A DNA stretch of 64,000 nucleotides from Pontiellaceae bacterium B1224 (GTDB lineage: Bacteria; Verrucomicrobiota; Kiritimatiellia; Kiritimatiellales; Pontiellaceae), in contig JAROBA010000005.1 in assembly GCA_029432815.1 (NCBI GenBank), positions 62,001 to 126,000 on the forward strand, read 5' to 3'. The notes beneath the pieces were generated by a model. It saw nothing but the letters and a program-made list of their open reading frames with translations. It did not search any database and was not told where the DNA came from. The stretch's first letter is position 1. The number at the start of each line of letters is the position of its first letter. Positions 1 through 64,000 of this stretch are shown in pieces. The position numbers were made by a program, and so were the translations under genes.

Positions 1-1875
1 TTCCTGCGGCGACCAGGTAAAGGCTCCCGTTTCACTATTCAGTTCCGCCCCTTCCGGCAGCCCCAGACTGCTGATCTGCTGCGCGTTTGTAGCAGCAAAA
101 TCCATCGTGATGGCTGCCCCCACATAGGCATTCATCCGCAAGGGATCATTTCCTCCGACAAAGCTCGGTGGGTTCAGCTGATTGTCGGGCCTGCGAAGGA
201 ACTGATCCAGATCTACGGTCGTTTCTGGAGATGCGATTGTATCAACAAAAATAATGTCCTCCACATGCTCAAACGGCGACATCGTATACGTAACATAGCG
301 CCACTCTGCCTGCGTATTCGGCAGCAGCCAGGGCTTTTCAAACCCTTCCATGTTGAGTGTCGCGACGCCCGTTGTCCGTATTTTCAGCCCGATAGTTTTG
401 CTGGGTGTTTTAATACTGAGCAGTGCGATACGTGCGCCTTCTTCCGAAGGCTTCACACGCAGAAAGGAATTCCCGTCCTCTTCCACAACCGATGCATTTC
501 CAAAATTGCTCGAGCGCTCCACAATCTCAACTTCATCAGGCTCCTGAACAATCTGCGGAATTCGGGCGGCTTCGCCCTCGGCCTCCGGCGGAATGAAGAT
601 CCATTCATAATCACCGCTCACCACGCGCTTTTTGAACGCTTCTTCGAAATACGGCGCAACCTCGGCGACGTTGACCCCTTTTTCGTAGGTAAAATAATAA
701 TAGATATCCCAGTAACTGAGGTCCCGAATACGGCCGCGATAGTTATCCGAAAGCCGCGTATAAATCTGTTTAATCTCTCCATTAGAATCAATATTGGAAG
801 GCGATGGGATCCAGGGCGTGTCGTAGCCCAGCATATAGCGGCTCACATATTCCGCCCCTTCCAAAAGACGGTTATTCAGGAATTCATAGGGGCCGACCGC
901 ATTCGCCGCCGTGGACACCGTTCCGCGCACCGGATCGACCTTCGTGCCCTGCGCATGCATCAACCGGGCTGTCCTGACCGCAATCTCCATATCCCCGGCG
1001 GCGTGCGCCTGATCGCGCCCCATTTCCATCAATTGCACAAAAGGTTCTTCAACCTGCTCGCCCGTAACGGCATTGACTTCCACCTTTCGGAACAGATCCC
1101 TGATCGAATACACCCACCCTTTGTTGGGAGCATCCTCATTGACTGTGAACCACTCGACCCGCTTATCATAATTCTTACGGTCGTTCAGGAAGATATAGCA
1201 CGCCATCGCACCGGCATTGGGATACCCGCTTTGATTCATAAACCAGTCGTTTGAATACATGTAGAGATCAAGACTCGGATCAATGAGATTTTTCTTTAAC
1301 GCCTTCGTATCCTTCTCGGTCCAGGCCCATTCGGGGTCCGGACTGTCCGTGTAGCGCATCAGCTCCGCAGCCATGACCACCCCCATTACGGCATAGGGTG
1401 CGTGAATATGGGATGCACCGAAGGTATCGAATTTATCGGGATCCATCTGCGACCAGAGTCGAATGATCGTCATCGCATTAACCCGATAGGCCATATCCCC
1501 GGTGAAGTAATACATCAGCGCCTGTCGGTAGGCTTTATCCCCATCAGAATCCAGTTGCCTCCTCATGCCCCGGCTGTTGAAAGCATCAGTGGCCGGTTTG
1601 GAGGGATCGCTTTTACTCTGATTAATAATACCGACTGTTTTACCCGAGTTACCGTGCGCCGCCATTTTATTAAAATGAAACAGCCACGGATCCCGCCCGG
1701 CCAACACCTGCGCCCGTGCCGTATCCAGCAACTCTTTGGTTAAACCAACACCGGGATGGGTAAATCCGTCCGTTACGGTCTCGTTAATCTGCACGCGATT
1801 CGTTGTTACAACATTCGTATCGGCAACCGCCGATACGGCAGCCCACAGCACTAATCCCAACATATATATTTTCAT
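1..1875 (-). CDS. Exported alginate-lyase-fold protein with Ig-like domain (3' end outside window)
   Basis: About 625 residues are visible; the C-terminus runs off the left edge. The ATG at 1873-1875 opens a clear signal peptide (MKIYMLGLVLWAAVSAVA). The body looks like the alpha/alpha toroid of the chondroitin AC/alginate lyase superfamily, with short motifs such as GRDPWLFHFNKMA near residue 60, ALMYYFTGD, and NQSGYPNAGAMA near residue 210. The last visible residues (GLPEGAELNSETGAFTW) are a classic putative-Ig (He_PIG) strand pattern. The likely role is periplasmic or surface cleavage of an acidic polysaccharide, but the family assignment is by fold pattern only and no catalytic residue is pinned. 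It lies 154 bp downstream of the GH95 gene, across a hairpin element, so co-transcription is uncertain. Confidence 0.7.
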   Translation of the reverse strand, partial: MKIYMLGLVLWAAVSAVADTNVVTTNRVQINETVTDGFTHPGVGLTKELLDTARAQVLAGRDPWLFHFNKMAAHGNSGKTVGIINQSKSDPSKPATDAFNSRGMRRQLDSDGDKAYRQALMYYFTGDMAYRVNAMTIIRLWSQMDPDKFDTFGASHIHAPYAVMGVVMAAELMRYTDSPDPEWAWTEKDTKALKKNLIDPSLDLYMYSNDWFMNQSGYPNAGAMACYIFLNDRKNYDKRVEWFTVNEDAPNKGWVYSIRDLFRKVEVNAVTGEQVEEPFVQLMEMGRDQAHAAGDMEIAVRTARLMHAQGTKVDPVRGTVSTAANAVGPYEFLNNRLLEGAEYVSRYMLGYDTPWIPSPSNIDSNGEIKQIYTRLSDNYRGRIRDLSYWDIYYYFTYEKGVNVAEVAPYFEEAFKKRVVSGDYEWIFIPPEAEGEAARIPQIVQEPDEVEIVERSSNFGNASVVEEDGNSFLRVKPSEEGARIALLSIKTPSKTIGLKIRTTGVATLNMEGFEKPWLLPNTQAEWRYVTYTMSPFEHVEDIIFVDTIASPETTVDLDQFLRRPDNQLNPPSFVGGNDPLRMNAYVGAAITMDFAATNAQQISSLGLPEGAELNSETGAFTWSPQE

Positions 1876-1886
1876 TCTAATTTCCC

Positions 1887-1966
1887 AAAGTAGGACAGGC
1901 TTCCCGCCTGTCTCCCGAAACGAGACTCTTTGCGTGTATGGACAGGCAGGATGCCTATCCTACTTT
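1887..1966. repeat. REP-like element with nested inverted repeats
   Basis: The outer arms AAAGTAGGACAGGC (1887-1900) and GCCTATCCTACTTT (1953-1966) pair at 13 of 14 positions. Inside, GGACAGGC pairs with GCCTGTC at 1906-1912, and GACAGGC at 1941-1947 pairs with the following GCCTATC, so one long stem or two short hairpins can form. It fills most of the gap between the GH95 gene and the downstream lyase-fold gene. It has the same outer-stem/two-hairpin architecture as the element at 8951-9035. Confidence 0.6.
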
Positions 1967-2029
1967 CAATCGAACCCGTACTCAACAATATCAGTTTTAA
2001 CTTCGTTTGTTTTCATAACTGCGAGTTTC

Positions 2030-4426
<2,397 letters not shown>

Positions 4427-4520
4427 TCAAATCCTGAGGCTTAACATTCTGCGGGGTTCAGCTCCGCGTTTAATCCGTTAGCTTTATCGCAGGAACGCCT
4501 CTCTGCCAAGCCAACTACTG

Positions 4521-4534
4521 AGAAACCTGTTACA
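4521..4534. promoter_or_regulatory. LacI-type operator-like site upstream of GH95
   Basis: AGAAACCTGTTACA shares 13 of 14 bases with TGAAACCTGTTACA at 6893-6906, and GAAACCTGTTACATT is identical at both places. The 6893 copy is an imperfect dyad (TGAAAC-CT-GTTACA) of the kind bound by LacI-family dimers. It lies about 105 bp before the GH95 start. Confidence 0.5.
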
Positions 4535-4561
4535 TTTCAGGATTTCAGACGGCTCCGTACA

Positions 4562-4591
4562 CAAAAACAACCCCGCCATATGGACGGGGTT
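4562..4591 (-). terminator. Rho-independent terminator candidate
   Basis: AACCCCG...CGGGGTT with a CCATATGG core forms an almost perfect palindrome. Read on the minus strand it is followed by GTTTTTGT. It would end the transcript of the FN3/discoidin gene some 300 bp after its stop codon, and so insulate the GH95 promoter. Confidence 0.55.
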
Positions 4592-4730
4592 GAAATTGCA
4601 GTCCCGCCTCCTGGGCGAAACGTTTCATTATATCCGTATTGATAAGGAATGAATTTTTCCTTTCTTATATCATTTAAAAACGTTCCGAACTTAAGTCCTT
4701 GTCGAAAAATGATGGCGTACTAACTGAAAT

Positions 4731-4802
4731 CGTCCTCGTCCATCCTCCTCGTTCTCGATCATGGGATTCGAGGACGAGGACGACGAAGAAAACGAGGACG
4801 AG
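4731..4802. repeat. Imperfect inverted repeat of CTCGTC / GAGGACGAG units
   Basis: The left half is made of CGTCCTCGTC-CTCCTCGTTCTCGA and the right half of TTCGAGGACGAGGACGACG-AACGAGGACGAG, centred on ATCATGGGA. The arms can pair over more than 20 bases with some slippage. It is non-coding here. Its function is unknown. Confidence 0.6.
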
Positions 4803-4846
4803 CTTAACTTTTATGCCTATCAGTTTTGCCAGTTGGTATTACTCCC

Positions 4847-4884
4847 CCTCAAACCGCCGGAAGTTATCTCCGGCAAGTTTGAGG
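4847..4884. other. Hairpin just after the stop codon of the 4895-6745 gene
   Basis: CCTCAAAC at 4847-4854 pairs with GTTTGAGG at 4877-4884, and an inner CCGG/CCGG pair strengthens the stem. No T-run follows on either strand, so it is more likely a 3'-end stabiliser or weak terminator than a standard rho-independent terminator. Confidence 0.5.
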
Positions 4885-4894
4885 TCGTTTCAAC

Positions 4895-6745
4895 TTACTC
4901 AACACCAACGCGGTAGAACATCATATTCGCACCGCTGGCGGTGTTGGTATGCGATGTTTCAACCGCCATGCCCATGATATTGGTGACGATCACACTTGGT
5001 GTTCCGTTCACTAAGTCAGTGTTGGCCGAGATGCTGTAGCTTTTGCCTTCAACGGACTGCCACGAAATCACCAATCCATTGGTCGTGCTCACCAGCGAAT
5101 TGAGCTCAAGCAACGACATGGAATTGGTCGGATCGGTACCGGCAACATATTCTTCCCATGTTTTAAAACCATCGACATCGTTGTCGACTTCATCATCCGC
5201 TTCACCGAGGCCGTGATCGGTCAACCAGTACTTTGGTGTACCGTGCGCGGTAAAATCGCTCGCTTTGACGAAGTCAAGCTCAGCCATATAGTACAGGTTC
5301 CAGGTACCGCTAGTCAGCCGCACATACCGGAAGGTATCCGTGGACTCAATCGGCACCTCGTTCCATGCGCCCATCACGGCATTGGTGGTCAGTACCCAAA
5401 GATCAACCGCGTCGGAGAAGTCCTCATTGTTTGATCCTTGAATGATGCCGCCCTCGCTTCTGATAAGGGCGCGAGCCATAGTGTTGGTTGTTCCTGTGTA
5501 GGTATCCATCGTATTCGCCCATGAATCATTCCGGAGGAAATAGCGAAGCTTGACAATTTCCTGCTCATTCCCTTCGCCGAAGTCGAGCCCCACATAACCC
5601 TTGGCATTCAGATCATAGAAGGTAGTTACATCACCATCAAAAGCCTTATAGATTGAACGATCCGGATTATTATTTTCGGTACCGAAAACCACATATTGCG
5701 AAGGCCGCGCAGTCGCAGAAACGGACAACGAACCTTCCCCATACTCATTTACGCCGGAAACCTTGTAATAATAGTCCAGACCATTCGTGACAGCACTGTC
5801 TACATACATGTTTGTCATAATACCGGTGGCGAGCTCAGTGTAATTTGTATCCGCTTCCAGGGAGCGGTAGATGTTGTATCCCAAGGTTGTCAACCCTTCC
5901 TCGGTCCAGGATAGGGTCACCACATTAGGTGGACTGGCTGATGCAGCCAAGTCACGGACCGCTCCAGGTACTGTGGGCGTGTACTCTTCCACCGAAAACT
6001 CACTGAACGTGGTCGTACCGTTCCCCCCGAAAAAGATTCGCGCCGTTGTGTCACCGATGAAACTCAGGCCGGATACGTCTGCACTGAGAGTTTGATCGAT
6101 ACCGGTGAAGCGCGTGCCATCGCTTTCCCACACATCGACCTCGAATGTCAAAACACCGGTCTGGGCGACGTACGTCAAATAAACATCAACCCCGGGGCCG
6201 ACGATAGCTGAACCTGTGACCACCGCTGTTGATCGACCGGTAAGGATCTGGGCATTTCTGCCGCTATGGCCATGCGTCCAGCGAATACGAAAGTTGTCCT
6301 GAGGCCCGGGCTCATAATAGTACGCAGTATTCCCTTCGCCATATCCCAATCCCACGTGAATCCAGTTTTGGCCGGGATCCCCCGCTGCAGGCGCTTCCAC
6401 CGCAACGTGCGCTTTCCAGCTGTTGGTAGAATAACCGCCGAATTTTGTGCGGATATAGCTGCGGACATTATCCGAGTCGTTCGTGGTTACCGAGTAATCG
6501 ACAGCATCATAAATCGTTGCTCCCGCGATTGTGTTCGTGCGATCCGATCCATAGACCTGGATGATTGGATCACTTGAAAAGCCCCATACACCATCGGGCC
6601 CGTTACTGAAGTCAAAACGGTTACTCACAGATGTTCCATCGGTCAAATCATCTGAAAAGAAAACCTCCTGCGCATTCGCTGAGTGCAACGCTGTAACCGC
6701 TACCGCACACACTACAAGTAAACTTCTTTTTACATGCATTTTCAT
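4895..6745 (-). CDS. Exported FN3/discoidin multidomain protein with TSP3-type tail
   Basis: 616 residues. A signal peptide (residues 1-25, ending HSANA) is followed by a LamG-like beta-sandwich (~30-255). Next come an FN3 domain (~257-345, with TLSWTEEGLTTLGYNIYRS), an F5/8 type C (discoidin-like) domain (~350-495, with YKAFDGDVTTFYDLNA), a short TSP3/EF-hand-like stretch (DNDVDGFKTWEEYVAGTDP, ~517-536) and a C-terminal module ending MFYRVGVE. No catalytic domain is recognised, so it is probably a carbohydrate-binding or surface protein. The tail module recurs in the proteins at 33076, 47264 and 58467 and may be an export or anchoring unit; this is inference. It is divergent from the LacI-type regulator and shares a 200-bp control region with it. 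Confidence 0.75.
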   Translation of the reverse strand: MKMHVKRSLLVVCAVAVTALHSANAQEVFFSDDLTDGTSVSNRFDFSNGPDGVWGFSSDPIIQVYGSDRTNTIAGATIYDAVDYSVTTNDSDNVRSYIRTKFGGYSTNSWKAHVAVEAPAAGDPGQNWIHVGLGYGEGNTAYYYEPGPQDNFRIRWTHGHSGRNAQILTGRSTAVVTGSAIVGPGVDVYLTYVAQTGVLTFEVDVWESDGTRFTGIDQTLSADVSGLSFIGDTTARIFFGGNGTTTFSEFSVEEYTPTVPGAVRDLAASASPPNVVTLSWTEEGLTTLGYNIYRSLEADTNYTELATGIMTNMYVDSAVTNGLDYYYKVSGVNEYGEGSLSVSATARPSQYVVFGTENNNPDRSIYKAFDGDVTTFYDLNAKGYVGLDFGEGNEQEIVKLRYFLRNDSWANTMDTYTGTTNTMARALIRSEGGIIQGSNNEDFSDAVDLWVLTTNAVMGAWNEVPIESTDTFRYVRLTSGTWNLYYMAELDFVKASDFTAHGTPKYWLTDHGLGEADDEVDNDVDGFKTWEEYVAGTDPTNSMSLLELNSLVSTTNGLVISWQSVEGKSYSISANTDLVNGTPSVIVTNIMGMAVETSHTNTASGANMMFYRVGVE

Positions 6746-6892
6746 ACTCCTCCCGTTTGTTTGTTTCGACTACCTGAGTTCGTGCCGCCCCTCTGCGCTA
6801 TGTCATGACCTCTGTTATTCATAACAAGCTATTTAGGAGCTTCGCACCAATACATATGTACGGTCACCGATAAACAGGCAAGATAAACTCAA

Positions 6893-6906
6893 TGAAACCT
6901 GTTACA
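6893..6906. promoter_or_regulatory. LacI-type operator-like site between divergent genes
   Basis: TGAAACCTGTTACA is an imperfect dyad (10 of 14 positions symmetric) in the gap between the discoidin gene and the LacI-type gene. The same 15-bp core stands upstream of GH95. This position suits autoregulation, and also control of the divergent gene. Confidence 0.5.
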
Positions 6907-6948
6907 TTATTGATATTAATCCTAAATAAATCTGCTAGAATGAATTTC

Positions 6949-8013
6949 ATGAGTAGTAAACAAAGCAACGACGAGAGCAAAAAAACACCGAAAAGAATCA
7001 GCCTTCGCGATATTGCCGGCGAATTAGGTATTTCCCATGTTACAGTCTCGAGGGCCCTGCGCAACATGCCGAATGTATCTCCGGAGCTCAAAGTGCGAAT
7101 TCAGGTACAGGCGGAAACCATGGGCTATGTGCCCGATCCGTTATTAGCCTCCCTATCCAGCTACAGCAGAACCGGAAAATCCAAGGCAGTGCAGGCCGAA
7201 TTGGCATGGATCAACACCTGGGAACCGCCCGAACGGCTCCGTCAATACAGGGAATTTGACCTGTATTGGAAGGGTGCCTCGGATAACGCAAAGCGTATGG
7301 GCTATCAACTCGAGCCATTCAATCTCAGCGAAATCCCTTTGAGGCGTCTGAAAACCATTTTTAGGACCCGGAACATCCAGGGTATCCTGCTGCCCCCCCT
7401 TGGCGCTCCCACAACGCTCCTGGACGAATTCAACTGGAGCGATTTTTCCGTCGTCCGTTTCGGGCAGGCTATCCCGCAACCGCACGCGCACCTGGTAAGC
7501 AGCTCCCAGTTCGAAAATGCCATGCTGGCCTTCGATCACATTCGTGATCTTGGTTATCAAAGAATTGGATGCATATGTGAATATGCACGGATGCGTTTTT
7601 TCGGCAGCGGCTATTCCTGGGCCCAGCGAGCACTTCCCTCCGCACAACAGCTCCCCCTGCTCACTAAAAATCCGACGCACAGTTCTGAACAAACGCAACG
7701 TGAATTGGACGTGTGGCTTCGCCGACACAAACCCGATGCCATTTTTACCGATGACACTGAAGTCCGTGGCATGCTGATTAATCTGGGCTATCGTATCCCC
7801 GAGGATATCGGGCTTGCCACCACCAGCGTTCATGATACCGACATTGATGCAGGGATTGACCAGCAGCCCTACGAGATCGGCTGGGCCGCCATTCGCATGC
7901 TGACCTCTCTGATTCACGAAAGAGCCCTCGGCCTGCCCGACTGCCAAAGCGAACTTCTCATCGAGGGGATATGGATCGACGGCTCCATGCTCCCTCAAAA
8001 GCATAAAGCATAA
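6949..8013 (+). CDS. LacI family transcriptional regulator
   Basis: The only supported plus-strand gene. The helix-turn-helix reads ISLRDIAGELGISHVTVSRA, about 15 residues after the chosen start, followed by the hinge segment MGYVPDPLLASL typical of LacI. The rest (~65-350) is a periplasmic-binding-protein-like effector domain, with DHIRDLGYQRIG and the C-terminal PEDIGLATTSVHD pattern. Family role: a dimeric repressor or activator responding to a sugar. I chose the ATG at 6949 (MSSKQSN), but in-frame ATGs exist at 6940 and 6892; the operator-like site at 6893 argues against the last. No clear Shine-Dalgarno is seen. It ends 6 bp from the convergent GH43 gene. Probable targets are GH95 (site at 4521), the divergent discoidin gene and itself. 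Confidence 0.92.
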   Translation: MSSKQSNDESKKTPKRISLRDIAGELGISHVTVSRALRNMPNVSPELKVRIQVQAETMGYVPDPLLASLSSYSRTGKSKAVQAELAWINTWEPPERLRQYREFDLYWKGASDNAKRMGYQLEPFNLSEIPLRRLKTIFRTRNIQGILLPPLGAPTTLLDEFNWSDFSVVRFGQAIPQPHAHLVSSSQFENAMLAFDHIRDLGYQRIGCICEYARMRFFGSGYSWAQRALPSAQQLPLLTKNPTHSSEQTQRELDVWLRRHKPDAIFTDDTEVRGMLINLGYRIPEDIGLATTSVHDTDIDAGIDQQPYEIGWAAIRMLTSLIHERALGLPDCQSELLIEGIWIDGSMLPQKHKA

Positions 8014-8019
8014 AACGGG

Positions 8020-8922
8020 TTACCCCTTAAGTCGTAAGCCGCCTTCAGTCTCTTCGATTGGAATGAAGATCGGGCGCTCATCCGGCGTATTATTCGGGCT
8101 GTGGAACGTCAGCATCAATTGTCCCTCCAGGGTTTGGAAAATCATACCGTGCCCGCCGTCCTTTCCCCATAGCGGTTCATCCACCTGTTTCCAGGGACCG
8201 GAAATGTTGCCCGAGTCCGACAATGCAACGCCCATGGCATATCCCTGATCGCCCATGCTCGACCAAAGCATCGCCAACGTACCGCTTTCCAGACGATGGA
8301 AGGACGGTCCGTCGGTCACATAGGCCGGCATGCGGTGGCGCTCGCCGTCGTCTTCAATCGGCCAGTCTTTCAGTTGACGCACCCACTTGGCTTCCGTGGC
8401 ATCGAATAGAAAGACCGGTTTTCCGACAGCTTCTTTCAAATCGTCCGACAACGGCATCGCGCAAATGGAGCCGTTATGCACCTGCGTCCATTCATGGCAG
8501 AACACGATCCACGGCAGATCTTCGTCATCCACAAACAACGTGCCGTCCAGGCACTCCCAGTGTTGCGGTGTGACCGGTCGATCTGTCAGCGGCGCATACG
8601 GCCCTTCAATGAAATCTGACACGAGGATCTGCGTACCGCGATATTTTCGCTCCGCCTTGAATGTAGCGAACATATAAAACCGACCGTTATATTCGTGCAC
8701 TTCCGGCGCCCAGAAGTTTTTCGTCGCCCAGAAATCATCCGAAGGTCGGAATGCTTCAATCGGCCCTTCCCAGTTTTCAAGGTCTTGGCTTTTGTAGCAG
8801 TCGAAGCCGGTGCCCGGCGGCAGCCAGCAGTTTTTATCCGTGGTGCCGAACATGTAGTAGATGCCCTCATCTTTCATCGGCACAATGAACGGGTCTCGAA
8901 TCTGAATTTCGTGTGTTTTCAT
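8020..8922 (-). CDS. Cytoplasmic GH43-type five-bladed beta-propeller glycosidase
   Basis: 300 residues without a signal peptide, unlike nearly all its neighbours, so probably cytoplasmic. IRDPFIVPM at the N-terminus carries the expected catalytic-base Asp. WAPEVHEYNGRFYMF (~70) and WECLDGTLFVDDE (~123) match the second blade and the Asp that tunes the acid. The position usually holding the acid Glu reads TDGPSFHRLE (~210), that is Asp instead of Glu, a variant I recall from a subset of GH43-like proteins. Likely role: release of a pentose or galactose-type sugar from imported oligosaccharides. It is the last gene of the run 16872 to 8020 but is separated from the lipoprotein gene by a 124-bp gap holding a cruciform-like element. 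Confidence 0.8.
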   Translation of the reverse strand: MKTHEIQIRDPFIVPMKDEGIYYMFGTTDKNCWLPPGTGFDCYKSQDLENWEGPIEAFRPSDDFWATKNFWAPEVHEYNGRFYMFATFKAERKYRGTQILVSDFIEGPYAPLTDRPVTPQHWECLDGTLFVDDEDLPWIVFCHEWTQVHNGSICAMPLSDDLKEAVGKPVFLFDATEAKWVRQLKDWPIEDDGERHRMPAYVTDGPSFHRLESGTLAMLWSSMGDQGYAMGVALSDSGNISGPWKQVDEPLWGKDGGHGMIFQTLEGQLMLTFHSPNNTPDERPIFIPIEETEGGLRLKG

Positions 8923-8950
8923 TTCTTCTTCCTGTGATTCATAATTCTCG

Positions 8951-9035
8951 TTGTAGGGCTGGAACGGTTAAGCTTGCGAGATCTTCCAGCCGCACGGCGG
9001 AAAGGCATCGTTCCTCAGCCATTTCCGCCCTACAA
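8951..9035. repeat. REP-like three-way-junction element
   Basis: The outer arms TTGTAGGGC (8951-8959) and GCCCTACAA (9027-9035) are perfect. Inside lie two hairpins, GGCTGGAA/TTCCAGCC (8957-8991) and GGCGGAAA/TTTCCGCC (8996-9029). Together they can fold as a cruciform or RNA three-way junction. It sits between the DUF6250 and GH43 genes and has the same plan as the element at 1887-1966, with a TAGG outer stem. Confidence 0.65.
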
Positions 9036-9046
9036 TTTAAAACGCC

Positions 9047-9901
9047 TCATCGAGGCTCCAGCTGATAAACGCTGAGGTTTCGGTACTGGTGATGCGTGCG
9101 CACAAGGCGGAAGCCGAAGTAGCCTTCGGTGAAAGGCGGATACGCTTCGCGCGTGTAAACCGCTTCGTTTTGAACCGGCTTTCCGTCCGGGCGGTCCTCG
9201 GACATGATTTTGTCCCCATACTTGATTTCGTAAACGAGTTTTCCATCCTGAATGTACTGGACCAGTCCGTCGCAGGCCACCAGTTGGATCGTATGCCACT
9301 TGCCGGGAACGAGCAGATGTTCCGGATTATTATCCTGATCATTCAGCGCAATGTGCGGGATATCCTTTCCGTCGATCCAACGCGGATAGCGGCGAAAACG
9401 CGTGGTCGTGTTATAGCCGCCGCCTGTGCTGGCATAATACCCGTCCATTTCATGATAGCTCACAAAATCGCCGTTATAGTGCGTTTCGGTCTCTTCCAGC
9501 ACCGCGTCAAAATTCCGAGGATCGGAACAGTGCCAGAAATTATTCATATCGGTGGCAACGATGTCTGAGCCATCGATGGTTTCCAACGGACAGCGCGCCT
9601 GATAGACAATCGCAATCGGTCCTACAAACTTCTGTTTCAACCAGGCCGTGCACCCCATCGCCGGCATAAAGAGGTCCATCATGCCATCGCCCATTTCCAC
9701 AATAGCCTCGGCATCCGACTCCGTGTTCTCCGACATCTGAAGCACCCAGTTTTCGGGATCGCTGAAATCCGTGGAGTAGAGCTTTTCACCGACCGTGAAT
9801 GTCTCCACCCCCGCCCCCATCACTATAGGCTTGGTGGTGGTTGCGCATCCCGCGCTGATCGCGGCCAATGCACCTAGAAAAATCCAACTCAACTTTTTCA
9901 T
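9047..9901 (-). CDS. Lipoprotein with DUF6250-type concanavalin-like domain
   Basis: 284 residues. The N-terminus (MKKLSWIFLGALAAISAGC) is a lipoprotein signal with lipobox SAGC, so the mature protein should be lipid-anchored. The body matches what I know of DUF6250: YSTDFSDPENW near residue 43, a VYQARCPLE strand, DMNNFWHCSDP (~117), the hallmark NTTTRFRRYP (~164), HLLVPGKWHTIQLVA (~195) and the closing GYFGFRLVRTHHQYRNLSVYQL. The fold is expected to be a concanavalin A-like jelly roll. Members are found beside polysaccharide lyases and are suspected lyases or sugar-binding proteins. It starts 25 bp after the GH2 gene in the same transcription unit. Confidence 0.75.
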   Translation of the reverse strand: MKKLSWIFLGALAAISAGCATTTKPIVMGAGVETFTVGEKLYSTDFSDPENWVLQMSENTESDAEAIVEMGDGMMDLFMPAMGCTAWLKQKFVGPIAIVYQARCPLETIDGSDIVATDMNNFWHCSDPRNFDAVLEETETHYNGDFVSYHEMDGYYASTGGGYNTTTRFRRYPRWIDGKDIPHIALNDQDNNPEHLLVPGKWHTIQLVACDGLVQYIQDGKLVYEIKYGDKIMSEDRPDGKPVQNEAVYTREAYPPFTEGYFGFRLVRTHHQYRNLSVYQLEPR

Positions 9902-9926
9902 ATTAACACCTCTCCTTTTTAGCTCA

Positions 9927-12900
9927 TTATTCGGCTGTAGCGTCAGCCGCTTCGAGATAGTTTACCAGTAATTTTCGGGCGATGTCCGATGGACCGGCCG
10001 GTTCGTTCAGGGCCGGGCAGATTTCCAGTGTGGACAGGATGATCTTCCCTTCGCCGGCAGGAACCACACCTACTGCGGTGCCCAGACGACAGCCCATCGA
10101 CTGCCAGGCTCCGGCGACCAGCTCCTCACCCTCCAGGTCCAGGACATAGCGGCTTCGACCGTTTTTAACCAGTCGCTGATAGGGCCAGTTGAGGGCCGTG
10201 TTCACGGGCAGGCCTTTGAAGAGTGGATGCTCCCGAGCGAAAAATTGACCGCCGCGCCAATTGATTCCAACGTTGATTCTTTCCTTATATTGAATGCCCG
10301 TCGTTTCCTGCAGGGCCTCCATCCAGTCTTCCGCGTAGTCCGCAATGATAAGGGTGGTGCCGTCGCGCTCCGCCCGTTTCAGCACATCGACCGGATCAAC
10401 CGTTTCCTGACCGGGTGCCTTCCAGAGCAGATGGGTGCGCGCTCCGCCGTCGCCGTTGTAGCTCTCCACGTTGATCGAAACCGGCTTGCCGCCCTCCAGC
10501 GTGATTTTTCCGGAAAGGTCTCCGCGCTTACGCGGATTGCTCCAGTTATCGATAATTTTCTGCCCGTTGACATGCAGACGCATTTTTTCATCGCGGCCGT
10601 CGCGCAGCATCTCGAATTCATATTCACCGGTCGCGGGCGGAATCAGCTGCCCTTCCCAGCGAATGCTGTAATCCTGAATCAGCGGAACGCATGCGTCGGG
10701 CGTCGCCCCGCGGTCGGCATCAAAATACACGCGCTCATCGGTACGCTCGCCAAACTTTTCGCGGAAGTCATCGCCGCGATAGTAGCTGACGGTTAAACCG
10801 CCGGGTTGCCCGTTTTGATCCATCAGATCATCGCGCCCCATGAGTTCCATGAAAGGCTTCGGCGGCCGGGTGATCACCAGCCAGTCGAGCTTGCCCTGCG
10901 TTCCATCGTAGGCCGGAACATCGAGTCCAAAACCATCCTTGAGGAAACGGGACACATCCGGATTACTTTCAAACACCGCGCCGTTTTTAGAAACCGTCGC
11001 GGATTGCCAGTCGACGGTAATCACCGTGTCGCTTCCTTCCGCCGTGACCGTTCCCTGATCATCCAGCAGCCGCGCTTCCACCCGATACGCGCCGGGTGCT
11101 CCGGCCAGGGCCATCTCCACATCGCGCACCAACAGCTGGCCAAAAGTATCGCCGCCCGCCACCTCAACGGCCTGCGTTTTGGTGAACACAATGTTTCCAT
11201 CGGGAGCAACGGCTTTCATTTCCAACGTGTGCGGGCCCTTCAGGTCCACTTCGTTGACCACATAAAAATCCACCATCGGCTTCGCCGGCAGGCGATTGAC
11301 CTGACCGCGAATTTTTACTGCGATATAAAGCGGCTGGTTGTAGTAGGAAATGATCTCCGGATCGGATTTGGGGTGACGGAAAATATCCACCACGCTCGAA
11401 TGGTTTTCAAACGGTTGCGCCTCCCAGCCGTTGACCGTGTAGCCGTCGTTGAAATCGCAGATGCGGAAGTCTTCAATCTTGCGGCCCTGATGAGCAAAGC
11501 TGACCTCGCTGAGTGTTTTCGTGAACGTGTCCACATCCGGGAAAACATCGCGGAGGTTTTTGCGGGTGAGGAAGTCATCCATCAGATCATACCAGTGCAG
11601 ATAGATGGCACCGTCGAATCCCAGCCGCGGCTCGGCTTCAAAATCTTTTTTGAGTAGCGCCATGCGCGGCGGCGCGGAAACCGCGCCCTCTTCGCCCCAG
11701 AACACGATCTCGCTCGCATTGTCGGTGTGCATGAAATGATCTTCCGGCCCGCGGTAAAAACTGTCTCGCCAGGTTTCCGGCCCGTTGGCGCGATGCAGAT
11801 CCCACCAGCCTTTAAAATGAAGTTGATCATCAAACGGCCGCATGTGCAGCTTGGTGAACTGCTCATGCTCTCCCGGCTCCGACCAGGTGGAGGCAAACGT
11901 GATGATGCGGCTGGGGTCGATGGCGTGCGCCGCGGCAATATCTTTTTTAAACACGTCGCGCATCTCTGGATCTTTGTCCGCGCCGAAGAAGTCCCACTGT
12001 TCGTTGACCATGTTGTAAATCACCAGCGACGGATGGCTGCGGTCGCGCTTGATCATCCGGAACAGTTTTTCGCGCGCCAGTTGCTGGGCAAACGGATCGG
12101 TTCCGCCGGCAATATAGCCGCCCGGCTCCGCGTAGTAGAGCAGGCCCATTTCATCGGCCTTGTTGAGCACCAGCGGCTGACCGATGCCGCGATGAAAATC
12201 AAGCATGTTCAGCCCCAGCTCCCGGGCGGTACGAATCTGCTGTTCTGCCAGCGCCTCGGTCGGGGTATAGACATTGACCGGCCAGTAGCCCCAGCTGATC
12301 GCGGTCCGGACTACAATCCGCTTTCCGTTCAACCGGAACAGCGCATTTTCTCCGACCCCATCCACTTCGAACCAGCGGAATCCAAACGGCGTTGCAACCC
12401 CGTCGATCTGTTTCCCGTCCTGAACCAGCTGGACATCCACCACATACAGGTTCGGGTTATCCAAATCCCAAAGTTTTGCCTCCGGCGCATCGACCGCGAT
12501 CTCGATCGTCTGGTCCCCGGGAGCAACCTGCACCGACTTCCGAACATTGGAAAAGACCACCGTTTCCGGGTTCACTTTTTCGAATACCCGCACCTGCAGA
12601 TCCGCGGTTTCTGCCGCCGTCTGCGTATTCCGGAGCGTTGCATGCACGTTTACACGTTTCGGATCGGGCGTGTTCTGCACGTAGACATCTTCCAGATAAA
12701 CGGGATCAACCGCCTCAAGCTGAACATCGCCGGTAATGCCGCCGAACGCATGGCCATAGGGCAGCACGTAGTCGCCCCACTTAAATTGACGGAAGTCTTC
12801 CCAGTCATAGTTGCCGCCGGGATTGGTCACCCGGACATCCAGTTGAAACGGTTCGCCGGGTTTCACGAGATCCGTAAGATCCACTTCAAACGGGGTGTAG

Positions 12901-13376
12901 CCGACCACGTCGTAGGCCACGAGCTGTTGATTTACGAATACCTCCGCACGCTGACGAACCGCTTCAAACTTAAGGATCAGTCGCTTGCCGGAAAAGGATT
13001 CCGGCACTGCAACAGAACGGCTCCACCAGCTGACGCCCAGAAACTGCTCGTACAGGTTGGAAGCGTTCGTTTCATCCACATCCGGATTTTCAAACGCATA
13101 CTCCACGACCGTTCCCGGAACAGAAACATCAAGAGCGCCCGCATCGTTCAAAACAGCCCATCCGCCCGTCGGCGGGAACGCCGGCACGTCCGCCAGATTA
13201 ACCGGCGGCGCAAAAAGCGGCTCATGCTGCCACGCGGCTTCTGTATCGCGCCATAGCTTCCATCCTGCACCACTCAAATCCATCTGTTCCCTCGCCAGTC
13301 CCGTACCGGTAACCAGCAAGCCGGCAATAAGTAAGTCTATTTTATTTGTGCGTCTCTTCACGAACCAGTTCTCCAC
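9927..13376 (-). CDS. Large GH2 glycosidase with PA14 domain
   Basis: 1149 residues. Domain order: signal region, GH2 sugar-binding jelly roll (~85-215, VSWWSRSVAVPESFSGKRL), immunoglobulin-like domain (~215-345), TIM barrel (~350-640), linker sandwich, PA14 (~865-995, GEYEFEMLRDGRDEKMRLHV) and a C-terminal alpha/beta region. The acid/base Glu is in YNMVNEQW (~458) and the nucleophile in FWGEEGA (~561). It probably acts on beta-galactoside or beta-glucuronide links outside the cytoplasm. The start is GTG at 13374-13376 with GAAGGAG seven bases upstream; a second GTG at 13361 with GGTGGAG nine bases upstream is also possible. Either start overlaps the end of the upstream lyase gene, suggesting translational coupling. 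Confidence 0.85.
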   Translation of the reverse strand: MENWFVKRRTNKIDLLIAGLLVTGTGLAREQMDLSGAGWKLWRDTEAAWQHEPLFAPPVNLADVPAFPPTGGWAVLNDAGALDVSVPGTVVEYAFENPDVDETNASNLYEQFLGVSWWSRSVAVPESFSGKRLILKFEAVRQRAEVFVNQQLVAYDVVGYTPFEVDLTDLVKPGEPFQLDVRVTNPGGNYDWEDFRQFKWGDYVLPYGHAFGGITGDVQLEAVDPVYLEDVYVQNTPDPKRVNVHATLRNTQTAAETADLQVRVFEKVNPETVVFSNVRKSVQVAPGDQTIEIAVDAPEAKLWDLDNPNLYVVDVQLVQDGKQIDGVATPFGFRWFEVDGVGENALFRLNGKRIVVRTAISWGYWPVNVYTPTEALAEQQIRTARELGLNMLDFHRGIGQPLVLNKADEMGLLYYAEPGGYIAGGTDPFAQQLAREKLFRMIKRDRSHPSLVIYNMVNEQWDFFGADKDPEMRDVFKKDIAAAHAIDPSRIITFASTWSEPGEHEQFTKLHMRPFDDQLHFKGWWDLHRANGPETWRDSFYRGPEDHFMHTDNASEIVFWGEEGAVSAPPRMALLKKDFEAEPRLGFDGAIYLHWYDLMDDFLTRKNLRDVFPDVDTFTKTLSEVSFAHQGRKIEDFRICDFNDGYTVNGWEAQPFENHSSVVDIFRHPKSDPEIISYYNQPLYIAVKIRGQVNRLPAKPMVDFYVVNEVDLKGPHTLEMKAVAPDGNIVFTKTQAVEVAGGDTFGQLLVRDVEMALAGAPGAYRVEARLLDDQGTVTAEGSDTVITVDWQSATVSKNGAVFESNPDVSRFLKDGFGLDVPAYDGTQGKLDWLVITRPPKPFMELMGRDDLMDQNGQPGGLTVSYYRGDDFREKFGERTDERVYFDADRGATPDACVPLIQDYSIRWEGQLIPPATGEYEFEMLRDGRDEKMRLHVNGQKIIDNWSNPRKRGDLSGKITLEGGKPVSINVESYNGDGGARTHLLWKAPGQETVDPVDVLKRAERDGTTLIIADYAEDWMEALQETTGIQYKERINVGINWRGGQFFAREHPLFKGLPVNTALNWPYQRLVKNGRSRYVLDLEGEELVAGAWQSMGCRLGTAVGVVPAGEGKIILSTLEICPALNEPAGPSDIARKLLVNYLEAADATAE

Positions 13377-16300
13377 CCTTAAACTCCTTCACAAGCACCT
13401 GCAGATTTTCGCCTTTTTCCAATCCCTGGAAACTCAGCTTATGTGTACGACCGTCTTTCAGCTCAACGGTCACCTCATTGGCTGAATCCGCTGTCACTTT
13501 AGCAATCACACTCTCCGCTTCAAAAGGCTCAACGACGGTCAGATATTGCGTTTGCTTTCCGGTGGTACGGAACGAAAGCGACTTGCGGCGCTCAGCTTCG
13601 TTACCCAGGGGATAATCGCCGCCCACGAATGCTTTAAAGCGCGCAGCGTTCAGCTTGGTCAGATCAATGGTGATCGTGCCTTCCCCGTTTTTCTTCACCG
13701 GGTTGGCCGGAACACTTCCATCCATCGGACGTCCAGAAATTTTGACCGGGCCGCCATAATAATCTTTTCCAGTCTCTGGAACTTCGGAGATCTGATCAAC
13801 AGCCAGTTCCAGTTCATTCAGCGAGATTTCCTTGCCATCCTCAGTCACGATGACCGGGTTACCCCAGAACAGCGTTTTCTTTTCCGGATCCGCATCAGTC
13901 TTTGTCACCAGCGTCAACGTCTTCAACCCATCCAATGAAACATCGATTTCGTCGCGACCAAGCACCCAGGCACCGAACTTACCTTCGGCCAGCACCTGGT
14001 CATCGCCCTTAACGGTGTACCAGAACTTTCGGTTCACGCCGTGCGCTTCCGGAAGCTGACCAATCATAACCTCGCGGTTTTTCGGCCACGCATTATAGAC
14101 ATCCATTTTCAGAACGCCGTCGAGTCCGACGATACGTGTGCCGGCATTATCGGCACCAGGACCGAACCTGGTTTCAAAACTGACCTTGGTGGTCCCTTCG
14201 GTATCGTACCAGTTACAGTCGGTAATCAGTTGCGCGGCCAGAATCGGATCCGGATTCATGCTGTCCGTATGGCGCGGTTCGGAAACCTTGTCGGCCTCAA
14301 TGCCCTGCAGGCCCTTAATATTAAACAGGCAGTCAAACGTGTGTTCTTCCGGGGCATCCAGATAGTCGGCCAGTACAATGTAGTCATCCAACACCGCCAT
14401 AGCACGGCGTTGAGTGACGCGGTCGGACCACTCGCCGATGGAGCCGTAGACCGGCTCATTTTCCGGTTTAGGGAGATATCGTCCTTCGGCCCAGCATTTG
14501 TCCTGAACCGTTCCATCGAACGCATCATAGTTCAATCCCCCGTACGGCGGATTCGACCAACGTGCTTTGGTTTCAACTGCTGTCGTCTGCGCCAGTTCCC
14601 CCTCACTGAAGAGAATTTTATAACTCTCCACCGCTTCCTGCTGCTTCATGTCGACCACCACCATATTATGCGGCAGCGAGGTCTGCACAAAAAAGGCATA
14701 CGTGAAGTTCGGATAGCTGTACCAGATATGTTCCGGATTATAAAAACTGCGGCCGTAACGCATCAGCGAGTTGAGGCCGCCGCGGTCAAAGTGGCCGTGA
14801 TAGCCGCCGTGGGTGCCATACTTCAGCACCGCCTGAATCCGTTCACGCGGTTCTTCCTGTGTGGAACGAAGCATCACCTGCCCGGCGTTGTCGGCAAAAG
14901 CGGAGCCTTCACCCAGTTCCGGTGTGTCCTCCGGAAGTTCCGCCACGCCATAGAGCAGATCGCGCTTACCGATCTGTTTAATGATCGATGCGTAAATCGG
15001 ATCGCGGTAGACAAAATAGGCAATCTCGTAGGCATCGCTCGTAAACCGGTTTTCCGTCGAATCGTTGTTCGCAAACATCATGCCCTGATAGTCGATGAAC
15101 TTCGGCAGGGCGTCCCACATATCCTTGATTTTAACATAAGGTTTATAGACCGGCCCCCACTTCTGAAAGGGTTTGCCATAAATCTTCTTTTTGCGCTCCT
15201 CCACATCCTGCGAGAAAATATTGTATTCCACAGAATAGGAAGCGGGAATTGCGGCATCGACAAGATCAACTCCCCAGGGCTGCAGGGCGAGAGCCAGCTG
15301 TGTGAACTCGCTGGATACCCATGCGTTGTAGCCGATGGAGCATTCGTACCACCAGCCGTCAGCCATCATTCCCAGGGTCGCCTGTTCGAAGAAGCCGCCG
15401 GGCCCATCAATGAAACGATTGGCCGTGACCATATCCTGAATCACCAATGCGCCGTAAATGGCGCCAAGCGCTTCGGCAACCTGCCAGTTACCGGTAACCG
15501 CCTGGGTGAGATGCTGATCAATGATCAGCTGATAGAGGCGGATGGTTGCCGCCATGTTTTTATGATCCTCATCGGACAGTGCACCCGAGTTATAGACCAT
15601 GTCATAGCCCCAGGTGACGTACTGCATGAAGCCGCCCTCTTTTACGAGGTTTCCGGCGGCTCCGGCCTGGGTGCGGGCATAACCGTTTACCGGATCGCTC
15701 AGCTGCTTCAGATAAAGCGCAGCCTTCTCGGCATACTTCATTTCACCAGTCAGCTGATACGCCACCGCACAGCCGAACATGTTTTCATGCTCTTTAAGCG
15801 GATAAATATATTCCTGGTTCGTATGTCGCGAAAGTTTTCCGAAGTTGACCTCAGGAACCTTCCAGGCATCGGCATCATCAATGTATTTCTGCGCCGCCTT
15901 TTTGGCCCATTCAACCGTCGCGACCTTTTCGCGGATATCGTCCCACCGTTCTTTGGTGTGTAACAGATACGGGTGGTCCAGATAGGACAGTGTGATGTAT
16001 TCAATGGTTCCGGCATCGCGGCCGTTGGCCACAGCCTGGATGGTCTGAATTTCGTGGCCGCCCGGAGCCACGCGTTCGGAAACGGTTACGCGGACTTCAA
16101 CGTCGCGACTTTCGCCCGGAGCCAGCATCAGTTCGGCCGGTGTGATTTGTGTATCCATCACTTCGCGTCCCTGAACCCGGCGGGCCAGATTGACGACCTG
16201 CGGTTGATCGGTGCAGTTGGAAACCTGAAGGGTGTACACCACATCTTCGCCACCCTTGGCCGAGGCCGAACGGACATCACTTTCCAAAGCCAGGATGTCG

Positions 16301-16872
16301 CCTCTGATCAACTGAGGATTTCGCAATTGAATTTCACCGTTGGATCCATCTGCAAACGCTGCGGTGACACCGAATGTTTTGATGGTTTCGAGCATGTTGG
16401 GCATCGACTGCTCAAGACTGAACGATTTCAAAGGAATGGTTACCGTGTGCCACCCCTCACCCACGAGTCCGAAGGCCGAGGTGTAGGTATTGACCACTTC
16501 TTTGCTTCCGCCATACACCCGCCGCGCGGCGGTGTCGATGAACGCTTCAGCTTTCAAGGGTGAAGGGCTTGGCAGATAGATCTCGAACCGCACACCGTAG
16601 AAGTTTTTCCAATATCCGGAACCGTCATGCCGGGTGGCGAGGCCCACAAAATACCAGCCCTTCTCACCATCGGGATAGGTGAATGAGGCTTTTCCGGGCG
16701 TTGGAAGTTTCCCCTCATCGGAAAGCCCTTCCCAAGAACTGAGATCGGCCAGTTGCTCGGCCGCTGTTTTTTCCCAGGTCGGCGTATTGGCAAACAGATC
16801 CTTTGCCTCAGGTGCGGCCTGAGCGTGTAGAGCAATGAACAAACAGGAGGAGAGAAGCAGCACTTTTTTCAT
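13342..16872 (-). CDS. Heparinase II/III-type polysaccharide lyase, very large
   Basis: 1176 residues. It has a signal peptide (ending LHAQA), then an N-terminal beta-sandwich carbohydrate-binding-like region (~20-200) and a second sandwich (~200-300). An (alpha/alpha) toroid follows (~310-640), with HLTQAVTGNWQVAEALGAIYG and GWWYECSIGYNAW carrying the Asn, Tyr and Glu usual in this fold. The beta-sheet heparinase II/III domain (~640-950) has the hallmark THGGYHGHFDRGGLNSL, with probable metal-binding or catalytic His. The last ~200 residues are extra. Known relatives cleave uronic-acid-containing chains (alginate, heparin-like or ulvan-type); the substrate cannot be told from sequence. It contains two exact copies of the 15-bp palindrome, read as FQGLE (13416) and VPETGK (13767). 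It is first gene of a four-gene run. Confidence 0.85.
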   Translation of the reverse strand: MKKVLLLSSCLFIALHAQAAPEAKDLFANTPTWEKTAAEQLADLSSWEGLSDEGKLPTPGKASFTYPDGEKGWYFVGLATRHDGSGYWKNFYGVRFEIYLPSPSPLKAEAFIDTAARRVYGGSKEVVNTYTSAFGLVGEGWHTVTIPLKSFSLEQSMPNMLETIKTFGVTAAFADGSNGEIQLRNPQLIRGDILALESDVRSASAKGGEDVVYTLQVSNCTDQPQVVNLARRVQGREVMDTQITPAELMLAPGESRDVEVRVTVSERVAPGGHEIQTIQAVANGRDAGTIEYITLSYLDHPYLLHTKERWDDIREKVATVEWAKKAAQKYIDDADAWKVPEVNFGKLSRHTNQEYIYPLKEHENMFGCAVAYQLTGEMKYAEKAALYLKQLSDPVNGYARTQAGAAGNLVKEGGFMQYVTWGYDMVYNSGALSDEDHKNMAATIRLYQLIIDQHLTQAVTGNWQVAEALGAIYGALVIQDMVTANRFIDGPGGFFEQATLGMMADGWWYECSIGYNAWVSSEFTQLALALQPWGVDLVDAAIPASYSVEYNIFSQDVEERKKKIYGKPFQKWGPVYKPYVKIKDMWDALPKFIDYQGMMFANNDSTENRFTSDAYEIAYFVYRDPIYASIIKQIGKRDLLYGVAELPEDTPELGEGSAFADNAGQVMLRSTQEEPRERIQAVLKYGTHGGYHGHFDRGGLNSLMRYGRSFYNPEHIWYSYPNFTYAFFVQTSLPHNMVVVDMKQQEAVESYKILFSEGELAQTTAVETKARWSNPPYGGLNYDAFDGTVQDKCWAEGRYLPKPENEPVYGSIGEWSDRVTQRRAMAVLDDYIVLADYLDAPEEHTFDCLFNIKGLQGIEADKVSEPRHTDSMNPDPILAAQLITDCNWYDTEGTTKVSFETRFGPGADNAGTRIVGLDGVLKMDVYNAWPKNREVMIGQLPEAHGVNRKFWYTVKGDDQVLAEGKFGAWVLGRDEIDVSLDGLKTLTLVTKTDADPEKKTLFWGNPVIVTEDGKEISLNELELAVDQISEVPETGKDYYGGPVKISGRPMDGSVPANPVKKNGEGTITIDLTKLNAARFKAFVGGDYPLGNEAERRKSLSFRTTGKQTQYLTVVEPFEAESVIAKVTADSANEVTVELKDGRTHKLSFQGLEKGENLQVLVKEFKGGELVREETHK

Positions 16873-16882
16873 GATAGGTTTC

Positions 16883-17059
16883 CTACGTTAGGATTAAATT
16901 TGCAGCGGCATTATTTGCGGAGGTGCAGACCCTTTTAACGGGCACTTCCCATATTGCACTGCCTACGGCAGAATTCAGCTGAATACCGTTCCGTTCGCCG
17001 GTATCCGGAAAGCCGGCCCTGGCATTTTGAATCGAACCGCTTCGTAATAGATCAGTCAT
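16883..17059 (-). CDS. Small open frame, 58 residues, unrecognised
   Basis: ATG at 17057-17059, stop 11 bp before the lyase gene start. The product has codon use and composition like a real protein (it includes GFPDTGERNGIQLNS and IWEVPVKRVCTS), but I recognise no family. It could be a leader, a small protein or the remains of a larger gene. Weak support: position and an uninterrupted frame only. Confidence 0.25.
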   Translation of the reverse strand: MTDLLRSGSIQNARAGFPDTGERNGIQLNSAVGSAIWEVPVKRVCTSANNAAANLILT

Positions 17060-17139
17060 CTGTCATTCCTTTCATTCATCAAAGCGGGCGTATAAAACGC
17101 ACAGCCGTAACAAACGAACCCTGACCGACGAGATCGAAC

Positions 17140-17214
17140 TTACGGGGCAGTGGCCTTAAACCACATGAACGGTCCCCAAGCATCGTCATAGTTGTATTTA
17201 ATACAGCATTTCAT
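17140..17214 (-). pseudogene. Possible C-terminal gene remnant
   Basis: A 24-codon frame ends DDAWGPFMWFKATAP, which reads like the C-terminus of an exported sugar-acting protein, but there is no room for a domain. It lies just after the SGNH hydrolase gene and its palindrome copy. Best read as an eroded gene end. Confidence 0.3.
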
Positions 17215-17246
17215 GTCAATTCATCAGTTTTAAACCAACCAATCGG

Positions 17247-17261
17247 TTCCAGAGACTGGAA
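17247..17261. repeat. 15-bp palindrome copy, non-coding
   Basis: TTCCAGAGACTGGAA, exact match to TTCCARNNNYTGGAA, about 20 bp after the SGNH hydrolase stop codon. Identical in all 15 bases to the copy at 26774. Confidence 0.75.
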
Positions 17262-17280
17262 CTGCTTCAGCCCATCCGGA

Positions 17281-17916
17281 TTAGAACATTTCACGTACAA
17301 CGGCTGCAATAGCGCCCCCAAGCTTTGCGTGTTCAGATCCCTCGAAATGAATCCCGTCAATTTTGCTGCTTTCAATGACATCGCCGGCATTGAAGCAACG
17401 GAAGCCGCGCTGCTCGCTGACGGCGGCAAAACGGGATGCGAGCTGATGCGATTTTTCTTCCCCGCCGATAAACATATCCTTAAACGGTGTCGGCTCCAAC
17501 GGCGCAAATGGAGGCGGGCAGATGACTAAAATTTCGGGGATCTGTCCTGTTGGCGGATAGGCGCAGGACCGCGCTGTTTTAACGAGCTGCCAAACACTGT
17601 TGGCCACATCCAGCGCAGACACTGAAAAGCGGTTTTTCAAATCGTTCGTGCCCAGCATAATGATGACGAGATCGAGCGGCTCGTGCGACTGAATGATCGG
17701 CACCAGTTGTGTGAGCCCGTTTTTGTGGCCTTCGATCGGATCGTCCCAAACGGTGGTCCGACCGCACAGCCCCTCTTCCACCACACGGAACCCTTTTCCC
17801 AGTTCCTGCTGGAGAATACACGGCCAGCGCGTCGCCCGATCGAACCGAATCCCGCCGGCCGGATCAGCACCCCATGTATTCGAATCGCCAAAGCATAGTA
17901 TTGTTTTTTCGTTCAT
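17281..17916 (-). CDS. SGNH/GDSL-type hydrolase (carbohydrate or aryl esterase-like)
   Basis: 211 residues, no signal peptide. All four SGNH blocks are visible: block I FGDSNTWG with the nucleophilic Ser near residue 12, block II Gly in EEGLCGRTTVWD (~50), block III GTNDLKNRF with the Asn (~95), and block V DGIHFEGSEH with the catalytic Asp and His (~187). Expected activity is deacylation, and the context points to acetylated sugars. The ATG overlaps the subtilase stop codon by one base (TAATG), so translation is probably coupled. It is last in the ten-gene run. Its lack of an export signal means it would act on imported material, or is misplaced in function. Confidence 0.85.
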   Translation of the reverse strand: MNEKTILCFGDSNTWGADPAGGIRFDRATRWPCILQQELGKGFRVVEEGLCGRTTVWDDPIEGHKNGLTQLVPIIQSHEPLDLVIIMLGTNDLKNRFSVSALDVANSVWQLVKTARSCAYPPTGQIPEILVICPPPFAPLEPTPFKDMFIGGEEKSHQLASRFAAVSEQRGFRCFNAGDVIESSKIDGIHFEGSEHAKLGGAIAAVVREMF

Positions 17917-20240
17917 TATTTTTCCTGCTTCTTTTTTATCCGCAACTGGAAGTATCGGTTTGTTGAATCGCCCAACGGCAACGTTGACTCCACCTGCTGC
18001 ACAGAGCCGTCTGTGCTGAGAATATCTTCGAGAACCCCTAGTGTTGACCAGCTATTGGACATCAGATTATCCGACCATACCATCTCAAAATCGTATTCGT
18101 TCGTTGCACTGAGGTTCCGTGGGTAGCTCAGCATGGCATCGGTCGGATCTATCGTAAACACAACCGGATCGGCGTTCGACACCGTTGGCAAAGTCGCCAA
18201 ACCAAATTCCAGCAAGTTCGCGAAACCATCACCGTCATAATCAGCATCATCCGCCATATCCCCTGTTACATTCGTTGTGCCGAAGTGCTCCGCACGCCAA
18301 ACTTCCATCTCGGAGAATTCAAGGCCGTTCTGTCCGGTCACTACCAAAGAGTAATGCTGCTCATTATCCGTTAGCGAACCTACGTAATCAACGCTGACCG
18401 TATACTCACCTGCGACCGGCGAGGAAAGGTACACCTGCTCAACATTGTCGACATCGTTCACGCCAGTAATAGCTTTATCATCTATCGAAGCGATACTCCA
18501 ATCCCCCACATGCGGCATCACATAAGGATAATGCGTTCCATCGGGGCCGACAACACTCAGATTGAGATCGTTAACGAGTGCTTTCTCCCGGCTATCGTGC
18601 TCATCTATTTCGGATCGAGGCGGATCGGTCCAACATAGCGTTACACGTAATGCAGTAGAGCCATCCCAACCAAAAGTGTGTGTGCGGGAGGTAATCGTGG
18701 TATCGACTAAAGATTCCAACAGGGTTCCCCCACCCTGATTATCGGCATGGGCCTTAATCACATCGGCCGCCGCTTGAGTATTCATAATTCCCCAACCGTA
18801 TTTGTAATCCGGCCCGGCAATCCAACGGTCATCCGCCGTATGAATAATCAATGCCTTCAGGGTACTTGCACGCATAGCCTGCCCGGGGAAACGCGAAGTG
18901 TAGTAGTCAATTAACAAAGCGGCCGAGCCACAAACGTTGGGAGAAGACATGCTCGTTCCGGAGTAAGACGCGGTCGCCGTATCGCTGTTATCGATGCACG
19001 ATCTTAACCCCGATCCGTTTCCGTAGACATCCGGTTTGATGCGTCCATCATCCACAGGACCTCGTGAACTATTGAGATCTGCGGTCGCTTTGCTCGCATC
19101 CCGAATGCCATTGCTAATTCCTTCATCGGCCCAACCTACTGAAATGACATTCTTCGCCAGCGACTTTCCCTCCATATTGTCCCAGCCGTCTTTGTAGTAG
19201 CGATTACCCATCGGATGCTTTGTCGAATCGTAGATGTAGTCTTTCCACTTATACGACCATGTATCCCCGTTACTCGGGGCTACTGTTCGGCTGTTTCCGG
19301 CAGAAACAAAAATCAGATAGTACGGTAAATTATAGGCAATGCCATCCCACTCTTCAGTGCTGTTGTCATAGCGGCCGAAGTCGTCCACATAATCATTCGA
19401 CGGATCGCCATCGTCGCTGAATGTGCCGGAATAAGACCAGTCGTTCGTGCCATTATTAGAACCCTGATATTTCCACCCCTTTGTGCTTCCATAGGAATGG
19501 TTGGAAAGATAGAGATTGGTGGAGTTTGGCTCGAAAGCGCCGTAGGCCATCATTTCTGCCTCATCGCTGGTTGAGCTGAATGCCGAAATATGCGCCCCCG
19601 GTGCCATGCCCAGCGTGGCCGCATTGACTCCCCGGGAAACCAGTGTGCCGGCTGTATGGGTCGCGTGATCAGACGTCGAGGTAGAACCGTCCATGACCGT
19701 AACATGCCCGGTCAATTCCTGATGCGTAACGCGCGGAATACCGCCCGCCTCCCACAGCCCGATAGTGACACTTGATCCATTAACGCCCAAATAGGTTGGG
19801 TTGGAGCGCACTTCATCTGCGGCCGTTGTCATCGCCGCATCGACATTCATGGTTTCTTCATAGACCGGGAAACCGTCGTCATCAAAATCGACCAACCGAA
19901 AACGGCCTCCGTTGGGTTTGTCGCCCTCTAACTCTAATCCAAGAGCCTTCGCTCTCCGTCTAACCGCAGCCTCGTGTGCATCGTTCATTTCCTTCAATTG
20001 ACGCACCACATCTGCCCGGGTCTGTTTGTCCTTCAAATTATGCCGCTTCGACAAAATATCTTTGCGCTTCCTTCGCGCATCAGACATCGATTTTCGATCC
20101 CGTTCAGACATGGCCTTGGTGTAGCCATTCGTGATGCCGCCCTTTATTACCACATTAGTGGAGACCGAAGCATCGGACTCTAAACCTTCAGCAACAGTAA
20201 CTGAAACCACGGCAAAAAATGCTACACATAATTTTTTCAT
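17916..20240 (-). CDS. Exported S8 subtilase-type serine protease with TSP3-type tail
   Basis: 774 residues with a signal peptide. A basic, charged stretch (~40-100) precedes the peptidase domain (~135-500). The Ser block is clear (TASYSGTSMSSPNVCG, ~427) and the His block reads DHATHTAGTLVSRG (~193). The first-triad position, normally Asp in a VWDGG-like sequence in this subgroup, reads GLWEAGGIPRVTHQEL (~163), Glu for Asp; the codon is GAG. A C-terminal sandwich follows (~520-650), then DADYDGDGFANLLEFGL and a tail ending RYFQLRI. Either the enzyme tolerates Glu or it is impaired. Placing a protease inside a polysaccharide operon suggests processing of partner proteins or of glycoprotein substrate. 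It starts 115 bp after the GNAT gene. Confidence 0.85.
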   Translation of the reverse strand: MKKLCVAFFAVVSVTVAEGLESDASVSTNVVIKGGITNGYTKAMSERDRKSMSDARRKRKDILSKRHNLKDKQTRADVVRQLKEMNDAHEAAVRRRAKALGLELEGDKPNGGRFRLVDFDDDGFPVYEETMNVDAAMTTAADEVRSNPTYLGVNGSSVTIGLWEAGGIPRVTHQELTGHVTVMDGSTSTSDHATHTAGTLVSRGVNAATLGMAPGAHISAFSSTSDEAEMMAYGAFEPNSTNLYLSNHSYGSTKGWKYQGSNNGTNDWSYSGTFSDDGDPSNDYVDDFGRYDNSTEEWDGIAYNLPYYLIFVSAGNSRTVAPSNGDTWSYKWKDYIYDSTKHPMGNRYYKDGWDNMEGKSLAKNVISVGWADEGISNGIRDASKATADLNSSRGPVDDGRIKPDVYGNGSGLRSCIDNSDTATASYSGTSMSSPNVCGSAALLIDYYTSRFPGQAMRASTLKALIIHTADDRWIAGPDYKYGWGIMNTQAAADVIKAHADNQGGGTLLESLVDTTITSRTHTFGWDGSTALRVTLCWTDPPRSEIDEHDSREKALVNDLNLSVVGPDGTHYPYVMPHVGDWSIASIDDKAITGVNDVDNVEQVYLSSPVAGEYTVSVDYVGSLTDNEQHYSLVVTGQNGLEFSEMEVWRAEHFGTTNVTGDMADDADYDGDGFANLLEFGLATLPTVSNADPVVFTIDPTDAMLSYPRNLSATNEYDFEMVWSDNLMSNSWSTLGVLEDILSTDGSVQQVESTLPLGDSTNRYFQLRIKKKQEK

Positions 20241-20355
20241 GTTAATTCCATTCCCTATTCAAATTAGAAAGACAACTACGCATGCATAACGCAACCAGCC
20301 CCGGTTTCCAGAAGAAAAAGAAACATCCCGTATAGCAAATTGTCCACGTTTTCCG

Positions 20356-20808
20356 TCAGGAAAGATGTTTCTGCATGCTGAAGTGCGGGAGCGTCACTTC
20401 AAAAAATCGGTCACCCTCTTTCGAGTATCCCAGCTTTTCATAGAACAACACCGCGCTTTCGCGGGCGTGCAGCACGATTTCATGGCATCCGAGTTCATGT
20501 GTAAATATTTCCAGATACTTCACCAACGTGCGCCCGATTCCCTGCCTTTGCCATTTCTCCGAAACAGCAAGCTGACGCATCCGGATCTTCTTTCCCTGCG
20601 AAGGAGATAACATGACACAGGCTAAAAGTGCGTCGCCGCTCCAGCACGTTAAATGAAACGACCACCGCTCCGCCAGCAATTCATCCTCGGTAAACTCAAG
20701 GCCCAGCGGCTCACGAAGAATTTTCTTTCGCAAAGCAATGGTCTGCACGTATTCCGCAGAACCGTACGTGATCTCTCTGCAGTCCATCTTAATTAAAGAT
20801 TCCATCAA
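20356..20808 (-). CDS. GNAT family N-acetyltransferase
   Basis: 150 residues, cytoplasmic. The acetyl-CoA binding motif A is plain: RQLAVSEKWQRQGIGRTLV (~78-96), with the QRQGIG loop. Motif B follows in ESAVLFYEKLGYSKEGDRF (~118-136). This is the usual length for a single-domain GNAT. The substrate is unknown. It starts 16 bp after the esterase gene and so appears to be part of the run; a second ATG at 20787 (MDCREITYG) is an alternative start. A GNAT in a polysaccharide operon is uncommon; it may acetylate an amino sugar or a small molecule, or be a passenger. Confidence 0.88.
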   Translation of the reverse strand: MMESLIKMDCREITYGSAEYVQTIALRKKILREPLGLEFTEDELLAERWSFHLTCWSGDALLACVMLSPSQGKKIRMRQLAVSEKWQRQGIGRTLVKYLEIFTHELGCHEIVLHARESAVLFYEKLGYSKEGDRFFEVTLPHFSMQKHLS

Positions 20809-20824
20809 GACTGCCGCCGATGTT

Positions 20825-21613
20825 TCATTTCCGGGTCATCTGTTTCTGCAATTCAATCATCTTTTGTGCATAGCGCGTTCCGAGTTTCCGGGCCGCCGTT
20901 GCACTGAAGTGTGTCAGGTCGCCTTTGTCTGTTAATCCCTCGGAGGAAACAAATCCGCAATACGGTACGGTGTTGGCCACCTGCTGCTGAGCGGCATTCA
21001 CCTTGGCCCGGCCTTCGGACCACGGCCGACCTTCAAACTGCCCCAGCTGACCAATCACAAATGGAATATCCTGCGACCCGCATGCGGCCCGCACCCGTTC
21101 GATCAGTTCCGTCAGTGCAGCGGCATAGGTTCCCTGTTCCCCCATCTTTCCATCGGCTTCGCCCTGATGCCACAGGATTCCTTTCACCTCGCCGTGCTGC
21201 ATTGCAATCTTCAGGCGTGCCAGCATATCGTCGTAGGGATGGGTCTTGGTCTTAGAATCCTCCGCTTCCGGCTTCCATTTCCGGATCGAGGTTCCGCCGA
21301 CCGCGCAGGGAATCAGACCGATTTTTGCCGATGAATCTGCTTCGGCCATGATGATCCCGAACGTACGGCCCGGTCCCACACCGGCTATCTTTTTATCGAA
21401 ATGAATCGGGTCTACTGCGGCGACCCATTCATTGGTCTTATTCAGGGTAAAGACGCGCTTAAGTTCTTTCTGGTCATCCGGTTCAACGATTCCGCGCCCG
21501 GCCATATTCGATTGACCGATCAGCAGATAGAGATCCATTTTTTTCTCAGCCGCATCCGTAGACAAAAATGCGCAACCCAACAGCAATGCAATTATGATTC
21601 GTTTCACTTTCAT
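20825..21613 (-). CDS. Exported sialate O-acetylesterase-like (SASA) carbohydrate esterase
   Basis: About 262 residues from the ATG at 21611-21613, which overlaps the GH2 stop codon as ATGA; an upstream in-frame ATG at 21634 is less likely. Signal peptide to ~22 (ending STDA). Catalytic signatures of the SASA/CE6 group: LLIGQSNMAGRG with the nucleophile Ser (~35), GLIPCAVGGTSIRKW (~100), ILWHQGEADG (~147) and the closing DLTHFSATAARKLG with the His (~237). Expected to remove O-acetyl groups from sugars, opening the polymer to the GH2 and GH3 enzymes. A closely similar esterase domain is fused to anchoring modules at 58467-60137. Confidence 0.88.
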   Translation of the reverse strand: MKVKRIIIALLLGCAFLSTDAAEKKMDLYLLIGQSNMAGRGIVEPDDQKELKRVFTLNKTNEWVAAVDPIHFDKKIAGVGPGRTFGIIMAEADSSAKIGLIPCAVGGTSIRKWKPEAEDSKTKTHPYDDMLARLKIAMQHGEVKGILWHQGEADGKMGEQGTYAAALTELIERVRAACGSQDIPFVIGQLGQFEGRPWSEGRAKVNAAQQQVANTVPYCGFVSSEGLTDKGDLTHFSATAARKLGTRYAQKMIELQKQMTRK

Positions 21614-23646
21614 TCTTCCAACTCCAATATCCATTCACCGACATCGGACAAACGATTCGCCCCGCTGTTTCCGACCACCTCCACACGATTCGTTCCCGGA
21701 CACAGCTCGACATCCGCCCACCGGGCAATCCGAACGTCATCCGGCGCGCACGTGCCTTGCGATTCGCCATTCACAATCAATTCAATCTCCGGCAGGTTTG
21801 AATAGGCCTTCACCTCAATGTTGGACTCTTTGCGTTCCACCCAGCGTTTTGAAGTCAGATGAATCATCGGCTCCGGATTCCAGTTGGCGCGGTAGTAATA
21901 AAATGCATCTTTTTTGGTCTGACGATCCTGCGACACCAACCCTTTATCATTCACGCCGGGATTTCCGCCTTCGTTCCGGCCATCGCTTGCAAAATCAAAC
22001 ATGGCCCAAACATACGTGCCCCACACACGGGGATGGTCGCGGAGCTGTTTCCAATGGATTTCGTGCGTCAGCGTCTGCCACTCCTCCGGATGAAAATGGC
22101 TGCGCTGATCCGGCGGTTCCAGCTTGGTTTCGGGATGCTGCCACGGATTTCCACCCGCACCATATTCCGAAACTGCCAGCAGTTTGCCGTGCAGGCTGTC
22201 GCTCCGATCTGTCGCAATCGTACCCATATCGTTGATATCGGCGTAGTACCAACCCGGATAAATATTGAAACCGACCCATTCCGTAAGTTGATTGCTTTCC
22301 TTCCGCTTCGTTTCCCAGGTCGCTCCCGAAACAGGCCGCGACGGATCCAGCTTCCGCGCCTGAACGACCAGCTCACCGACCAGCGTTTCGACCGGAGGCG
22401 ACTTCCGCAAATACAACTCGTTATACACGCTCCATGTGATGATCGATGGATGATTGAAATGCTGAAGAATCAATTCGTTCAGCTGCTGTTTCGCGTTGTC
22501 AGAAAAAGCCTCGTTGGCCGTGATCTGATTGACCAGCGGGATTTCTTCCCAGACCAGCAGCCCCTCGTCATCACAAAGCTCAATCACGCTGTCAGCCTGC
22601 TGATAGTGGGCCAGCCGCAGGCAGGTTGCTCCGATGTCGAGAATCATATCGATATCGTTCTGATGATCGGCCTCACTCAAAGCCCAGCCTTTGTCGCGCG
22701 TATCCTGATGCCGATTGACGCCGTGCATGGGATAAACCTCGCCATTCAGCGAAAAGGTGCCGTCGGCATTAACCTTGAACGTCCGGAAGCCGAACCGCTG
22801 TTCCACCGCGTCTACCGCAACATCCTCGCGCAGAACGGTGGCGCGGACCGTGTATTGATACGGATCCTTCCGGCCCTGCCACAGTCGGGGATGGTTCACA
22901 ATCATCGGGACCACGACCGTTGCTGCCCCATCAATGCTACGGGTGCATTCGTCAGTTGCCACGCACTGCCCCTCTGCATCAAACGCCTCAACCCGCACCG
23001 TCACATCCGTCGGCGTTGGCGTATCCACCATCACCTCAACATCCGCCTCTCCCGGCGAATAAATACGCGGTCGAATAAAGACGCCCGGCGAACCGTAATA
23101 AAGAGGCGTGATGCACACCTCGTCCGTAATGAGCAGCGAAACGGGACGATAGATTCCGCCCTGCATTGTAAAGTCCGCACTCAGCGGAGGAATATCGGCA
23201 TTCCAGCTGTTATCCACCCGAACCCGAAGCTCATTTTCCCCTTCTTGAAGATAGGACGTCAGCTCAAATGCAAACGCCGCGAATCCCCCCCGATGCTGCC
23301 CGAGATGCTGCCCGTTGAGATAGACATCGGCCACCAGGAACGCGGCTTCAAAACGAATGAACACGCGGCGGTTTTTCCAATCATTGGAAACATCGAATTC
23401 CCGGGCATACCAGGCGGGACCGCGATAGTAGCCGCTCCTGTATTCCGGATTGGCCTTTCTACCGTTCTGCCCATCCAGCGCATTCCAGCAATGCGGAACA
23501 GCAACTGTTTCCCACGCGTCTGATGCAACATCGGGCGAATCGACATCCTCCTTTATGAAACGCCACTCCCCGTCGAGCGGAACCCACTCACGTGCGGAAG
23601 CGCCCAGCGCACATAACAATCCCAATAAAAAAAAGATCCGGTTCAT
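21610..23646 (-). CDS. GH2 beta-galactosidase-like enzyme
   Basis: 678 residues with a signal peptide (MNRIFFLLGLLCALGASA). N-terminal jelly roll (~20-185, RGPAWYAREFDVSNDWK and GGIYRPVSLLI), immunoglobulin-like domain (~190-300), TIM barrel (~305-570) and a short C-terminal sandwich. NGEVYPMHGVNRHQDTRDKGWAL marks the barrel start as in beta-galactosidases. The acid/base Glu is in WSVYNELYL (~411), the nucleophile in AVSEYGAGG (~492). It probably releases galactose from a desulfated galactan or similar polymer. The exact palindrome at 23375 is read as SNDWK. It is coupled to the esterase by ATGA and starts 5 bp after the sulfatase stop. Confidence 0.92.
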   Translation of the reverse strand: MNRIFFLLGLLCALGASAREWVPLDGEWRFIKEDVDSPDVASDAWETVAVPHCWNALDGQNGRKANPEYRSGYYRGPAWYAREFDVSNDWKNRRVFIRFEAAFLVADVYLNGQHLGQHRGGFAAFAFELTSYLQEGENELRVRVDNSWNADIPPLSADFTMQGGIYRPVSLLITDEVCITPLYYGSPGVFIRPRIYSPGEADVEVMVDTPTPTDVTVRVEAFDAEGQCVATDECTRSIDGAATVVVPMIVNHPRLWQGRKDPYQYTVRATVLREDVAVDAVEQRFGFRTFKVNADGTFSLNGEVYPMHGVNRHQDTRDKGWALSEADHQNDIDMILDIGATCLRLAHYQQADSVIELCDDEGLLVWEEIPLVNQITANEAFSDNAKQQLNELILQHFNHPSIITWSVYNELYLRKSPPVETLVGELVVQARKLDPSRPVSGATWETKRKESNQLTEWVGFNIYPGWYYADINDMGTIATDRSDSLHGKLLAVSEYGAGGNPWQHPETKLEPPDQRSHFHPEEWQTLTHEIHWKQLRDHPRVWGTYVWAMFDFASDGRNEGGNPGVNDKGLVSQDRQTKKDAFYYYRANWNPEPMIHLTSKRWVERKESNIEVKAYSNLPEIELIVNGESQGTCAPDDVRIARWADVELCPGTNRVEVVGNSGANRLSDVGEWILELEE

Positions 23647-23651
23647 AAATC

Positions 23652-25211
23652 CTACTGCAGCCAGTCCGGCACACCCTTTGTTTTAAATTCATCGACGCGC
23701 GTATCATAGCTATCCCGCTTAAAATCAGTGGAGGCATCCGCCGCCGCTTCATTTTTCAGCAGATAGTCGCGGTTCGCTTTGAGGATATCCGCAAATTCCG
23801 GGTTCGCAGCCAAGTTTGTATGTTCACCGGGATCTTTCCGATGATCGTACAATTCCTCGGTTCCATCACGATATCGGATGTAGCGCCAGTCCTTGCTTCG
23901 CACGGTGTGGTTGCCATTGTATCGCGTCGTCACAACGGGAGCACCCCGCATAGCTTTCTCACTTTTTATCATCGGAACGAGGCTCACCCCATCGATCTCC
24001 TGTTCGGGAAGTCCGCACAGTTCAGTTAGGGTCGGGAAAATATCGAGCAGACTCACCGGCTGATCGCGGAGTTCACCCTTTGTGGTCATGCCGGGATAGG
24101 AGAAGAAGAGCGGAACCCGTGTCGATTCCTCCCAGAGGGCCTGTTTGCGCCAATGCCGTTTTTCACCGAGATGCTGACCATGGTCGGACCATAGGACAAT
24201 GATGGTGTTATCGGCATATTTACTTTTATCCAGCGCATCGAGGACCCTGCCAATCTGATCGTCAACGAAAGTGGTACACGCCAGATAGGCACGGACCAGC
24301 TCCGCCCAATACGTCGGACTTAGATCGAGCACTTCTTTATGATCACCCAGCGGCAATGTGCCGTACGCCATGGCTTTTCCATAAAGCGGAATGTCGTTAA
24401 ATTCATCTTCGGGCACCACCGGAATTGTAATTGAATCCAGAGGATAGCGGTCGAAATATTTCTTTGGTGCCGTGTAGGGATTGTGCGGGCGCAAAAAACC
24501 CACTGCCATGAAGAACGGTTTGTCGTGCTTTTCACTCAACTGCTCAATGGCCCAGTTGGCAATCTGTTCGTCGGGCATCCCTTTCTTCGGTATGTCCTTC
24601 TTTTCCAACGCCGCCCAGCAGAGCGTATCGCCCTTCACCCGTCCGCCGTTCGCCTGATAGATCGCGCCGCCGTCCGGCGGGAACGGATTAAAATGGGTGT
24701 TGCGATACCACGCCCCTGATTTATCAAAACCGTAATTGTTCGAAAGGGTTTCATCCCACAACGGATAATCAAAATCCTGCACGCCCTTGTGGTAAACCTT
24801 CCCGGCCGCCATGGTCGTATATCCATTGTCTCTGAACAACGTAGGCAGCGGTTTCCGACCGGCCAACACCTCATCGTACTCCTCCGCACTTTTCGGAATG
24901 CTGTTGACCCATCCCGACGTGGTCGGAGCCAGTCCGCTCAGCAGGGACTGCCGTGATGTCGTGCAGACCGGCGCCGCACAGTGCGCATTCAGGAAATAGA
25001 CGCCCCGTTTCGATAGACGATCCAGATTCGGCGTATACGCCTGTGGATTCCCTTCCAGTACGCCCATCCAGTCGTTCAAATCATCCACGGAAATAAACAA
25101 CACGTTCATTCCTTCGGTCTTATTTTTTGCAGCGGAAACCTGCCCCACTCCACAGCAGGAAAGCACGAGCAACGCGAGAGGCCATGACTTGGTCTGTCTT
25201 AGGATTTTCAT
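23652..25211 (-). CDS. Exported sulfatase, iduronate-2-sulfatase-like, with variant active-site motif
   Basis: About 519 residues from the chosen ATG (MKILRQTKSW, signal peptide to ~28). In-frame ATGs lie further upstream, but the frame before 25220 runs into a terminator hairpin, which favours a downstream start. Metal site VLFISVDDLNDW (~37), C-terminal WSDHGQHLGEKRHWRKQ and a typical DPGEHTNLA ending all fit the type I sulfatase fold. The formylglycine motif, normally C-x-P-x-R, reads CTTSRQSLLSG (~76): the Pro is Thr. Cys and Arg are kept, so activity is possible, but recognition by the formylglycine-generating enzyme may be weak. Role: removal of sulfate esters before glycosidase action. 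Next gene GH2 is 5 bp away. Confidence 0.88.
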   Translation of the reverse strand: MKILRQTKSWPLALLVLSCCGVGQVSAAKNKTEGMNVLFISVDDLNDWMGVLEGNPQAYTPNLDRLSKRGVYFLNAHCAAPVCTTSRQSLLSGLAPTTSGWVNSIPKSAEEYDEVLAGRKPLPTLFRDNGYTTMAAGKVYHKGVQDFDYPLWDETLSNNYGFDKSGAWYRNTHFNPFPPDGGAIYQANGGRVKGDTLCWAALEKKDIPKKGMPDEQIANWAIEQLSEKHDKPFFMAVGFLRPHNPYTAPKKYFDRYPLDSITIPVVPEDEFNDIPLYGKAMAYGTLPLGDHKEVLDLSPTYWAELVRAYLACTTFVDDQIGRVLDALDKSKYADNTIIVLWSDHGQHLGEKRHWRKQALWEESTRVPLFFSYPGMTTKGELRDQPVSLLDIFPTLTELCGLPEQEIDGVSLVPMIKSEKAMRGAPVVTTRYNGNHTVRSKDWRYIRYRDGTEELYDHRKDPGEHTNLAANPEFADILKANRDYLLKNEAAADASTDFKRDSYDTRVDEFKTKGVPDWLQ

Positions 25212-25230
25212 ATTCATCATTCCAATTTTC

Positions 25231-25271
25231 AAAAATACACCCATGCCGTGAGCAGTCCCGGCAATGGGTGT
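25231..25271 (-). terminator. Rho-independent terminator inside the ten-gene run
   Basis: ACACCCAT-GCCG (25237-25248) pairs with CGGC-A-ATGGGTGT (25259-25271), twelve pairs with one bulge. On the minus strand it is followed by ATTTTTG. It lies between the GH3 gene and the second sulfatase and could reduce expression of the downstream half. Confidence 0.65.
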
Positions 25272-25283
25272 TTAACCGTTAGC

Positions 25284-27668
25284 CTATTGAATTGTGAAAC
25301 TGCCGTTCAGCTTGATGCCTTCCGGTGCGGATGACGTGCCGACTCTGACTTCAAACTCACCCGGCTCCACCACCCATTCGTTTTTCCGATTCAGCATTCT
25401 GAGATCACGATCCGGCGTCAGCGTGAACGATACGGTTTTTGTTTCGCCCGGTTCCAGTGGAACCCGCTCGAACCCGCGCAGGATCTGATTGTATGGAGCA
25501 ACAGTGGCCACCACATCCTTGATGTAGAGCTGCACCACTTCATCGCCCGCAACTGTACCGGTATTGGAAACGTCGCAGGTAATCGTGATGGTATCCGAGG
25601 CAAAAGATGTAGCCGGATCTATTTTAAGATTGCTGTATTCGAAGGTCGTGTAGCTTAAGCCGTAACCAAAATAATAGAGCGGATCGACCACGCGGGTGCT
25701 GCCCCAACCATTCGGGCTTTGGGATCTTTCCTGCGGGCCCCAGTTTCCGTTGCGGTGAGGAATGGCCAACGGAATCTGCCCCACTGTCTTCGGGAAGGTG
25801 ATCGGCAGCTTGCCACCGGGATTATATTCACCGAACAGTGATTCTGCCACGGCCTGCCCAACTTTTTCGCCACCATGCCAGCATGCAATAATGCCTGGTA
25901 CATTGCGGTCGATCCAATTGATGGATGCCGCGCGTCCAGACATCAGAACAACCACCACCGGCTTACCGGTCGCCACCATTTCTTTCACCAGCAACAGTTG
26001 ATGCCCGACCAGATCCAACGAGGTACGTGAGCGTGATTCGCCGACCGTGTTGTGATCGTCTCCGACTACAACTACGATAACATCCGCCTGCTGCGCCATT
26101 GCAATGGCGTTATCCAGTTCAGCCTGCTCCTCATCATTTGGCGGCTCCGGAAGGAGGTCAGACATTGGAAATCCTTTATCGCGGAAATCGATCCCTTTGG
26201 TATGCAACACGGTTGCCTGACCTTCCAGCAGTTTTTTGATGCCTGCATAGGGTGTGATCACATCCGACGTTCCCGGTCCGTAGCGGCTGATCATCGGGTC
26301 CGGATCGTCAGCTCCGGGACCAGTGACCAGTACCGTTCCGACTTTTTTCGGATCCAACGGCAGAACCCCATCGTTCTTCAGCAACACCATAGCCTTGCGT
26401 GCAGCTTCCAGGGTTGCAGCTTCATTCTCCGAACTATGGATAATGGACGGCGCCAGAGATGCATCCACAAAAGGCTGATCAAATAATCCCAGTTCAAACT
26501 TCACCCGCAGTACATCGGCCACACGCGAGTTGATTGTTTCTTCCGAGATGCGCCCTTCAGCAACGACTTTACGCAACGGAAGCACAAACTTTTCTGTGGT
26601 TTCGAAATTGGTGCGGACATTCAATCCGGCATTGACGGCCTCGACAATTGAATCCTCGAAGTTTTCCACCACCTCGTGTTGCTTATAGAGTCGGGAAACG
26701 GCACCGCTGTCCGAAACGACATATCCCCGGAAACCATATTGATTGCGAAGCAGCTCAGTCAGGAAATAAGAACTTCCAGAGACTGGAACTCCATCATAGG
26801 TATTGTAGGAACTCATGGTTCCTTTGGGAGCTGTTTCGGTGAAGACCTTCTGGAACGGGTGCAGCAGAATTTCCTGCATGTCGCGGTATGGGACTTGCGG
26901 ATCCGTTCTGGCTTGTCCGTCACGCCCGCCACTCGGTGTGCTATAGGCTGCGAAATGTTTCGGAGTCGATGCAACGCCCTGCGACTGTAAACCGAGCACC
27001 TGCTGTTTGCCCAGTTCTCCAACGAGGAACGGCGACTCGCCGTAGCATTCAACGGTACGGCCCCAGCGCGGATCACGAACCGTGTCGAGGATCGGTGAAT
27101 AGATATTGGAATAGCCCAGAGCTCTACCCTCCTTGCCGGTAATCTCGCCGATACGGCGTACGAGATTTTTGTCAAATGTGGCACCGATGCCAAGCTGACT
27201 CGGAAAATTACTGGCCCGCCAATGGGCCAATCCACGAATACCCTCATTGGTAAAGTCTACCGGAATACCTAAACGGGTTTCTTCAATGAACCAGGTCTGG
27301 ATTTCATTGAGCAATTCACCGTGCTCGACCCAGCCGGTCAATTCGTTGGCCCCCCGAACGCCATTGCAATGTTCGTCGATGTTGGCGATGCCGTCTTTCC
27401 AAACTCTGGATTTCCATTTATCTGAAGGACGGATCTGTTTCAGGATTCGTTTGTAGCCATAGATGGTTCCCATCTGGCTGGTCTTTTCATCCATATTCAT
27501 GCGGGACAGGAGGTCCGCGACTCTTTCGTCGACCGTCAGGGCCGGGTTTTCATACGGATCCATTTTCCCGTTTTTATTCCGATCGATCCATCCGTCGTTA
27601 TAGATTCCCGCAGCTCCGGCCGACACAGCCGCGGCCCCGAATATTGTGCACACCAAGATTTTATTCAT
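25284..27668 (-). CDS. GH3 beta-glycosidase (beta-glucosidase/xylosidase type)
   Basis: 794 residues with a signal peptide (ending VSAGA). An EF-hand-like DRNKNGKMDPYENP follows, as in some exported GH3. Barrel domain ~45-390: RDPRWGRTVECYGE, the KHF motif in STPKHFAAYSTPSGG, and the nucleophile Asp in YVVSDSGAVSRLY (~318). The second (alpha/beta) domain has VLLKNDGVLPLDPKK and VVVGDDHNTVGESRSR. A C-terminal fibronectin-like domain ends the protein (SLEPGETKTVSFTL-type pattern). Likely role: trimming beta-linked sugars from oligosaccharides in the periplasm. It follows the other GH3 by 13 bp; the two are distant paralogues, not a recent duplication. The exact palindrome at 26774 is read as VPVSGS. 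Confidence 0.93.
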   Translation of the reverse strand: MNKILVCTIFGAAAVSAGAAGIYNDGWIDRNKNGKMDPYENPALTVDERVADLLSRMNMDEKTSQMGTIYGYKRILKQIRPSDKWKSRVWKDGIANIDEHCNGVRGANELTGWVEHGELLNEIQTWFIEETRLGIPVDFTNEGIRGLAHWRASNFPSQLGIGATFDKNLVRRIGEITGKEGRALGYSNIYSPILDTVRDPRWGRTVECYGESPFLVGELGKQQVLGLQSQGVASTPKHFAAYSTPSGGRDGQARTDPQVPYRDMQEILLHPFQKVFTETAPKGTMSSYNTYDGVPVSGSSYFLTELLRNQYGFRGYVVSDSGAVSRLYKQHEVVENFEDSIVEAVNAGLNVRTNFETTEKFVLPLRKVVAEGRISEETINSRVADVLRVKFELGLFDQPFVDASLAPSIIHSSENEAATLEAARKAMVLLKNDGVLPLDPKKVGTVLVTGPGADDPDPMISRYGPGTSDVITPYAGIKKLLEGQATVLHTKGIDFRDKGFPMSDLLPEPPNDEEQAELDNAIAMAQQADVIVVVVGDDHNTVGESRSRTSLDLVGHQLLLVKEMVATGKPVVVVLMSGRAASINWIDRNVPGIIACWHGGEKVGQAVAESLFGEYNPGGKLPITFPKTVGQIPLAIPHRNGNWGPQERSQSPNGWGSTRVVDPLYYFGYGLSYTTFEYSNLKIDPATSFASDTITITCDVSNTGTVAGDEVVQLYIKDVVATVAPYNQILRGFERVPLEPGETKTVSFTLTPDRDLRMLNRKNEWVVEPGEFEVRVGTSSAPEGIKLNGSFTIQ

Positions 27669-27681
27669 CTACTGCTCCCTG

Positions 27682-29973
27682 TTATTTAAAATTAAAAGTT
27701 GCCATCTGGTTGTCCTGCGAGGACGTACCGACAAACACATCAAATTCACCCGGCTCCACATCGGTCAGCATGTCTGCTCCGGTGAAGGCCAGTTGTTCCG
27801 GCTGGATCACAAACGAAACGGTTTTGGTTTCGCCGGGTTTAAACTCCAGCTTCTGAAAAGCCTTCAGTTCTTTTTCTGGACGAACCACCGAACCGACTTT
27901 GTCTTTAATATAAAGCTGCACGACCTCTTTTGCCGTACGATCACCGGTATTGGTGACATCAACCTGCACCGTCAGTTTCCCACCCTCGGAAAGTTCCGTA
28001 TCGGAAAGCACCAGATCGCCATACTCAAATGTCGTATAGCTCAAGCCATGGCCAAAGGGAAAGAGCGGTCCGTTTTCTGTAAACAAATAGCCTTTACGAT
28101 AGTTAATCGCTTTCTGGCTGTAATGAATCGGCATCTGCCCAATCGAAACCGGGACCGTTGCCGGAAGTTTTCCAGATGGAGAAACCTCGCCCATGACTAT
28201 TTTTGCAATTGCCTGATCGCCGAATTCGCTCAGCTCCCAGCAGTCGACAATCGCATCGGCCTGTTTGGCAATTTCATTAATCGAAAGGGTTCTGCGATGC
28301 TTCAGCACCACGATGACCGGTTTGCCCAGCGCCTTTACCCGGCGCAGCAGTTCATCCTGCGCTCCTACCGGATCAATGCTGTCGCGGTCGCCGATATTCT
28401 CATCCAGAAAATAGGCTTCCTTCGAAGTGTATTCATCGCCGCCTAAAAACAACACTGCAACATCCGCCTGGCGAGCGAGCTCCACCTGCGCCTCCAGTAC
28501 GGACTCCTCCGTATCCAACAGTTTCGGGGCGGTACTGTTTCTATCCGTCAATTCAAAACCCTTGGCCGCGACAAACCGGAAATCATCGCCCGCTGTATTT
28601 TCGAATGCAGCTTGAGCACCTTTGGAAACGAGCGGCCCCAGCAGTGCCACGGTTGTTTCCTGCTCCGCCGTCAGCGGCAAGGTTTCATCTTCATTTTTAA
28701 GCAAAATGATGGCTTCAAGATCCGCCCGCTCTGCGAGCTCCAGCGATGCCGGAGAACGCACGCCGTTCCGAACCTTGGAAACATCGATATAGGGCTGATC
28801 AAACAGGCCGAGCACAAACTTGGTTCGTAACACGCGCCGAACCGAACGATCGATATCTTCTATTAACTCAGGATGATCGTTTACCAATTCCGGCAGCAGC
28901 GCATAGGCGGTGTCGCTGTATAAATCGATATCCATTCCGGCTTCCAACGCCATCATTGCGGCGTCTTCCGGTGTTTCAGCGACATTCATGAAAATATGCA
29001 ACCGGGCAATATCGTTGGCGTCGGAAACCGTATAGCCCTCAAAACCCCACTGATTCCGCAGCACCTCCGTCAGCAACTCTGGATTTGCATGACTGGCCAC
29101 CCCGTTCAGATCTCCGTGCGAGGCCATCACGCCGAGGGCGTTGCCGCGTTGAATACCCGCTTTAAACGGCGGATAAATTTCGTCAATCAATACCCGCGGC
29201 GAAATTTCGATGGAGGCAAAATTACGTCCGCCCTGCACCTGGCCATATCCGGCAAAGTGTTTGACCACCGCACCGATATGCGTGCCGGCTCCCAGCCCGA
29301 CATAGTCCCCCTGCACACCGGTGACAGCGGCCACGACCATTTCCGAGGTCAGATAGGTATCTTCACCACAGGCTTCGCTCATTCTTCCAAACCTTGGATC
29401 GCGGACAATATCGGCTTCCGGCGAATGGCACATGTGCAGCCCACGCAACCGCGCTTCCCGCCCGACCGTATCCCAGACTTCCTTAACCAGATCCACGTTC
29501 CAGGTTGAGGCCAACGAAATCGGGCGACCGAACACGGTGCAGCCCTTCGCATTCACACCGTGATAGGCCTCAATCACAAACAGAGCGGGAATATGAAGCC
29601 GGGTGTTTTCAATGATGTATTGCTGAAGCTGGTTGTTCAGCAGAGCTGATTGTTCTGCAGAATAATTCGCGCCGGGATTTTTGATCCCGGCCACGCCGAG
29701 ATGCAGACGATCCTTGATCGCAGGCGAAAACACCATCTGCCCTTCTTTATTAAGTTTGATCAGGTTGCTGGAATGGAAAATCCGTAGCTGTGCCACTTTT
29801 TCCTCCAGCGTCATACGGCCCAGTAAATCCTCCACCCGCTCATCTGTGGAACGATCCGCATCGAGATAAATTTCTTCAGCTTGCGCAAAAGCGGGAAAAA
29901 CAGAAATGGCGCTTATCATTCCAGCAGCCAGGCTCATTGATACTATTTTTGTAAATCGTGTATGTTTGTTCAT
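27682..29973 (-). CDS. GH3 beta-glycosidase, second copy type
   Basis: 763 residues with signal peptide (ending VFPAFA). It has the classic GH3 order: barrel (~45-375) with MTLEEKVAQL, DIVRDPRFGRMSEACGED and VVKHFAGYG, and nucleophile Asp in YTVSDANDIARL (~317). The alpha/beta sandwich follows (ILLKNEDETLPL), then a fibronectin-like C-terminal domain with FKPGETKTVSF. Specificity cannot be read from sequence. It starts 11 bp after the beta-helix gene and ends 13 bp before the other GH3, so it is clearly co-transcribed with them. Confidence 0.93.
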   Translation of the reverse strand: MNKHTRFTKIVSMSLAAGMISAISVFPAFAQAEEIYLDADRSTDERVEDLLGRMTLEEKVAQLRIFHSSNLIKLNKEGQMVFSPAIKDRLHLGVAGIKNPGANYSAEQSALLNNQLQQYIIENTRLHIPALFVIEAYHGVNAKGCTVFGRPISLASTWNVDLVKEVWDTVGREARLRGLHMCHSPEADIVRDPRFGRMSEACGEDTYLTSEMVVAAVTGVQGDYVGLGAGTHIGAVVKHFAGYGQVQGGRNFASIEISPRVLIDEIYPPFKAGIQRGNALGVMASHGDLNGVASHANPELLTEVLRNQWGFEGYTVSDANDIARLHIFMNVAETPEDAAMMALEAGMDIDLYSDTAYALLPELVNDHPELIEDIDRSVRRVLRTKFVLGLFDQPYIDVSKVRNGVRSPASLELAERADLEAIILLKNEDETLPLTAEQETTVALLGPLVSKGAQAAFENTAGDDFRFVAAKGFELTDRNSTAPKLLDTEESVLEAQVELARQADVAVLFLGGDEYTSKEAYFLDENIGDRDSIDPVGAQDELLRRVKALGKPVIVVLKHRRTLSINEIAKQADAIVDCWELSEFGDQAIAKIVMGEVSPSGKLPATVPVSIGQMPIHYSQKAINYRKGYLFTENGPLFPFGHGLSYTTFEYGDLVLSDTELSEGGKLTVQVDVTNTGDRTAKEVVQLYIKDKVGSVVRPEKELKAFQKLEFKPGETKTVSFVIQPEQLAFTGADMLTDVEPGEFDVFVGTSSQDNQMATFNFK

Positions 29974-29984
29974 TTGCTATCCAT

Positions 29985-31469
29985 TTAACGTTTCACTTGC
30001 TGCTGAGAAGTACTCTCCAGCGCACCGAGATCGGCCGGGCTATTTCCTATCGGATTTCCCAGAATATCAACATCACAACGTCCGTCAATTTCAAGCCCCG
30101 CATTAATACCTTCGGAGCCGGGTTTCAACTGATACCCACTGAGCTGCTCCATTGTTTTTAAATCGATGTCCGTTCCGGCCTTTCCCGGCTTAAGAAATTC
30201 CGGATCCATCTGAACGGCCTGCGTTTCTGATGAATGCGGCTCAATGTTGAAATAGAGGTTGTTTCGGAAAACCGTATTCACACCTTCCGCATTGTAACCC
30301 CACGATCCTTCCCCTTCGAAATAGAAAATATTATTTTCAAACCGGGTATTAATGGGGGTCCGGTTTTCAGCAAAAACCTGTACATCCAATCCCTTCCTTA
30401 CGAAATGGGTATTGTTATAGATATGCACATTTTCGGCACTTTCCTCCCTTTCAAACCCGTAGAAATAGATGCCCCTGATATCATTTTGGCTCACATTGTA
30501 GCGGATGACGACATTCCGGGTGGGCCGTTTCATGATGCCGCAAAACCATTCATTATCATGGCTGTAGTTATATTGAATAAATGTATTCACGCAGTTGTAG
30601 TCGGCATCGAAACCACCGCGATCCATCCCGTCATCCCCTACGTTTCCATAGGCTTCGTTATACTGGATGATCATACCGTCCGTATTGAAACAGAAAATGC
30701 TGTGTCCGGTGTCGTGCCGGCTGCTGTTCGCCAGGGTATTAAATTCATAGACCGCATCTTTGCTCACGCGAGCAATGATGTTATTCCGTCCGGTTGTATC
30801 GACCTTGTTCCCGGCCACATAAACGCGCGTCCAGAGGTTTCTGATTTTCTCGCCATCTTCCAGCAGATCAACCTCGGCGCAATTGGAATCATTTCCGATT
30901 CCAACGCCCCCTATATTTTCAATGCGGTTATTCGTGATACGCAGATCGTCGATATTGGTTCTCTTCGATTTTGTCACATGAACGTGAATGCCCCCCCGCC
31001 GTTTCCCGGCCACCTCACCGTTCACATCGTGCACGTAACAGTCGTTGATATAGATGTGGCGAAAGGTTTCGTCATTCCCTTTTTCCACGAGCACATAGAT
31101 GCCGAATAGATCACCCTGATCTTTGCTGCTCCCATCCGTATTGGTAATTTCCAACCCCTGGATTTCCCAGAACGACGGATTTTTCAGCATCAAGCCCGCC
31201 GTATGCTCACCTTTGGCATGAATGCGCGGACGCGCTCCCTGTCCATAAGCATCGATCCGGATGGGCGCTTCCTCGGAGCCATTGCCCTGCGGCGCGAGCA
31301 TGCCCGAAAACTGCATTCCGCGTCGCAGCAGAATGGCATCGCCAGGTTGCATTTCAATCTGACTGATTGCATCAAATTTCCGTTGCGAATCAACCTGATA
31401 GTCCCGCGCAAAGCAGCTTGTGGTTGCCACAACACAGAAAGTTAATAAATGTACATTTAATTTTTTCAT
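29985..31469 (-). CDS. Exported right-handed beta-helix protein (lyase-like)
   Basis: 494 residues with signal peptide (ending SCFA). The opening module (~25-95: FDAISQIEMQPGDAILLRRG, FSGMLAPQGNGSEEAPI) is the usual N-cap of exported beta-helix lyases and sugar hydrolases. PbH1 repeats fill ~95-400, with NTDGSS, HDVNGEVAG, RTNIDDLRITNNRIE, IIQYNEAYGNVGDDG, DRGGFDADYNC and YNYSHDNEWFCG. The function is probably cleavage or epimerisation of a sugar polymer; no family number is certain. The same domain is repeated at the N-terminus of 60932-63343 and the C-terminus of 54659-57982, with the shared cores GGFDADYN and NYSHDN. Its ATG overlaps the sulfatase stop (TAATG); the next GH3 is 11 bp on. 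Confidence 0.82.
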   Translation of the reverse strand: MKKLNVHLLTFCVVATTSCFARDYQVDSQRKFDAISQIEMQPGDAILLRRGMQFSGMLAPQGNGSEEAPIRIDAYGQGARPRIHAKGEHTAGLMLKNPSFWEIQGLEITNTDGSSKDQGDLFGIYVLVEKGNDETFRHIYINDCYVHDVNGEVAGKRRGGIHVHVTKSKRTNIDDLRITNNRIENIGGVGIGNDSNCAEVDLLEDGEKIRNLWTRVYVAGNKVDTTGRNNIIARVSKDAVYEFNTLANSSRHDTGHSIFCFNTDGMIIQYNEAYGNVGDDGMDRGGFDADYNCVNTFIQYNYSHDNEWFCGIMKRPTRNVVIRYNVSQNDIRGIYFYGFEREESAENVHIYNNTHFVRKGLDVQVFAENRTPINTRFENNIFYFEGEGSWGYNAEGVNTVFRNNLYFNIEPHSSETQAVQMDPEFLKPGKAGTDIDLKTMEQLSGYQLKPGSEGINAGLEIDGRCDVDILGNPIGNSPADLGALESTSQQQVKR

Positions 31470-32893
31470 TAGTATGCGTAGTCCGCTCCATCGCGACTCA
31501 GCTGGCAGCTGGTTTCAATCTCAGCACGCTTCTTCATCATCGCATCGAAACGTTCGGGCATTTTTTTAGACAGATCGGTTGTTTCGCCAGGATCATTCTT
31601 CAAATCAAACAGGAAGGTTTCCCCACCACCTTTGGCAGCAGTGGTCACCAGTTTATAGTCCCCGCTGATCAACACCTTGCCATCCGTTCCCTGATACAAT
31701 CGGCGATAGCCGAAAAACAGGTCCCGTCCTCGTTCCGAAACCTCACCGTTAATCACCGGCATCAGATCGATGCCGTCAATCGGAAGTTTCGATTTAAATT
31801 TATAACCGGCCAGTTTTCCAATGGTTGGAACAAAATCGACGGTGGAGCAGCGCACTTCCGTTGTGGTACCCGGTTCGATGACGCCCGGCCATTCAGCGCA
31901 GGCCGGCACCAGCAGGCCGCCTTCATACATGGTGTGCTTGTGTCCTTTGAACGGCCCCGCTGAAGCAATTCCTTTTCTTGCCAGCGGATCTGCCGGTCCG
32001 TTGTCGCTGCAGAAAAACAGGATGGTATTTTTTTCAATGCCCAGTTTCCGAAGCTCGGAACGCAGACGACCGATCTGATCATCCATGGCTGTGATGCATC
32101 CATAATAATTCTGCCGCAGGTTTCCAGCCTCTGGATACATTTTAAGATATTCCTCGCCGGCCACTACCGGCTCATGCGGTGTATGAAACCAGACCGTGGC
32201 CAAAAACGGGCGATCCTTGTTCTTTTCAATGAAAGGTATTACGCGATCCATTATGACGCGACTGTCATCGCCACTGATATTCTCGCGCACTTCTTCGCCA
32301 TTCTGCACATAGGGAAAACCGCCCTTCCAAGGTTCTCCGCCGAGGTCAACCTTTCCTGACCCCCAGCCTTTCCACCCTTTGGGTGTGATGCCCGGATTAT
32401 AGGTCGGGACCGCGCTGGTGGTGGCAAACCATTCGTCGTAGCCATGGTGCGAAGGGGGGGAATAGAAACCGCGTGTACCGAAATCGTCTTCACGCACCCA
32501 GCCCATATGCCACTTACCGAAAAAGGCCGTTGCATAGCCCTGCTTCTTCAGCATTTCCGCCACCGTGGTTTCCCCCACACGCATGCCTCCGGTGTGCGCC
32601 GCGAGAATGCCAAAACGAAACGGGTAGCGTCCCGTCAGACAGCTTCCGCGTGTTGGCGAGCAGAGCGGTGCTGCGGCATAGAACCGGTCAAAGCGAACCC
32701 CGCTCTCGGCCATATTATCAAGATTCGGTGTCAGCAACTCCGGATGGCCGTTAAAGCCGACATCGCCCCAGCCTTGATCATCACTCATGATCATGATGAT
32801 GTTCGGGTCTTTGTCCGCTTTACGAGCCGCTGATACAACCATAACACTGCTCACACACATGCAGCCCAGCAATAGAATCCGTTTACCTTTCAT
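31469..32893 (-). CDS. Exported sulfatase, arylsulfatase A-like (type I)
   Basis: 474 residues with signal peptide (ending VVSA). The metal site MIMSDDQGWGDVGFNGHP (~33-50) and the standard formylglycine motif CSPTRGSCLTG (~78-88) are intact. GKWHMGWVREDD (~122), FHTPHEPVV (~237), CSDNGPADP (~295) and a typical C-terminal DLKNDPGETTDLS complete the fold. It should hydrolyse sulfate esters from the polysaccharide and is first gene of the ten-gene run. Upstream lie a TGTCC-N20 promoter-like element (33000-33032) and two palindromes (32952-32996). One palindrome of the dispersed 15-bp type (31816) is read as VPTIGK. Activation depends on a formylglycine-generating enzyme not seen in this window. 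Confidence 0.95.
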   Translation of the reverse strand: MKGKRILLLGCMCVSSVMVVSAARKADKDPNIIMIMSDDQGWGDVGFNGHPELLTPNLDNMAESGVRFDRFYAAAPLCSPTRGSCLTGRYPFRFGILAAHTGGMRVGETTVAEMLKKQGYATAFFGKWHMGWVREDDFGTRGFYSPPSHHGYDEWFATTSAVPTYNPGITPKGWKGWGSGKVDLGGEPWKGGFPYVQNGEEVRENISGDDSRVIMDRVIPFIEKNKDRPFLATVWFHTPHEPVVAGEEYLKMYPEAGNLRQNYYGCITAMDDQIGRLRSELRKLGIEKNTILFFCSDNGPADPLARKGIASAGPFKGHKHTMYEGGLLVPACAEWPGVIEPGTTTEVRCSTVDFVPTIGKLAGYKFKSKLPIDGIDLMPVINGEVSERGRDLFFGYRRLYQGTDGKVLISGDYKLVTTAAKGGGETFLFDLKNDPGETTDLSKKMPERFDAMMKKRAEIETSCQLSRDGADYAY

Positions 32894-32951
32894 GTCGTTT
32901 TTCCTATTTCTCTATTTGTAAATCACCGCACCAACCATCGGATCGAATATC

Positions 32952-32996
32952 GTACGTTATGTGATTTGGTCACCAAACGTACAATGATGCATTGTA
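32952..32996. promoter_or_regulatory. Nested palindromes upstream of the ten-gene run
   Basis: GTACGTT (32952-32958) pairs with AACGTAC (32976-32982). Inside it TTTGGTCACCAAA (32965-32977) is a perfect 13-bp palindrome, and directly after it TACAATG-ATG-CATTGTA (32980-32996) is a second one. They lie between the promoter-like element and the sulfatase start, a usual place for repressor binding. Confidence 0.55.
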
Positions 32997-32999
32997 TAC

Positions 33000-33032
33000 A
33001 CTTATTATCCTTCGAGGTAGCTTATTGGGACA
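33000..33032 (-). promoter_or_regulatory. TGTCC-N20 promoter-like element of the ten-gene run
   Basis: On the minus strand TGTCCCAAT is followed, 20 nt after TGTCC, by TAATAAGT. This matches the elements at 37787, 39834, 40691, 43892 and 53846. About 107 bp before the sulfatase ATG. Confidence 0.6.
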
Positions 33033-33075
33033 CATAAGCAGCTATTTTGATGATACTGCTGCCGCATCCCGTCAC

Positions 33076-35328
33076 CTACTCCATTTCAACTTTAATACGG
33101 TAGAAACCAACACCGCCGACTTGATGATCGGTATCGGCCCAGCTGCTTTGAGCATAGTCGATTCCATTGGTTACCATCTGCCAGTCGTTGGTTAAGTGAT
33201 CCGTCCAGTAGACGCTGTATACACGCCCCGAAACAGAGAGCCAATCGATCGAAAATCCTGCTTCACCTGAATTACCTTCATTGATCTCAAATACGGCATA
33301 TGGATTATTCGGGTCGGTCCCGGCAATAAACTCAGCCCAGTTGTCATATCCGTCCAGGTCGCTATCTACCGTATTACCGGGATACCCTCCGGGAAAATGA
33401 TAAGCAATCCACTCGGATTTTCCTTCATATGCAGGGAAAAGCTGAATCGCTGTAATCTGACCTTCGGAGGTTGCTGAGGCCCCTCCGTTCGCTGCAGAGT
33501 AGTACGTACAAAAAAGGTATTTACTGCCATCATCATCCACAAAGACCGCCGCCATGCCCATGGAGCTCGGATCGGCAAAATCATCCGGGTCGGCGCCGGG
33601 ATTTACGGATTGAACCGCATCCATGATTTCATCATCTGTAACCACCACATCGAATATATATTGTCCTTCATCATCTTTAGCCACAGTCCATTGCTGGAAA
33701 TCAGGATTACTGAGGTCAAGAACGATCCGGTATACGTCATCATACAAATCCGAGGCCCCCACCTCCCGTACATAGAAAAAGATTTCCAACTGCTCTTTCT
33801 CGGGCATTACATTCATACTGCAATGGTTTATCCGCAAGCTGTTATCTTCTTCGGTCTCACTAAAGATGCGCATACCGGGGTGCGGGTTATTCGGGTGGTT
33901 TTCAAAGGCGGACGAGGCCAGAAATGTGGCCGCCGGGGAATAATAGGAATCCTGCCCAGCGGGATGCGCATCATTGTACCACAGGTCACTTGGCGTCGTA
34001 TCGGGCGTCCATGCCATATAGAAGGGCTCAGCCTTTGACGTTTCAGGATCATCAGCAGGCGGTGCCCACGGGTCGGAGGGGTCCGGCGCCATCGCCATAA
34101 TCGCGCGTTTAGACAGCGAGTAATAGTTGCCCTTGTATTCAAACACATGTTGATAGACATCGCCGAGGACCACCTCCCGCGTGACACCATCAAATGTCAC
34201 CGTCACCGGGCCGTACCCCTCCTCTCCACCCGCCTCAATCGGATCGTTAAAGTTCAGGCCCCAATGGCTCGTAGCCACAAAGTTGGCATGCTGCTGCGGA
34301 ACGTTTTGCCCCCCATCGGTCGAGGTGGATGACTGGTTCTTACCATGGAAATACATGATGATCTGTTGATTGACGTCATCCACATGAACATCCGGCGAAA
34401 ATACGTGATCATAGTCATCACGCGTTGCATCTGAGTCAGTATCAAATACCCCCCTGCGGGCGTTTCCGTTATAGGTGCCGCCCAAATTAAACTCCGTCCA
34501 GGGGCTTTCCAGCGTCTCGGCCCATTTCAGTTGAATATGCTGGCCGGTGTGGTTCGCGAAATACATATAGTAGATCGCATTGGTGGCGGCCCGCTCCGAC
34601 AATGGAACCCAATCCGGCACGCGGATCACCGATGGATTGGCCGAATTTCCGATTGAACGATCGGCAATGACCGCTCCGCCAGCCACCAACTCAAAATCGT
34701 AGGCTTTATTGGTTGTTGATTCAGGTGGTTCAGTCAGATCCGTCGGACTCGTAGCTACTGTAATACTTGTAATTCGAGCGCTGTCGCCGGCCGTTCCCGG
34801 TGCAAAACTTAAATTAAGTGTGGAACCGGCTGTAACAAAGTTGGTTCCCAAACTATGAGTGCCATTCCCATCGCCCACGGTTATATCAGCAAATTCATCT
34901 GTTAGAGACGCAAGGGTGAAAGAACTCCCGCTATCCATACTGTTCAGCACCATGCTGACCAAATAGACGTTGGTGCTGAAGGCAAACTCCCATGCCTCTA
35001 GAGATTCGAAGTTAATGGTTGCGACCTCTTCCGAAGATGAATTAATTCCTAACCCGCCGCTGCTTCCTACGGTCGTATAATGGTCTATTTCGCCACCGGC
35101 TGAGAGACGGGTTCCATCTGTACCAATCACATCGATGTTTGTGAGTGTGACTCCGCCCACGGAGGCCGTTGCGCCGATGCCACCGAGAGCATGATCAGGA
35201 CCGCCGTCAAGATAGCCCTCATTCACGAAGGTATAGGTGATGGGCTCTGCACTTCCGGTTACTGCGGTAAAGACAGCGACCGACATTGCCAATGTAACAC
35301 CCCATTTTTTTGTATTGAAGTTAATCAT
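33076..35328 (-). CDS. Exported beta-propeller protein flanked by recurrent module and TSP3-type tail
   Basis: 750 residues with signal peptide (ending TGSA). Residues ~28-200 are the recurrent module of this window (YLDGG...GVTLTNIDVIGTDGTRLS, LGINSSSEE, WEFAFSTNVYLVSM, SLGTNFVTAGSTL). Residues ~215-620 resemble a five-bladed propeller of the GH43/GH117 kind (SVIRVPDWVP, YYMYFANHTGQHIQL, DHVFSPDVHVDD, FYMAWTPD, RINHCSMNVMPE); catalytic residues are not certain. A TSP3 stretch (SDLDGYDNWAEFIAGTDPNNP, split by me at about 650) and tail ending FYRIKVEME close the protein. It may be a glycosidase carried on a surface module. It has its own upstream gap with an exact palindrome copy, and no TGTCC-N20 element. 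Confidence 0.65.
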   Translation of the reverse strand: MINFNTKKWGVTLAMSVAVFTAVTGSAEPITYTFVNEGYLDGGPDHALGGIGATASVGGVTLTNIDVIGTDGTRLSAGGEIDHYTTVGSSGGLGINSSSEEVATINFESLEAWEFAFSTNVYLVSMVLNSMDSGSSFTLASLTDEFADITVGDGNGTHSLGTNFVTAGSTLNLSFAPGTAGDSARITSITVATSPTDLTEPPESTTNKAYDFELVAGGAVIADRSIGNSANPSVIRVPDWVPLSERAATNAIYYMYFANHTGQHIQLKWAETLESPWTEFNLGGTYNGNARRGVFDTDSDATRDDYDHVFSPDVHVDDVNQQIIMYFHGKNQSSTSTDGGQNVPQQHANFVATSHWGLNFNDPIEAGGEEGYGPVTVTFDGVTREVVLGDVYQHVFEYKGNYYSLSKRAIMAMAPDPSDPWAPPADDPETSKAEPFYMAWTPDTTPSDLWYNDAHPAGQDSYYSPAATFLASSAFENHPNNPHPGMRIFSETEEDNSLRINHCSMNVMPEKEQLEIFFYVREVGASDLYDDVYRIVLDLSNPDFQQWTVAKDDEGQYIFDVVVTDDEIMDAVQSVNPGADPDDFADPSSMGMAAVFVDDDGSKYLFCTYYSAANGGASATSEGQITAIQLFPAYEGKSEWIAYHFPGGYPGNTVDSDLDGYDNWAEFIAGTDPNNPYAVFEINEGNSGEAGFSIDWLSVSGRVYSVYWTDHLTNDWQMVTNGIDYAQSSWADTDHQVGGVGFYRIKVEME

Positions 35329-35347
35329 AAACTGGTTTCTACCGTGC

Positions 35348-35362
35348 TTCCAATGGTTGGAA
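35348..35362. repeat. 15-bp palindrome copy, non-coding
   Basis: TTCCAATGGTTGGAA, exact, 20 bp upstream of the start of the 33076-35328 gene and 40 bp after the neighbouring terminator. Same 15 bases as the coding copy at 31816. Confidence 0.75.
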
Positions 35363-35402
35363 ATTTCGACTCACCCCGTTCGAATCAGTCGTATTACACA
35401 AA

Positions 35403-35431
35403 ATCAGGCTGGCGCATAACGCCAGCCTGAT
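35403..35431 (-). terminator. Rho-independent terminator of the 35451-37703 gene
   Basis: ATCAGGCTGGCG and CGCCAGCCTGAT form a perfect 12-bp stem with a 5-nt loop, 20 bp after the stop codon. On the minus strand the stem is followed by TTTGTG, a short U-tract. Confidence 0.8.
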
Positions 35432-35450
35432 CGCTCAAGAACCCAGGTTT

Positions 35451-37703
35451 CTATTGATTATTTTCAATCTGGAAGAACTCCGCGCTTTTTGTGGTCTTCA
35501 GATAGATCACCTTATTGGTATCATCGCCACTGGCCACGTTGAGGTTTGTGACAGCAAAGGTCCCGTCCGGCGCATCCGAATGAGCTACGGGCGCAAACTC
35601 CCCGAATCCCAGATTGTCCGTACTGACCGGCCAGTAATCGGCCGCATTTGCTTTCACGTCCAGACCGATGTTCAGCTGCACTGTACCCAAGGCTGCGGGG
35701 CTGAACTCACCGATGATGGCCGGCAGATTGTTAACGAAACTGGCCGGATCAACGTTCATGACATCGTTTATACGTAAGATGTTGTTGGAGTTCTTCGCCG
35801 TTGCCAGCAACGTGGGCAACTCCTCCGCATCAAAAGGAATGTCAGACCCGATCTGGATGCCCAGGATGCTTGGGTCGCCAGCGTCACCCATATAGGCATC
35901 ATACGTACCCAGGTACATGTTGATGTTCAGCCAGATCCCGTACCAGGTGTCCTGCTCAACCGCTTCCTCAAGAAGTACATCGCCTCCCGAGGAGTAGGCA
36001 TAAAAGTTTAAGTTACTACCGCCACCATTAAACATCCGGACCCCCACGGAGTAGCCGGTGATTTCCTTTGCGTTGGGGGTTCTGTTTTCGGAAAGACCAA
36101 AGCTGCCATCGGTATCTGCCGCAGTTCCATACATTTCCCAATAGAGCCAATATTCGGAAGTATCGACAGGAATGCCGCTGAACAGATTCGTCGTACTATA
36201 GCATCCCCGATATCCACCACTCCAGCCAACCGACATATACTGGTCAGAACCTTCACCATTGTTGATGTCAGCGAAGCCTGTGGCACTTGAGGCCGTGCCT
36301 TTAGGATCCCAGTTGAGCAAGGCACCCGGTATATCCCGTATGTTGCTGTTAGCACTATTGTCATAAGTATCGAAGGAATCAATGTACACCGTGAAATACG
36401 GACCGCGCTCAACCATCAACGTAACAGTTGCCACTTCACTGGTCGCTACCTCAGTATAGGCTTGGTAGGTGAAGGTTTCGGTGCCGGAGAATCCGAGATC
36501 GGGTGTGTAGACAAATGCTCCATTGGACGAAAAACTTAATGCGCCGTTCGCGATCATAGAATCATCTTCCACAGCATACATCTCGAAGACCGCTGACGTG
36601 TTGGTATCGTTGTTCAGCACATTGCCTGAGATTACAGGTTCATAGGGCGCCAACTCGTAGGTATCATCCAACACAATGGGGATGTCCGGCGCCAGAGTGG
36701 CGAACAACAGAACCGTTGCAGGAGTACTGGTCTCGGTGCCACCCACCACGGCATAGCTGAAGGTATTGGATCCATTCACTAAACCGGAACAGGAGAAGCT
36801 TCCGTCAGGATTGAGGGTCAGAGAACCCGAGGATATATCATTGACCAACACGGCCGATTCGTATCCCAAATCATTGGCCAGCACACCGGGAGCGGCCACA
36901 TTCGTACTGGATACTTCATAGTCCAGAATATATTCATCGTCGTTTGCCACCAAAGTCGAAGGAGTTATTTTCAGGCTGGGGTAATCCGCCGCAAATCCAT
37001 TCCGGACTCGACCCGCAACACCAAACTGATTGCCCGTCGGGAGGTTGGCGGCGGGGATCGTAGCGGCAAGAATATCTCCACCTCCACTACCATCCTCATT
37101 CACAACCGTAAAATTGACCGTCAGATCACCTGCATCGTTAAAACTCCCGTTCAGTGTGAACGTATAGACAGAGCCATCAGCAATCGATCCTGAAGTTCGA
37201 TCCAGGTTGTCAACACCGGCGCCGCTGAAATCATAACTCCGAATACGAATTTGACCGAAGCCCGTCGCACCTTGCTGCGGGTAGAAAAGCGCCGTAAGGC
37301 CATTAGAATTGATTATATCTCCAAAGAATAAAAACCCGTAGCGAGAAAAATTATTCCCCCCTGAAGAACCCATCGTTATGGTGGAACTCACCGAAAAATC
37401 TGTCATAGCCGCAGCGCTCAAATCCGTTTCGACGGCGGCATACGCAGAGGCATATGAATCACTTATTTTTGCCAATTGGAGCGAGTCTGCCAGCGTAACC
37501 AGCGTAGGATCCTCTATTGTCGAATCTGGTGCAGAAACAATAAAAACGCTGTTGGAGCTATTGACGTCTACCTGTCCGGCCCCCGTGCCGAAATCGGCTG
37601 TGTAAGGTGTAACGACCGCGTGTGCAACACCACAGCAAGCCGTCAGACCTGCGATGAGTGCTGCTGTTTTCAATTGATGTATCTTCATTGTTTTTCTCAT
37701 CAT
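35451..37703 (-). CDS. Exported Ig-like/LamG-like multidomain protein
   Basis: 750 residues; signal peptide (ending GVAHA). First a LamG/DUF1080-like sandwich (~35-235), then two bacterial Ig-like VCBS/cadherin-type repeats: ~240-335 (ANDDEYILDYEVSS, PGVLANDLG, LNPDGSFS) and ~340-430 (VLDDTYELAPYEP, VISGNVLNNDTN, FVYTPDLGFSGTETFTYQA). A second concanavalin-like sandwich follows (~435-650, YIDSFDTYDNS, YWLYWEMYG). No catalytic site is seen. Likely a cell-surface or adhesion protein binding polysaccharide. A TGTCC-N20 element stands 84 bp upstream and a terminator 20 bp downstream, so it is a single-gene unit. The C-terminus lacks the FYRV-type tail of its neighbours. Confidence 0.7.
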   Translation of the reverse strand: MMRKTMKIHQLKTAALIAGLTACCGVAHAVVTPYTADFGTGAGQVDVNSSNSVFIVSAPDSTIEDPTLVTLADSLQLAKISDSYASAYAAVETDLSAAAMTDFSVSSTITMGSSGGNNFSRYGFLFFGDIINSNGLTALFYPQQGATGFGQIRIRSYDFSGAGVDNLDRTSGSIADGSVYTFTLNGSFNDAGDLTVNFTVVNEDGSGGGDILAATIPAANLPTGNQFGVAGRVRNGFAADYPSLKITPSTLVANDDEYILDYEVSSTNVAAPGVLANDLGYESAVLVNDISSGSLTLNPDGSFSCSGLVNGSNTFSYAVVGGTETSTPATVLLFATLAPDIPIVLDDTYELAPYEPVISGNVLNNDTNTSAVFEMYAVEDDSMIANGALSFSSNGAFVYTPDLGFSGTETFTYQAYTEVATSEVATVTLMVERGPYFTVYIDSFDTYDNSANSNIRDIPGALLNWDPKGTASSATGFADINNGEGSDQYMSVGWSGGYRGCYSTTNLFSGIPVDTSEYWLYWEMYGTAADTDGSFGLSENRTPNAKEITGYSVGVRMFNGGGSNLNFYAYSSGGDVLLEEAVEQDTWYGIWLNINMYLGTYDAYMGDAGDPSILGIQIGSDIPFDAEELPTLLATAKNSNNILRINDVMNVDPASFVNNLPAIIGEFSPAALGTVQLNIGLDVKANAADYWPVSTDNLGFGEFAPVAHSDAPDGTFAVTNLNVASGDDTNKVIYLKTTKSAEFFQIENNQ

Positions 37704-37786
37704 CTCTCCTATTTGTTAGCGTTACTACTCACAAACACATGTCTAACATACGTTTTTCATGCACTTCATACTATATGCCCAAACAC

Positions 37787-37819
37787 TACTTATGAGCATC
37801 CCACTCGAAAATTAGGACA
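37787..37819 (-). promoter_or_regulatory. TGTCC-N20 promoter-like element of the 35451-37703 gene
   Basis: Minus strand TGTCCTAATTTTCG, then CATAAGTA exactly 20 nt after TGTCC. It sits 84 bp before the start codon. This copy and that at 43892 share TGTCCTAATTTTCG entirely. Confidence 0.65.
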
Positions 37820-38058
37820 CCTCATTTTAGTTTTTTTGATCCCGACATCAGCTCAGTCATAATTCTTAAACTGAACAGTTAGAGTATAGCGTGGTCCGGT
37901 TTCCGGATCAAAACAGATTATTTAAAAAATCTTATTATTGAACCCGGAGAAGAAGTCGAACTAACAATTAATTCCGAACCGGATCCCCTCCGGTTTGCAG
38001 CAGGTATGAAAGCCATCGTGCCTTCACCTCGCAAGACCTTCGCGGCGGACCCGCCATT

Positions 38059-38073
38059 TTCCAGACATTGGAA
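38059..38073. repeat. 15-bp palindrome copy, non-coding
   Basis: TTCCAGACATTGGAA, exact, 20 bp beyond the terminator of the 38149-39759 gene. CATTTTCCAGACATTGGA is shared with 40861-40878, which also lies at a terminator. Confidence 0.75.
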
Positions 38074-38092
38074 ATATCCTTCCGTTGGCAGG

Positions 38093-38120
38093 AAAAACGC
38101 CCCGCAAATAGTACGGGGCG
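38093..38120 (-). terminator. Rho-independent terminator of the 38149-39759 gene
   Basis: CGCCCCG (38098-38104) and CGGGGCG (38114-38120) form the stem; on the minus strand it is followed by TTTTTCC. It begins 29 bp after the stop codon. Confidence 0.85.
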
Positions 38121-38148
38121 CTTTCGATATCCTCAATAACGAACGCGC

Positions 38149-39759
38149 TTAGTCGATCGTGACCTTGAGCTGCATGAACTGCTGGTCTTCAGCTGCAGTC
38201 GGCACCCGATTGGTTACCGATTCGAACGTAGCGTCAATTGCACCAGCCCCGACCTCCTCTGTCGCACCGGGTTCTTCTTCAGTTGTCAGATTAAGCGTTG
38301 ATCCAACGGTATAGTCCAATCCACTGTCGGCATAGCGAATCCGGCGGCGATAGACATAGTTCAGATAGTCTGTTCCTCCATCCGAATCTGTTGTCGGCAG
38401 ATACGATGCCGCATCATTCACCAGCGGGTCGGAACCCAGTGCAAATTCCAGCAGGTTATCCATGGAATCAGAATCGGGATCATCGCCATACGCATCGTTA
38501 ATCTCAGCAACTAAATTTTCATCCGAAACCCAGGCCTGATAGCTGTTTTGGTCAGAAACAGACTGAACCGCGATGTAAGCTATACGGATTGAGGTATCGG
38601 ATGCGTTCGTCGTACTGGTCATCTGGATCATGATGTTTGTTCCGGCCGGCAAAAAGGTATCCGACAAGCTGAACGTTCCATCCGAATTATCATCGCCTTC
38701 GCCAAACAAAACAATATTAGTGAATGCTTCAGAAGAAATAGTCATCTCGCCATCGACTGCCATGCTGGCGAAATCGATTTCGTTTAAATAGACATCCGAA
38801 TCGAAGTTAAGAACCCAAGCTTCATTGGGATTAAAATCCCGCGACTCATTACTATAGATTCCGTTATTAGAAGAATTGATCCCCAGCGCATTCCCCGGGT
38901 TGGTATTCACCCAAGTCTTATTCGCGGTGCCCGCGGATGCGAGTGTCAAATCCTGCCCGATAATATCGACGGTTGTGATGGTGATGGCTGTATCCCAGCT
39001 GTTGCTGCGGGTCATGGTTGTTCCGATCACGCCACTATCCATTTCACCGTTATCAACAAATTCGAAAACTGCGGGCGTCAATGGCACATTCGGTTCCACA
39101 TAATCCACATCGGCAATATATTCGAGCACCAAGGCGCCCATTCCGGACTCGGTAAAGTTGGTTCCGCCGCCGAGGACGTCGTCCGCAGAAACATACATCA
39201 CCCAGGTGCCGGTATTATTCAAGGTTAAGGGGTCTAATCCGGATGCATCATAATCCTGAATAAAATCATTCGCGGTATCCGTCAGGGAAAAATTATTTAT
39301 GCCATCGCTGAAAACCAGTGTTTCGTAAGGCTGCGTATTCCATTGGGTTCCAAAACCCGTCGTCTTTAGAGAAAGCAGTTTACCGTTGTCGCCAGAATAG
39401 GACACCTTCAATTGAATCACTTGGTCACCGGTGATCCGTCGATTGGCAGAATTGGTGGGCTCACTGTCATATGTCGCCCCCGCGCCGAGCCAGTTCGGTG
39501 CAATATAGACCGGAACTCCGTTCGTCTCCGTAAAGGTAACCGTGAATTGGAGATTACTGATGGGCGACTCCGCATAACGAGCCGGCGAACCATAGCTGAC
39601 GGAATATTCCGTAGGCGTGACTAAATCATTGGTAACTACATTATAGGCCCAGTTTTTATCTGACCCATCGCCGCCAAATTGAATGCTGTTCGTTATGATA
39701 CCCTGCGATGAAACCGTAAAACCGAACAATACCATACTTATCGCAATGTACTTCCTCAT
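38149..39759 (-). CDS. Exported protein with recurrent module and FMQLK-type tail
   Basis: 536 residues; signal peptide (ending VSSQG). Residues ~20-235 form a beta-sandwich of unknown family (SVSYGSPARYAESP, GTWVMYVSADDVLGG). The recurrent module occupies ~240-400: EMDSGVIGTTMTRSN, TTVDIIGQDLTLASAG, ALGINSSNN, DFNPNEAWVLNFDSDVYLN, MTISSEAF. Then come a TSP3-like linker (DDPDSDSMDNLLEFALGSDP) and the complete C-terminal module, with NYVYRRRIRYADSGLDYTVG, FESVTNRVPTAAE and QQFMQLKVT. No catalytic domain is recognised. This is the best reference copy for the tail seen in decayed form at 40887 and 58033. It is a single-gene unit with its own promoter element and terminator. Confidence 0.72.
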   Translation of the reverse strand: MRKYIAISMVLFGFTVSSQGIITNSIQFGGDGSDKNWAYNVVTNDLVTPTEYSVSYGSPARYAESPISNLQFTVTFTETNGVPVYIAPNWLGAGATYDSEPTNSANRRITGDQVIQLKVSYSGDNGKLLSLKTTGFGTQWNTQPYETLVFSDGINNFSLTDTANDFIQDYDASGLDPLTLNNTGTWVMYVSADDVLGGGTNFTESGMGALVLEYIADVDYVEPNVPLTPAVFEFVDNGEMDSGVIGTTMTRSNSWDTAITITTVDIIGQDLTLASAGTANKTWVNTNPGNALGINSSNNGIYSNESRDFNPNEAWVLNFDSDVYLNEIDFASMAVDGEMTISSEAFTNIVLFGEGDDNSDGTFSLSDTFLPAGTNIMIQMTSTTNASDTSIRIAYIAVQSVSDQNSYQAWVSDENLVAEINDAYGDDPDSDSMDNLLEFALGSDPLVNDAASYLPTTDSDGGTDYLNYVYRRRIRYADSGLDYTVGSTLNLTTEEEPGATEEVGAGAIDATFESVTNRVPTAAEDQQFMQLKVTID

Positions 39760-39833
39760 CTATCGCTCTCCTTTGTTTTCCACACATGCACTACAAATCG
39801 GGAAATGGCCCTTCATTTTTACAAGTCGTACTA

Positions 39834-39866
39834 AACTTATGAACATTCAAAACAGAAGTTGGGACA
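39834..39866 (-). promoter_or_regulatory. TGTCC-N20 promoter-like element of the 38149-39759 gene
   Basis: Minus strand TGTCCCAACTTCTG, then CATAAGTT exactly 20 nt after TGTCC; 75 bp before the start codon. Confidence 0.65.
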
Positions 39867-39896
39867 CCTATGGGCTCTTTTCATAAAGTTCTATGC

Positions 39897-39924
39897 AAAA
39901 AAAAGCGGGCTCTGCGAGCCCGCT
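39897..39924 (-). terminator. Rho-independent terminator of the PEP-CTERM gene
   Basis: AGCGGGCTC-TGC-GAGCCCGCT gives a perfect 9-bp stem; on the minus strand it is followed by a run of eight T. It begins 22 bp after the stop codon. Confidence 0.9.
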
Positions 39925-39946
39925 CTTCCATACCTCAATTCGAGGT

Positions 39947-40627
39947 CTACATCTTGAAGCGGCGAACGATAAGCGAACCAATGGCACATACGCCTATCAG
40001 GCCGAGCGTTGCCGGTTCCGGAATCGACGAAATCGCAAGCACGAAATCCCTATCCGCTTTGAGAACGTTACTTTCATAGGCCTCGCCGCCCGCATAGACA
40101 TCGCCACCTGTCCCATCAGTGGTACGCAACCATTCGAAGCCGGGATTAAAGTCCCCTCCATTGTCTTCAGTCGTGATCTGGAGCCCGTAGCCTGAGTCTC
40201 CCGCGCTGGCATTAAGTGACAGGGGTGTAGTAAGGTTGATTTGGGCGATACTATCCGAACCTCCTACCGGGGGGAACGTGAACGTATCTGCATATACGAT
40301 GGCACCCTGTACCAGATTAGTCGCATGCACGTCGGTGACTTCGAAAATTGTCAACTTCATATTCCAATCGACGTTTGCGTTGGCATCGGTCTCGTACTCT
40401 AAGTAGATTGCCTGGGCCGAAAACGCGCTGCTTACACTGAAAGTCTGTGCGACGGAATCGTTCGCATCATCACCGAAGTCACCAACATCCGGTGTGGCTG
40501 CGATGACTTCAGCGGAAGTGGGGAATGATCCTCCAGTGGCGATCGTATCCGCCTCAACCGTTACCCCGCAAAAAACTGCTGCCGACAGTGCCAATGCACT
40601 CCATTTTTTCCTGCTCATTTTTTTCAT
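39947..40627 (-). CDS. PEP-CTERM sorting-domain protein
   Basis: 226 residues. Signal peptide to ~26 (ending VTVEA), a beta-sandwich (~30-200) and a textbook PEP-CTERM signal at the end: SSIPEPATLGLIGVCAIGS then a short basic LIVRRFKM. PEP-CTERM proteins are cut and anchored by an exosortase, usually with exopolysaccharide; the exosortase must be elsewhere. The sandwich resembles the two tandem N-terminal domains of the 54659-57982 protein: LTIFEVTDV against LHIFEVADP, FEWLRTTDGTGGDVYAGG against FEWRRSSGAGDFYAGG, and RDFVLAISS against RDALLALSG. So the same sugar-binding-like domain is used in a PEP-CTERM protein and in a tail-bearing protein. Single-gene unit with promoter element and strong terminator. 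Confidence 0.88.
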   Translation of the reverse strand: MKKMSRKKWSALALSAAVFCGVTVEADTIATGGSFPTSAEVIAATPDVGDFGDDANDSVAQTFSVSSAFSAQAIYLEYETDANANVDWNMKLTIFEVTDVHATNLVQGAIVYADTFTFPPVGGSDSIAQINLTTPLSLNASAGDSGYGLQITTEDNGGDFNPGFEWLRTTDGTGGDVYAGGEAYESNVLKADRDFVLAISSIPEPATLGLIGVCAIGSLIVRRFKM

Positions 40628-40690
40628 TTTATTTCCCTTTTATGTTTGTTTCCATTTTGGACTATACAAGCCCCACTAAACGACTGTGTA

Positions 40691-40723
40691 AATATATGAA
40701 CATCCCAAGTCGAGATTAGGACA
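40691..40723 (-). promoter_or_regulatory. TGTCC-N20 promoter-like element of the PEP-CTERM gene
   Basis: Minus strand TGTCCTAATCTCGA, then CATATATT exactly 20 nt after TGTCC; 64 bp before the start codon. Confidence 0.6.
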
Positions 40724-40836
40724 CATTAAATATTTTTTTCTGCTTAGAAGCAACACTGATCCTGTAGGTGATGGCCGGATGAATCACAAATGTCTCTCCA
40801 ATCCTTTCCTCTCGCTGAAAATCTGCATGGAAATCG

Positions 40837-40866
40837 AAAAAATGCCCCATTAAAATGGAGCATTTT
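40837..40866 (-). terminator. Rho-independent terminator of the 41058-43832 transcription unit
   Basis: AAAATGCCCCAT and ATGGAGCATTTT pair with one mismatch around TAAA; read on the minus strand the stem is followed by TTTTCG. It lies 21 bp after the stop that would end the read-through frame (40887), not near the actual stop at 41058. Confidence 0.75.
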
Positions 40867-40886
40867 CCAGACATTGGATGCCCGCG

Positions 40887-41057
40887 CTATTCCTTGGAAA
40901 CACTCAGTCCCATGAACTGTTGCGCCGCATCTGCCGTCGACACGCCGTTCGTCACCATTTCGAACTCGGCGCTGTTTCCAATGATTGGAAATGACTCATT
41001 CACCAAAGGATGGGATATAGAAGGCGAACATGATTTTTTTTCAGGACCGGCGTGAAT
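40887..41057 (-). pseudogene. Eroded, in-frame C-terminal tail of the 41058-43832 gene
   Basis: Directly after the TGA at 41058-41060 the same frame continues open for 56 codons and then ends in TAG. The end reads AEFEMVTNGVSTADAAQQF followed by MGLSVSKE, plainly the conserved tail (compare FESVTNRVPTAAEDQQFMQL). Before it, HPLVNES matches the DPLVNDA that normally begins this tail region. About 60 residues between the two are missing, and the exact palindrome TTCCAATGATTGGAA (40976-40990) sits at the join, read as FPIIGN. So the tail lost its middle and was cut off by a stop codon. Confidence 0.75.
40976..40990. repeat. 15-bp palindrome copy at a deletion junction
   Basis: TTCCAATGATTGGAA, exact, at the point where the eroded tail jumps from HPLVNES to SAEFEMVTN. 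Confidence 0.8.
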
Positions 41058-43832
41058 TCACTCTGATTCCAATCCCGGCCCCTGGCTCTTGTCCTGAAGA
41101 GTTACCGTAATCGAATCGATTCGCGCGTTGCCTTCAACCTGCTCGATTCGAATATCCGTTCCCTGAGGAATTTCTTTTCCGACATCGAGCATGTCCTTGC
41201 CGGCAACCTGGAATACGGTTCCCTTGCCTCCGTTGCTGTCATCAAGTATTGAGACGGTCATTGTTTCGTCCTCGTCGTCCAGTCCAACGAAATGGATGGC
41301 GCTAAGGATGACGGTTTTATCGAAATCAAACACCCACGCCTCATTCGGGTCGAAACTCTGATATTCGGAACCACTCACAGAACCCGTGTTGATACTCAAT
41401 GAGTTGAAGCGGTGAAAAATGGTGGTTGTATTGCCTTGAGCTGTTCGATCACTACCGATGATACCGCGTGTCGTTAACGTGACTCCACTACGCGTCATCT
41501 CCGCACCGACTACACCCTCTTTGGCGTCCAGTTCGCAGCCATCCCTGAATTCAAAGGTCACGGCGTCAGCACTGGATTCTGATGGCATTTCAAGAGATGA
41601 AAACGTTGGCGTCGCTAAAGAGGACCCGACCTCGCGCAGATCGATCGGTTTGATGCCCAGTTTTTCGGCGGGGGAACCTTTCTTGAAACGGTAGAGCCCC
41701 TTCTTCATCGCTTCCAGATCAAACATCGGATCGGCATACAGGAGTTTCACAGACTCCTTGCCGGGCGTGACCGGCTGCCCCGAGAACAGATCTCTGCCGA
41801 GTGCTGCCTTTGGCACATAGCACTCGCTCTTATTCCAGGTAAAGTATATGGAGTTTTCCATCTTCGGAAGATTCTCATAAAACGGTCGATTTGTAGCACG
41901 GTCATCGGTCAGGTAGAGCCCGTTATTCGATTTTGAGGAGACCGGAGGCATAAAGATATTTCCAACCGGTAATACTTTTTTGGTGCCCCCCAGCCATCCG
42001 GGCAGGGTTCTTCCGCGCAGGAAGGTTTCGGTGAAGATAAAGTTGTTGAACAGATCGGCCGGCCCTTTGAGTCCGAATCCGCGTTCCGCTTGTTTAATCA
42101 CGTTATTTTTGATGATGGTGAAGCTCGGGTTGTCATCCAAACGAATGGTTCCCGCCGTATCATAGTTCTGGTGCAGATAATTATGGTCCACCACATTATT
42201 CTCACCCATGGCTGAGAAATAAATCGCGTTGCCGTCGTGCAGTTTCAGCAGCACACGCGAGATATCGTTCATTGCAATGTTGTTTTCCCGGGCATGCAGC
42301 AGCGGAAGAAAATGCTCAAGCCGGTTATGATACTGCGCAGCCAGACCCTTTTGAATGTAGGGCTCACACTCTTCAAATCGGATCGTCGACATCCACGCAC
42401 GTCTGAAAGGAATACGCTTTATCAGGTAGAACTCATGCGGACGGCATCCACTGACGACAATGCCGTTGTAGGGCAGATCGTGAATCGTGTTATGCGTAAT
42501 TTGGTTATTCCCACTTTGAGCAATAAAGATACCTGCTGAATGCCAAAGCAGCTCACCGACATGGTGAATGTAGTTATCGTGAACCACGTTGTGTTTGTTC
42601 ACATCCTTTGTGCCGGGGCCGTAGCCGCTCAGCACAATTCCTCCCGCACCGAGATACTTCAGGTGGTTGCTGGAAACTTCGATTCCCTGACAGTGCAGAT
42701 CAAGACGGACGCCCGTGCCGCTGCTCGACTTAATAACATTGGAGGCGAACGTGCAGCTTTCAGCGAACCTGAAGCGAACAACGGCATTGCCTTTGTCATA
42801 CATTTCCCAGTCGTGCTGGAGGCCTTGATCCCCCTCCTCCATGGTATCGCGCGCACCGTGCATAAAGGTGAGGCCTTCAAAATTCAGGTGCTCTACAAAC
42901 GGGCCGTCTTCTTTGCCCTCGACCCGAATGAATTCCTGCAGAGCCGGTGCGACCACATTCATTTCTGACACATCGGTTGCCGGCCACATATAGATTCGAC
43001 CTTCCTGCGTATTCACCACCCACTCACCCGGCTCATCCAAATAGTCAATCGCGTTCAGGACCCAATATTTTCTACCGGGATTCTCTTGCTGATAGGTCGG
43101 ATCCGCTGAAAGGCGCGCAATCTTCTTTTCCGTATCGATGCTCTCTAACGGAATCAGGTTAGCCAACCAGGGACGGTCGTTCAGTTTCAGCTCGATATCG
43201 CGGGGGTTTTTCCAACCTTTTATATCATCCCCGCGAAAATAAACATCACGATCAAAAGGCTCAACCGGATCGCCCTCATACTCCAGCATGCTCGTCAGCT
43301 TTTTACCCTGCCGGTTATAATCATATCGCTTTTCGATATCCTGGTAGTAAAAGCCCTCTGACTTCGCCCGGGGAAGAAGCTCCTCGCCATCATAGAGCGA
43401 TCGGATATACCAATCATTGCCTCCGCCCTTCGGAATCTCAGCCACCCATAGATTTCCTTTCGCAGCTTCAGCCACCCCTTCAGGATAGACGGATACTTTC
43501 TTCCAGCCCGTTATCGGGATACCGCCGGTAAAGACCGGTTGCTCGCCGGGGAATGCTTTGTAACGGATCGGTGCCGCTTCAGATCCGGAATCCTCCAGAC
43601 CAAACACAACGGTTTCTCGCAAGGGGTAGACGCCGCCTTTAATCAGCACCTCAATGGGTTGACCGGATTGCTGTTTCTTCAATTCCCTGACTCGAAGTCG
43701 AGCCGCATCCAGAGTTGAAATCGGTCCGTCAGGACTCACAACAACAGTCTCCGATTCTGATCCCGCCACAACCACCATGGCGAACGAAGTTACCATTAAT
43801 AATGCCGCAAAAACGGCTCCTCGCTTTTTCAT
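41058..43832 (-). CDS. Right-handed beta-helix glycosidase (GH141-like) with recurrent module
   Basis: About 924 residues from the ATG at 43832, chosen because AAGGAG stands 8 bases before it; the longer frame to 43907 would begin upstream of the promoter-like element. Signal peptide to ~23. N-cap STLDAARLRVRELKK and IKGGVYPLRETVVFGLEDSG, with YKAFPGEQPVFTGG, as in GH141/GH120-type beta-helix enzymes (known activities include alpha-L-fucosidase and xylanase). PbH1 repeats run to ~720 (HLNFEGLTFMHGARD, HNVVHDNYIHHVG, NQITHNTIHDLPYNGIVVSG). The recurrent module is at ~755-915 (ELDAKEGVVGAEMTRSG, YQSFDPNEAWVFDFDK). The protein then stops short of the usual TSP3 linker and tail; see the eroded tail at 40887-41057. 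Confidence 0.75.
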   Translation of the reverse strand: MKKRGAVFAALLMVTSFAMVVVAGSESETVVVSPDGPISTLDAARLRVRELKKQQSGQPIEVLIKGGVYPLRETVVFGLEDSGSEAAPIRYKAFPGEQPVFTGGIPITGWKKVSVYPEGVAEAAKGNLWVAEIPKGGGNDWYIRSLYDGEELLPRAKSEGFYYQDIEKRYDYNRQGKKLTSMLEYEGDPVEPFDRDVYFRGDDIKGWKNPRDIELKLNDRPWLANLIPLESIDTEKKIARLSADPTYQQENPGRKYWVLNAIDYLDEPGEWVVNTQEGRIYMWPATDVSEMNVVAPALQEFIRVEGKEDGPFVEHLNFEGLTFMHGARDTMEEGDQGLQHDWEMYDKGNAVVRFRFAESCTFASNVIKSSSGTGVRLDLHCQGIEVSSNHLKYLGAGGIVLSGYGPGTKDVNKHNVVHDNYIHHVGELLWHSAGIFIAQSGNNQITHNTIHDLPYNGIVVSGCRPHEFYLIKRIPFRRAWMSTIRFEECEPYIQKGLAAQYHNRLEHFLPLLHARENNIAMNDISRVLLKLHDGNAIYFSAMGENNVVDHNYLHQNYDTAGTIRLDDNPSFTIIKNNVIKQAERGFGLKGPADLFNNFIFTETFLRGRTLPGWLGGTKKVLPVGNIFMPPVSSKSNNGLYLTDDRATNRPFYENLPKMENSIYFTWNKSECYVPKAALGRDLFSGQPVTPGKESVKLLYADPMFDLEAMKKGLYRFKKGSPAEKLGIKPIDLREVGSSLATPTFSSLEMPSESSADAVTFEFRDGCELDAKEGVVGAEMTRSGVTLTTRGIIGSDRTAQGNTTTIFHRFNSLSINTGSVSGSEYQSFDPNEAWVFDFDKTVILSAIHFVGLDDEDETMTVSILDDSNGGKGTVFQVAGKDMLDVGKEIPQGTDIRIEQVEGNARIDSITVTLQDKSQGPGLESE

Positions 43833-43891
43833 ATTCATATCTCCTTTACGAAATCCTTTGACGATGCGAACACCGCATACCAATGAATAAT

Positions 43892-43924
43892 TACTTTTGA
43901 TCCGCAACAGCGAAAATTAGGACA
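43892..43924 (-). promoter_or_regulatory. TGTCC-N20 promoter-like element of the GH141-like gene
   Basis: Minus strand TGTCCTAATTTTCG, then CAAAAGTA exactly 20 nt after TGTCC; 60 bp before the chosen start codon. Confidence 0.65.
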
Positions 43925-44087
43925 ATGCTTTATCTTTTTTATCCGGCTGGCAACAAACCCGAAAGCGGGAACTCCAGCCATAGAAGATCTAAAGACGAAT
44001 CCTCATGCGGCGATCATCCACACAGATACCTATATACAGGTGAGCCGGATCGGTATCCCTTCGGGACAGATCTGTATTTTTTTTTAT

Positions 44088-44102
44088 TCCAAAGACTGGA
44101 AG
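44088..44102. repeat. 15-bp palindrome copy, non-coding
   Basis: TTCCAAAGACTGGAA, exact, in the gap between the kinase gene and the GH141-like gene. Confidence 0.75.
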
Positions 44103-44302
44103 TCAGGAGAGAAAATGCGCTTGTAAACAAAACTGGGGGATGCACTAAATTGCACTACATCAGGATGGGTCAACTGGAGAAACATACGAAGGCAGGCATC
44201 CAACTTGTTTACATGTGCAATGAGTCGATTCCCCGCAGACAGGCTGGAAGATGGTCCTACGTTGCTCAACAAAAGCTAAAGTGCCACCGAGTAGGCCCCC
44301 GC

Positions 44303-46369
44303 TTAATCCGTTAGAAGCTCAAACTTTTCATTCGATTTTATGGTGGAGCGTAATTCCTGCTCATCAAGTTGCCCGGCCCGAATATAGACCTTACGCAGCA
44401 TCGGAAGATCCAGTGGACTATTCATAAAAACATCTTCACATTCACGAAGGTCGAGTGTTTCAATCTGCAGATTATGAAGGTCCCCAAGATAAAACCGCCC
44501 TTTTAAAACGGGCTTGAAGGTACGAAACGAAAGAAACCGTAACAAACATTCCTGCGAGCCCCATTGATCCCAGATTAACAGCCGGATTTTTTCTTCGGAA
44601 TGCAGGGCCAGTATTGAGTCTTCAACACGGTACTGCAACTTAAGCGGAGCTCTCGGCTCGGTCACATACTCAAGAAGCGACTCTACGACCGAAACATAGC
44701 CATCCCAGTCGGATCGAGCTGCGTGATCATAGGCGACAATCCGCTCCATCAAGGCTGGATGTGTTGAATTAATCGTTCGGGCCTGCAGAAGAAAATCGGT
44801 CAATTGCGGGATTGAGGGACGCTGATTTTCTGAAAAATTAAAGGAGGAAAATGCATCGACCAGTAAGAGATAATCCGCCACATCACTCGTAGGCTCAACC
44901 GGATTTTCAAGTGCGCTCGTAAAGTTCAGCACAATGCAATTCAGCGAGAAACGCTGGAGCCTGGCACTGGCGCAATCAGGATCCAATGCCAAGGCCAAAG
45001 CCGTCAACTTTCGTGCTTCCCGAACAGTTTCAACCGGCCGAATAAAAATGCCAAGCCTTTTGAGATCACTGGCCGACGTCGCCAATTTCCGAGCCTGCAG
45101 GATTCGTTCCTCAGCAGAACGATCCAGCTCTTCCTGATATAAGATCGTAACGGACTCCGCCTTCGATTCAAATCGGGCCGCCCGTTTTTGTTCCAGAGCC
45201 GCTCTCTCCTGTTCCAGAGCCGCCCGTTCTCGTGCCTGAGCCGTTTCACGCTGGTGCCGTTTTAAATTCTGAATAAATAATACGCTAACGACAGAAAGAG
45301 ACACAATCGCAGCAAATGTGATGGCCGCCGGAATCCGATTTCGGGCAAGGAACAGGCGTGCTTCCCGAAAAAATCCCGGCTCTTCAGCAAACGTCGAATA
45401 GCCCCCTAGAAAATTAGCAATTTCATTTCGAAGCTCTTCAGCCGATTCATACCGTTCATCAGGTAATCGTGCCAGCGCCTTCATGGCAACCGCTTCCAAC
45501 GCCTCAGGAATATGCTGTTCCGGATACTGCCGACGAGGTGGCTTCACCATTCCTTTACGCGTTGCTTCAAGAATCTCATCCGGTGACCCAAGAAAAGGCG
45601 GCTGCCCGGTCAAAATCAGATGGAGCATACATCCCAACGCAAAAACATCGGTACGGCGATCTTTCCCGGAGCCGGGAACCACCTGCTCAGGAGCCATAAA
45701 ACCAAGGCTCCCCTTAATCTCTCCCACCAACGTCATATTATCGATCGGTCTCAATGCACGCGGCACGTCATCCTCGCCATCCTCCATTTCACCAATTTGC
45801 TTGGCCAACCCCCAGTCGCACACCAACACCTCTCCAAACTCATCGGACTGGATATTTTCCGGTTTTAAGTCAAGATGAATGATTCCTTTCGAGTGGGCGT
45901 AGGCAACGGCATCGCAGACCTTTAGAAACACATGCAACAGATCACCTCGATCGTTCAGCAGCCGATCGGAGACTTGATCCGCCAGCGTGATATTTCCCTT
46001 CAGATCCATTGTAAAAAAAGGCCGGCCGTCCTCATCAATCCCGGCATCATGAATCGTAATAATATTCGGATGGTTTAACGAAGCGGTCAGCCAGGCCTCA
46101 TGCACAAAAAGATCATAAAACTCCGGACCCCGATCTACCCGCAGCCGCGCCATAGCCACCCAGCGTCGGGTATGCGCATTGAAGGTTTTGTAGACCTCCT
46201 TCACCGCCCCCTTTCCCAGCAGCACACTGTCTTGAAAGCGGACCGTGGATTCTCTCAACTCGGTATACGACGGACAAAGCGACCGCAATCCTTCCTCATC
46301 CAGCAGTGTCGCCGACGCATAAATAGATTGAAGCCGACGCTGCGGCTTATAGGGTTCAAACGGTTTCAC
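44303..46369 (-). CDS. Membrane Ser/Thr protein kinase linked to ECF sigma factor
   Basis: 688 residues. Kinase domain ~45-320: glycine loop LGKGAVKEVY (51-60), catalytic loop IIHLDLKPENI (Asp 167, Asn 172) and DWG (Asp 185) in place of DFG, then GFMAPEQV and GCMLHLILTGQPPFLG. The VAxK lysine position reads WVAMARLR (71-77): Ala 74 instead of Lys; the DNA gives GTG GCT ATG GCG CGG. One transmembrane helix (~346-368) is followed by an alanine/glutamate-rich coiled coil (~370-420) and a C-terminal sensor-like region without recognised family. Its ATG overlaps the sigma-factor stop (ATGA). In related phyla such pairs are thought to pass an envelope signal to the sigma factor; the missing lysine leaves open whether it phosphorylates or only senses. 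Confidence 0.88.
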   Translation of the reverse strand: MKPFEPYKPQRRLQSIYASATLLDEEGLRSLCPSYTELRESTVRFQDSVLLGKGAVKEVYKTFNAHTRRWVAMARLRVDRGPEFYDLFVHEAWLTASLNHPNIITIHDAGIDEDGRPFFTMDLKGNITLADQVSDRLLNDRGDLLHVFLKVCDAVAYAHSKGIIHLDLKPENIQSDEFGEVLVCDWGLAKQIGEMEDGEDDVPRALRPIDNMTLVGEIKGSLGFMAPEQVVPGSGKDRRTDVFALGCMLHLILTGQPPFLGSPDEILEATRKGMVKPPRRQYPEQHIPEALEAVAMKALARLPDERYESAEELRNEIANFLGGYSTFAEEPGFFREARLFLARNRIPAAITFAAIVSLSVVSVLFIQNLKRHQRETAQARERAALEQERAALEQKRAARFESKAESVTILYQEELDRSAEERILQARKLATSASDLKRLGIFIRPVETVREARKLTALALALDPDCASARLQRFSLNCIVLNFTSALENPVEPTSDVADYLLLVDAFSSFNFSENQRPSIPQLTDFLLQARTINSTHPALMERIVAYDHAARSDWDGYVSVVESLLEYVTEPRAPLKLQYRVEDSILALHSEEKIRLLIWDQWGSQECLLRFLSFRTFKPVLKGRFYLGDLHNLQIETLDLRECEDVFMNSPLDLPMLRKVYIRAGQLDEQELRSTIKSNEKFELLTD

Positions 46370-46965
46370 TCAGGGGGCTCCAGCTCTGCAACCAGTGCTC
46401 GAACTTCAAGAAATAGACGCTTCTTTACGCGCTTACGGAGCGTGTAGACCGATGCCACACTCAATCCCGTTTTATCCGCAACCTCAGCGGCGGAAAGGCC
46501 ATCCATTCCCATCTCAAACACAGTCACCGCCTGTCCCTTAAAAACATCTCGCACACGCTCCAAGGCAACCTCGACAACGTATTCTTCCCATTCGGCCTCG
46601 ATCCATTGATCAATCTCTGAAGGAAGATCCTCTCTACCAATTTCAAACTCTTCTCCAAAAGCATGAATACGCTTCAAGTGCCGATTCTTTGTGCGAAAAT
46701 AGGTCAACGCAGCGTTGCGAATCACCATACTCAACCAAGTGCGAAATCGGGCTTTTGACCGATCGTACCGTTCCAGGTCCCGAGTGAGCAAAATGAGTAC
46801 CTGCTGAGAGATATCTTCGATATCTGCCGCATCGACCCCCATTTGATTTAGAATATAATAAATGAACCGGCGGTAATGATTTGAAAACTCCACCCACGCC
46901 TGTTCGTCATGAAGATCACAGGCGCGCTGAAGCAAAGTATAGCTGGTTTGTTTCTCCTCAAACAT
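46366..46965 (-). CDS. ECF-type RNA polymerase sigma factor
   Basis: 199 residues. Sigma region 2 (~10-90): DLHDEQAWVEFSNHYRRF, DAADIEDISQQVLILL and RYDRSKARFRTWLSMVIRN, the usual core-binding and -10 recognition pattern. Region 4 (~135-190): GQAVTVFEMGMDGLSAAEV with the helix-turn-helix VADKTGLSVASVYTLRKRVK. There is no region 3, as expected for ECF. No anti-sigma gene follows; instead the kinase gene overlaps by four bases. Upstream (47061-47095) lies a variant of the same TGTCC-N20 element found before six other units, which suggests the factor may direct its own transcription and that of the polysaccharide genes. That link is inference. Confidence 0.92.
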   Translation of the reverse strand: MFEEKQTSYTLLQRACDLHDEQAWVEFSNHYRRFIYYILNQMGVDAADIEDISQQVLILLTRDLERYDRSKARFRTWLSMVIRNAALTYFRTKNRHLKRIHAFGEEFEIGREDLPSEIDQWIEAEWEEYVVEVALERVRDVFKGQAVTVFEMGMDGLSAAEVADKTGLSVASVYTLRKRVKKRLFLEVRALVAELEPPE

Positions 46966-47060
46966 AATTAATCAGGTTCTTTCCTTAAAATCGCAGGTGC
47001 ACTAATGATTCCAGGCTTGCACGCGCCCCGAGAGCCCAGCCAAACAAGTACGCCTTCATC

Positions 47061-47095
47061 TGTTCATGACCAGCACAATTTCTAATTAGGAGACA
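47061..47095 (-). promoter_or_regulatory. Variant TGTCC-N20 element upstream of the ECF sigma gene
   Basis: Minus strand TGTCTCCTAATTAG: TCCTAATT as in the other copies but with two extra bases after TGTC. Twenty nt after TCC stands CATGAACA. It lies 96 bp before the sigma start. Weaker than the other six copies. Confidence 0.4.
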
Positions 47096-47263
47096 CCAAT
47101 CCCCTAATTCGATGGATGATTGTTTGACGTATAAAAACAGCTTAGCGAAAAACTTCCCAGATGATTGATGTGATAACTTCATACGCACCGACACCATGTC
47201 GCGTTCACATAACAGCCCTCCTTGCTCAGACACGAAGGGCTCTGAGGTTACTAAGGACTTTTT

Positions 47264-49057
47264 TTATTCGACGATTACCCTATAAAACTCCGTATGCTCG
47301 TTTTGCGGGGGTAGAACAACCGTCGTGGTCGGTGGTGTTCCCACCGCATTAGTGACCGTTTCCCAACTACTGCCTATCATGAGATTTAGCTTGCTCTGAA
47401 CAGTGTAGATGAAATCTCCATTCGCATTCCATGTCAGCGAGTTGTCATCATTGATAAGGGCGATGACCGGCACATCGGGTACTGTCGCTTTTGTCGGATA
47501 TCCGTGAATATCGATTTCACGTCCCATAACGCGCCCCCCCGGATTTGCGTCTTCAGAGAAATTAAAGGTGACCGATTTTACGCCGGTTGCCATTACATTA
47601 TGACTGGCCTCAAAAATAGAGACCCTTGTCCAATAAAAGGTCGGATTATTGGGAGCCCAGTTCGTTGCCTCAGCCAGAATGGCTTTCGAATCATCCACAT
47701 AGGTCACCTCCACTTCGTAACCCTGATTGGAGCGCCCTTTACTACCGGTTGTCCACCCGGCAATGCTGACGATATTGGTGATGTCATAACCCAGCGTATT
47801 GACCGACACGTCAAAATCGACCGTAACGCTGGCTCCTGAATCCCACATCACGAAAGCAGTTTCATCGTTATTCGTGATGATCGTCCCCATAATGAGTCCG
47901 TCAAAAAGCTTTGCATGCTGGGTATCGGTGGTTGTTCTGGAATCATTCCCCTTTGTGCCCGAGCTGCTGAGATAATAGATCTGAGCTAAATCGTTTGTAC
48001 TGAAAGCAGGAAACTCCTCAAAATCCGACGACTCGACCGTATAATCAAGTTCGGCTGCGGGCGGTATCTTGGCCTCAATTTCAAACTGAGCCGAATCCAT
48101 ATTTCCGCTATCATCGGTCACAGTCAGCGTTACGGTGTAGATATTCGTCTCCGTATAGGAATGGGCAACACTGATACCCTCTCCCGTGGTTCCATCACCG
48201 AAATCCCAATAATAATTAGTAATGCTTCCGGAGGAGACACTGCTTGATCCATCGAAAACAACCTCGAGCGGGATGCTTCCGAATTCCGGCGTTGCACTGG
48301 CATAAGCAATCGCATAATCTGGCTCAACCGCGTTGTAGAGATTTGCGATTTCGGCCGCCGACAGTTCGTTGTCATACACCCGGAAGTCATCCATTAATCC
48401 CTTGTAAAAAGCGCTCGATCCACCATCGCTACCAATAATGAAGTCCGTGATACCCCCCATGGAACCATTAAACGGCCCTGTAGCTGAACTATCATGCCAA
48501 AGGGCCCCGTTCAGATAAATGGCCATATAGCCGCTAGCAGCATTCTTAGTAAAAGTCCAATAATTCCACGGCCCCCTTAAAACGGAGGCATCAGCGCTTC
48601 CAACATATTTTGAAATGCGATCGCGAACTCCAGTAGTACCCTCGCTGTAAGCCGCATCAAAATAGACCGTCGTGCCGTTGGGCAAATGAACATTGAGCAT
48701 CCGAGTACTACCCGCATACCCTGAAAATCCATTCATATTCTGGGGGTTTGACAAATCGCCCGCACACCAGAATGAAATCGTTAGTTCGTCTGAAACTGTC
48801 GATAAAACATCCCCGAATCCCGAAACCTGGCAATCCGTTCCATTCATATCAAGTGCGCCTCCGCCATCGACCCCGCTCGTCCAAACCGGATTAACCGCCG
48901 TGCCATTGTATCCATTTCCAGATGAGTCGAATGCCGTGGTTCCACTGGTTTCATCAAATGTCCAATGCCCCACCAAAGCGGCCTGCGTTGCAGCACCTAT
49001 CAGTAACCCTGCCACCAGCACACTATTCCGACTCATGACTTTATTTATTGTTTTCAT
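47264..49057 (-). CDS. Exported LamG-PKD protein with FYRV-type tail
   Basis: About 597 residues from the ATG at 49057 (AAAGGA six bases upstream); further in-frame ATGs and a GTG lie up to 49096. Signal peptide to ~26 (ending ATQA). LamG jelly roll ~28-245 (LVGHWTFDETSGTTAFDSSG, GLMDDFRVYDNELSAAEI), the standard LamG_3 pattern. PKD domain ~250-335 (YYWDFGDGTTGEGISVAHSY). Then a discoidin-like sandwich ~345-520 and a C-terminal module ending EFYRVIVE. No catalytic residues are seen; expected to bind glycans at the surface. The tail ending matches the proteins at 4895 and 33076. No TGTCC-N20 element is found upstream. Confidence 0.78.
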   Translation of the reverse strand: MKTINKVMSRNSVLVAGLLIGAATQAALVGHWTFDETSGTTAFDSSGNGYNGTAVNPVWTSGVDGGGALDMNGTDCQVSGFGDVLSTVSDELTISFWCAGDLSNPQNMNGFSGYAGSTRMLNVHLPNGTTVYFDAAYSEGTTGVRDRISKYVGSADASVLRGPWNYWTFTKNAASGYMAIYLNGALWHDSSATGPFNGSMGGITDFIIGSDGGSSAFYKGLMDDFRVYDNELSAAEIANLYNAVEPDYAIAYASATPEFGSIPLEVVFDGSSSVSSGSITNYYWDFGDGTTGEGISVAHSYTETNIYTVTLTVTDDSGNMDSAQFEIEAKIPPAAELDYTVESSDFEEFPAFSTNDLAQIYYLSSSGTKGNDSRTTTDTQHAKLFDGLIMGTIITNNDETAFVMWDSGASVTVDFDVSVNTLGYDITNIVSIAGWTTGSKGRSNQGYEVEVTYVDDSKAILAEATNWAPNNPTFYWTRVSIFEASHNVMATGVKSVTFNFSEDANPGGRVMGREIDIHGYPTKATVPDVPVIALINDDNSLTWNANGDFIYTVQSKLNLMIGSSWETVTNAVGTPPTTTVVLPPQNEHTEFYRVIVE

Positions 49058-49209
49058 TTTCATTCCTTTTTTCATTTTTGTGACGTTTCTCCACACAAAA
49101 AAATGCTGCCGATTCTACGCCCCCCACATCGCATCAGTTTCATACTTCACACTGATTCTCGACTAATAACTTTTCGACCCTGTAAAATCAGGAAAATCGC
49201 GACGACAAA

Positions 49210-50940
49210 CTATGGCTCAGACGGAGCATACAGCTCAAATTCCCAGATCGTCGGCCCGGCTGTCGCTTCCATAATCTGCAAACGGAATCTGGAGCCCGTA
49301 ACCGTTGGGAACTCATCCTTCTGGCTATTTTCGGGGTTTCCTCCGACGAACACCGTTTCCCAGCCCCCGTTATTCACCTGAATTTCATACGAACGTATGC
49401 GGTCTTTATATTCCACAATTTTTGCGCCATTCACCGAAACCGGCGAGCCGAAGCCCACTTCGATCCAAGGCGTCGACTCACCGGTTGAAGCCCAGCGCGT
49501 TGACAAGCTGCCATCGAACGCTTTCTCCACCGAATAGCTGGAGCTATGCGTACTGCTTGCACTCACAGATTGATTCTGCGCAATATTTGGTTCCGTCGAA
49601 ACTTCGGGAACAATGGGAATACTGTTACCCACCACCTCAACCTCAGTAAGGCTCAGCGCATGTTCACCCGCCAGCTGGACCTTAACATATTGGCCGATTT
49701 TACCCCCCACCGGTACGGTTGTCGGACGTTCCGCCGGTGCGGCCTGATGGCTGGACCAGACCTCAGTCTGTTTTTCATCTAATACGTATATCGTATAATC
49801 ACTGAGTTTCGCCGCACCACCGGCCCCGGTCTGGTTCCAGATGTTGATCTCATTAAGGAAGTAATCTTCTCCGAGATCCACCTGCCACCAGGCATTCACC
49901 TCACGTTCAGTGCACGTTACAGATGCATCGGCTCTCTTGCTGCTGGTCTGACCATCAATCGCTCTTCCAGGCTCTGCGCCATAGGCTGTACTGGACTGTG
50001 TGGCCGTTTTATTCAACGCAAGATTATAAGGAACAGGAGCCACGCCGTCTTTCGTTTGAACCACTTTTTTAATGGTTCCATCCTCATTATAATATAAGTA
50101 ATCAATACATACCGAACGTCTGTGACTGCGGCCACTAAGCGCTGTGTTATGATAGAAAATATACCATCGCCCCTTGTACTTGACGATCGAGTGATGATTG
50201 GTCGCGCCCCCTGTAACCTCAGCATCCATCAGAATGCCTTGGTAGATAAACGGCCCCATCGGAGAATCGCTGGTGCAATAGGCGATCGGTTTTTGTACAC
50301 CGGTTGCATAGGATAAATAATAGATTCCATTTCGTTTGTGCATCCATGGCGCTTCATAAAAATTTTGAATCTCTAAGTGCGTCACGCCTCCATGCGTCTT
50401 CATATCATCATTCAGTTCCACAATTCTTAACTCACCATAATGACCGCCCCAATAGAGATAGGCCTGCCCGTCATCGTCAATAAAACAGGCCGGATCGATC
50501 TCGTCTGTTCCCTCGATATACGATCCCGAGTCTGTAAAAGGACCGGAAGGCGAACGGCTCGTTGCAACGCCAATTCGATTCTTATTATTCTTATCCCGCG
50601 CCGGGTAATAATAATAGTAGGTGCCGTCTTTATAGGCACAGTCCGGAGCCCATAAATGTCCGCGTTTGGCCCAGTTGATATCATCCGTATGCATGATCTG
50701 CCCATGATCCGTCCACGTCACCAGATCCTCCGAAGAAAATACATGATGTCCATTCATCGAACCATAGCTCGTTGCATTATCCTGATCGTGCGAAGGATAA
50801 ATCCACATCTTGCCGTCTTCCCAGACATGTGCTGATGGGTCTGCTGTAAATAGGTGGGTGATAATAGGGTTCGCCCCAAACGACAGGTACCCCATCGATG
50901 AGGACAACATCACCGCTGCAACCATTTTTAACTTCTTCAT
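49210..50940 (-). CDS. GH43 glycosidase with two discoidin-type (CBM32-like) domains
   Basis: 576 residues; signal peptide (ending LSFGA). Five-bladed propeller ~23-310 with the three GH43 acids visible: base Asp 34 in FTADPSAHVW, Asp 149 in DEIDPACFIDDDG, acid Glu 196 in NFYEAPWMHK. RGHLWAPDCAYKDGTYYYY and DAEVTGGATNHHSIVKYKG are typical of the arabinofuranosidase/xylosidase/galactosidase subgroup. F5/8 type C domains follow at ~315-440 (ALNKTATQSSTAYGAEP, WWQVDLGEDYFLNEI) and ~450-575 (AFDGSLSTRWASTGESTPW). They would hold the enzyme on its polymer. It lies 68 bp after a close paralogue and in the same transcription unit. Confidence 0.92.
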   Translation of the reverse strand: MKKLKMVAAVMLSSSMGYLSFGANPIITHLFTADPSAHVWEDGKMWIYPSHDQDNATSYGSMNGHHVFSSEDLVTWTDHGQIMHTDDINWAKRGHLWAPDCAYKDGTYYYYYPARDKNNKNRIGVATSRSPSGPFTDSGSYIEGTDEIDPACFIDDDGQAYLYWGGHYGELRIVELNDDMKTHGGVTHLEIQNFYEAPWMHKRNGIYYLSYATGVQKPIAYCTSDSPMGPFIYQGILMDAEVTGGATNHHSIVKYKGRWYIFYHNTALSGRSHRRSVCIDYLYYNEDGTIKKVVQTKDGVAPVPYNLALNKTATQSSTAYGAEPGRAIDGQTSSKRADASVTCTEREVNAWWQVDLGEDYFLNEINIWNQTGAGGAAKLSDYTIYVLDEKQTEVWSSHQAAPAERPTTVPVGGKIGQYVKVQLAGEHALSLTEVEVVGNSIPIVPEVSTEPNIAQNQSVSASSTHSSSYSVEKAFDGSLSTRWASTGESTPWIEVGFGSPVSVNGAKIVEYKDRIRSYEIQVNNGGWETVFVGGNPENSQKDEFPTVTGSRFRLQIMEATAGPTIWEFELYAPSEP

Positions 50941-51008
50941 ATTAACTCCATTTAAACTTCTACTTGCCCAGCCTGCGCGGGGGACATAGTGGAAAAACAG
51001 TATGAAAC

Positions 51009-52619
51009 CTAGGGAGTCGGCTCAGCATACAACTCCAGTTCCTTGATGGTCGGCCCGTCAGTCGCTTCCGTAACCTGCAAACGGAACTTGGAGCCGGTAA
51101 CAACGGGGAAAACAACCTTCTTATTTGAACTGGGGTTTCCACCGGCAAAAGCCGTTTCCCAATCCCCATTAAACACCTGAATTTCATACGAACGAATACG
51201 GTCACGATATTCCACAATTTTCACGCCATGTACTGTAACGGCTGAGCCGAAGTCCATCTCGATCCACGGAGTCAATTCACCGGTTGAAGCCCAGCGCGTT
51301 GACTGGTCGCCATCGAATGCTTTATCCACCGAGTAACGGGAGCTATGCGTACTGCTTGCACGCGCGGATTGATTCAGCGCAATATTCAGGTCCGTATCAA
51401 CTTCAGGAAGAACGGGAATACTGCTGCCCATCACCTCGACCTCAGCAAGGCTTAATGCATTTGTACCGGCCAACTGAATTTTAACTGTTCTTCCAACTGC
51501 ACCACCCACAGATACGGTTGCGGGGCGTTCGGCCCCTGCGGCCTGATGACAGGACCAGACTTCAGCCTGGTGGCTATTCAATACTGAAATCGTATACGCA
51601 CTGAGTCCGGCAGCACCGGTTTGGTTCAATATATTGATATCATTGATAATATAGTCTGCACCCAGATCCATTTGCCACCCAGAGGCTGTGCTGGACTGTG
51701 TGGCAGATTTGTTCAACGCAAGATTGTACGGAACAGGAGCAACGGACTCCTTCGTTTGCACCACCTTTTTGATGGTTCCATCCTCATTGTAATACAGGTA
51801 ATCAACACACACGGAACGTCTGCAGCTAATATCACTAAGCGCTATGTTATGATAGAAGATGTACCAGCGCCCCTTGTACTTAACGATCGAGTGATGATTG
51901 GTGGCGCCCCCTGTAACCTCAGCATCCATTAGAACACCACGATAGGTAAATGGGCCGGTCGGGGAAGGACTCGTGCAATAGGCGATCGGTTTTTTCACAC
52001 CGGTTGCATAGGATAAATAATAAATTCCGTTTCTTTTATGCATCCATGGCCCCTCATAAAAATTGGGCAGTTCTACATGCGTTACTCCGCTGTGACTCTT
52101 CATGTCATCATTCAATGTAACAAATCGTAAGTGATGACCGCCCCAATATAAATACGCCTGTCCGTCATCATCCACAAAGCAGGCCGGATCGATCTCATCG
52201 GTCTCCGCAATAAATGATCCCGAGTCTGTAAAAGGACCGGCAGGAGAGCTGCTGGTTGCAACGCCAATTCGATTCTTATTTTCCTTATCTCTCACGGGAT
52301 AATAATAGTAGTAGGTTCCATCTTTATACGCACAATCCGGCGCCCACAAATGCCCGCTGCGGGCCCAGCTGATATCGTCCGTATGCATGATCTGCCCATG
52401 GTCCGTCCAGGTCACCAGATCCTCCGAAGAAAACACATGATGCCCGTTCATCGAATTATAGCTCTTCGCATTATCCTGATCGTGCGAAGGATAAATCCAC
52501 ATCTTGCCGTCTTCCCACACATGGGCCGACGGATCCGCTGTAAACATATGCGTGATGATGGGATTCGCCCCGAAAGACGGCAATACCATCACTGCCAAAA
52601 ACACCTTTAACCTCTTCAT
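51009..52619 (-). CDS. GH43 glycosidase, tandem paralogue with shortened first discoidin domain
   Basis: 536 residues, colinear with the 49210-50940 product and nearly identical over long stretches of the propeller (SHDQDN, MNGHHVFSSEDLVTWTDHG, DAEVTGGATNHHSIVKYKG). The catalytic triad is kept: base Asp 29, DEIDPACFVDDDG, FYEGPWMHK. Note FYEGPW for FYEAPW. In the first discoidin domain ALNKSATQSSTASG jumps directly to WQMDLGADYIIND, an in-frame loss of about 31 residues including the AIDG loop that usually shapes the ligand site, so this domain is probably not functional. The second discoidin domain is complete. The pair is a tandem duplication followed by divergence. It starts 31 bp after the GH86-like gene. 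Confidence 0.9.
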   Translation of the reverse strand: MKRLKVFLAVMVLPSFGANPIITHMFTADPSAHVWEDGKMWIYPSHDQDNAKSYNSMNGHHVFSSEDLVTWTDHGQIMHTDDISWARSGHLWAPDCAYKDGTYYYYYPVRDKENKNRIGVATSSSPAGPFTDSGSFIAETDEIDPACFVDDDGQAYLYWGGHHLRFVTLNDDMKSHSGVTHVELPNFYEGPWMHKRNGIYYLSYATGVKKPIAYCTSPSPTGPFTYRGVLMDAEVTGGATNHHSIVKYKGRWYIFYHNIALSDISCRRSVCVDYLYYNEDGTIKKVVQTKESVAPVPYNLALNKSATQSSTASGWQMDLGADYIINDINILNQTGAAGLSAYTISVLNSHQAEVWSCHQAAGAERPATVSVGGAVGRTVKIQLAGTNALSLAEVEVMGSSIPVLPEVDTDLNIALNQSARASSTHSSRYSVDKAFDGDQSTRWASTGELTPWIEMDFGSAVTVHGVKIVEYRDRIRSYEIQVFNGDWETAFAGGNPSSNKKVVFPVVTGSKFRLQVTEATDGPTIKELELYAEPTP

Positions 52620-52650
52620 AACAACTCCATTCTATCATTGTACATTACAT

Positions 52651-53808
52651 CTATTTTGCCCGGGCGATGATCAACTTCGGGCGCAGCCCTGTGTCCGCAT
52701 GCTCCTTCGACGCGATCTGAACCACACGCCCGTCATAATGATAATCACCCGGCGTGTAGTAGCTGTTTTCATATTCATTCACATTATATCGGACCAACCG
52801 CACAACCACGAACGTGACATCCAGCGGCGCCCCATCTTCAGAAATGGATTTGATCGTATCGGTTACATCCAGATAGTTCTCAACATATTCCGACGAATGA
52901 AAAGAAACGGCACCGACGAACTCACCACAAAGGCCTAAACCTGTTACGGGACCATCGGTAAACCCGCGCGTAATGCCCCCATAGTTATACGGCAGCTTTT
53001 GGCTGACGTAACTCAGTTTGTTGCCCAGCCCCACCAAAGGTCCCTTTGACTGAGGTACCCCCAGCTTAAATATAAATATGCCGCCATCATCGCCCAATCC
53101 AGCGGGACCATGAACGGCTGAAACCTCCAGAATCTGAGCCATACTGATTCCAAACAACAAATCTTCGGTATCAATCTGCCTGCGGTCAAAATTTCCACCC
53201 GTACTCGTGTTATATTCCGTAATCACCAGAGGAATGTCGGCATTAGGATCGTTACGTGCGTTGGCAATACCTTTCCGGGCATTCAACATAATTTCTTCCG
53301 ATCGGGCGGCATCTTCTCCATAGCGATGGTAATCATACATGCCATAGTTCCAGGGATTGGAATCGCTATGCTTCCCATAGATGTCCGTTTTAACTTTTTC
53401 CCAGGAAACACTCCCCCAGCCATGGGCGTCCTCCGATGGATACGGATGATCCCAATCAATGTAGAAGTTCGATGATTTTGTCTGCCTTAATGGATCCTTC
53501 CGAATCGCTTTCGACGCCATAGCAAAAGCAGCTGCAGAGGTGATGCCACGGTCATCCGCCAACGAAGAAAAAGAAGGTTTAAACCAGGTGCGATGTTCGG
53601 TAATTCCATACCAATTAAAATAATCATAGCCCGTCGTGAGTGCCGGATCGCCGCTGGCCCCCATTATTCTCGGGATGCGATAGCCATTCGGAGCTCCAAG
53701 AACGATCGAATATTCCTCCAGGGCAGCACCGGCCGAAGCCCACCCCGCCATCACTACAACTATTCCTGGCACCCAACCGATCACCTTCAATACACTCTCT
53801 CTCCACAT
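52651..53808 (-). CDS. GH86-like enzyme (agarase/porphyranase type), internally shortened
   Basis: About 385 residues from the ATG at 53808 (MWRESVLKVIGW, hydrophobic export signal to ~25); an in-frame start at 53835 would leave almost no leader after the promoter element. YDYFNWYGITEHRTWFKPS, RGITSAAAFAMASKAIRKDP, YGMYDYHRYG and PLVITEYNTSTGGNFDRRQ are GH86-like, the last holding the probable nucleophile Glu. GH86 enzymes are usually 600 residues or more. Here the sequence passes from KDPLRQTKSSNFYIDWD straight to the DYHRYG part, and I find no Asn-Glu-Pro acid/base segment. So about a third of the barrel seems lost and the enzyme is likely inactive, or a binding protein. The exact palindrome at 53348 is read as SNPWN close to the shortened part. 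First gene of a three-gene unit with both GH43 genes. Confidence 0.6.
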   Translation of the reverse strand: MWRESVLKVIGWVPGIVVVMAGWASAGAALEEYSIVLGAPNGYRIPRIMGASGDPALTTGYDYFNWYGITEHRTWFKPSFSSLADDRGITSAAAFAMASKAIRKDPLRQTKSSNFYIDWDHPYPSEDAHGWGSVSWEKVKTDIYGKHSDSNPWNYGMYDYHRYGEDAARSEEIMLNARKGIANARNDPNADIPLVITEYNTSTGGNFDRRQIDTEDLLFGISMAQILEVSAVHGPAGLGDDGGIFIFKLGVPQSKGPLVGLGNKLSYVSQKLPYNYGGITRGFTDGPVTGLGLCGEFVGAVSFHSSEYVENYLDVTDTIKSISEDGAPLDVTFVVVRLVRYNVNEYENSYYTPGDYHYDGRVVQIASKEHADTGLRPKLIIARAK

Positions 53809-53845
53809 CACTCTTGTACGAGGCCTTCGTGCCACGAATTCAATT

Positions 53846-53878
53846 ACTCATAAACCGCGTGATGTAGAAATTGGGACA
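53846..53878 (-). promoter_or_regulatory. TGTCC-N20 promoter-like element of the GH86-like/GH43 unit
   Basis: Minus strand TGTCCCAATTTCTA, then TTATGAGT exactly 20 nt after TGTCC; 38 bp before the chosen start codon. Confidence 0.55.
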
Positions 53879-53895
53879 ATGCGTCCATCTTTTTT

Positions 53896-54000
53896 TTATT
53901 CAGCAATGATTCGATAAAACACAGAGCCCTCGTTGGAGGTTTTGATCCTGATTTGAGAGCTCTCCTTTAACGATGGGATACCGAATTCAATAGTGATGGA
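53896..54000 (-). pseudogene. Orphan C-terminal tail remnant, in frame after the 54001-54648 gene
   Basis: After the TAA at 54001-54003 the same frame continues for 34 codons and ends EGSVFYRIIAE then TAA. The ending is the FYRV/FYRI-type tail of the exported proteins at 4895, 33076 and 47264. The gene before it is a SurA-like chaperone, which would not normally carry such a tail, so this is more likely the last piece of a lost gene than a read-through product. Confidence 0.5.
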
Positions 54001-54648
54001 TTACGGCTCGCCCAGATCTGAACGTAGACTTGTCGATGCTCCGACCTGTTCAGCAATCAGCTGATTCAGCGTTTGTTTTTCCAGCGTCACCGGCATATTC
54101 ATCATTTGCTCTTGGATCGTTTCCTCCTGCAATGCATCCCGGCCCTGACTTTCGACATCCGCAAGAAACGTCTTCAGATGGTTCTGCATATTGGTCAGTT
54201 TATATTTGTAGAGCTGAGCGGGTGAATATGCCAACGGCCCATAAAGAACGCGCCCCTCCGTCCTCCCTTTTGCCCGGGCCGCATTGATCTGCTCACAAAC
54301 GTTTCCAAACCCAGGAAAAGGAAGTTGCTCGGCAAGCTCATGCTTCAACGCCAAAACCTGAATCGCCTTGGATCGCCGGCAGGATTCCAGCGACCGTTCC
54401 ATCAGTAGCTCCAAAGGTACTTCATCCTCATAATACTGTAGCCAGTTGTCTCCAGACAGATCTGCCTGATGCCGGGTCTTAAAATGAACCGCCACCAACG
54501 CCACCTGATCGCGAATATGAAAGGTGACCTCTTCGGCATAAATCGGCACATCGCCAAAATGTGCCACGACGGTGTTCGGATCAACGGCAGCCGAAACGGT
54601 TGCTGATAGAAATAGAAATGCAACTATACGCATGATGAATGGTTTCAT
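54001..54648 (-). CDS. SurA-like periplasmic chaperone/peptidyl-prolyl isomerase-type protein
   Basis: About 215 residues from the ATG at 54648 (MKPFIMRIVAFLFLSATVSA, signal peptide), 10 bp after the upstream gene's stop; a longer frame to 54684 would overlap that gene. The opening TVVAHFGDVPIYAEEVTFHI is the SurA_N pattern (a 'VVA.VGD..I...E' strand-helix), followed by helices as in the chaperone core. There is no parvulin catalytic domain; the protein is too short for one. Expected role: folding or holding exported proteins in the periplasm, which suits its place next to very large exported beta-helix proteins. An FYRI-type tail remnant follows in frame after its stop codon. Confidence 0.6.
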   Translation of the reverse strand: MKPFIMRIVAFLFLSATVSAAVDPNTVVAHFGDVPIYAEEVTFHIRDQVALVAVHFKTRHQADLSGDNWLQYYEDEVPLELLMERSLESCRRSKAIQVLALKHELAEQLPFPGFGNVCEQINAARAKGRTEGRVLYGPLAYSPAQLYKYKLTNMQNHLKTFLADVESQGRDALQEETIQEQMMNMPVTLEKQTLNQLIAEQVGASTSLRSDLGEP

Positions 54649-54658
54649 ATGCGCCTCA

Positions 54659-57600
54659 TCAGGGTTGAACTTCGTGTGGTCCAATGTCTGTTCCTGAATC
54701 CGCCGGAACTGGGTTTCCCCAGAAATCGCGCGTCACACCGGCGATCGTCGCACCGGCATTTATACAGGGCGATCCAGCCTGCAGACAGTAGCCCCACAAC
54801 CGTTCGGGATCACTCATATCGATTTTATACGCACCGGTCCCCGGGGCGGACAGCAACGGATCGTCGGTCACGGGGCTGGGGTCTGAACCCCAGGCGGGTA
54901 TGCCGAAATAGGCATTATGGCTAAAATCCGTATTCACGCCGGCCCCCACCCCCGATCCGAAATAGCCGCCGTTTTCAAAGTAGAAAATGTTGTTTATAAA
55001 ATCGGTGTTATGAGGCGTGCGGTTTTCTGCAATCAGCTGGGCATCTGTGATGTGCGGCCCGGCATAGTAGATATTGTTATAGATCTGTACATCCTCACAT
55101 TCAGTAGCGGAATTAAACCCAAAGAAACAGAAGCCATGCTGGTCGTTCTGGGAAATATTATAGCGGACAGCCACGCCCTTATTCCATCGCTTCATAAGCC
55201 CGATGCACCACATGTTGTCGTGACTGTAGTTGTACTGATAGGTCGTATCACGCGCGTTATAATCCGCGTCAAATCCACCGCGGTCAGCCCCATCGTAGCC
55301 GACGTTTCCATACGCTTCGTTGTGCTGCGCCGTGAAGCCGACGGTATGAAAATTAAACAGGCTATGCCCCTTGTTGGCGCGACTGCTGTTCGCCAGAACA
55401 TTGTATTCGGCCAGCGCATTCACGCTCATACGGATAATCATGTTATTGCGATCGGTGTCATTGATAAAATTATGCGCCACATACACCCCGGTCCAAAGAT
55501 AATTGGTATTCCCGGTAGCGACACTGACAAAACTGGAGTCAAACCCGAGTCCGACGCCTCCCGTTTTTTCAATGGTATTTCCGACAATCTGAAGATCATT
55601 GATCATTGTATCGCGGTCGCCATAGGTATGCACATGGATGCCGCCGTGGCGTTTGGCGATATCGGGATCAGAATCCAGCGTCGTTCCATTCACATCATGC
55701 ACATAACAGTTTTTAATGTAGATGTGATCCATCACGGCCTCCGGCCGGTCGTCATCCGTTTCGATATAGATGCCCTTGAGCTTCCCTTGATGATCGTCCG
55801 AACCATCCGTGTTGGTTACCTCGATGTTATGGACTTCCCAATGCTCCACATTATACAGATGAATCGCCGAGACCGAATCCCCCAGCGCATTGATAATCGG
55901 CATCGGACCGGTTCCATAATTTCCGATCACAATCGGGCGCCCCGGGATACCGCTGCCCTGCGGAGCAAACATACCGCTGAAAATGGCTCCGCGCTTGAAT
56001 AAAATCTGATCGCCGGGCGAGAAGGTAAAGCTCTTGTAGGTGTTAAAGTCCGCCTGATTATCAATGTGATAAACCGTTCCCGTTGTATTTTCCGTGACAC
56101 TCAACTCAACAAACAAGTGCTCAACATCATCCGTGGACTCAACCGCTTTTATCATCCCGCTGTTGCGGCTCGCATGCTCGCGTGACACGGAATCAACAAC
56201 AACGGGCACTCCATCCACAAGGTTGGTTAAAAACTGCACGTCATATTGCAGATACGGATCATCGTTGCGCAGCGCGGTTAAATAGCTGACCTCATCGCTT
56301 TCCGTATCGACTTCAAAAGCCGGGATTCCGGGCGCGAGCAAATGACCGGAATCCGACAGGACAACGGGTTCAGCATCCGCAAGGGTCGGATTCATCAGCC
56401 AAATATACTCCGACGAATTGGGAACCCCGTCTCCATCGGGATCCGCATCCCGATCCGCATCTGCCCCCTCGAGCATATAGTCCGACACAAACTGCTCGTA
56501 CGAAGCCAGGCCGCTGAGGGCCGTTCCATTCGTGGGAGCGCCGGCAGTCGTCGGCAGACCGACAGTGATGTACAGGGTCGTCGTATCGGCACCGGTCACT
56601 CCATCATCAGCCTTTACGGTCCAGCTGCTCACGCCAATATCACTGGAGCTCGGACTACCGGAAAGCGTTCCGTCGGTCGCGATGGTCAGCCAGTCCGACC
56701 CCGGTCCGGAAAAGCTTCCGGGAACCTTGGTAAAGGTGATCGGATCAAAATCAGGATCCGATGCATGATCGTTCAAATCTCCATGATAGTTTTGGGATAC
56801 TACCCCATCTGTAACGGGAAGCGGATTCGAGGTCCAGACCGGCGGAGCAGGCGGTGCCTGTTCCGCACCCGAAAGCACCAGCAAAGCATCGCGGGCATCA
56901 ACCTTCAGCACATCATCTTGATAAAAGGCCCCACCGGCATAAAAATCGCCCACGGCGGATCCGGATCGTCTCCACTTGAAGTTGCCCGTGGCGGAAAGAT
57001 CGGAGGTATCAAAATAAACGGCATAATGGGCTCCCGTATTCAGACTCAACGAAGTGGCCAATGCGATCGATAGAAGGTCGGTACCGCTGGACGCCGGCAC
57101 TTCAAACGTTTCTGACAGCAGTGTGGTTCCGGGGATCGAAATCGGCTCGGCCTCGGGATCTGCAACTTCAAAAATATGCAGCGTCACCGTGGCTTCGGAT
57201 GCCGCCTCATAAACAAGATGGATGGCATCCACCTCGGACGGCACTGTGGGACTCACCGTCTGGGCCATGTTGGATGTTGCGGCCTGACTAAAGGCTCCGT
57301 CAACCGTTGTTCCTACGCGCAACACCGCATTTGACAGCGTATCAAACGTGGAATCATCACCGACCGTAATCGCTACCGGCGCTATGGCTCCGGAAAGAGC
57401 AAGCAAGGCGTCACGAGTGCCACCGGAAACCATTTTGATGGAGCCATCTTGATAAAAAGATCCTCCGGCATAAAAATCGCCGGCCCCCGACGATCGACGC
57501 CATTCAAAGATGCCCGATGCAGAGGCATCGGATGTATCCAGATAGATTGCATAGCCGGTTCCTGCATCCAGCTCCAGCGGGCTGTCCAACGCGATCGACA

Positions 57601-57982
57601 GAAGATTCTCTGCACCGGATGCCGGCACCTCGAACGTTTCTGTCACCAGCGTAGTTCCAGGGACCGCAATTCCGCCGGACTGAGGATCAGCCACTTCAAA
57701 GATATGCAGTGTAAGGGTGGCGGCAGATGCGGACGAATAAACGAGATTCACCGCATCAATACTGACATATTCATCCGGCGAAATCGTTTGAGCCATATTG
57801 AGCGATGTCTTCTGACTATAGCCCCCCTCGGCCGTCGTTCCCACGCGCACAGCAATATTCGGCAAGCTATCAAACGCCGAGTCATTATCCGTGGAAATCG
57901 TTACGGCCGCCTGAAGCGAACCGCAGGCCAGCAACCAGGACAGCAGGACAAATATAAAAGGCTTACCGTTTTTTTTCAGCAT
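54659..57982 (-). CDS. Fused exported protein: two sandwich domains, Ig, TSP3/tail, then beta-helix
   Basis: 1107 residues; signal peptide (ending GSLQA). Two tandem sandwich domains (~27-205 and ~207-380) share LHIFEVADP, GDFYAGG and RDALLALSG and resemble the PEP-CTERM protein at 39947. A putative-Ig domain (~385-480, PVTDGVVSQNYHGDLND) and a TSP3 linker (DADPDGDGVPNSSEYIWLMNP) lead to a tail module ending VEHLFVELSVTEN near residue 645. There such proteins normally end, but this one runs on into a complete beta-helix domain (VYHIDNQADF, GDQILFKRGAIFSGMFAPQG, RGGFDADYNARD, NYSHDNMWC) like 29985-31469, without its own signal peptide. This looks like a fusion of two neighbouring genes. The beta-helix part would be a lyase or hydrolase. 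It is followed by the SurA-like gene. Confidence 0.8.
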   Translation of the reverse strand: MLKKNGKPFIFVLLSWLLACGSLQAAVTISTDNDSAFDSLPNIAVRVGTTAEGGYSQKTSLNMAQTISPDEYVSIDAVNLVYSSASAATLTLHIFEVADPQSGGIAVPGTTLVTETFEVPASGAENLLSIALDSPLELDAGTGYAIYLDTSDASASGIFEWRRSSGAGDFYAGGSFYQDGSIKMVSGGTRDALLALSGAIAPVAITVGDDSTFDTLSNAVLRVGTTVDGAFSQAATSNMAQTVSPTVPSEVDAIHLVYEAASEATVTLHIFEVADPEAEPISIPGTTLLSETFEVPASSGTDLLSIALATSLSLNTGAHYAVYFDTSDLSATGNFKWRRSGSAVGDFYAGGAFYQDDVLKVDARDALLVLSGAEQAPPAPPVWTSNPLPVTDGVVSQNYHGDLNDHASDPDFDPITFTKVPGSFSGPGSDWLTIATDGTLSGSPSSSDIGVSSWTVKADDGVTGADTTTLYITVGLPTTAGAPTNGTALSGLASYEQFVSDYMLEGADADRDADPDGDGVPNSSEYIWLMNPTLADAEPVVLSDSGHLLAPGIPAFEVDTESDEVSYLTALRNDDPYLQYDVQFLTNLVDGVPVVVDSVSREHASRNSGMIKAVESTDDVEHLFVELSVTENTTGTVYHIDNQADFNTYKSFTFSPGDQILFKRGAIFSGMFAPQGSGIPGRPIVIGNYGTGPMPIINALGDSVSAIHLYNVEHWEVHNIEVTNTDGSDDHQGKLKGIYIETDDDRPEAVMDHIYIKNCYVHDVNGTTLDSDPDIAKRHGGIHVHTYGDRDTMINDLQIVGNTIEKTGGVGLGFDSSFVSVATGNTNYLWTGVYVAHNFINDTDRNNMIIRMSVNALAEYNVLANSSRANKGHSLFNFHTVGFTAQHNEAYGNVGYDGADRGGFDADYNARDTTYQYNYSHDNMWCIGLMKRWNKGVAVRYNISQNDQHGFCFFGFNSATECEDVQIYNNIYYAGPHITDAQLIAENRTPHNTDFINNIFYFENGGYFGSGVGAGVNTDFSHNAYFGIPAWGSDPSPVTDDPLLSAPGTGAYKIDMSDPERLWGYCLQAGSPCINAGATIAGVTRDFWGNPVPADSGTDIGPHEVQP

Positions 57983-58032
57983 GTTGAGATGCCCCTTCTT
58001 TGGTGATAATTAAACGTTAACACGTATGATGA

Positions 58033-58394
58033 CTATTCTGCCGAAACGTTGAGTTGCATGAACTGCTGCGCCTCAACATCGGTCGGAACCCTGTTGGTTA
58101 CTATCTCGTACTTTGCATCAAAAGGCGAGCTCCCTGCCTCTTCGGTGACATGGGTGATCGATGAGGAAATGAGATTGGTGGTTGCTCCAACCCTATAGGC
58201 GAGTTCAAGCGCATTGTGGTCAGCGTCAGTCCATCCACCGTCGATACGGCATTTGAGCATGCAACGTTATCCAGGTCGGACCCGTTGTTGAAATCAAAAA
58301 CCACAGCTGCCTGCGTAGCCTGAACGACCAACATACCCCCCGCAACCAATGCGGCGGGCAGATAAATTGTTATGTTGTCTAGTAACAGTCTCAT
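58033..58394 (-). pseudogene. Decayed recurrent-module protein with large internal deletion and frameshift
   Basis: The ATG at 58394 gives a good signal peptide (MRLLLDNITIYLPAALVAGG ... ATQA) and the first ~30 residues of the recurrent module (VVFDFNNGSDLDN, GLTLTTM). The frame then leaves the family. One base out of frame the conserved C-terminal module follows: ELAYRVGATTNLISSS, YEIVTNRVPTDVEAQQFMQL, ending NVSAE. About 300 residues, including the rest of the module and the TSP3 linker, are missing at roughly 58200-58215. A clear relic of a gene like 38149-39759. Confidence 0.8.
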
Positions 58395-58466
58395 ACGTAT
58401 TGATACTTTGCACCAAGCATGATTGGGCACTTCGATGAGTATAAAAACCGTCTGATGTTATGCAAA

Positions 58467-60137
58467 CTACTCTATACTCATCAGCGCATCTGCATAACGA
58501 CGTCCCAGCTCGCGCTGGCTGGCGGAATCGAAATGAGTGCCGTCCTGCGTGGTCAGACCCTCAGTGGTTGCGACCGCTGTGTTTGGCAAGAGAGTTGGCA
58601 ATAGGATGATGTAGTCGTTGATCGGACGCTCTTTCACTTCGGGGGTCACATCGTCCTGTTCCAGCTGTCCGGCAACAAACGGCAGATCAGGGTCGCCCAG
58701 TTCTGTCCGCAGGTCTGTAATCATCGTCGTCAGCGTGCCCATGTAGGTGTTGGTCTGGCTACTGTTGCTTTCACCCTGATGCCAGAGAATACCCGCCAGT
58801 CGTCCGCCATCTTCCACTGCTGCCAGCGCACGACTCACCGCTTCCTCATAGTAGTGGTCTCCTTTTTCCCAATCGTTGATATTGGTGCCACCCCGTGCAT
58901 TCACTACCAAACCAATGTTGATGTCCGGGCGCACCTCGTGCATCCGCAAGGCAAAGCCATAGCCCGGATTCAACTGCTGCATTTCGAGATCCTTACGAAT
59001 GGTGGAATATTGGTTCAGCGGATTGGTGGCCGGCTCCCACTCTTCGCTGAAATTAAAGAGCTCACAACCTTCAATCTCCCCCATATCTCCGGCTTCCATG
59101 GGTCCGCGCCCCGCCATATTGGACTGCCCAATCAACAGATAGATTTCGCGTTTCTCAACACCCACCTTAACAAAAGCCGACGTGGCCCCAGTCACAGCAG
59201 CGGTGACGGAGGTCTGAGTTTCCAATCCCTGGATATTATTTTTTACCGTTTTCCAATCTTTGGAAAGGTCGGATAAATTTGTGCTGACCACGATGCTGTA
59301 GCATTTTCCAGTGACCGACTGCCACGATACGACCTGATTGGTATCCGACGTTCCAACAGAATCCACGATTAACACGGAGGTGGCATTCGTGGGCACCGTA
59401 CCTGCCAGATATTCCTCTCCAGCCGTCAACTTATCCCCATCGGTATCGCTGCTTTCTGCGAGCAGATAATCTTCGGTCGTTTCCAACCCTTGGAAATAAA
59501 GGTCCAGCCAAGCATAGGGCGTTCCGCTTGCCGTTTCGGTCAAAATTACGGCATTGGTCACTGCATCCACCGTTAAACTCGATATCCGGAAATCGTGGCT
59601 TTCAACTTCCGTTGACTCTGCAGAGGTATTCGCGAAGGTGATCAGCGTTCCGGCTGAAACAAACGTATTGCTCAGGCTGTAAACATCAGCTGATCCACCA
59701 TCGTCATTGAGGACCATCGTTGAAAAGGCGGGGGAAGAAATTGTCATCACCGAATTTATGTCCAGACTGGCCAGATCAATTTCCGACAGATAGACGTCTG
59801 CGTCGAAAAAAAAGACCCACGCCTCCCCCGGATCAAAATCCCGCGCATCATTCCCCGCATTCGGCGGTGTAGTTTTGGAATTAACGCCTAAATTACCGGC
59901 TGATATAATGTTGGTCCTATGGACGACCCCTGTGGAAGCAAGCGAACCATCCCAGCCTACAATCTCAACCGTCGTAATCGTGACCCCGTTCGTCGTCATG
60001 GTTGCATTGATTCCCGCATTGTCCAGGCCGGTTCCATTCTCAAATTCATAGGTGACGACTACGGCGTCTGCATTCAACCCGCATAAAAACGCACCCAGCA
60101 GCGCCAAGGCCCCATTTTTCAACTTTAAATTCAACAT
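58467..60137 (-). CDS. Recurrent module and tail fused to a SASA-type carbohydrate esterase
   Basis: About 556 residues from the ATG at 60137 (MLNLKLKNGALALLGAF, signal peptide ending LNADA); a longer frame to 60194 would overlap the previous gene. Recurrent module ~25-190 (GLDNAGINATMTTNG, TTVEIVGWDGSLASTG, DFDPGEAWVFFFDADVYLSE, MTISSPAF). TSP3-like linker (SSDTDGDKLTAGEEYLAGT) and tail module with VVSWQSVTGKCYSIVVSTN, ending TSAFVKVGVE near residue 335. Straight after this comes an esterase domain: REIYLLIGQSNMAGRGP (Ser), VVNARGGTNINDWEKG, GILWHQGESNSSQ, QDGTHFDSASQRELG (His). The esterase is related to 20825-21613. It should deacetylate sugars while held by the binding module. Two exact palindromes lie inside (59251, 59481), the second read as FQGLE. 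Confidence 0.85.
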   Translation of the reverse strand: MLNLKLKNGALALLGAFLCGLNADAVVVTYEFENGTGLDNAGINATMTTNGVTITTVEIVGWDGSLASTGVVHRTNIISAGNLGVNSKTTPPNAGNDARDFDPGEAWVFFFDADVYLSEIDLASLDINSVMTISSPAFSTMVLNDDGGSADVYSLSNTFVSAGTLITFANTSAESTEVESHDFRISSLTVDAVTNAVILTETASGTPYAWLDLYFQGLETTEDYLLAESSDTDGDKLTAGEEYLAGTVPTNATSVLIVDSVGTSDTNQVVSWQSVTGKCYSIVVSTNLSDLSKDWKTVKNNIQGLETQTSVTAAVTGATSAFVKVGVEKREIYLLIGQSNMAGRGPMEAGDMGEIEGCELFNFSEEWEPATNPLNQYSTIRKDLEMQQLNPGYGFALRMHEVRPDINIGLVVNARGGTNINDWEKGDHYYEEAVSRALAAVEDGGRLAGILWHQGESNSSQTNTYMGTLTTMITDLRTELGDPDLPFVAGQLEQDDVTPEVKERPINDYIILLPTLLPNTAVATTEGLTTQDGTHFDSASQRELGRRYADALMSIE

Positions 60138-60174
60138 CACACTCCTCGAATCATTCTCATGCTTTTTCCTGATA

Positions 60175-60825
60175 TCATTGTGCAATAATACCAAGCGTTT
60201 CCGATTCTGCTGCGGTAACCACTCCCACTCTCAGGCTCGTGATGCGGAAATCATGACTTTCATTAGCCGTCGATTCTGCTGAGGTGTTCGTAATTGTGAT
60301 CGGTGTTCCGGCTGAAACCATCGTCTTTCCAAGGCTGTAAACATCCGCTCTTCCGCCGTCGTCGCTGATAACTAACGCAGGGAATCCTGGGGATGAAATT
60401 GTCAATTCTGAATTAACGTCCAGACTGGCCAGGTCCACCGCCAACAGGTAGATATCCGCGTCGAAGAAAAAAGTCCACGCTTCGCCCGGATCGAAGTCCC
60501 GTGCATCGTTACCTGCATTCGGCGGAATCGTTTTAGAATTAATGCCCAGACCATTCGCATTCCCAACGATATTCATTTTATTTACTATCCCCGTAGAGGC
60601 GAGCGTTCCATCCCAACCGACAATTTCAGCGGTCGTAATCGTCAGTCCATTCGTGGTCATCCTGGCATTGATCCCGGTGTTATCCAGATCGCTTCCATCC
60701 CCAAATTCATAGACCACTTCGGTTGCTGCAGCACTCATTCCGCAGAGAAGCGTCCCCATCAGCACCCAGTCGCTAACCTTCAACCTTAATTTTTCCAATG
60801 TTTGAATCATAACCTGATGTCTCAT
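60175..60825 (-). CDS. Stand-alone copy of the recurrent module (truncated duplicate)
   Basis: 216 residues: signal peptide, then only the recurrent module (~35-200), closely alike to the N-terminal part of the following gene: DLDNTGINARMTTNGLTI, AEIVGWDGTLASTGIVN, NAGNDARDFDPGEAW, LTISSPGF, ADVYSLGKTMVSAGT, SAESTANESHDFRITSL. It ends in VTAAESETLGIIAQ, where the sister copy continues into TNAVILTETASGTP and its TSP3 linker. So it is a partial tandem duplication that kept a full module but no linker, tail or enzyme. It could still be a secreted binding protein, or be on its way to decay. The sister gene's start follows after 37 bp. Confidence 0.75.
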   Translation of the reverse strand: MRHQVMIQTLEKLRLKVSDWVLMGTLLCGMSAAATEVVYEFGDGSDLDNTGINARMTTNGLTITTAEIVGWDGTLASTGIVNKMNIVGNANGLGINSKTIPPNAGNDARDFDPGEAWTFFFDADIYLLAVDLASLDVNSELTISSPGFPALVISDDGGRADVYSLGKTMVSAGTPITITNTSAESTANESHDFRITSLRVGVVTAAESETLGIIAQ

Positions 60826-60931
60826 TTTTATTTAAAACCAATTGCCCATTTCCAATATGACCGCATTATTTATGACCATAGGATTCGAGGTTGGCCCCGT
60901 ACTGCTGACATTTTAAGAATTCAATTCGATG

Positions 60932-63343
60932 TCATTTCGTACTGATTTTCAATTGCATGTACTGATGGGGCTCGGGATCGACAGGGACCCGGTTCGTGAC
61001 CGACTCAAAATAAGCATCCAACACGACCGACCCCACCTCTTCCGTGACATTTGTTAAGGTTCCCTCGATCAGATTCGTTGACGACCCGACCTCATATCTC
61101 AAGCCCCGGTTTTCGGCATCAATGCGGCGACGATAAACCAGATTCATATAATTGGTTCCGTTGTCCTGTGACAGATCGACGGAGGGCCGGTACAACGCCG
61201 CGTCGTTGGTGAGGGATTGCGAACCCAGCGCATATTCCACCAGATTATTCATTCCATCCAGATCCGGGTCAGCATCCGATGCAGCATTCAAACCCTCGGT
61301 CAGGCCCTGATTATCTGCCCAAATTTCATACGCCTGCTGTTCATTAACCGGCACGACCGCGAAAGTACGCACCCCGACATCCACATCGATCCCGTTCGTA
61401 GCCGTCGTCATGAGCAGCGTAATTTCAGTTCCAGCCGGAACCAACGTGAGGCCTAGATCATGAACACCGCCCGGCTGTCCTGCCGCCATGATTATGTCTG
61501 GGAACGCGGCAGAAGAGAGCGTCATCTCCGCATCGTCATCCTGTTCTGCCAGTTGCATTTCTTTCAGATACACATCGACGTTAAAGGAAAAGACCCAGCC
61601 CTCATTCGGATTAAAATATTTCCATTCGGCTAACGAGTCGCTCAGGTTATCCCCATCATGATTCACGCCCAGGAAATCGGCATCCCCCGTCACATTTATA
61701 AAGTGGCCAGCCCCTTCGGAAGCCCGCGTTCCATCCTGTCCGATAATGTCCTGCGTGGTGAGTTTGACATCAATACCCGTCACGGCATCTTCCAAACTGG
61801 CATGCGACCCAATCAGCCCGCCATCCCACGGCGAATCTGCCAGAAAATCGAAGGTTACTCCTGACTTCGGCCCTTGATATTCGAATGCTCCGACATCGGC
61901 TCCGGCCACCCCAACCACTGCCTTCACGATATCCTGTCCGCCATTGTCAGCAATCGGCACCGCCGTATCAATACATGGTGATCCGGTTTGAAGCTGATAG
62001 CCGTTCAGCGCCGTCATGGTGGTCAGGTCAATGTCTGATCCCGCCAGACCGGGCAGTACAAAGTCGGGATCAGCAAGAATTGGATTGGCATCAGCCGGAT
62101 GCGGGATGATGTTGAAATAAAGATTGTTCGTAAAAGCACAGTTAATTCCAGCCGAATTCAACCCTAAACTCGAATCAGCCGGATCTTCATAAAAAAATAT
62201 GTTGTTTTCAAAAATCGTATTCAGAGGTGTTCGCTCACGTGGAAACATACTCGAATCCAGGCCGGCCTTCACATAGTGCACGTTGTTGTAAACATGTACA
62301 CTTTCACACAGGGTCTCATCCTCAAATCCATACCAATAGAGCCCTTGTTTATCGTTCTGGCTCACGTTGTATCGGACAATCACATTGCGGTTCTTTTTTT
62401 TCATGATCCCGCAGAACCACTCGTTATCATGGCTGTAGTTGTATTGAATAATGGTATCCACACAGTTGTAGTCGGCATCAAATCCACCCCGATCCACATT
62501 ATCGGTTCCCACATTTCCGTAGGCTTCATTGTACTGGATTTTTATGCCGGCCGTGTCGAAGCAGAAAATGCTATGGCCGGAACTATACCGACTGCTATTC
62601 GCCAGCGTATTATATTCGTACACGGCGTCTACGCTCGCCCGGGCGATGATGCAGTTGCGGCCGATTCGATTCAGATAATTTCCCGCCACATAGACCCGCG
62701 TCCAAAGATTCTCTGTAAATAATCCTCCATCCGGTTCTACGTCCACGTTTGAATGTTTGGCATAGTTCCCAATGCCCACGCCTCCGACATCTTCGATCCG
62801 GTTGTTCGTGATACGCAGGTCATCGAATTTGGTGCTCTGACGATAATCGTGAACACGGACATGAATGCCCCCGCGACCTTTTCCGCCGACCTTTCCATTC
62901 ACATCGTGAACATAATTATCATCAATATAAACATGGGTGTACGTATCATTCACATTTGCGAACACATAAATACCGAAGTGAAAGACGTCGTCGGCGACAT
63001 CGGTGCCATCGGTATTGGTGACTTCCAATCCCTGGATTTCCCAATACGACGGATTAAGCAACCGCACCGCAGCCTCGTTCACGCCCATCGCGTGAATCTG
63101 GGGCCGCGCGCCTTCACCATACGCTCCGATTCGAATGGGGTTCCCTTCTTCCCCTGTTCCCGTCGGTGCCAACATACCGATGAATTGCTGACCGCGTTCC
63201 AATAGGATCGCATCGCCGGGTTGTAAAACCGCATTCGTGACTGCATCAAACTCTGCCTGGGTGCTGATCAGATAATCGGTCGCAAAACTGCTTCCGGCCA
63301 GCATCACCAGAGAGAGAGATAAAGTGAATGTCTTAATCTTCAT
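60932..63343 (-). CDS. Exported beta-helix enzyme with C-terminal recurrent module and tail
   Basis: About 803 residues from the ATG at 63343 (MKIKTFTLSLSLVMLAGSSF, signal peptide). It overlaps the end of the previous gene by 11 bp, so translation may be coupled. Beta-helix domain ~22-500, close to 29985-31469: FDAVTNAVLQPGDAILLERG, WEIQGLEVTNTDG, HDVNGKVGGKGRGGIHV, RGGFDADYNCVD, YNYSHDNEWFCGIM. The recurrent module follows (~505-670: TTQDIIGQDGTRASEG, KYFNPNEGWVFSFNVDVYLK, MTLSSAAF), then a TSP3-like linker (DADPDLDGMNNLVEYALGS) and the full tail module (NLVYRRRIDAENRGLRYEVG, FESVTNRVPVDPE, QYMQLKIS). It is the most complete example of enzyme + module + linker + tail in the window. Likely a polysaccharide lyase or hydrolase held at the surface. 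Confidence 0.82.
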   Translation of the reverse strand: MKIKTFTLSLSLVMLAGSSFATDYLISTQAEFDAVTNAVLQPGDAILLERGQQFIGMLAPTGTGEEGNPIRIGAYGEGARPQIHAMGVNEAAVRLLNPSYWEIQGLEVTNTDGTDVADDVFHFGIYVFANVNDTYTHVYIDDNYVHDVNGKVGGKGRGGIHVRVHDYRQSTKFDDLRITNNRIEDVGGVGIGNYAKHSNVDVEPDGGLFTENLWTRVYVAGNYLNRIGRNCIIARASVDAVYEYNTLANSSRYSSGHSIFCFDTAGIKIQYNEAYGNVGTDNVDRGGFDADYNCVDTIIQYNYSHDNEWFCGIMKKKNRNVIVRYNVSQNDKQGLYWYGFEDETLCESVHVYNNVHYVKAGLDSSMFPRERTPLNTIFENNIFFYEDPADSSLGLNSAGINCAFTNNLYFNIIPHPADANPILADPDFVLPGLAGSDIDLTTMTALNGYQLQTGSPCIDTAVPIADNGGQDIVKAVVGVAGADVGAFEYQGPKSGVTFDFLADSPWDGGLIGSHASLEDAVTGIDVKLTTQDIIGQDGTRASEGAGHFINVTGDADFLGVNHDGDNLSDSLAEWKYFNPNEGWVFSFNVDVYLKEMQLAEQDDDAEMTLSSAAFPDIIMAAGQPGGVHDLGLTLVPAGTEITLLMTTATNGIDVDVGVRTFAVVPVNEQQAYEIWADNQGLTEGLNAASDADPDLDGMNNLVEYALGSQSLTNDAALYRPSVDLSQDNGTNYMNLVYRRRIDAENRGLRYEVGSSTNLIEGTLTNVTEEVGSVVLDAYFESVTNRVPVDPEPHQYMQLKISTK

Positions 63344-64000
63344 CGGTTGTAATCCTGAGCTGCATGAATTGCACTGCTTGAACATTGGTCGAAATTCGAT
63401 TTGTAATAATTTCAAAGTCACTATCCAAAAGGCCGGCCCCCGCCTGTTCCGTACCATTTGTCATTGCCTCCGTCAGATTCGTGGCCGCCCCGACCTGATA
63501 GTCCAGCCCGCGCTCTTCAGCATCGGTACGCCGTCGATAAATAAGATTAAGATAATTGGTGCCATTCTCTTCAGAAGATACAACCTGGGGTTGATAGAGG
63601 ACCGCATCGTTGGTCAGAGAATTTGCACCCATTGCATACTCAACCAGATTGACCATACCATCCCCATCGGGGTCGTCGTCATACGCATCGTTCAAGCCCA
63701 CGGTCAGACCCTGCTGCGTGACCCACGCGGAATAACCCGTAGCCGCCTTGACCACGGTCAGACTCATGATTTTTGCCCCTTCATCGACATCCCCCGAAGT
63801 CACACTGTAGCTGATGTGCAACGTACTTCCGGCCGTTACTAAGGTATCATTCAAATCATAATCGCCGTTCCCGCTCGCCAGCGTAATCGGCGCAAACTCA
63901 CCGGATAAGGATGTCAGCGTCATGGAAGCTCCCGCTTCTGACATATCTGCAATATTTATATTTTGTAGCCGCACATCGCTATTAAACGAGAATTCCCACC
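63333..64000 (-). CDS. Recurrent-module/tail protein, 5' part outside window
   Basis: The frame is open to the window edge, so the first visible residues (WEFSFNSDVRLQNINIADM) are the middle of the recurrent module, matching WVFSFNVDVYLKEMQLAEQ of the next gene; the Met at 63974 is not the true start. After SLTVVKAATGYSAWVTQQGL come a TSP3-like linker (DDDPDGDGMVNLVEYAMGA) and the full tail module (NLIYRRRTDAEERGLDYQVG, FEIITNRISTNVQAVQFMQL, ending RITTDED). What precedes the module, perhaps another enzyme domain, is outside the window. Downstream gene 60932-63343 begins inside its last codons. Confidence 0.8.
   Translation of the reverse strand, partial: WEFSFNSDVRLQNINIADMSEAGASMTLTSLSGEFAPITLASGNGDYDLNDTLVTAGSTLHISYSVTSGDVDEGAKIMSLTVVKAATGYSAWVTQQGLTVGLNDAYDDDPDGDGMVNLVEYAMGANSLTNDAVLYQPQVVSSEENGTNYLNLIYRRRTDAEERGLDYQVGAATNLTEAMTNGTEQAGAGLLDSDFEIITNRISTNVQAVQFMQLRITTDED

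Follow-up and report, generated by a model that had tools for sequence, protein, structure and literature searches.

In Bacteroidota polysaccharide-utilization loci under ECF/anti-sigma control, the cluster for sugar degradation is regulated by an ECF sigma factor encoded within it, and this ECF is restrained by an anti-sigma factor that is itself linked to a TonB-dependent transporter. In the ECF43 pairs EcfP-PknT of Vibrio parahaemolyticus and EcfK-PknS of Xanthomonas citri, the ECF gene lies beside a gene for a membrane Hanks-type kinase without an anti-sigma gene, and the targets of EcfK-PknS are found in the same region (PMC8999054, PMC13147305). Members of ECF43 are devoid of the acidic DxxD motif of sigma2.2 and are switched on there by phosphorylation (PMC8999054, PMC13147305). 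ECF59 and other groups of the 2021 classification are predicted kinase-linked ECFs, some with an acidic sigma2.2 (PMC8999054); compared by description only, they share both features with the system presented here. In the literature searched, no member of the Verrucomicrobiota family presented here was found with a promoter.

The window that we analyzed is a 64,000-nucleotide stretch of Pontiellaceae bacterium B1224, a marine degrader of sulfated sugars (contig C160, positions 62001-126000, of a 5.38-Mb draft genome). It carries an ECF with only sigma2 and sigma4, as in group 4, and this ECF is kinase-linked, its gene overlapping that of a transmembrane kinase at start and stop, with no anti-sigma gene (Table 1). 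Its partner is thus a kinase and not an anti-sigma factor as in the Bacteroidota loci. The Sigma70_r4_2 profile scores 25.2 bits, slightly below its cutoff of 25.7, and the protein falls outside the Rhodopirellula/Verrucomicrobium family TIGR02989 (47.3 bits against a cutoff of 124.55). In contrast to ECF43, in which DxxD is lost and Thr is found instead, sigma2.2 of the window ECF reads D-IE-D, and D/E-xx-D is present in 54 of 56 homologues. The Verrucomicrobiota systems further differ from ECF43 in their WNK-type kinases, their saccharolytic and surface-gene targets, and their multiplication with clade-specific promoters. The genome holds seven further ECF homologues, a 64% identical neighbor lies 26 kb away (contig 134811-135422), and two Pontiella-type genomes have 13 and 19 homologues; a kinase homologue adjoins nearly every ECF homologue examined. 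By sequence comparison, the ECF/kinase family has multiplied and carries at least two predicted promoter codes.

Table 1. Regulatory genes and predicted promoter sites in the window (positions of the 64,000-nucleotide stretch; scores from the matrix trained on other species)
Feature	Coordinates	Strand	Details
Promoter site TGTCCCAAT-N17-AATAAGT	33000..33032	-	Intergenic, 107 bp 5' of start; sulfatase gene 31469-32893, head of ten-gene run
Promoter site TGTCCTAAT-N16-CATAAGTA	37787..37819	-	Ahead of exported Ig-domain protein 35451-37700 (Big_9); score 29.3
Promoter site TGTCCCAAC-N16-CATAAGTT	39834..39866	-	75 bp 5' of start of exported protein 38149-39759; score 35.9
Promoter site TGTCCTAAT-N16-CATATATT	40691..40723	-	Ahead of PEP-CTERM protein 39947-40627 (above cutoff); score 34.1
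Promoter site TGTCCTAAT-N16-CAAAAGTA	43892..43924	-	Immediately 3' of kinase gene; score 26.6
Transmembrane Ser/Thr kinase, 688 aa	44303..46369	-	Pkinase 1.7e-35; stop/start overlap with ECF gene
ECF sigma factor, 199 aa	46366..46965	-	TIGR02937 65.5 bits (cutoff 42.9); Sigma70_r2 5e-15
Weak variant site TCTCCTAAT-N16-CATGAACA	47061..47093	-	5' of ECF sigma gene; one -35 mismatch; score 12.3
Promoter site TGTCCCAAT-N17-TATGAGT	53846..53878	-	Ahead of unit starting with 52651-53835

In residue alignments the window kinase is WNK-type: its glycine loop contains K57, A74 stands where beta3 would have its lysine, and comparison with PknB gives the same picture. Of the 55 paired kinases, 54 show this shift of the lysine out of beta3 and into the glycine loop (K55/A72), the sole exception (C126) having the usual G55/K72, while E91, the catalytic D, N171 and D184 are invariant in the 42 kinases tabulated. 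Absence of the beta3 catalytic lysine, a lysine at glycine-loop position 55 and retention of the other catalytic residues are the anatomy of eukaryotic WNK kinases, from which the paired kinases differ by having HLD for HRD and DWG for DLG. With the remaining catalytic residues intact, the paired kinases are likely active. Among solved structures, the window kinase is closest to PknB-type kinases of bacteria, and no WNK appears among its best 60 solved matches, so the WNK likeness is presumably convergent. Kannan et al. 2007 described Wnk as unique among functional ePK families in being without K72 (PMC1821047). A review published in 2025 on families of bacterial pseudokinases describes none with a relocated lysine (PMC12599244), and further literature searches found no bacterial WNK-type family; the present kinases seem to have acquired the rearranged WNK active site independently. 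When the full kinase was modeled with AlphaFold2 on seven sequences, mean pLDDT was 50; the kinase domain fell below 50, and moderate confidence was limited to the helical and strand-rich C-terminal part (about residues 510-688). Neither the WNK-type kinase nor the second ECF/kinase pair described below figured in the original prediction, which was made from the letters of this DNA.

That prediction proposed a promoter-like element, TGTCC followed by YAAT and after exactly 20 nt by a second block, ahead of six exported-protein units and, as a variant, the ECF gene. Checked against the sequence, all seven sets of coordinates are correct. At 39834-39866 TGTCC is followed by CAAC and not by YAAT; the 20-nt spacing applies strictly to four, whereas at 33000-33032 and 53846-53878 the -10 core (AATAAGT and TATGAGT) is displaced one base outward, so that the spacing can be read as 20 or 21, with 21 fitting better. 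The predicted consensus is an A-tract, about 10 nt, and TGTCCYAAT-N16(17)-CATAAGTA, and its geometry, two blocks ~16-17 nt apart ahead of genes, is that of ECF promoters. A-tracts ~12 nt 5' of TGTCC also score in dyad counting, as would fit an UP-like element. The window has six copies of TGTCCYAAY, every one of them intergenic, on the minus strand and 60-107 bp ahead of a start codon. Each unit named earlier does have its site, but the units had been listed in jumbled order, and the GH86 assignment of 52651-53835 is without Pfam support. This gene is followed in its unit by two GH43 genes (51009-52619 and 49210-50940) and a LamG-PKD gene (47264-49096). The product of 31469-32893 matches the sulfatase profile at E=1e-62, and the site at 43892-43924 precedes a gene for a GH141-like beta-helix protein (41058-43832; GH141_M, Beta_helix), a promoter just 3' of the kinase gene being an arrangement repeated in orthologous loci. 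The variant ahead of the ECF gene exists, but is best read as the 33-nt form in Table 1 and scores 12.3 against 26-36 for the main sites; just six other non-cluster matches exceed it in 513 kb on both strands. Autoregulation of the window ECF through this site is possible. Known sites number only ~1-8 per locus, and some gene units of the cluster have none.

Dinucleotide shuffles give 2.2 +/- 1.5 occurrences of TGTCCYAAY in the window; because the bare core is expected about twice, the evidence lies not in the core but in its position and company. With both blocks at fixed spacing, the window has 4 exact sites against ~0.3 expected from shuffles, and with one mismatch allowed it has 5, a number reached in none of 100 shuffles. 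A genome-wide search for the gapped pattern had been proposed as a check, and across the 5.38 Mb TGTCCYAAY-N14-18-MWWRWRT matches nowhere but in this cluster: five of its six matches are inside the window and the sixth lies 4 kb beyond its end, while the backwards control has four matches genome-wide. TGTCCYAAY alone has 63 matches genome-wide versus 115 for a control pattern, and 8 of the 63 fall inside 35 kb of C160 (binomial P about 1e-8, or about 3e-6 after rough correction for window choice). All 8 TGTCCYAA matches in the cluster are intergenic and 40-115 bp ahead of a same-strand start, positions that make up 1.25% of the sequence; elsewhere in the sampled genome, matches are mostly within or across ORFs or in unrelated repeats. 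Beyond the window, two divergent sites (contig positions 130314, minus strand, and 130403, plus strand) adjoin a second ECF/kinase pair. In unsupervised dyad counting of upstream regions, TGTC-20-TCAT is the top two-block dyad in the cluster and also in the separately counted orthologous loci. When a matrix trained on other species' sites only was scanned over 513 kb, the top six hits were all cluster sites (26-36, the highest being 39834-39866 at 35.9), followed by a next best score of 16.9. We rejected a housekeeping promoter on the grounds that the pattern does not occur outside the cluster, and a mobile repeat because the flanks of the sites are dissimilar and do not align.

The first genes behind the sites nearly all encode exported proteins by a simple hydrophobicity rule, versus ~45% of ORFs in sampled stretches. 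Their products include sulfatases, GH43, GH141-like, CBM, Ig-domain and repeated PEP-CTERM proteins. The proposed saccharolytic surface-protein regulon is narrower than a general one, being private to the cluster. Pontiella desulfatans and P. sulfatireligans have 521 and 480 sulfatases, respectively (PMC7356697), and the only regulators mentioned in the literature consulted are two-component neighbors (PMC10880615).

The ECF tree places the window ECF in a clade of eleven rows (support 88), with close relatives in same-genus genomes; the records include Pontiellaceae B12219 and B12227, a Kiritimatiellae MAG and Verrucomicrobiota JB023. The same promoter is found around 60-77% identical ECF orthologues of related species. 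Sites surround orthologues in G008, G016, G004, L088/G302 and L089/G286, with seven TGTCCYAA in G008:C213 (six of which entered the matrix), three in G016:C22, two each in G004:C1 and L088, and one in L089, mostly 50-110 bp ahead of starts. The predicted self-regulation, weak in the window, is clear in one orthologue, G008:C250, where a full site lies 87 bp 5' of the ECF gene itself; none was found upstream of the close orthologue G016:C22:140220. Genus genomes without this ECF clade have no site clusters, and there, as in genomes of the phylum with only distant ECFs, single scattered matches occur at chance level. ECFs of another class that are 50-60% identical keep TGTCCCAAW. In L089/G286, from another class (ECF 59-60% identical), TGTCCCAAA is kept and the -10 is recognizable, while next to 50-56% identical ECFs (G359, G288 and G323) the -35 is kept and the -10 drifts, so the full consensus is inapplicable there.

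A separate ECF clade (SH-aLRT 98) in two other Pontiella-type genomes goes with a promoter of similar geometry and different sequence, GTTWAG-N15-YCGTWT. In the 8.7-Mb genome, 8 of the 9 matches to GTTTAG-N15-YCGTWT lie within 71 kb, in one orientation, around two ECF/kinase pairs, and in the second large genome 5 of 7 are near second-clade members. The form TGTTWAGG-N12-15-TCGTAT has five matches in the 8.7 Mb, all within 18 kb around one ECF (G004:C2:251222), and only one other, with different spacing, in the 28 genomes searched. Several second-clade sites are located 26-71 bp ahead of signal-peptide sulfatase genes, and the second genome, too, has matches that precede sulfatase genes.

Sequence analysis shows a motif confined to the cluster, placed ahead of genes and co-occurring with one ECF clade across species, and a second clade with a second private promoter. 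The best explanation is that the element is the locus-private -35/-10 promoter of the kinase-paired ECF 46366-46965, which we hold to be very probable. The promoter probably also serves the 64% identical neighbor ECF. The system would likely combine an ECF sigma factor with a membrane Ser/Thr kinase and a promoter private to the locus, and we infer that the window ECF itself recognizes the motif, that the kinase controls the ECF and that a glycan-derived signal is sensed. The adjacent membrane kinase would be the likely sensor, switching on the sigma factor, presumably by phosphorylation, and the sigma factor would then transcribe the locus-private genes for exported sugar-degrading and surface proteins and, in some species, its own operon. 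Since these ECFs keep the acidic sigma2.2 residues, activation by charge supply, as in ECF43, is not expected, and linker phosphorylation or kinase-dependent release would be likelier. The earlier reading, in which the regulon is driven by this ECF/kinase pair or by a paralogue, is supported, with the sigma factor as the predicted reader of the motif. Three of its predictions agree with the data: the pattern is not found in the rest of the genome, accompanies the ECF orthologue in other species and switches with the ECF clade.

Alternatively, a separate DNA-binding regulator with its gene in the cluster might use the two blocks as its operator, while the housekeeping sigma factor carries out transcription. 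In the matrix, conservation by column information is higher in TGTCC than in the -10 block, a feature that an operator might show, but the ECF-like spacing, the -10-like second block and the location 60-110 bp ahead of starts make this unlikely, as do the site-linked regulators in the compared loci, which are the ECF and its kinase, and the change of motif with ECF clade. The promoter might also be that of another ECF, with its gene in some other part of the genome, and be used here by happenstance, given the seven further homologues and the neighbor, whose 64% identity means that the two ECFs may share targets. We consider this improbable, since the motif follows the window's ECF clade across species and is absent around more distant paralogues of the same genome, save for look-alikes inside ORFs. 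A dispersed repeat or a chance match, with no function as a promoter, is a highly improbable reading of the element: although its 8-9-bp core alone is expected ~twice in the window, the flanks are unlike, 8 of 8 sites fall in 1.25% of sequence space, and the cross-species hold-out of the matrix succeeds.

With the locus-private ECF promoter as the preferred reading, private promoters of this kind suggest how each sugar-degrading cluster could be switched separately; if true, insulated sigma-promoter pairs would let one cell switch its clusters singly. They are natural candidates for insulated pairs, and their promoter code is readable and testable, bearing on the control of hundreds of sulfatases. 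Whether Verrucomicrobiota have a whole family of WNK-type kinases, independently invented, each controlling its own ECF and each sigma clade having its own cluster-only promoter, is to us an evenly balanced question. In a low-power unsupervised search for private dyads in ~35 paralogue loci, most were not above the null, and the one-pair-one-promoter rule is therefore seen in two clades only. Among apparent private motifs, that of G004_C1_3794 proved to be one repeated stretch, and those of G021_C2_451 and G027_C12 failed as promoters on inspection. The remaining candidate is at G021_C1_942, with the motif TGTCCA-N-CGTC.

The contig that carries the window, C160, holds a second pair of ECF sigma factor and kinase genes at 132799-135422, 7-10 kb past the window end, whose products share 64% (ECF) and 63% (kinase) identity with those of the window pair. 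Two divergent sites of the two-block promoter lie near it (see table), and closely spaced paired ECF/kinase units are likewise present on contig C22 of genome G016. In the window kinase (44303-46369), residues ~345-688, past the membrane helix, are predicted to form helical repeats and, after them, a small section rich in strands; the prediction reaches moderate confidence only for residues 510-688. This part is possibly the sensor.

Many of the regulated exported proteins encoded downstream of the promoter sites share a C-terminal tail of the F-E/D-x-VTN...F-M/Y-R/Q-L/V-K/I or FYRI/FFRIE type, which may be a sorting or surface tag.

Several repeats were also observed. The palindrome TTCCA-N5-TGGAA is hugely over-represented: 464 kb of sequence contain 158 copies of it and none of the reversed control. 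It occurs both within and between genes; genome-wide, TTTTCCA-N5-TGGAA is found 543 times on each strand (control, 0). At several places in genome G000, TGTCCTAAT sequences form pairs facing each other, 40-60 bp apart. Where their sequence was read, on C193, they are TGTCCTAATTATTCTGTATAA-type. These pairs are probably the ends of a small mobile element with no relation to the promoter. Repeated GGACCGTTGTCCCAACGGTCCG-like palindromes cluster inside 700 bp of the same genome (C138:131626-132330).

Locations of promoter sites, protein tails and repeats
Feature	Location	Strand	Detail
Promoter site	C160 130314	-	divergent from 130403(+)
Promoter site	C160 130403	+	divergent from 130314(-)
Tail	window 38149-39759		FESVTN...FMQLKVTID
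Tail	window 35451-37700		FFQIENNQ
TTCCA-N5-TGGAA	C160 1231, 1415, 11268, 13024, 27482		examples
TTCCA-N5-TGGAA	C22 10386, 10414		examples
Facing TGTCCTAAT pair	G000 C77:43509/43564		
Facing TGTCCTAAT pair	G000 C130:44805/44844		
Facing TGTCCTAAT pair	G000 C153:26082/26120		
Facing TGTCCTAAT pair	G000 C193:137029/137083
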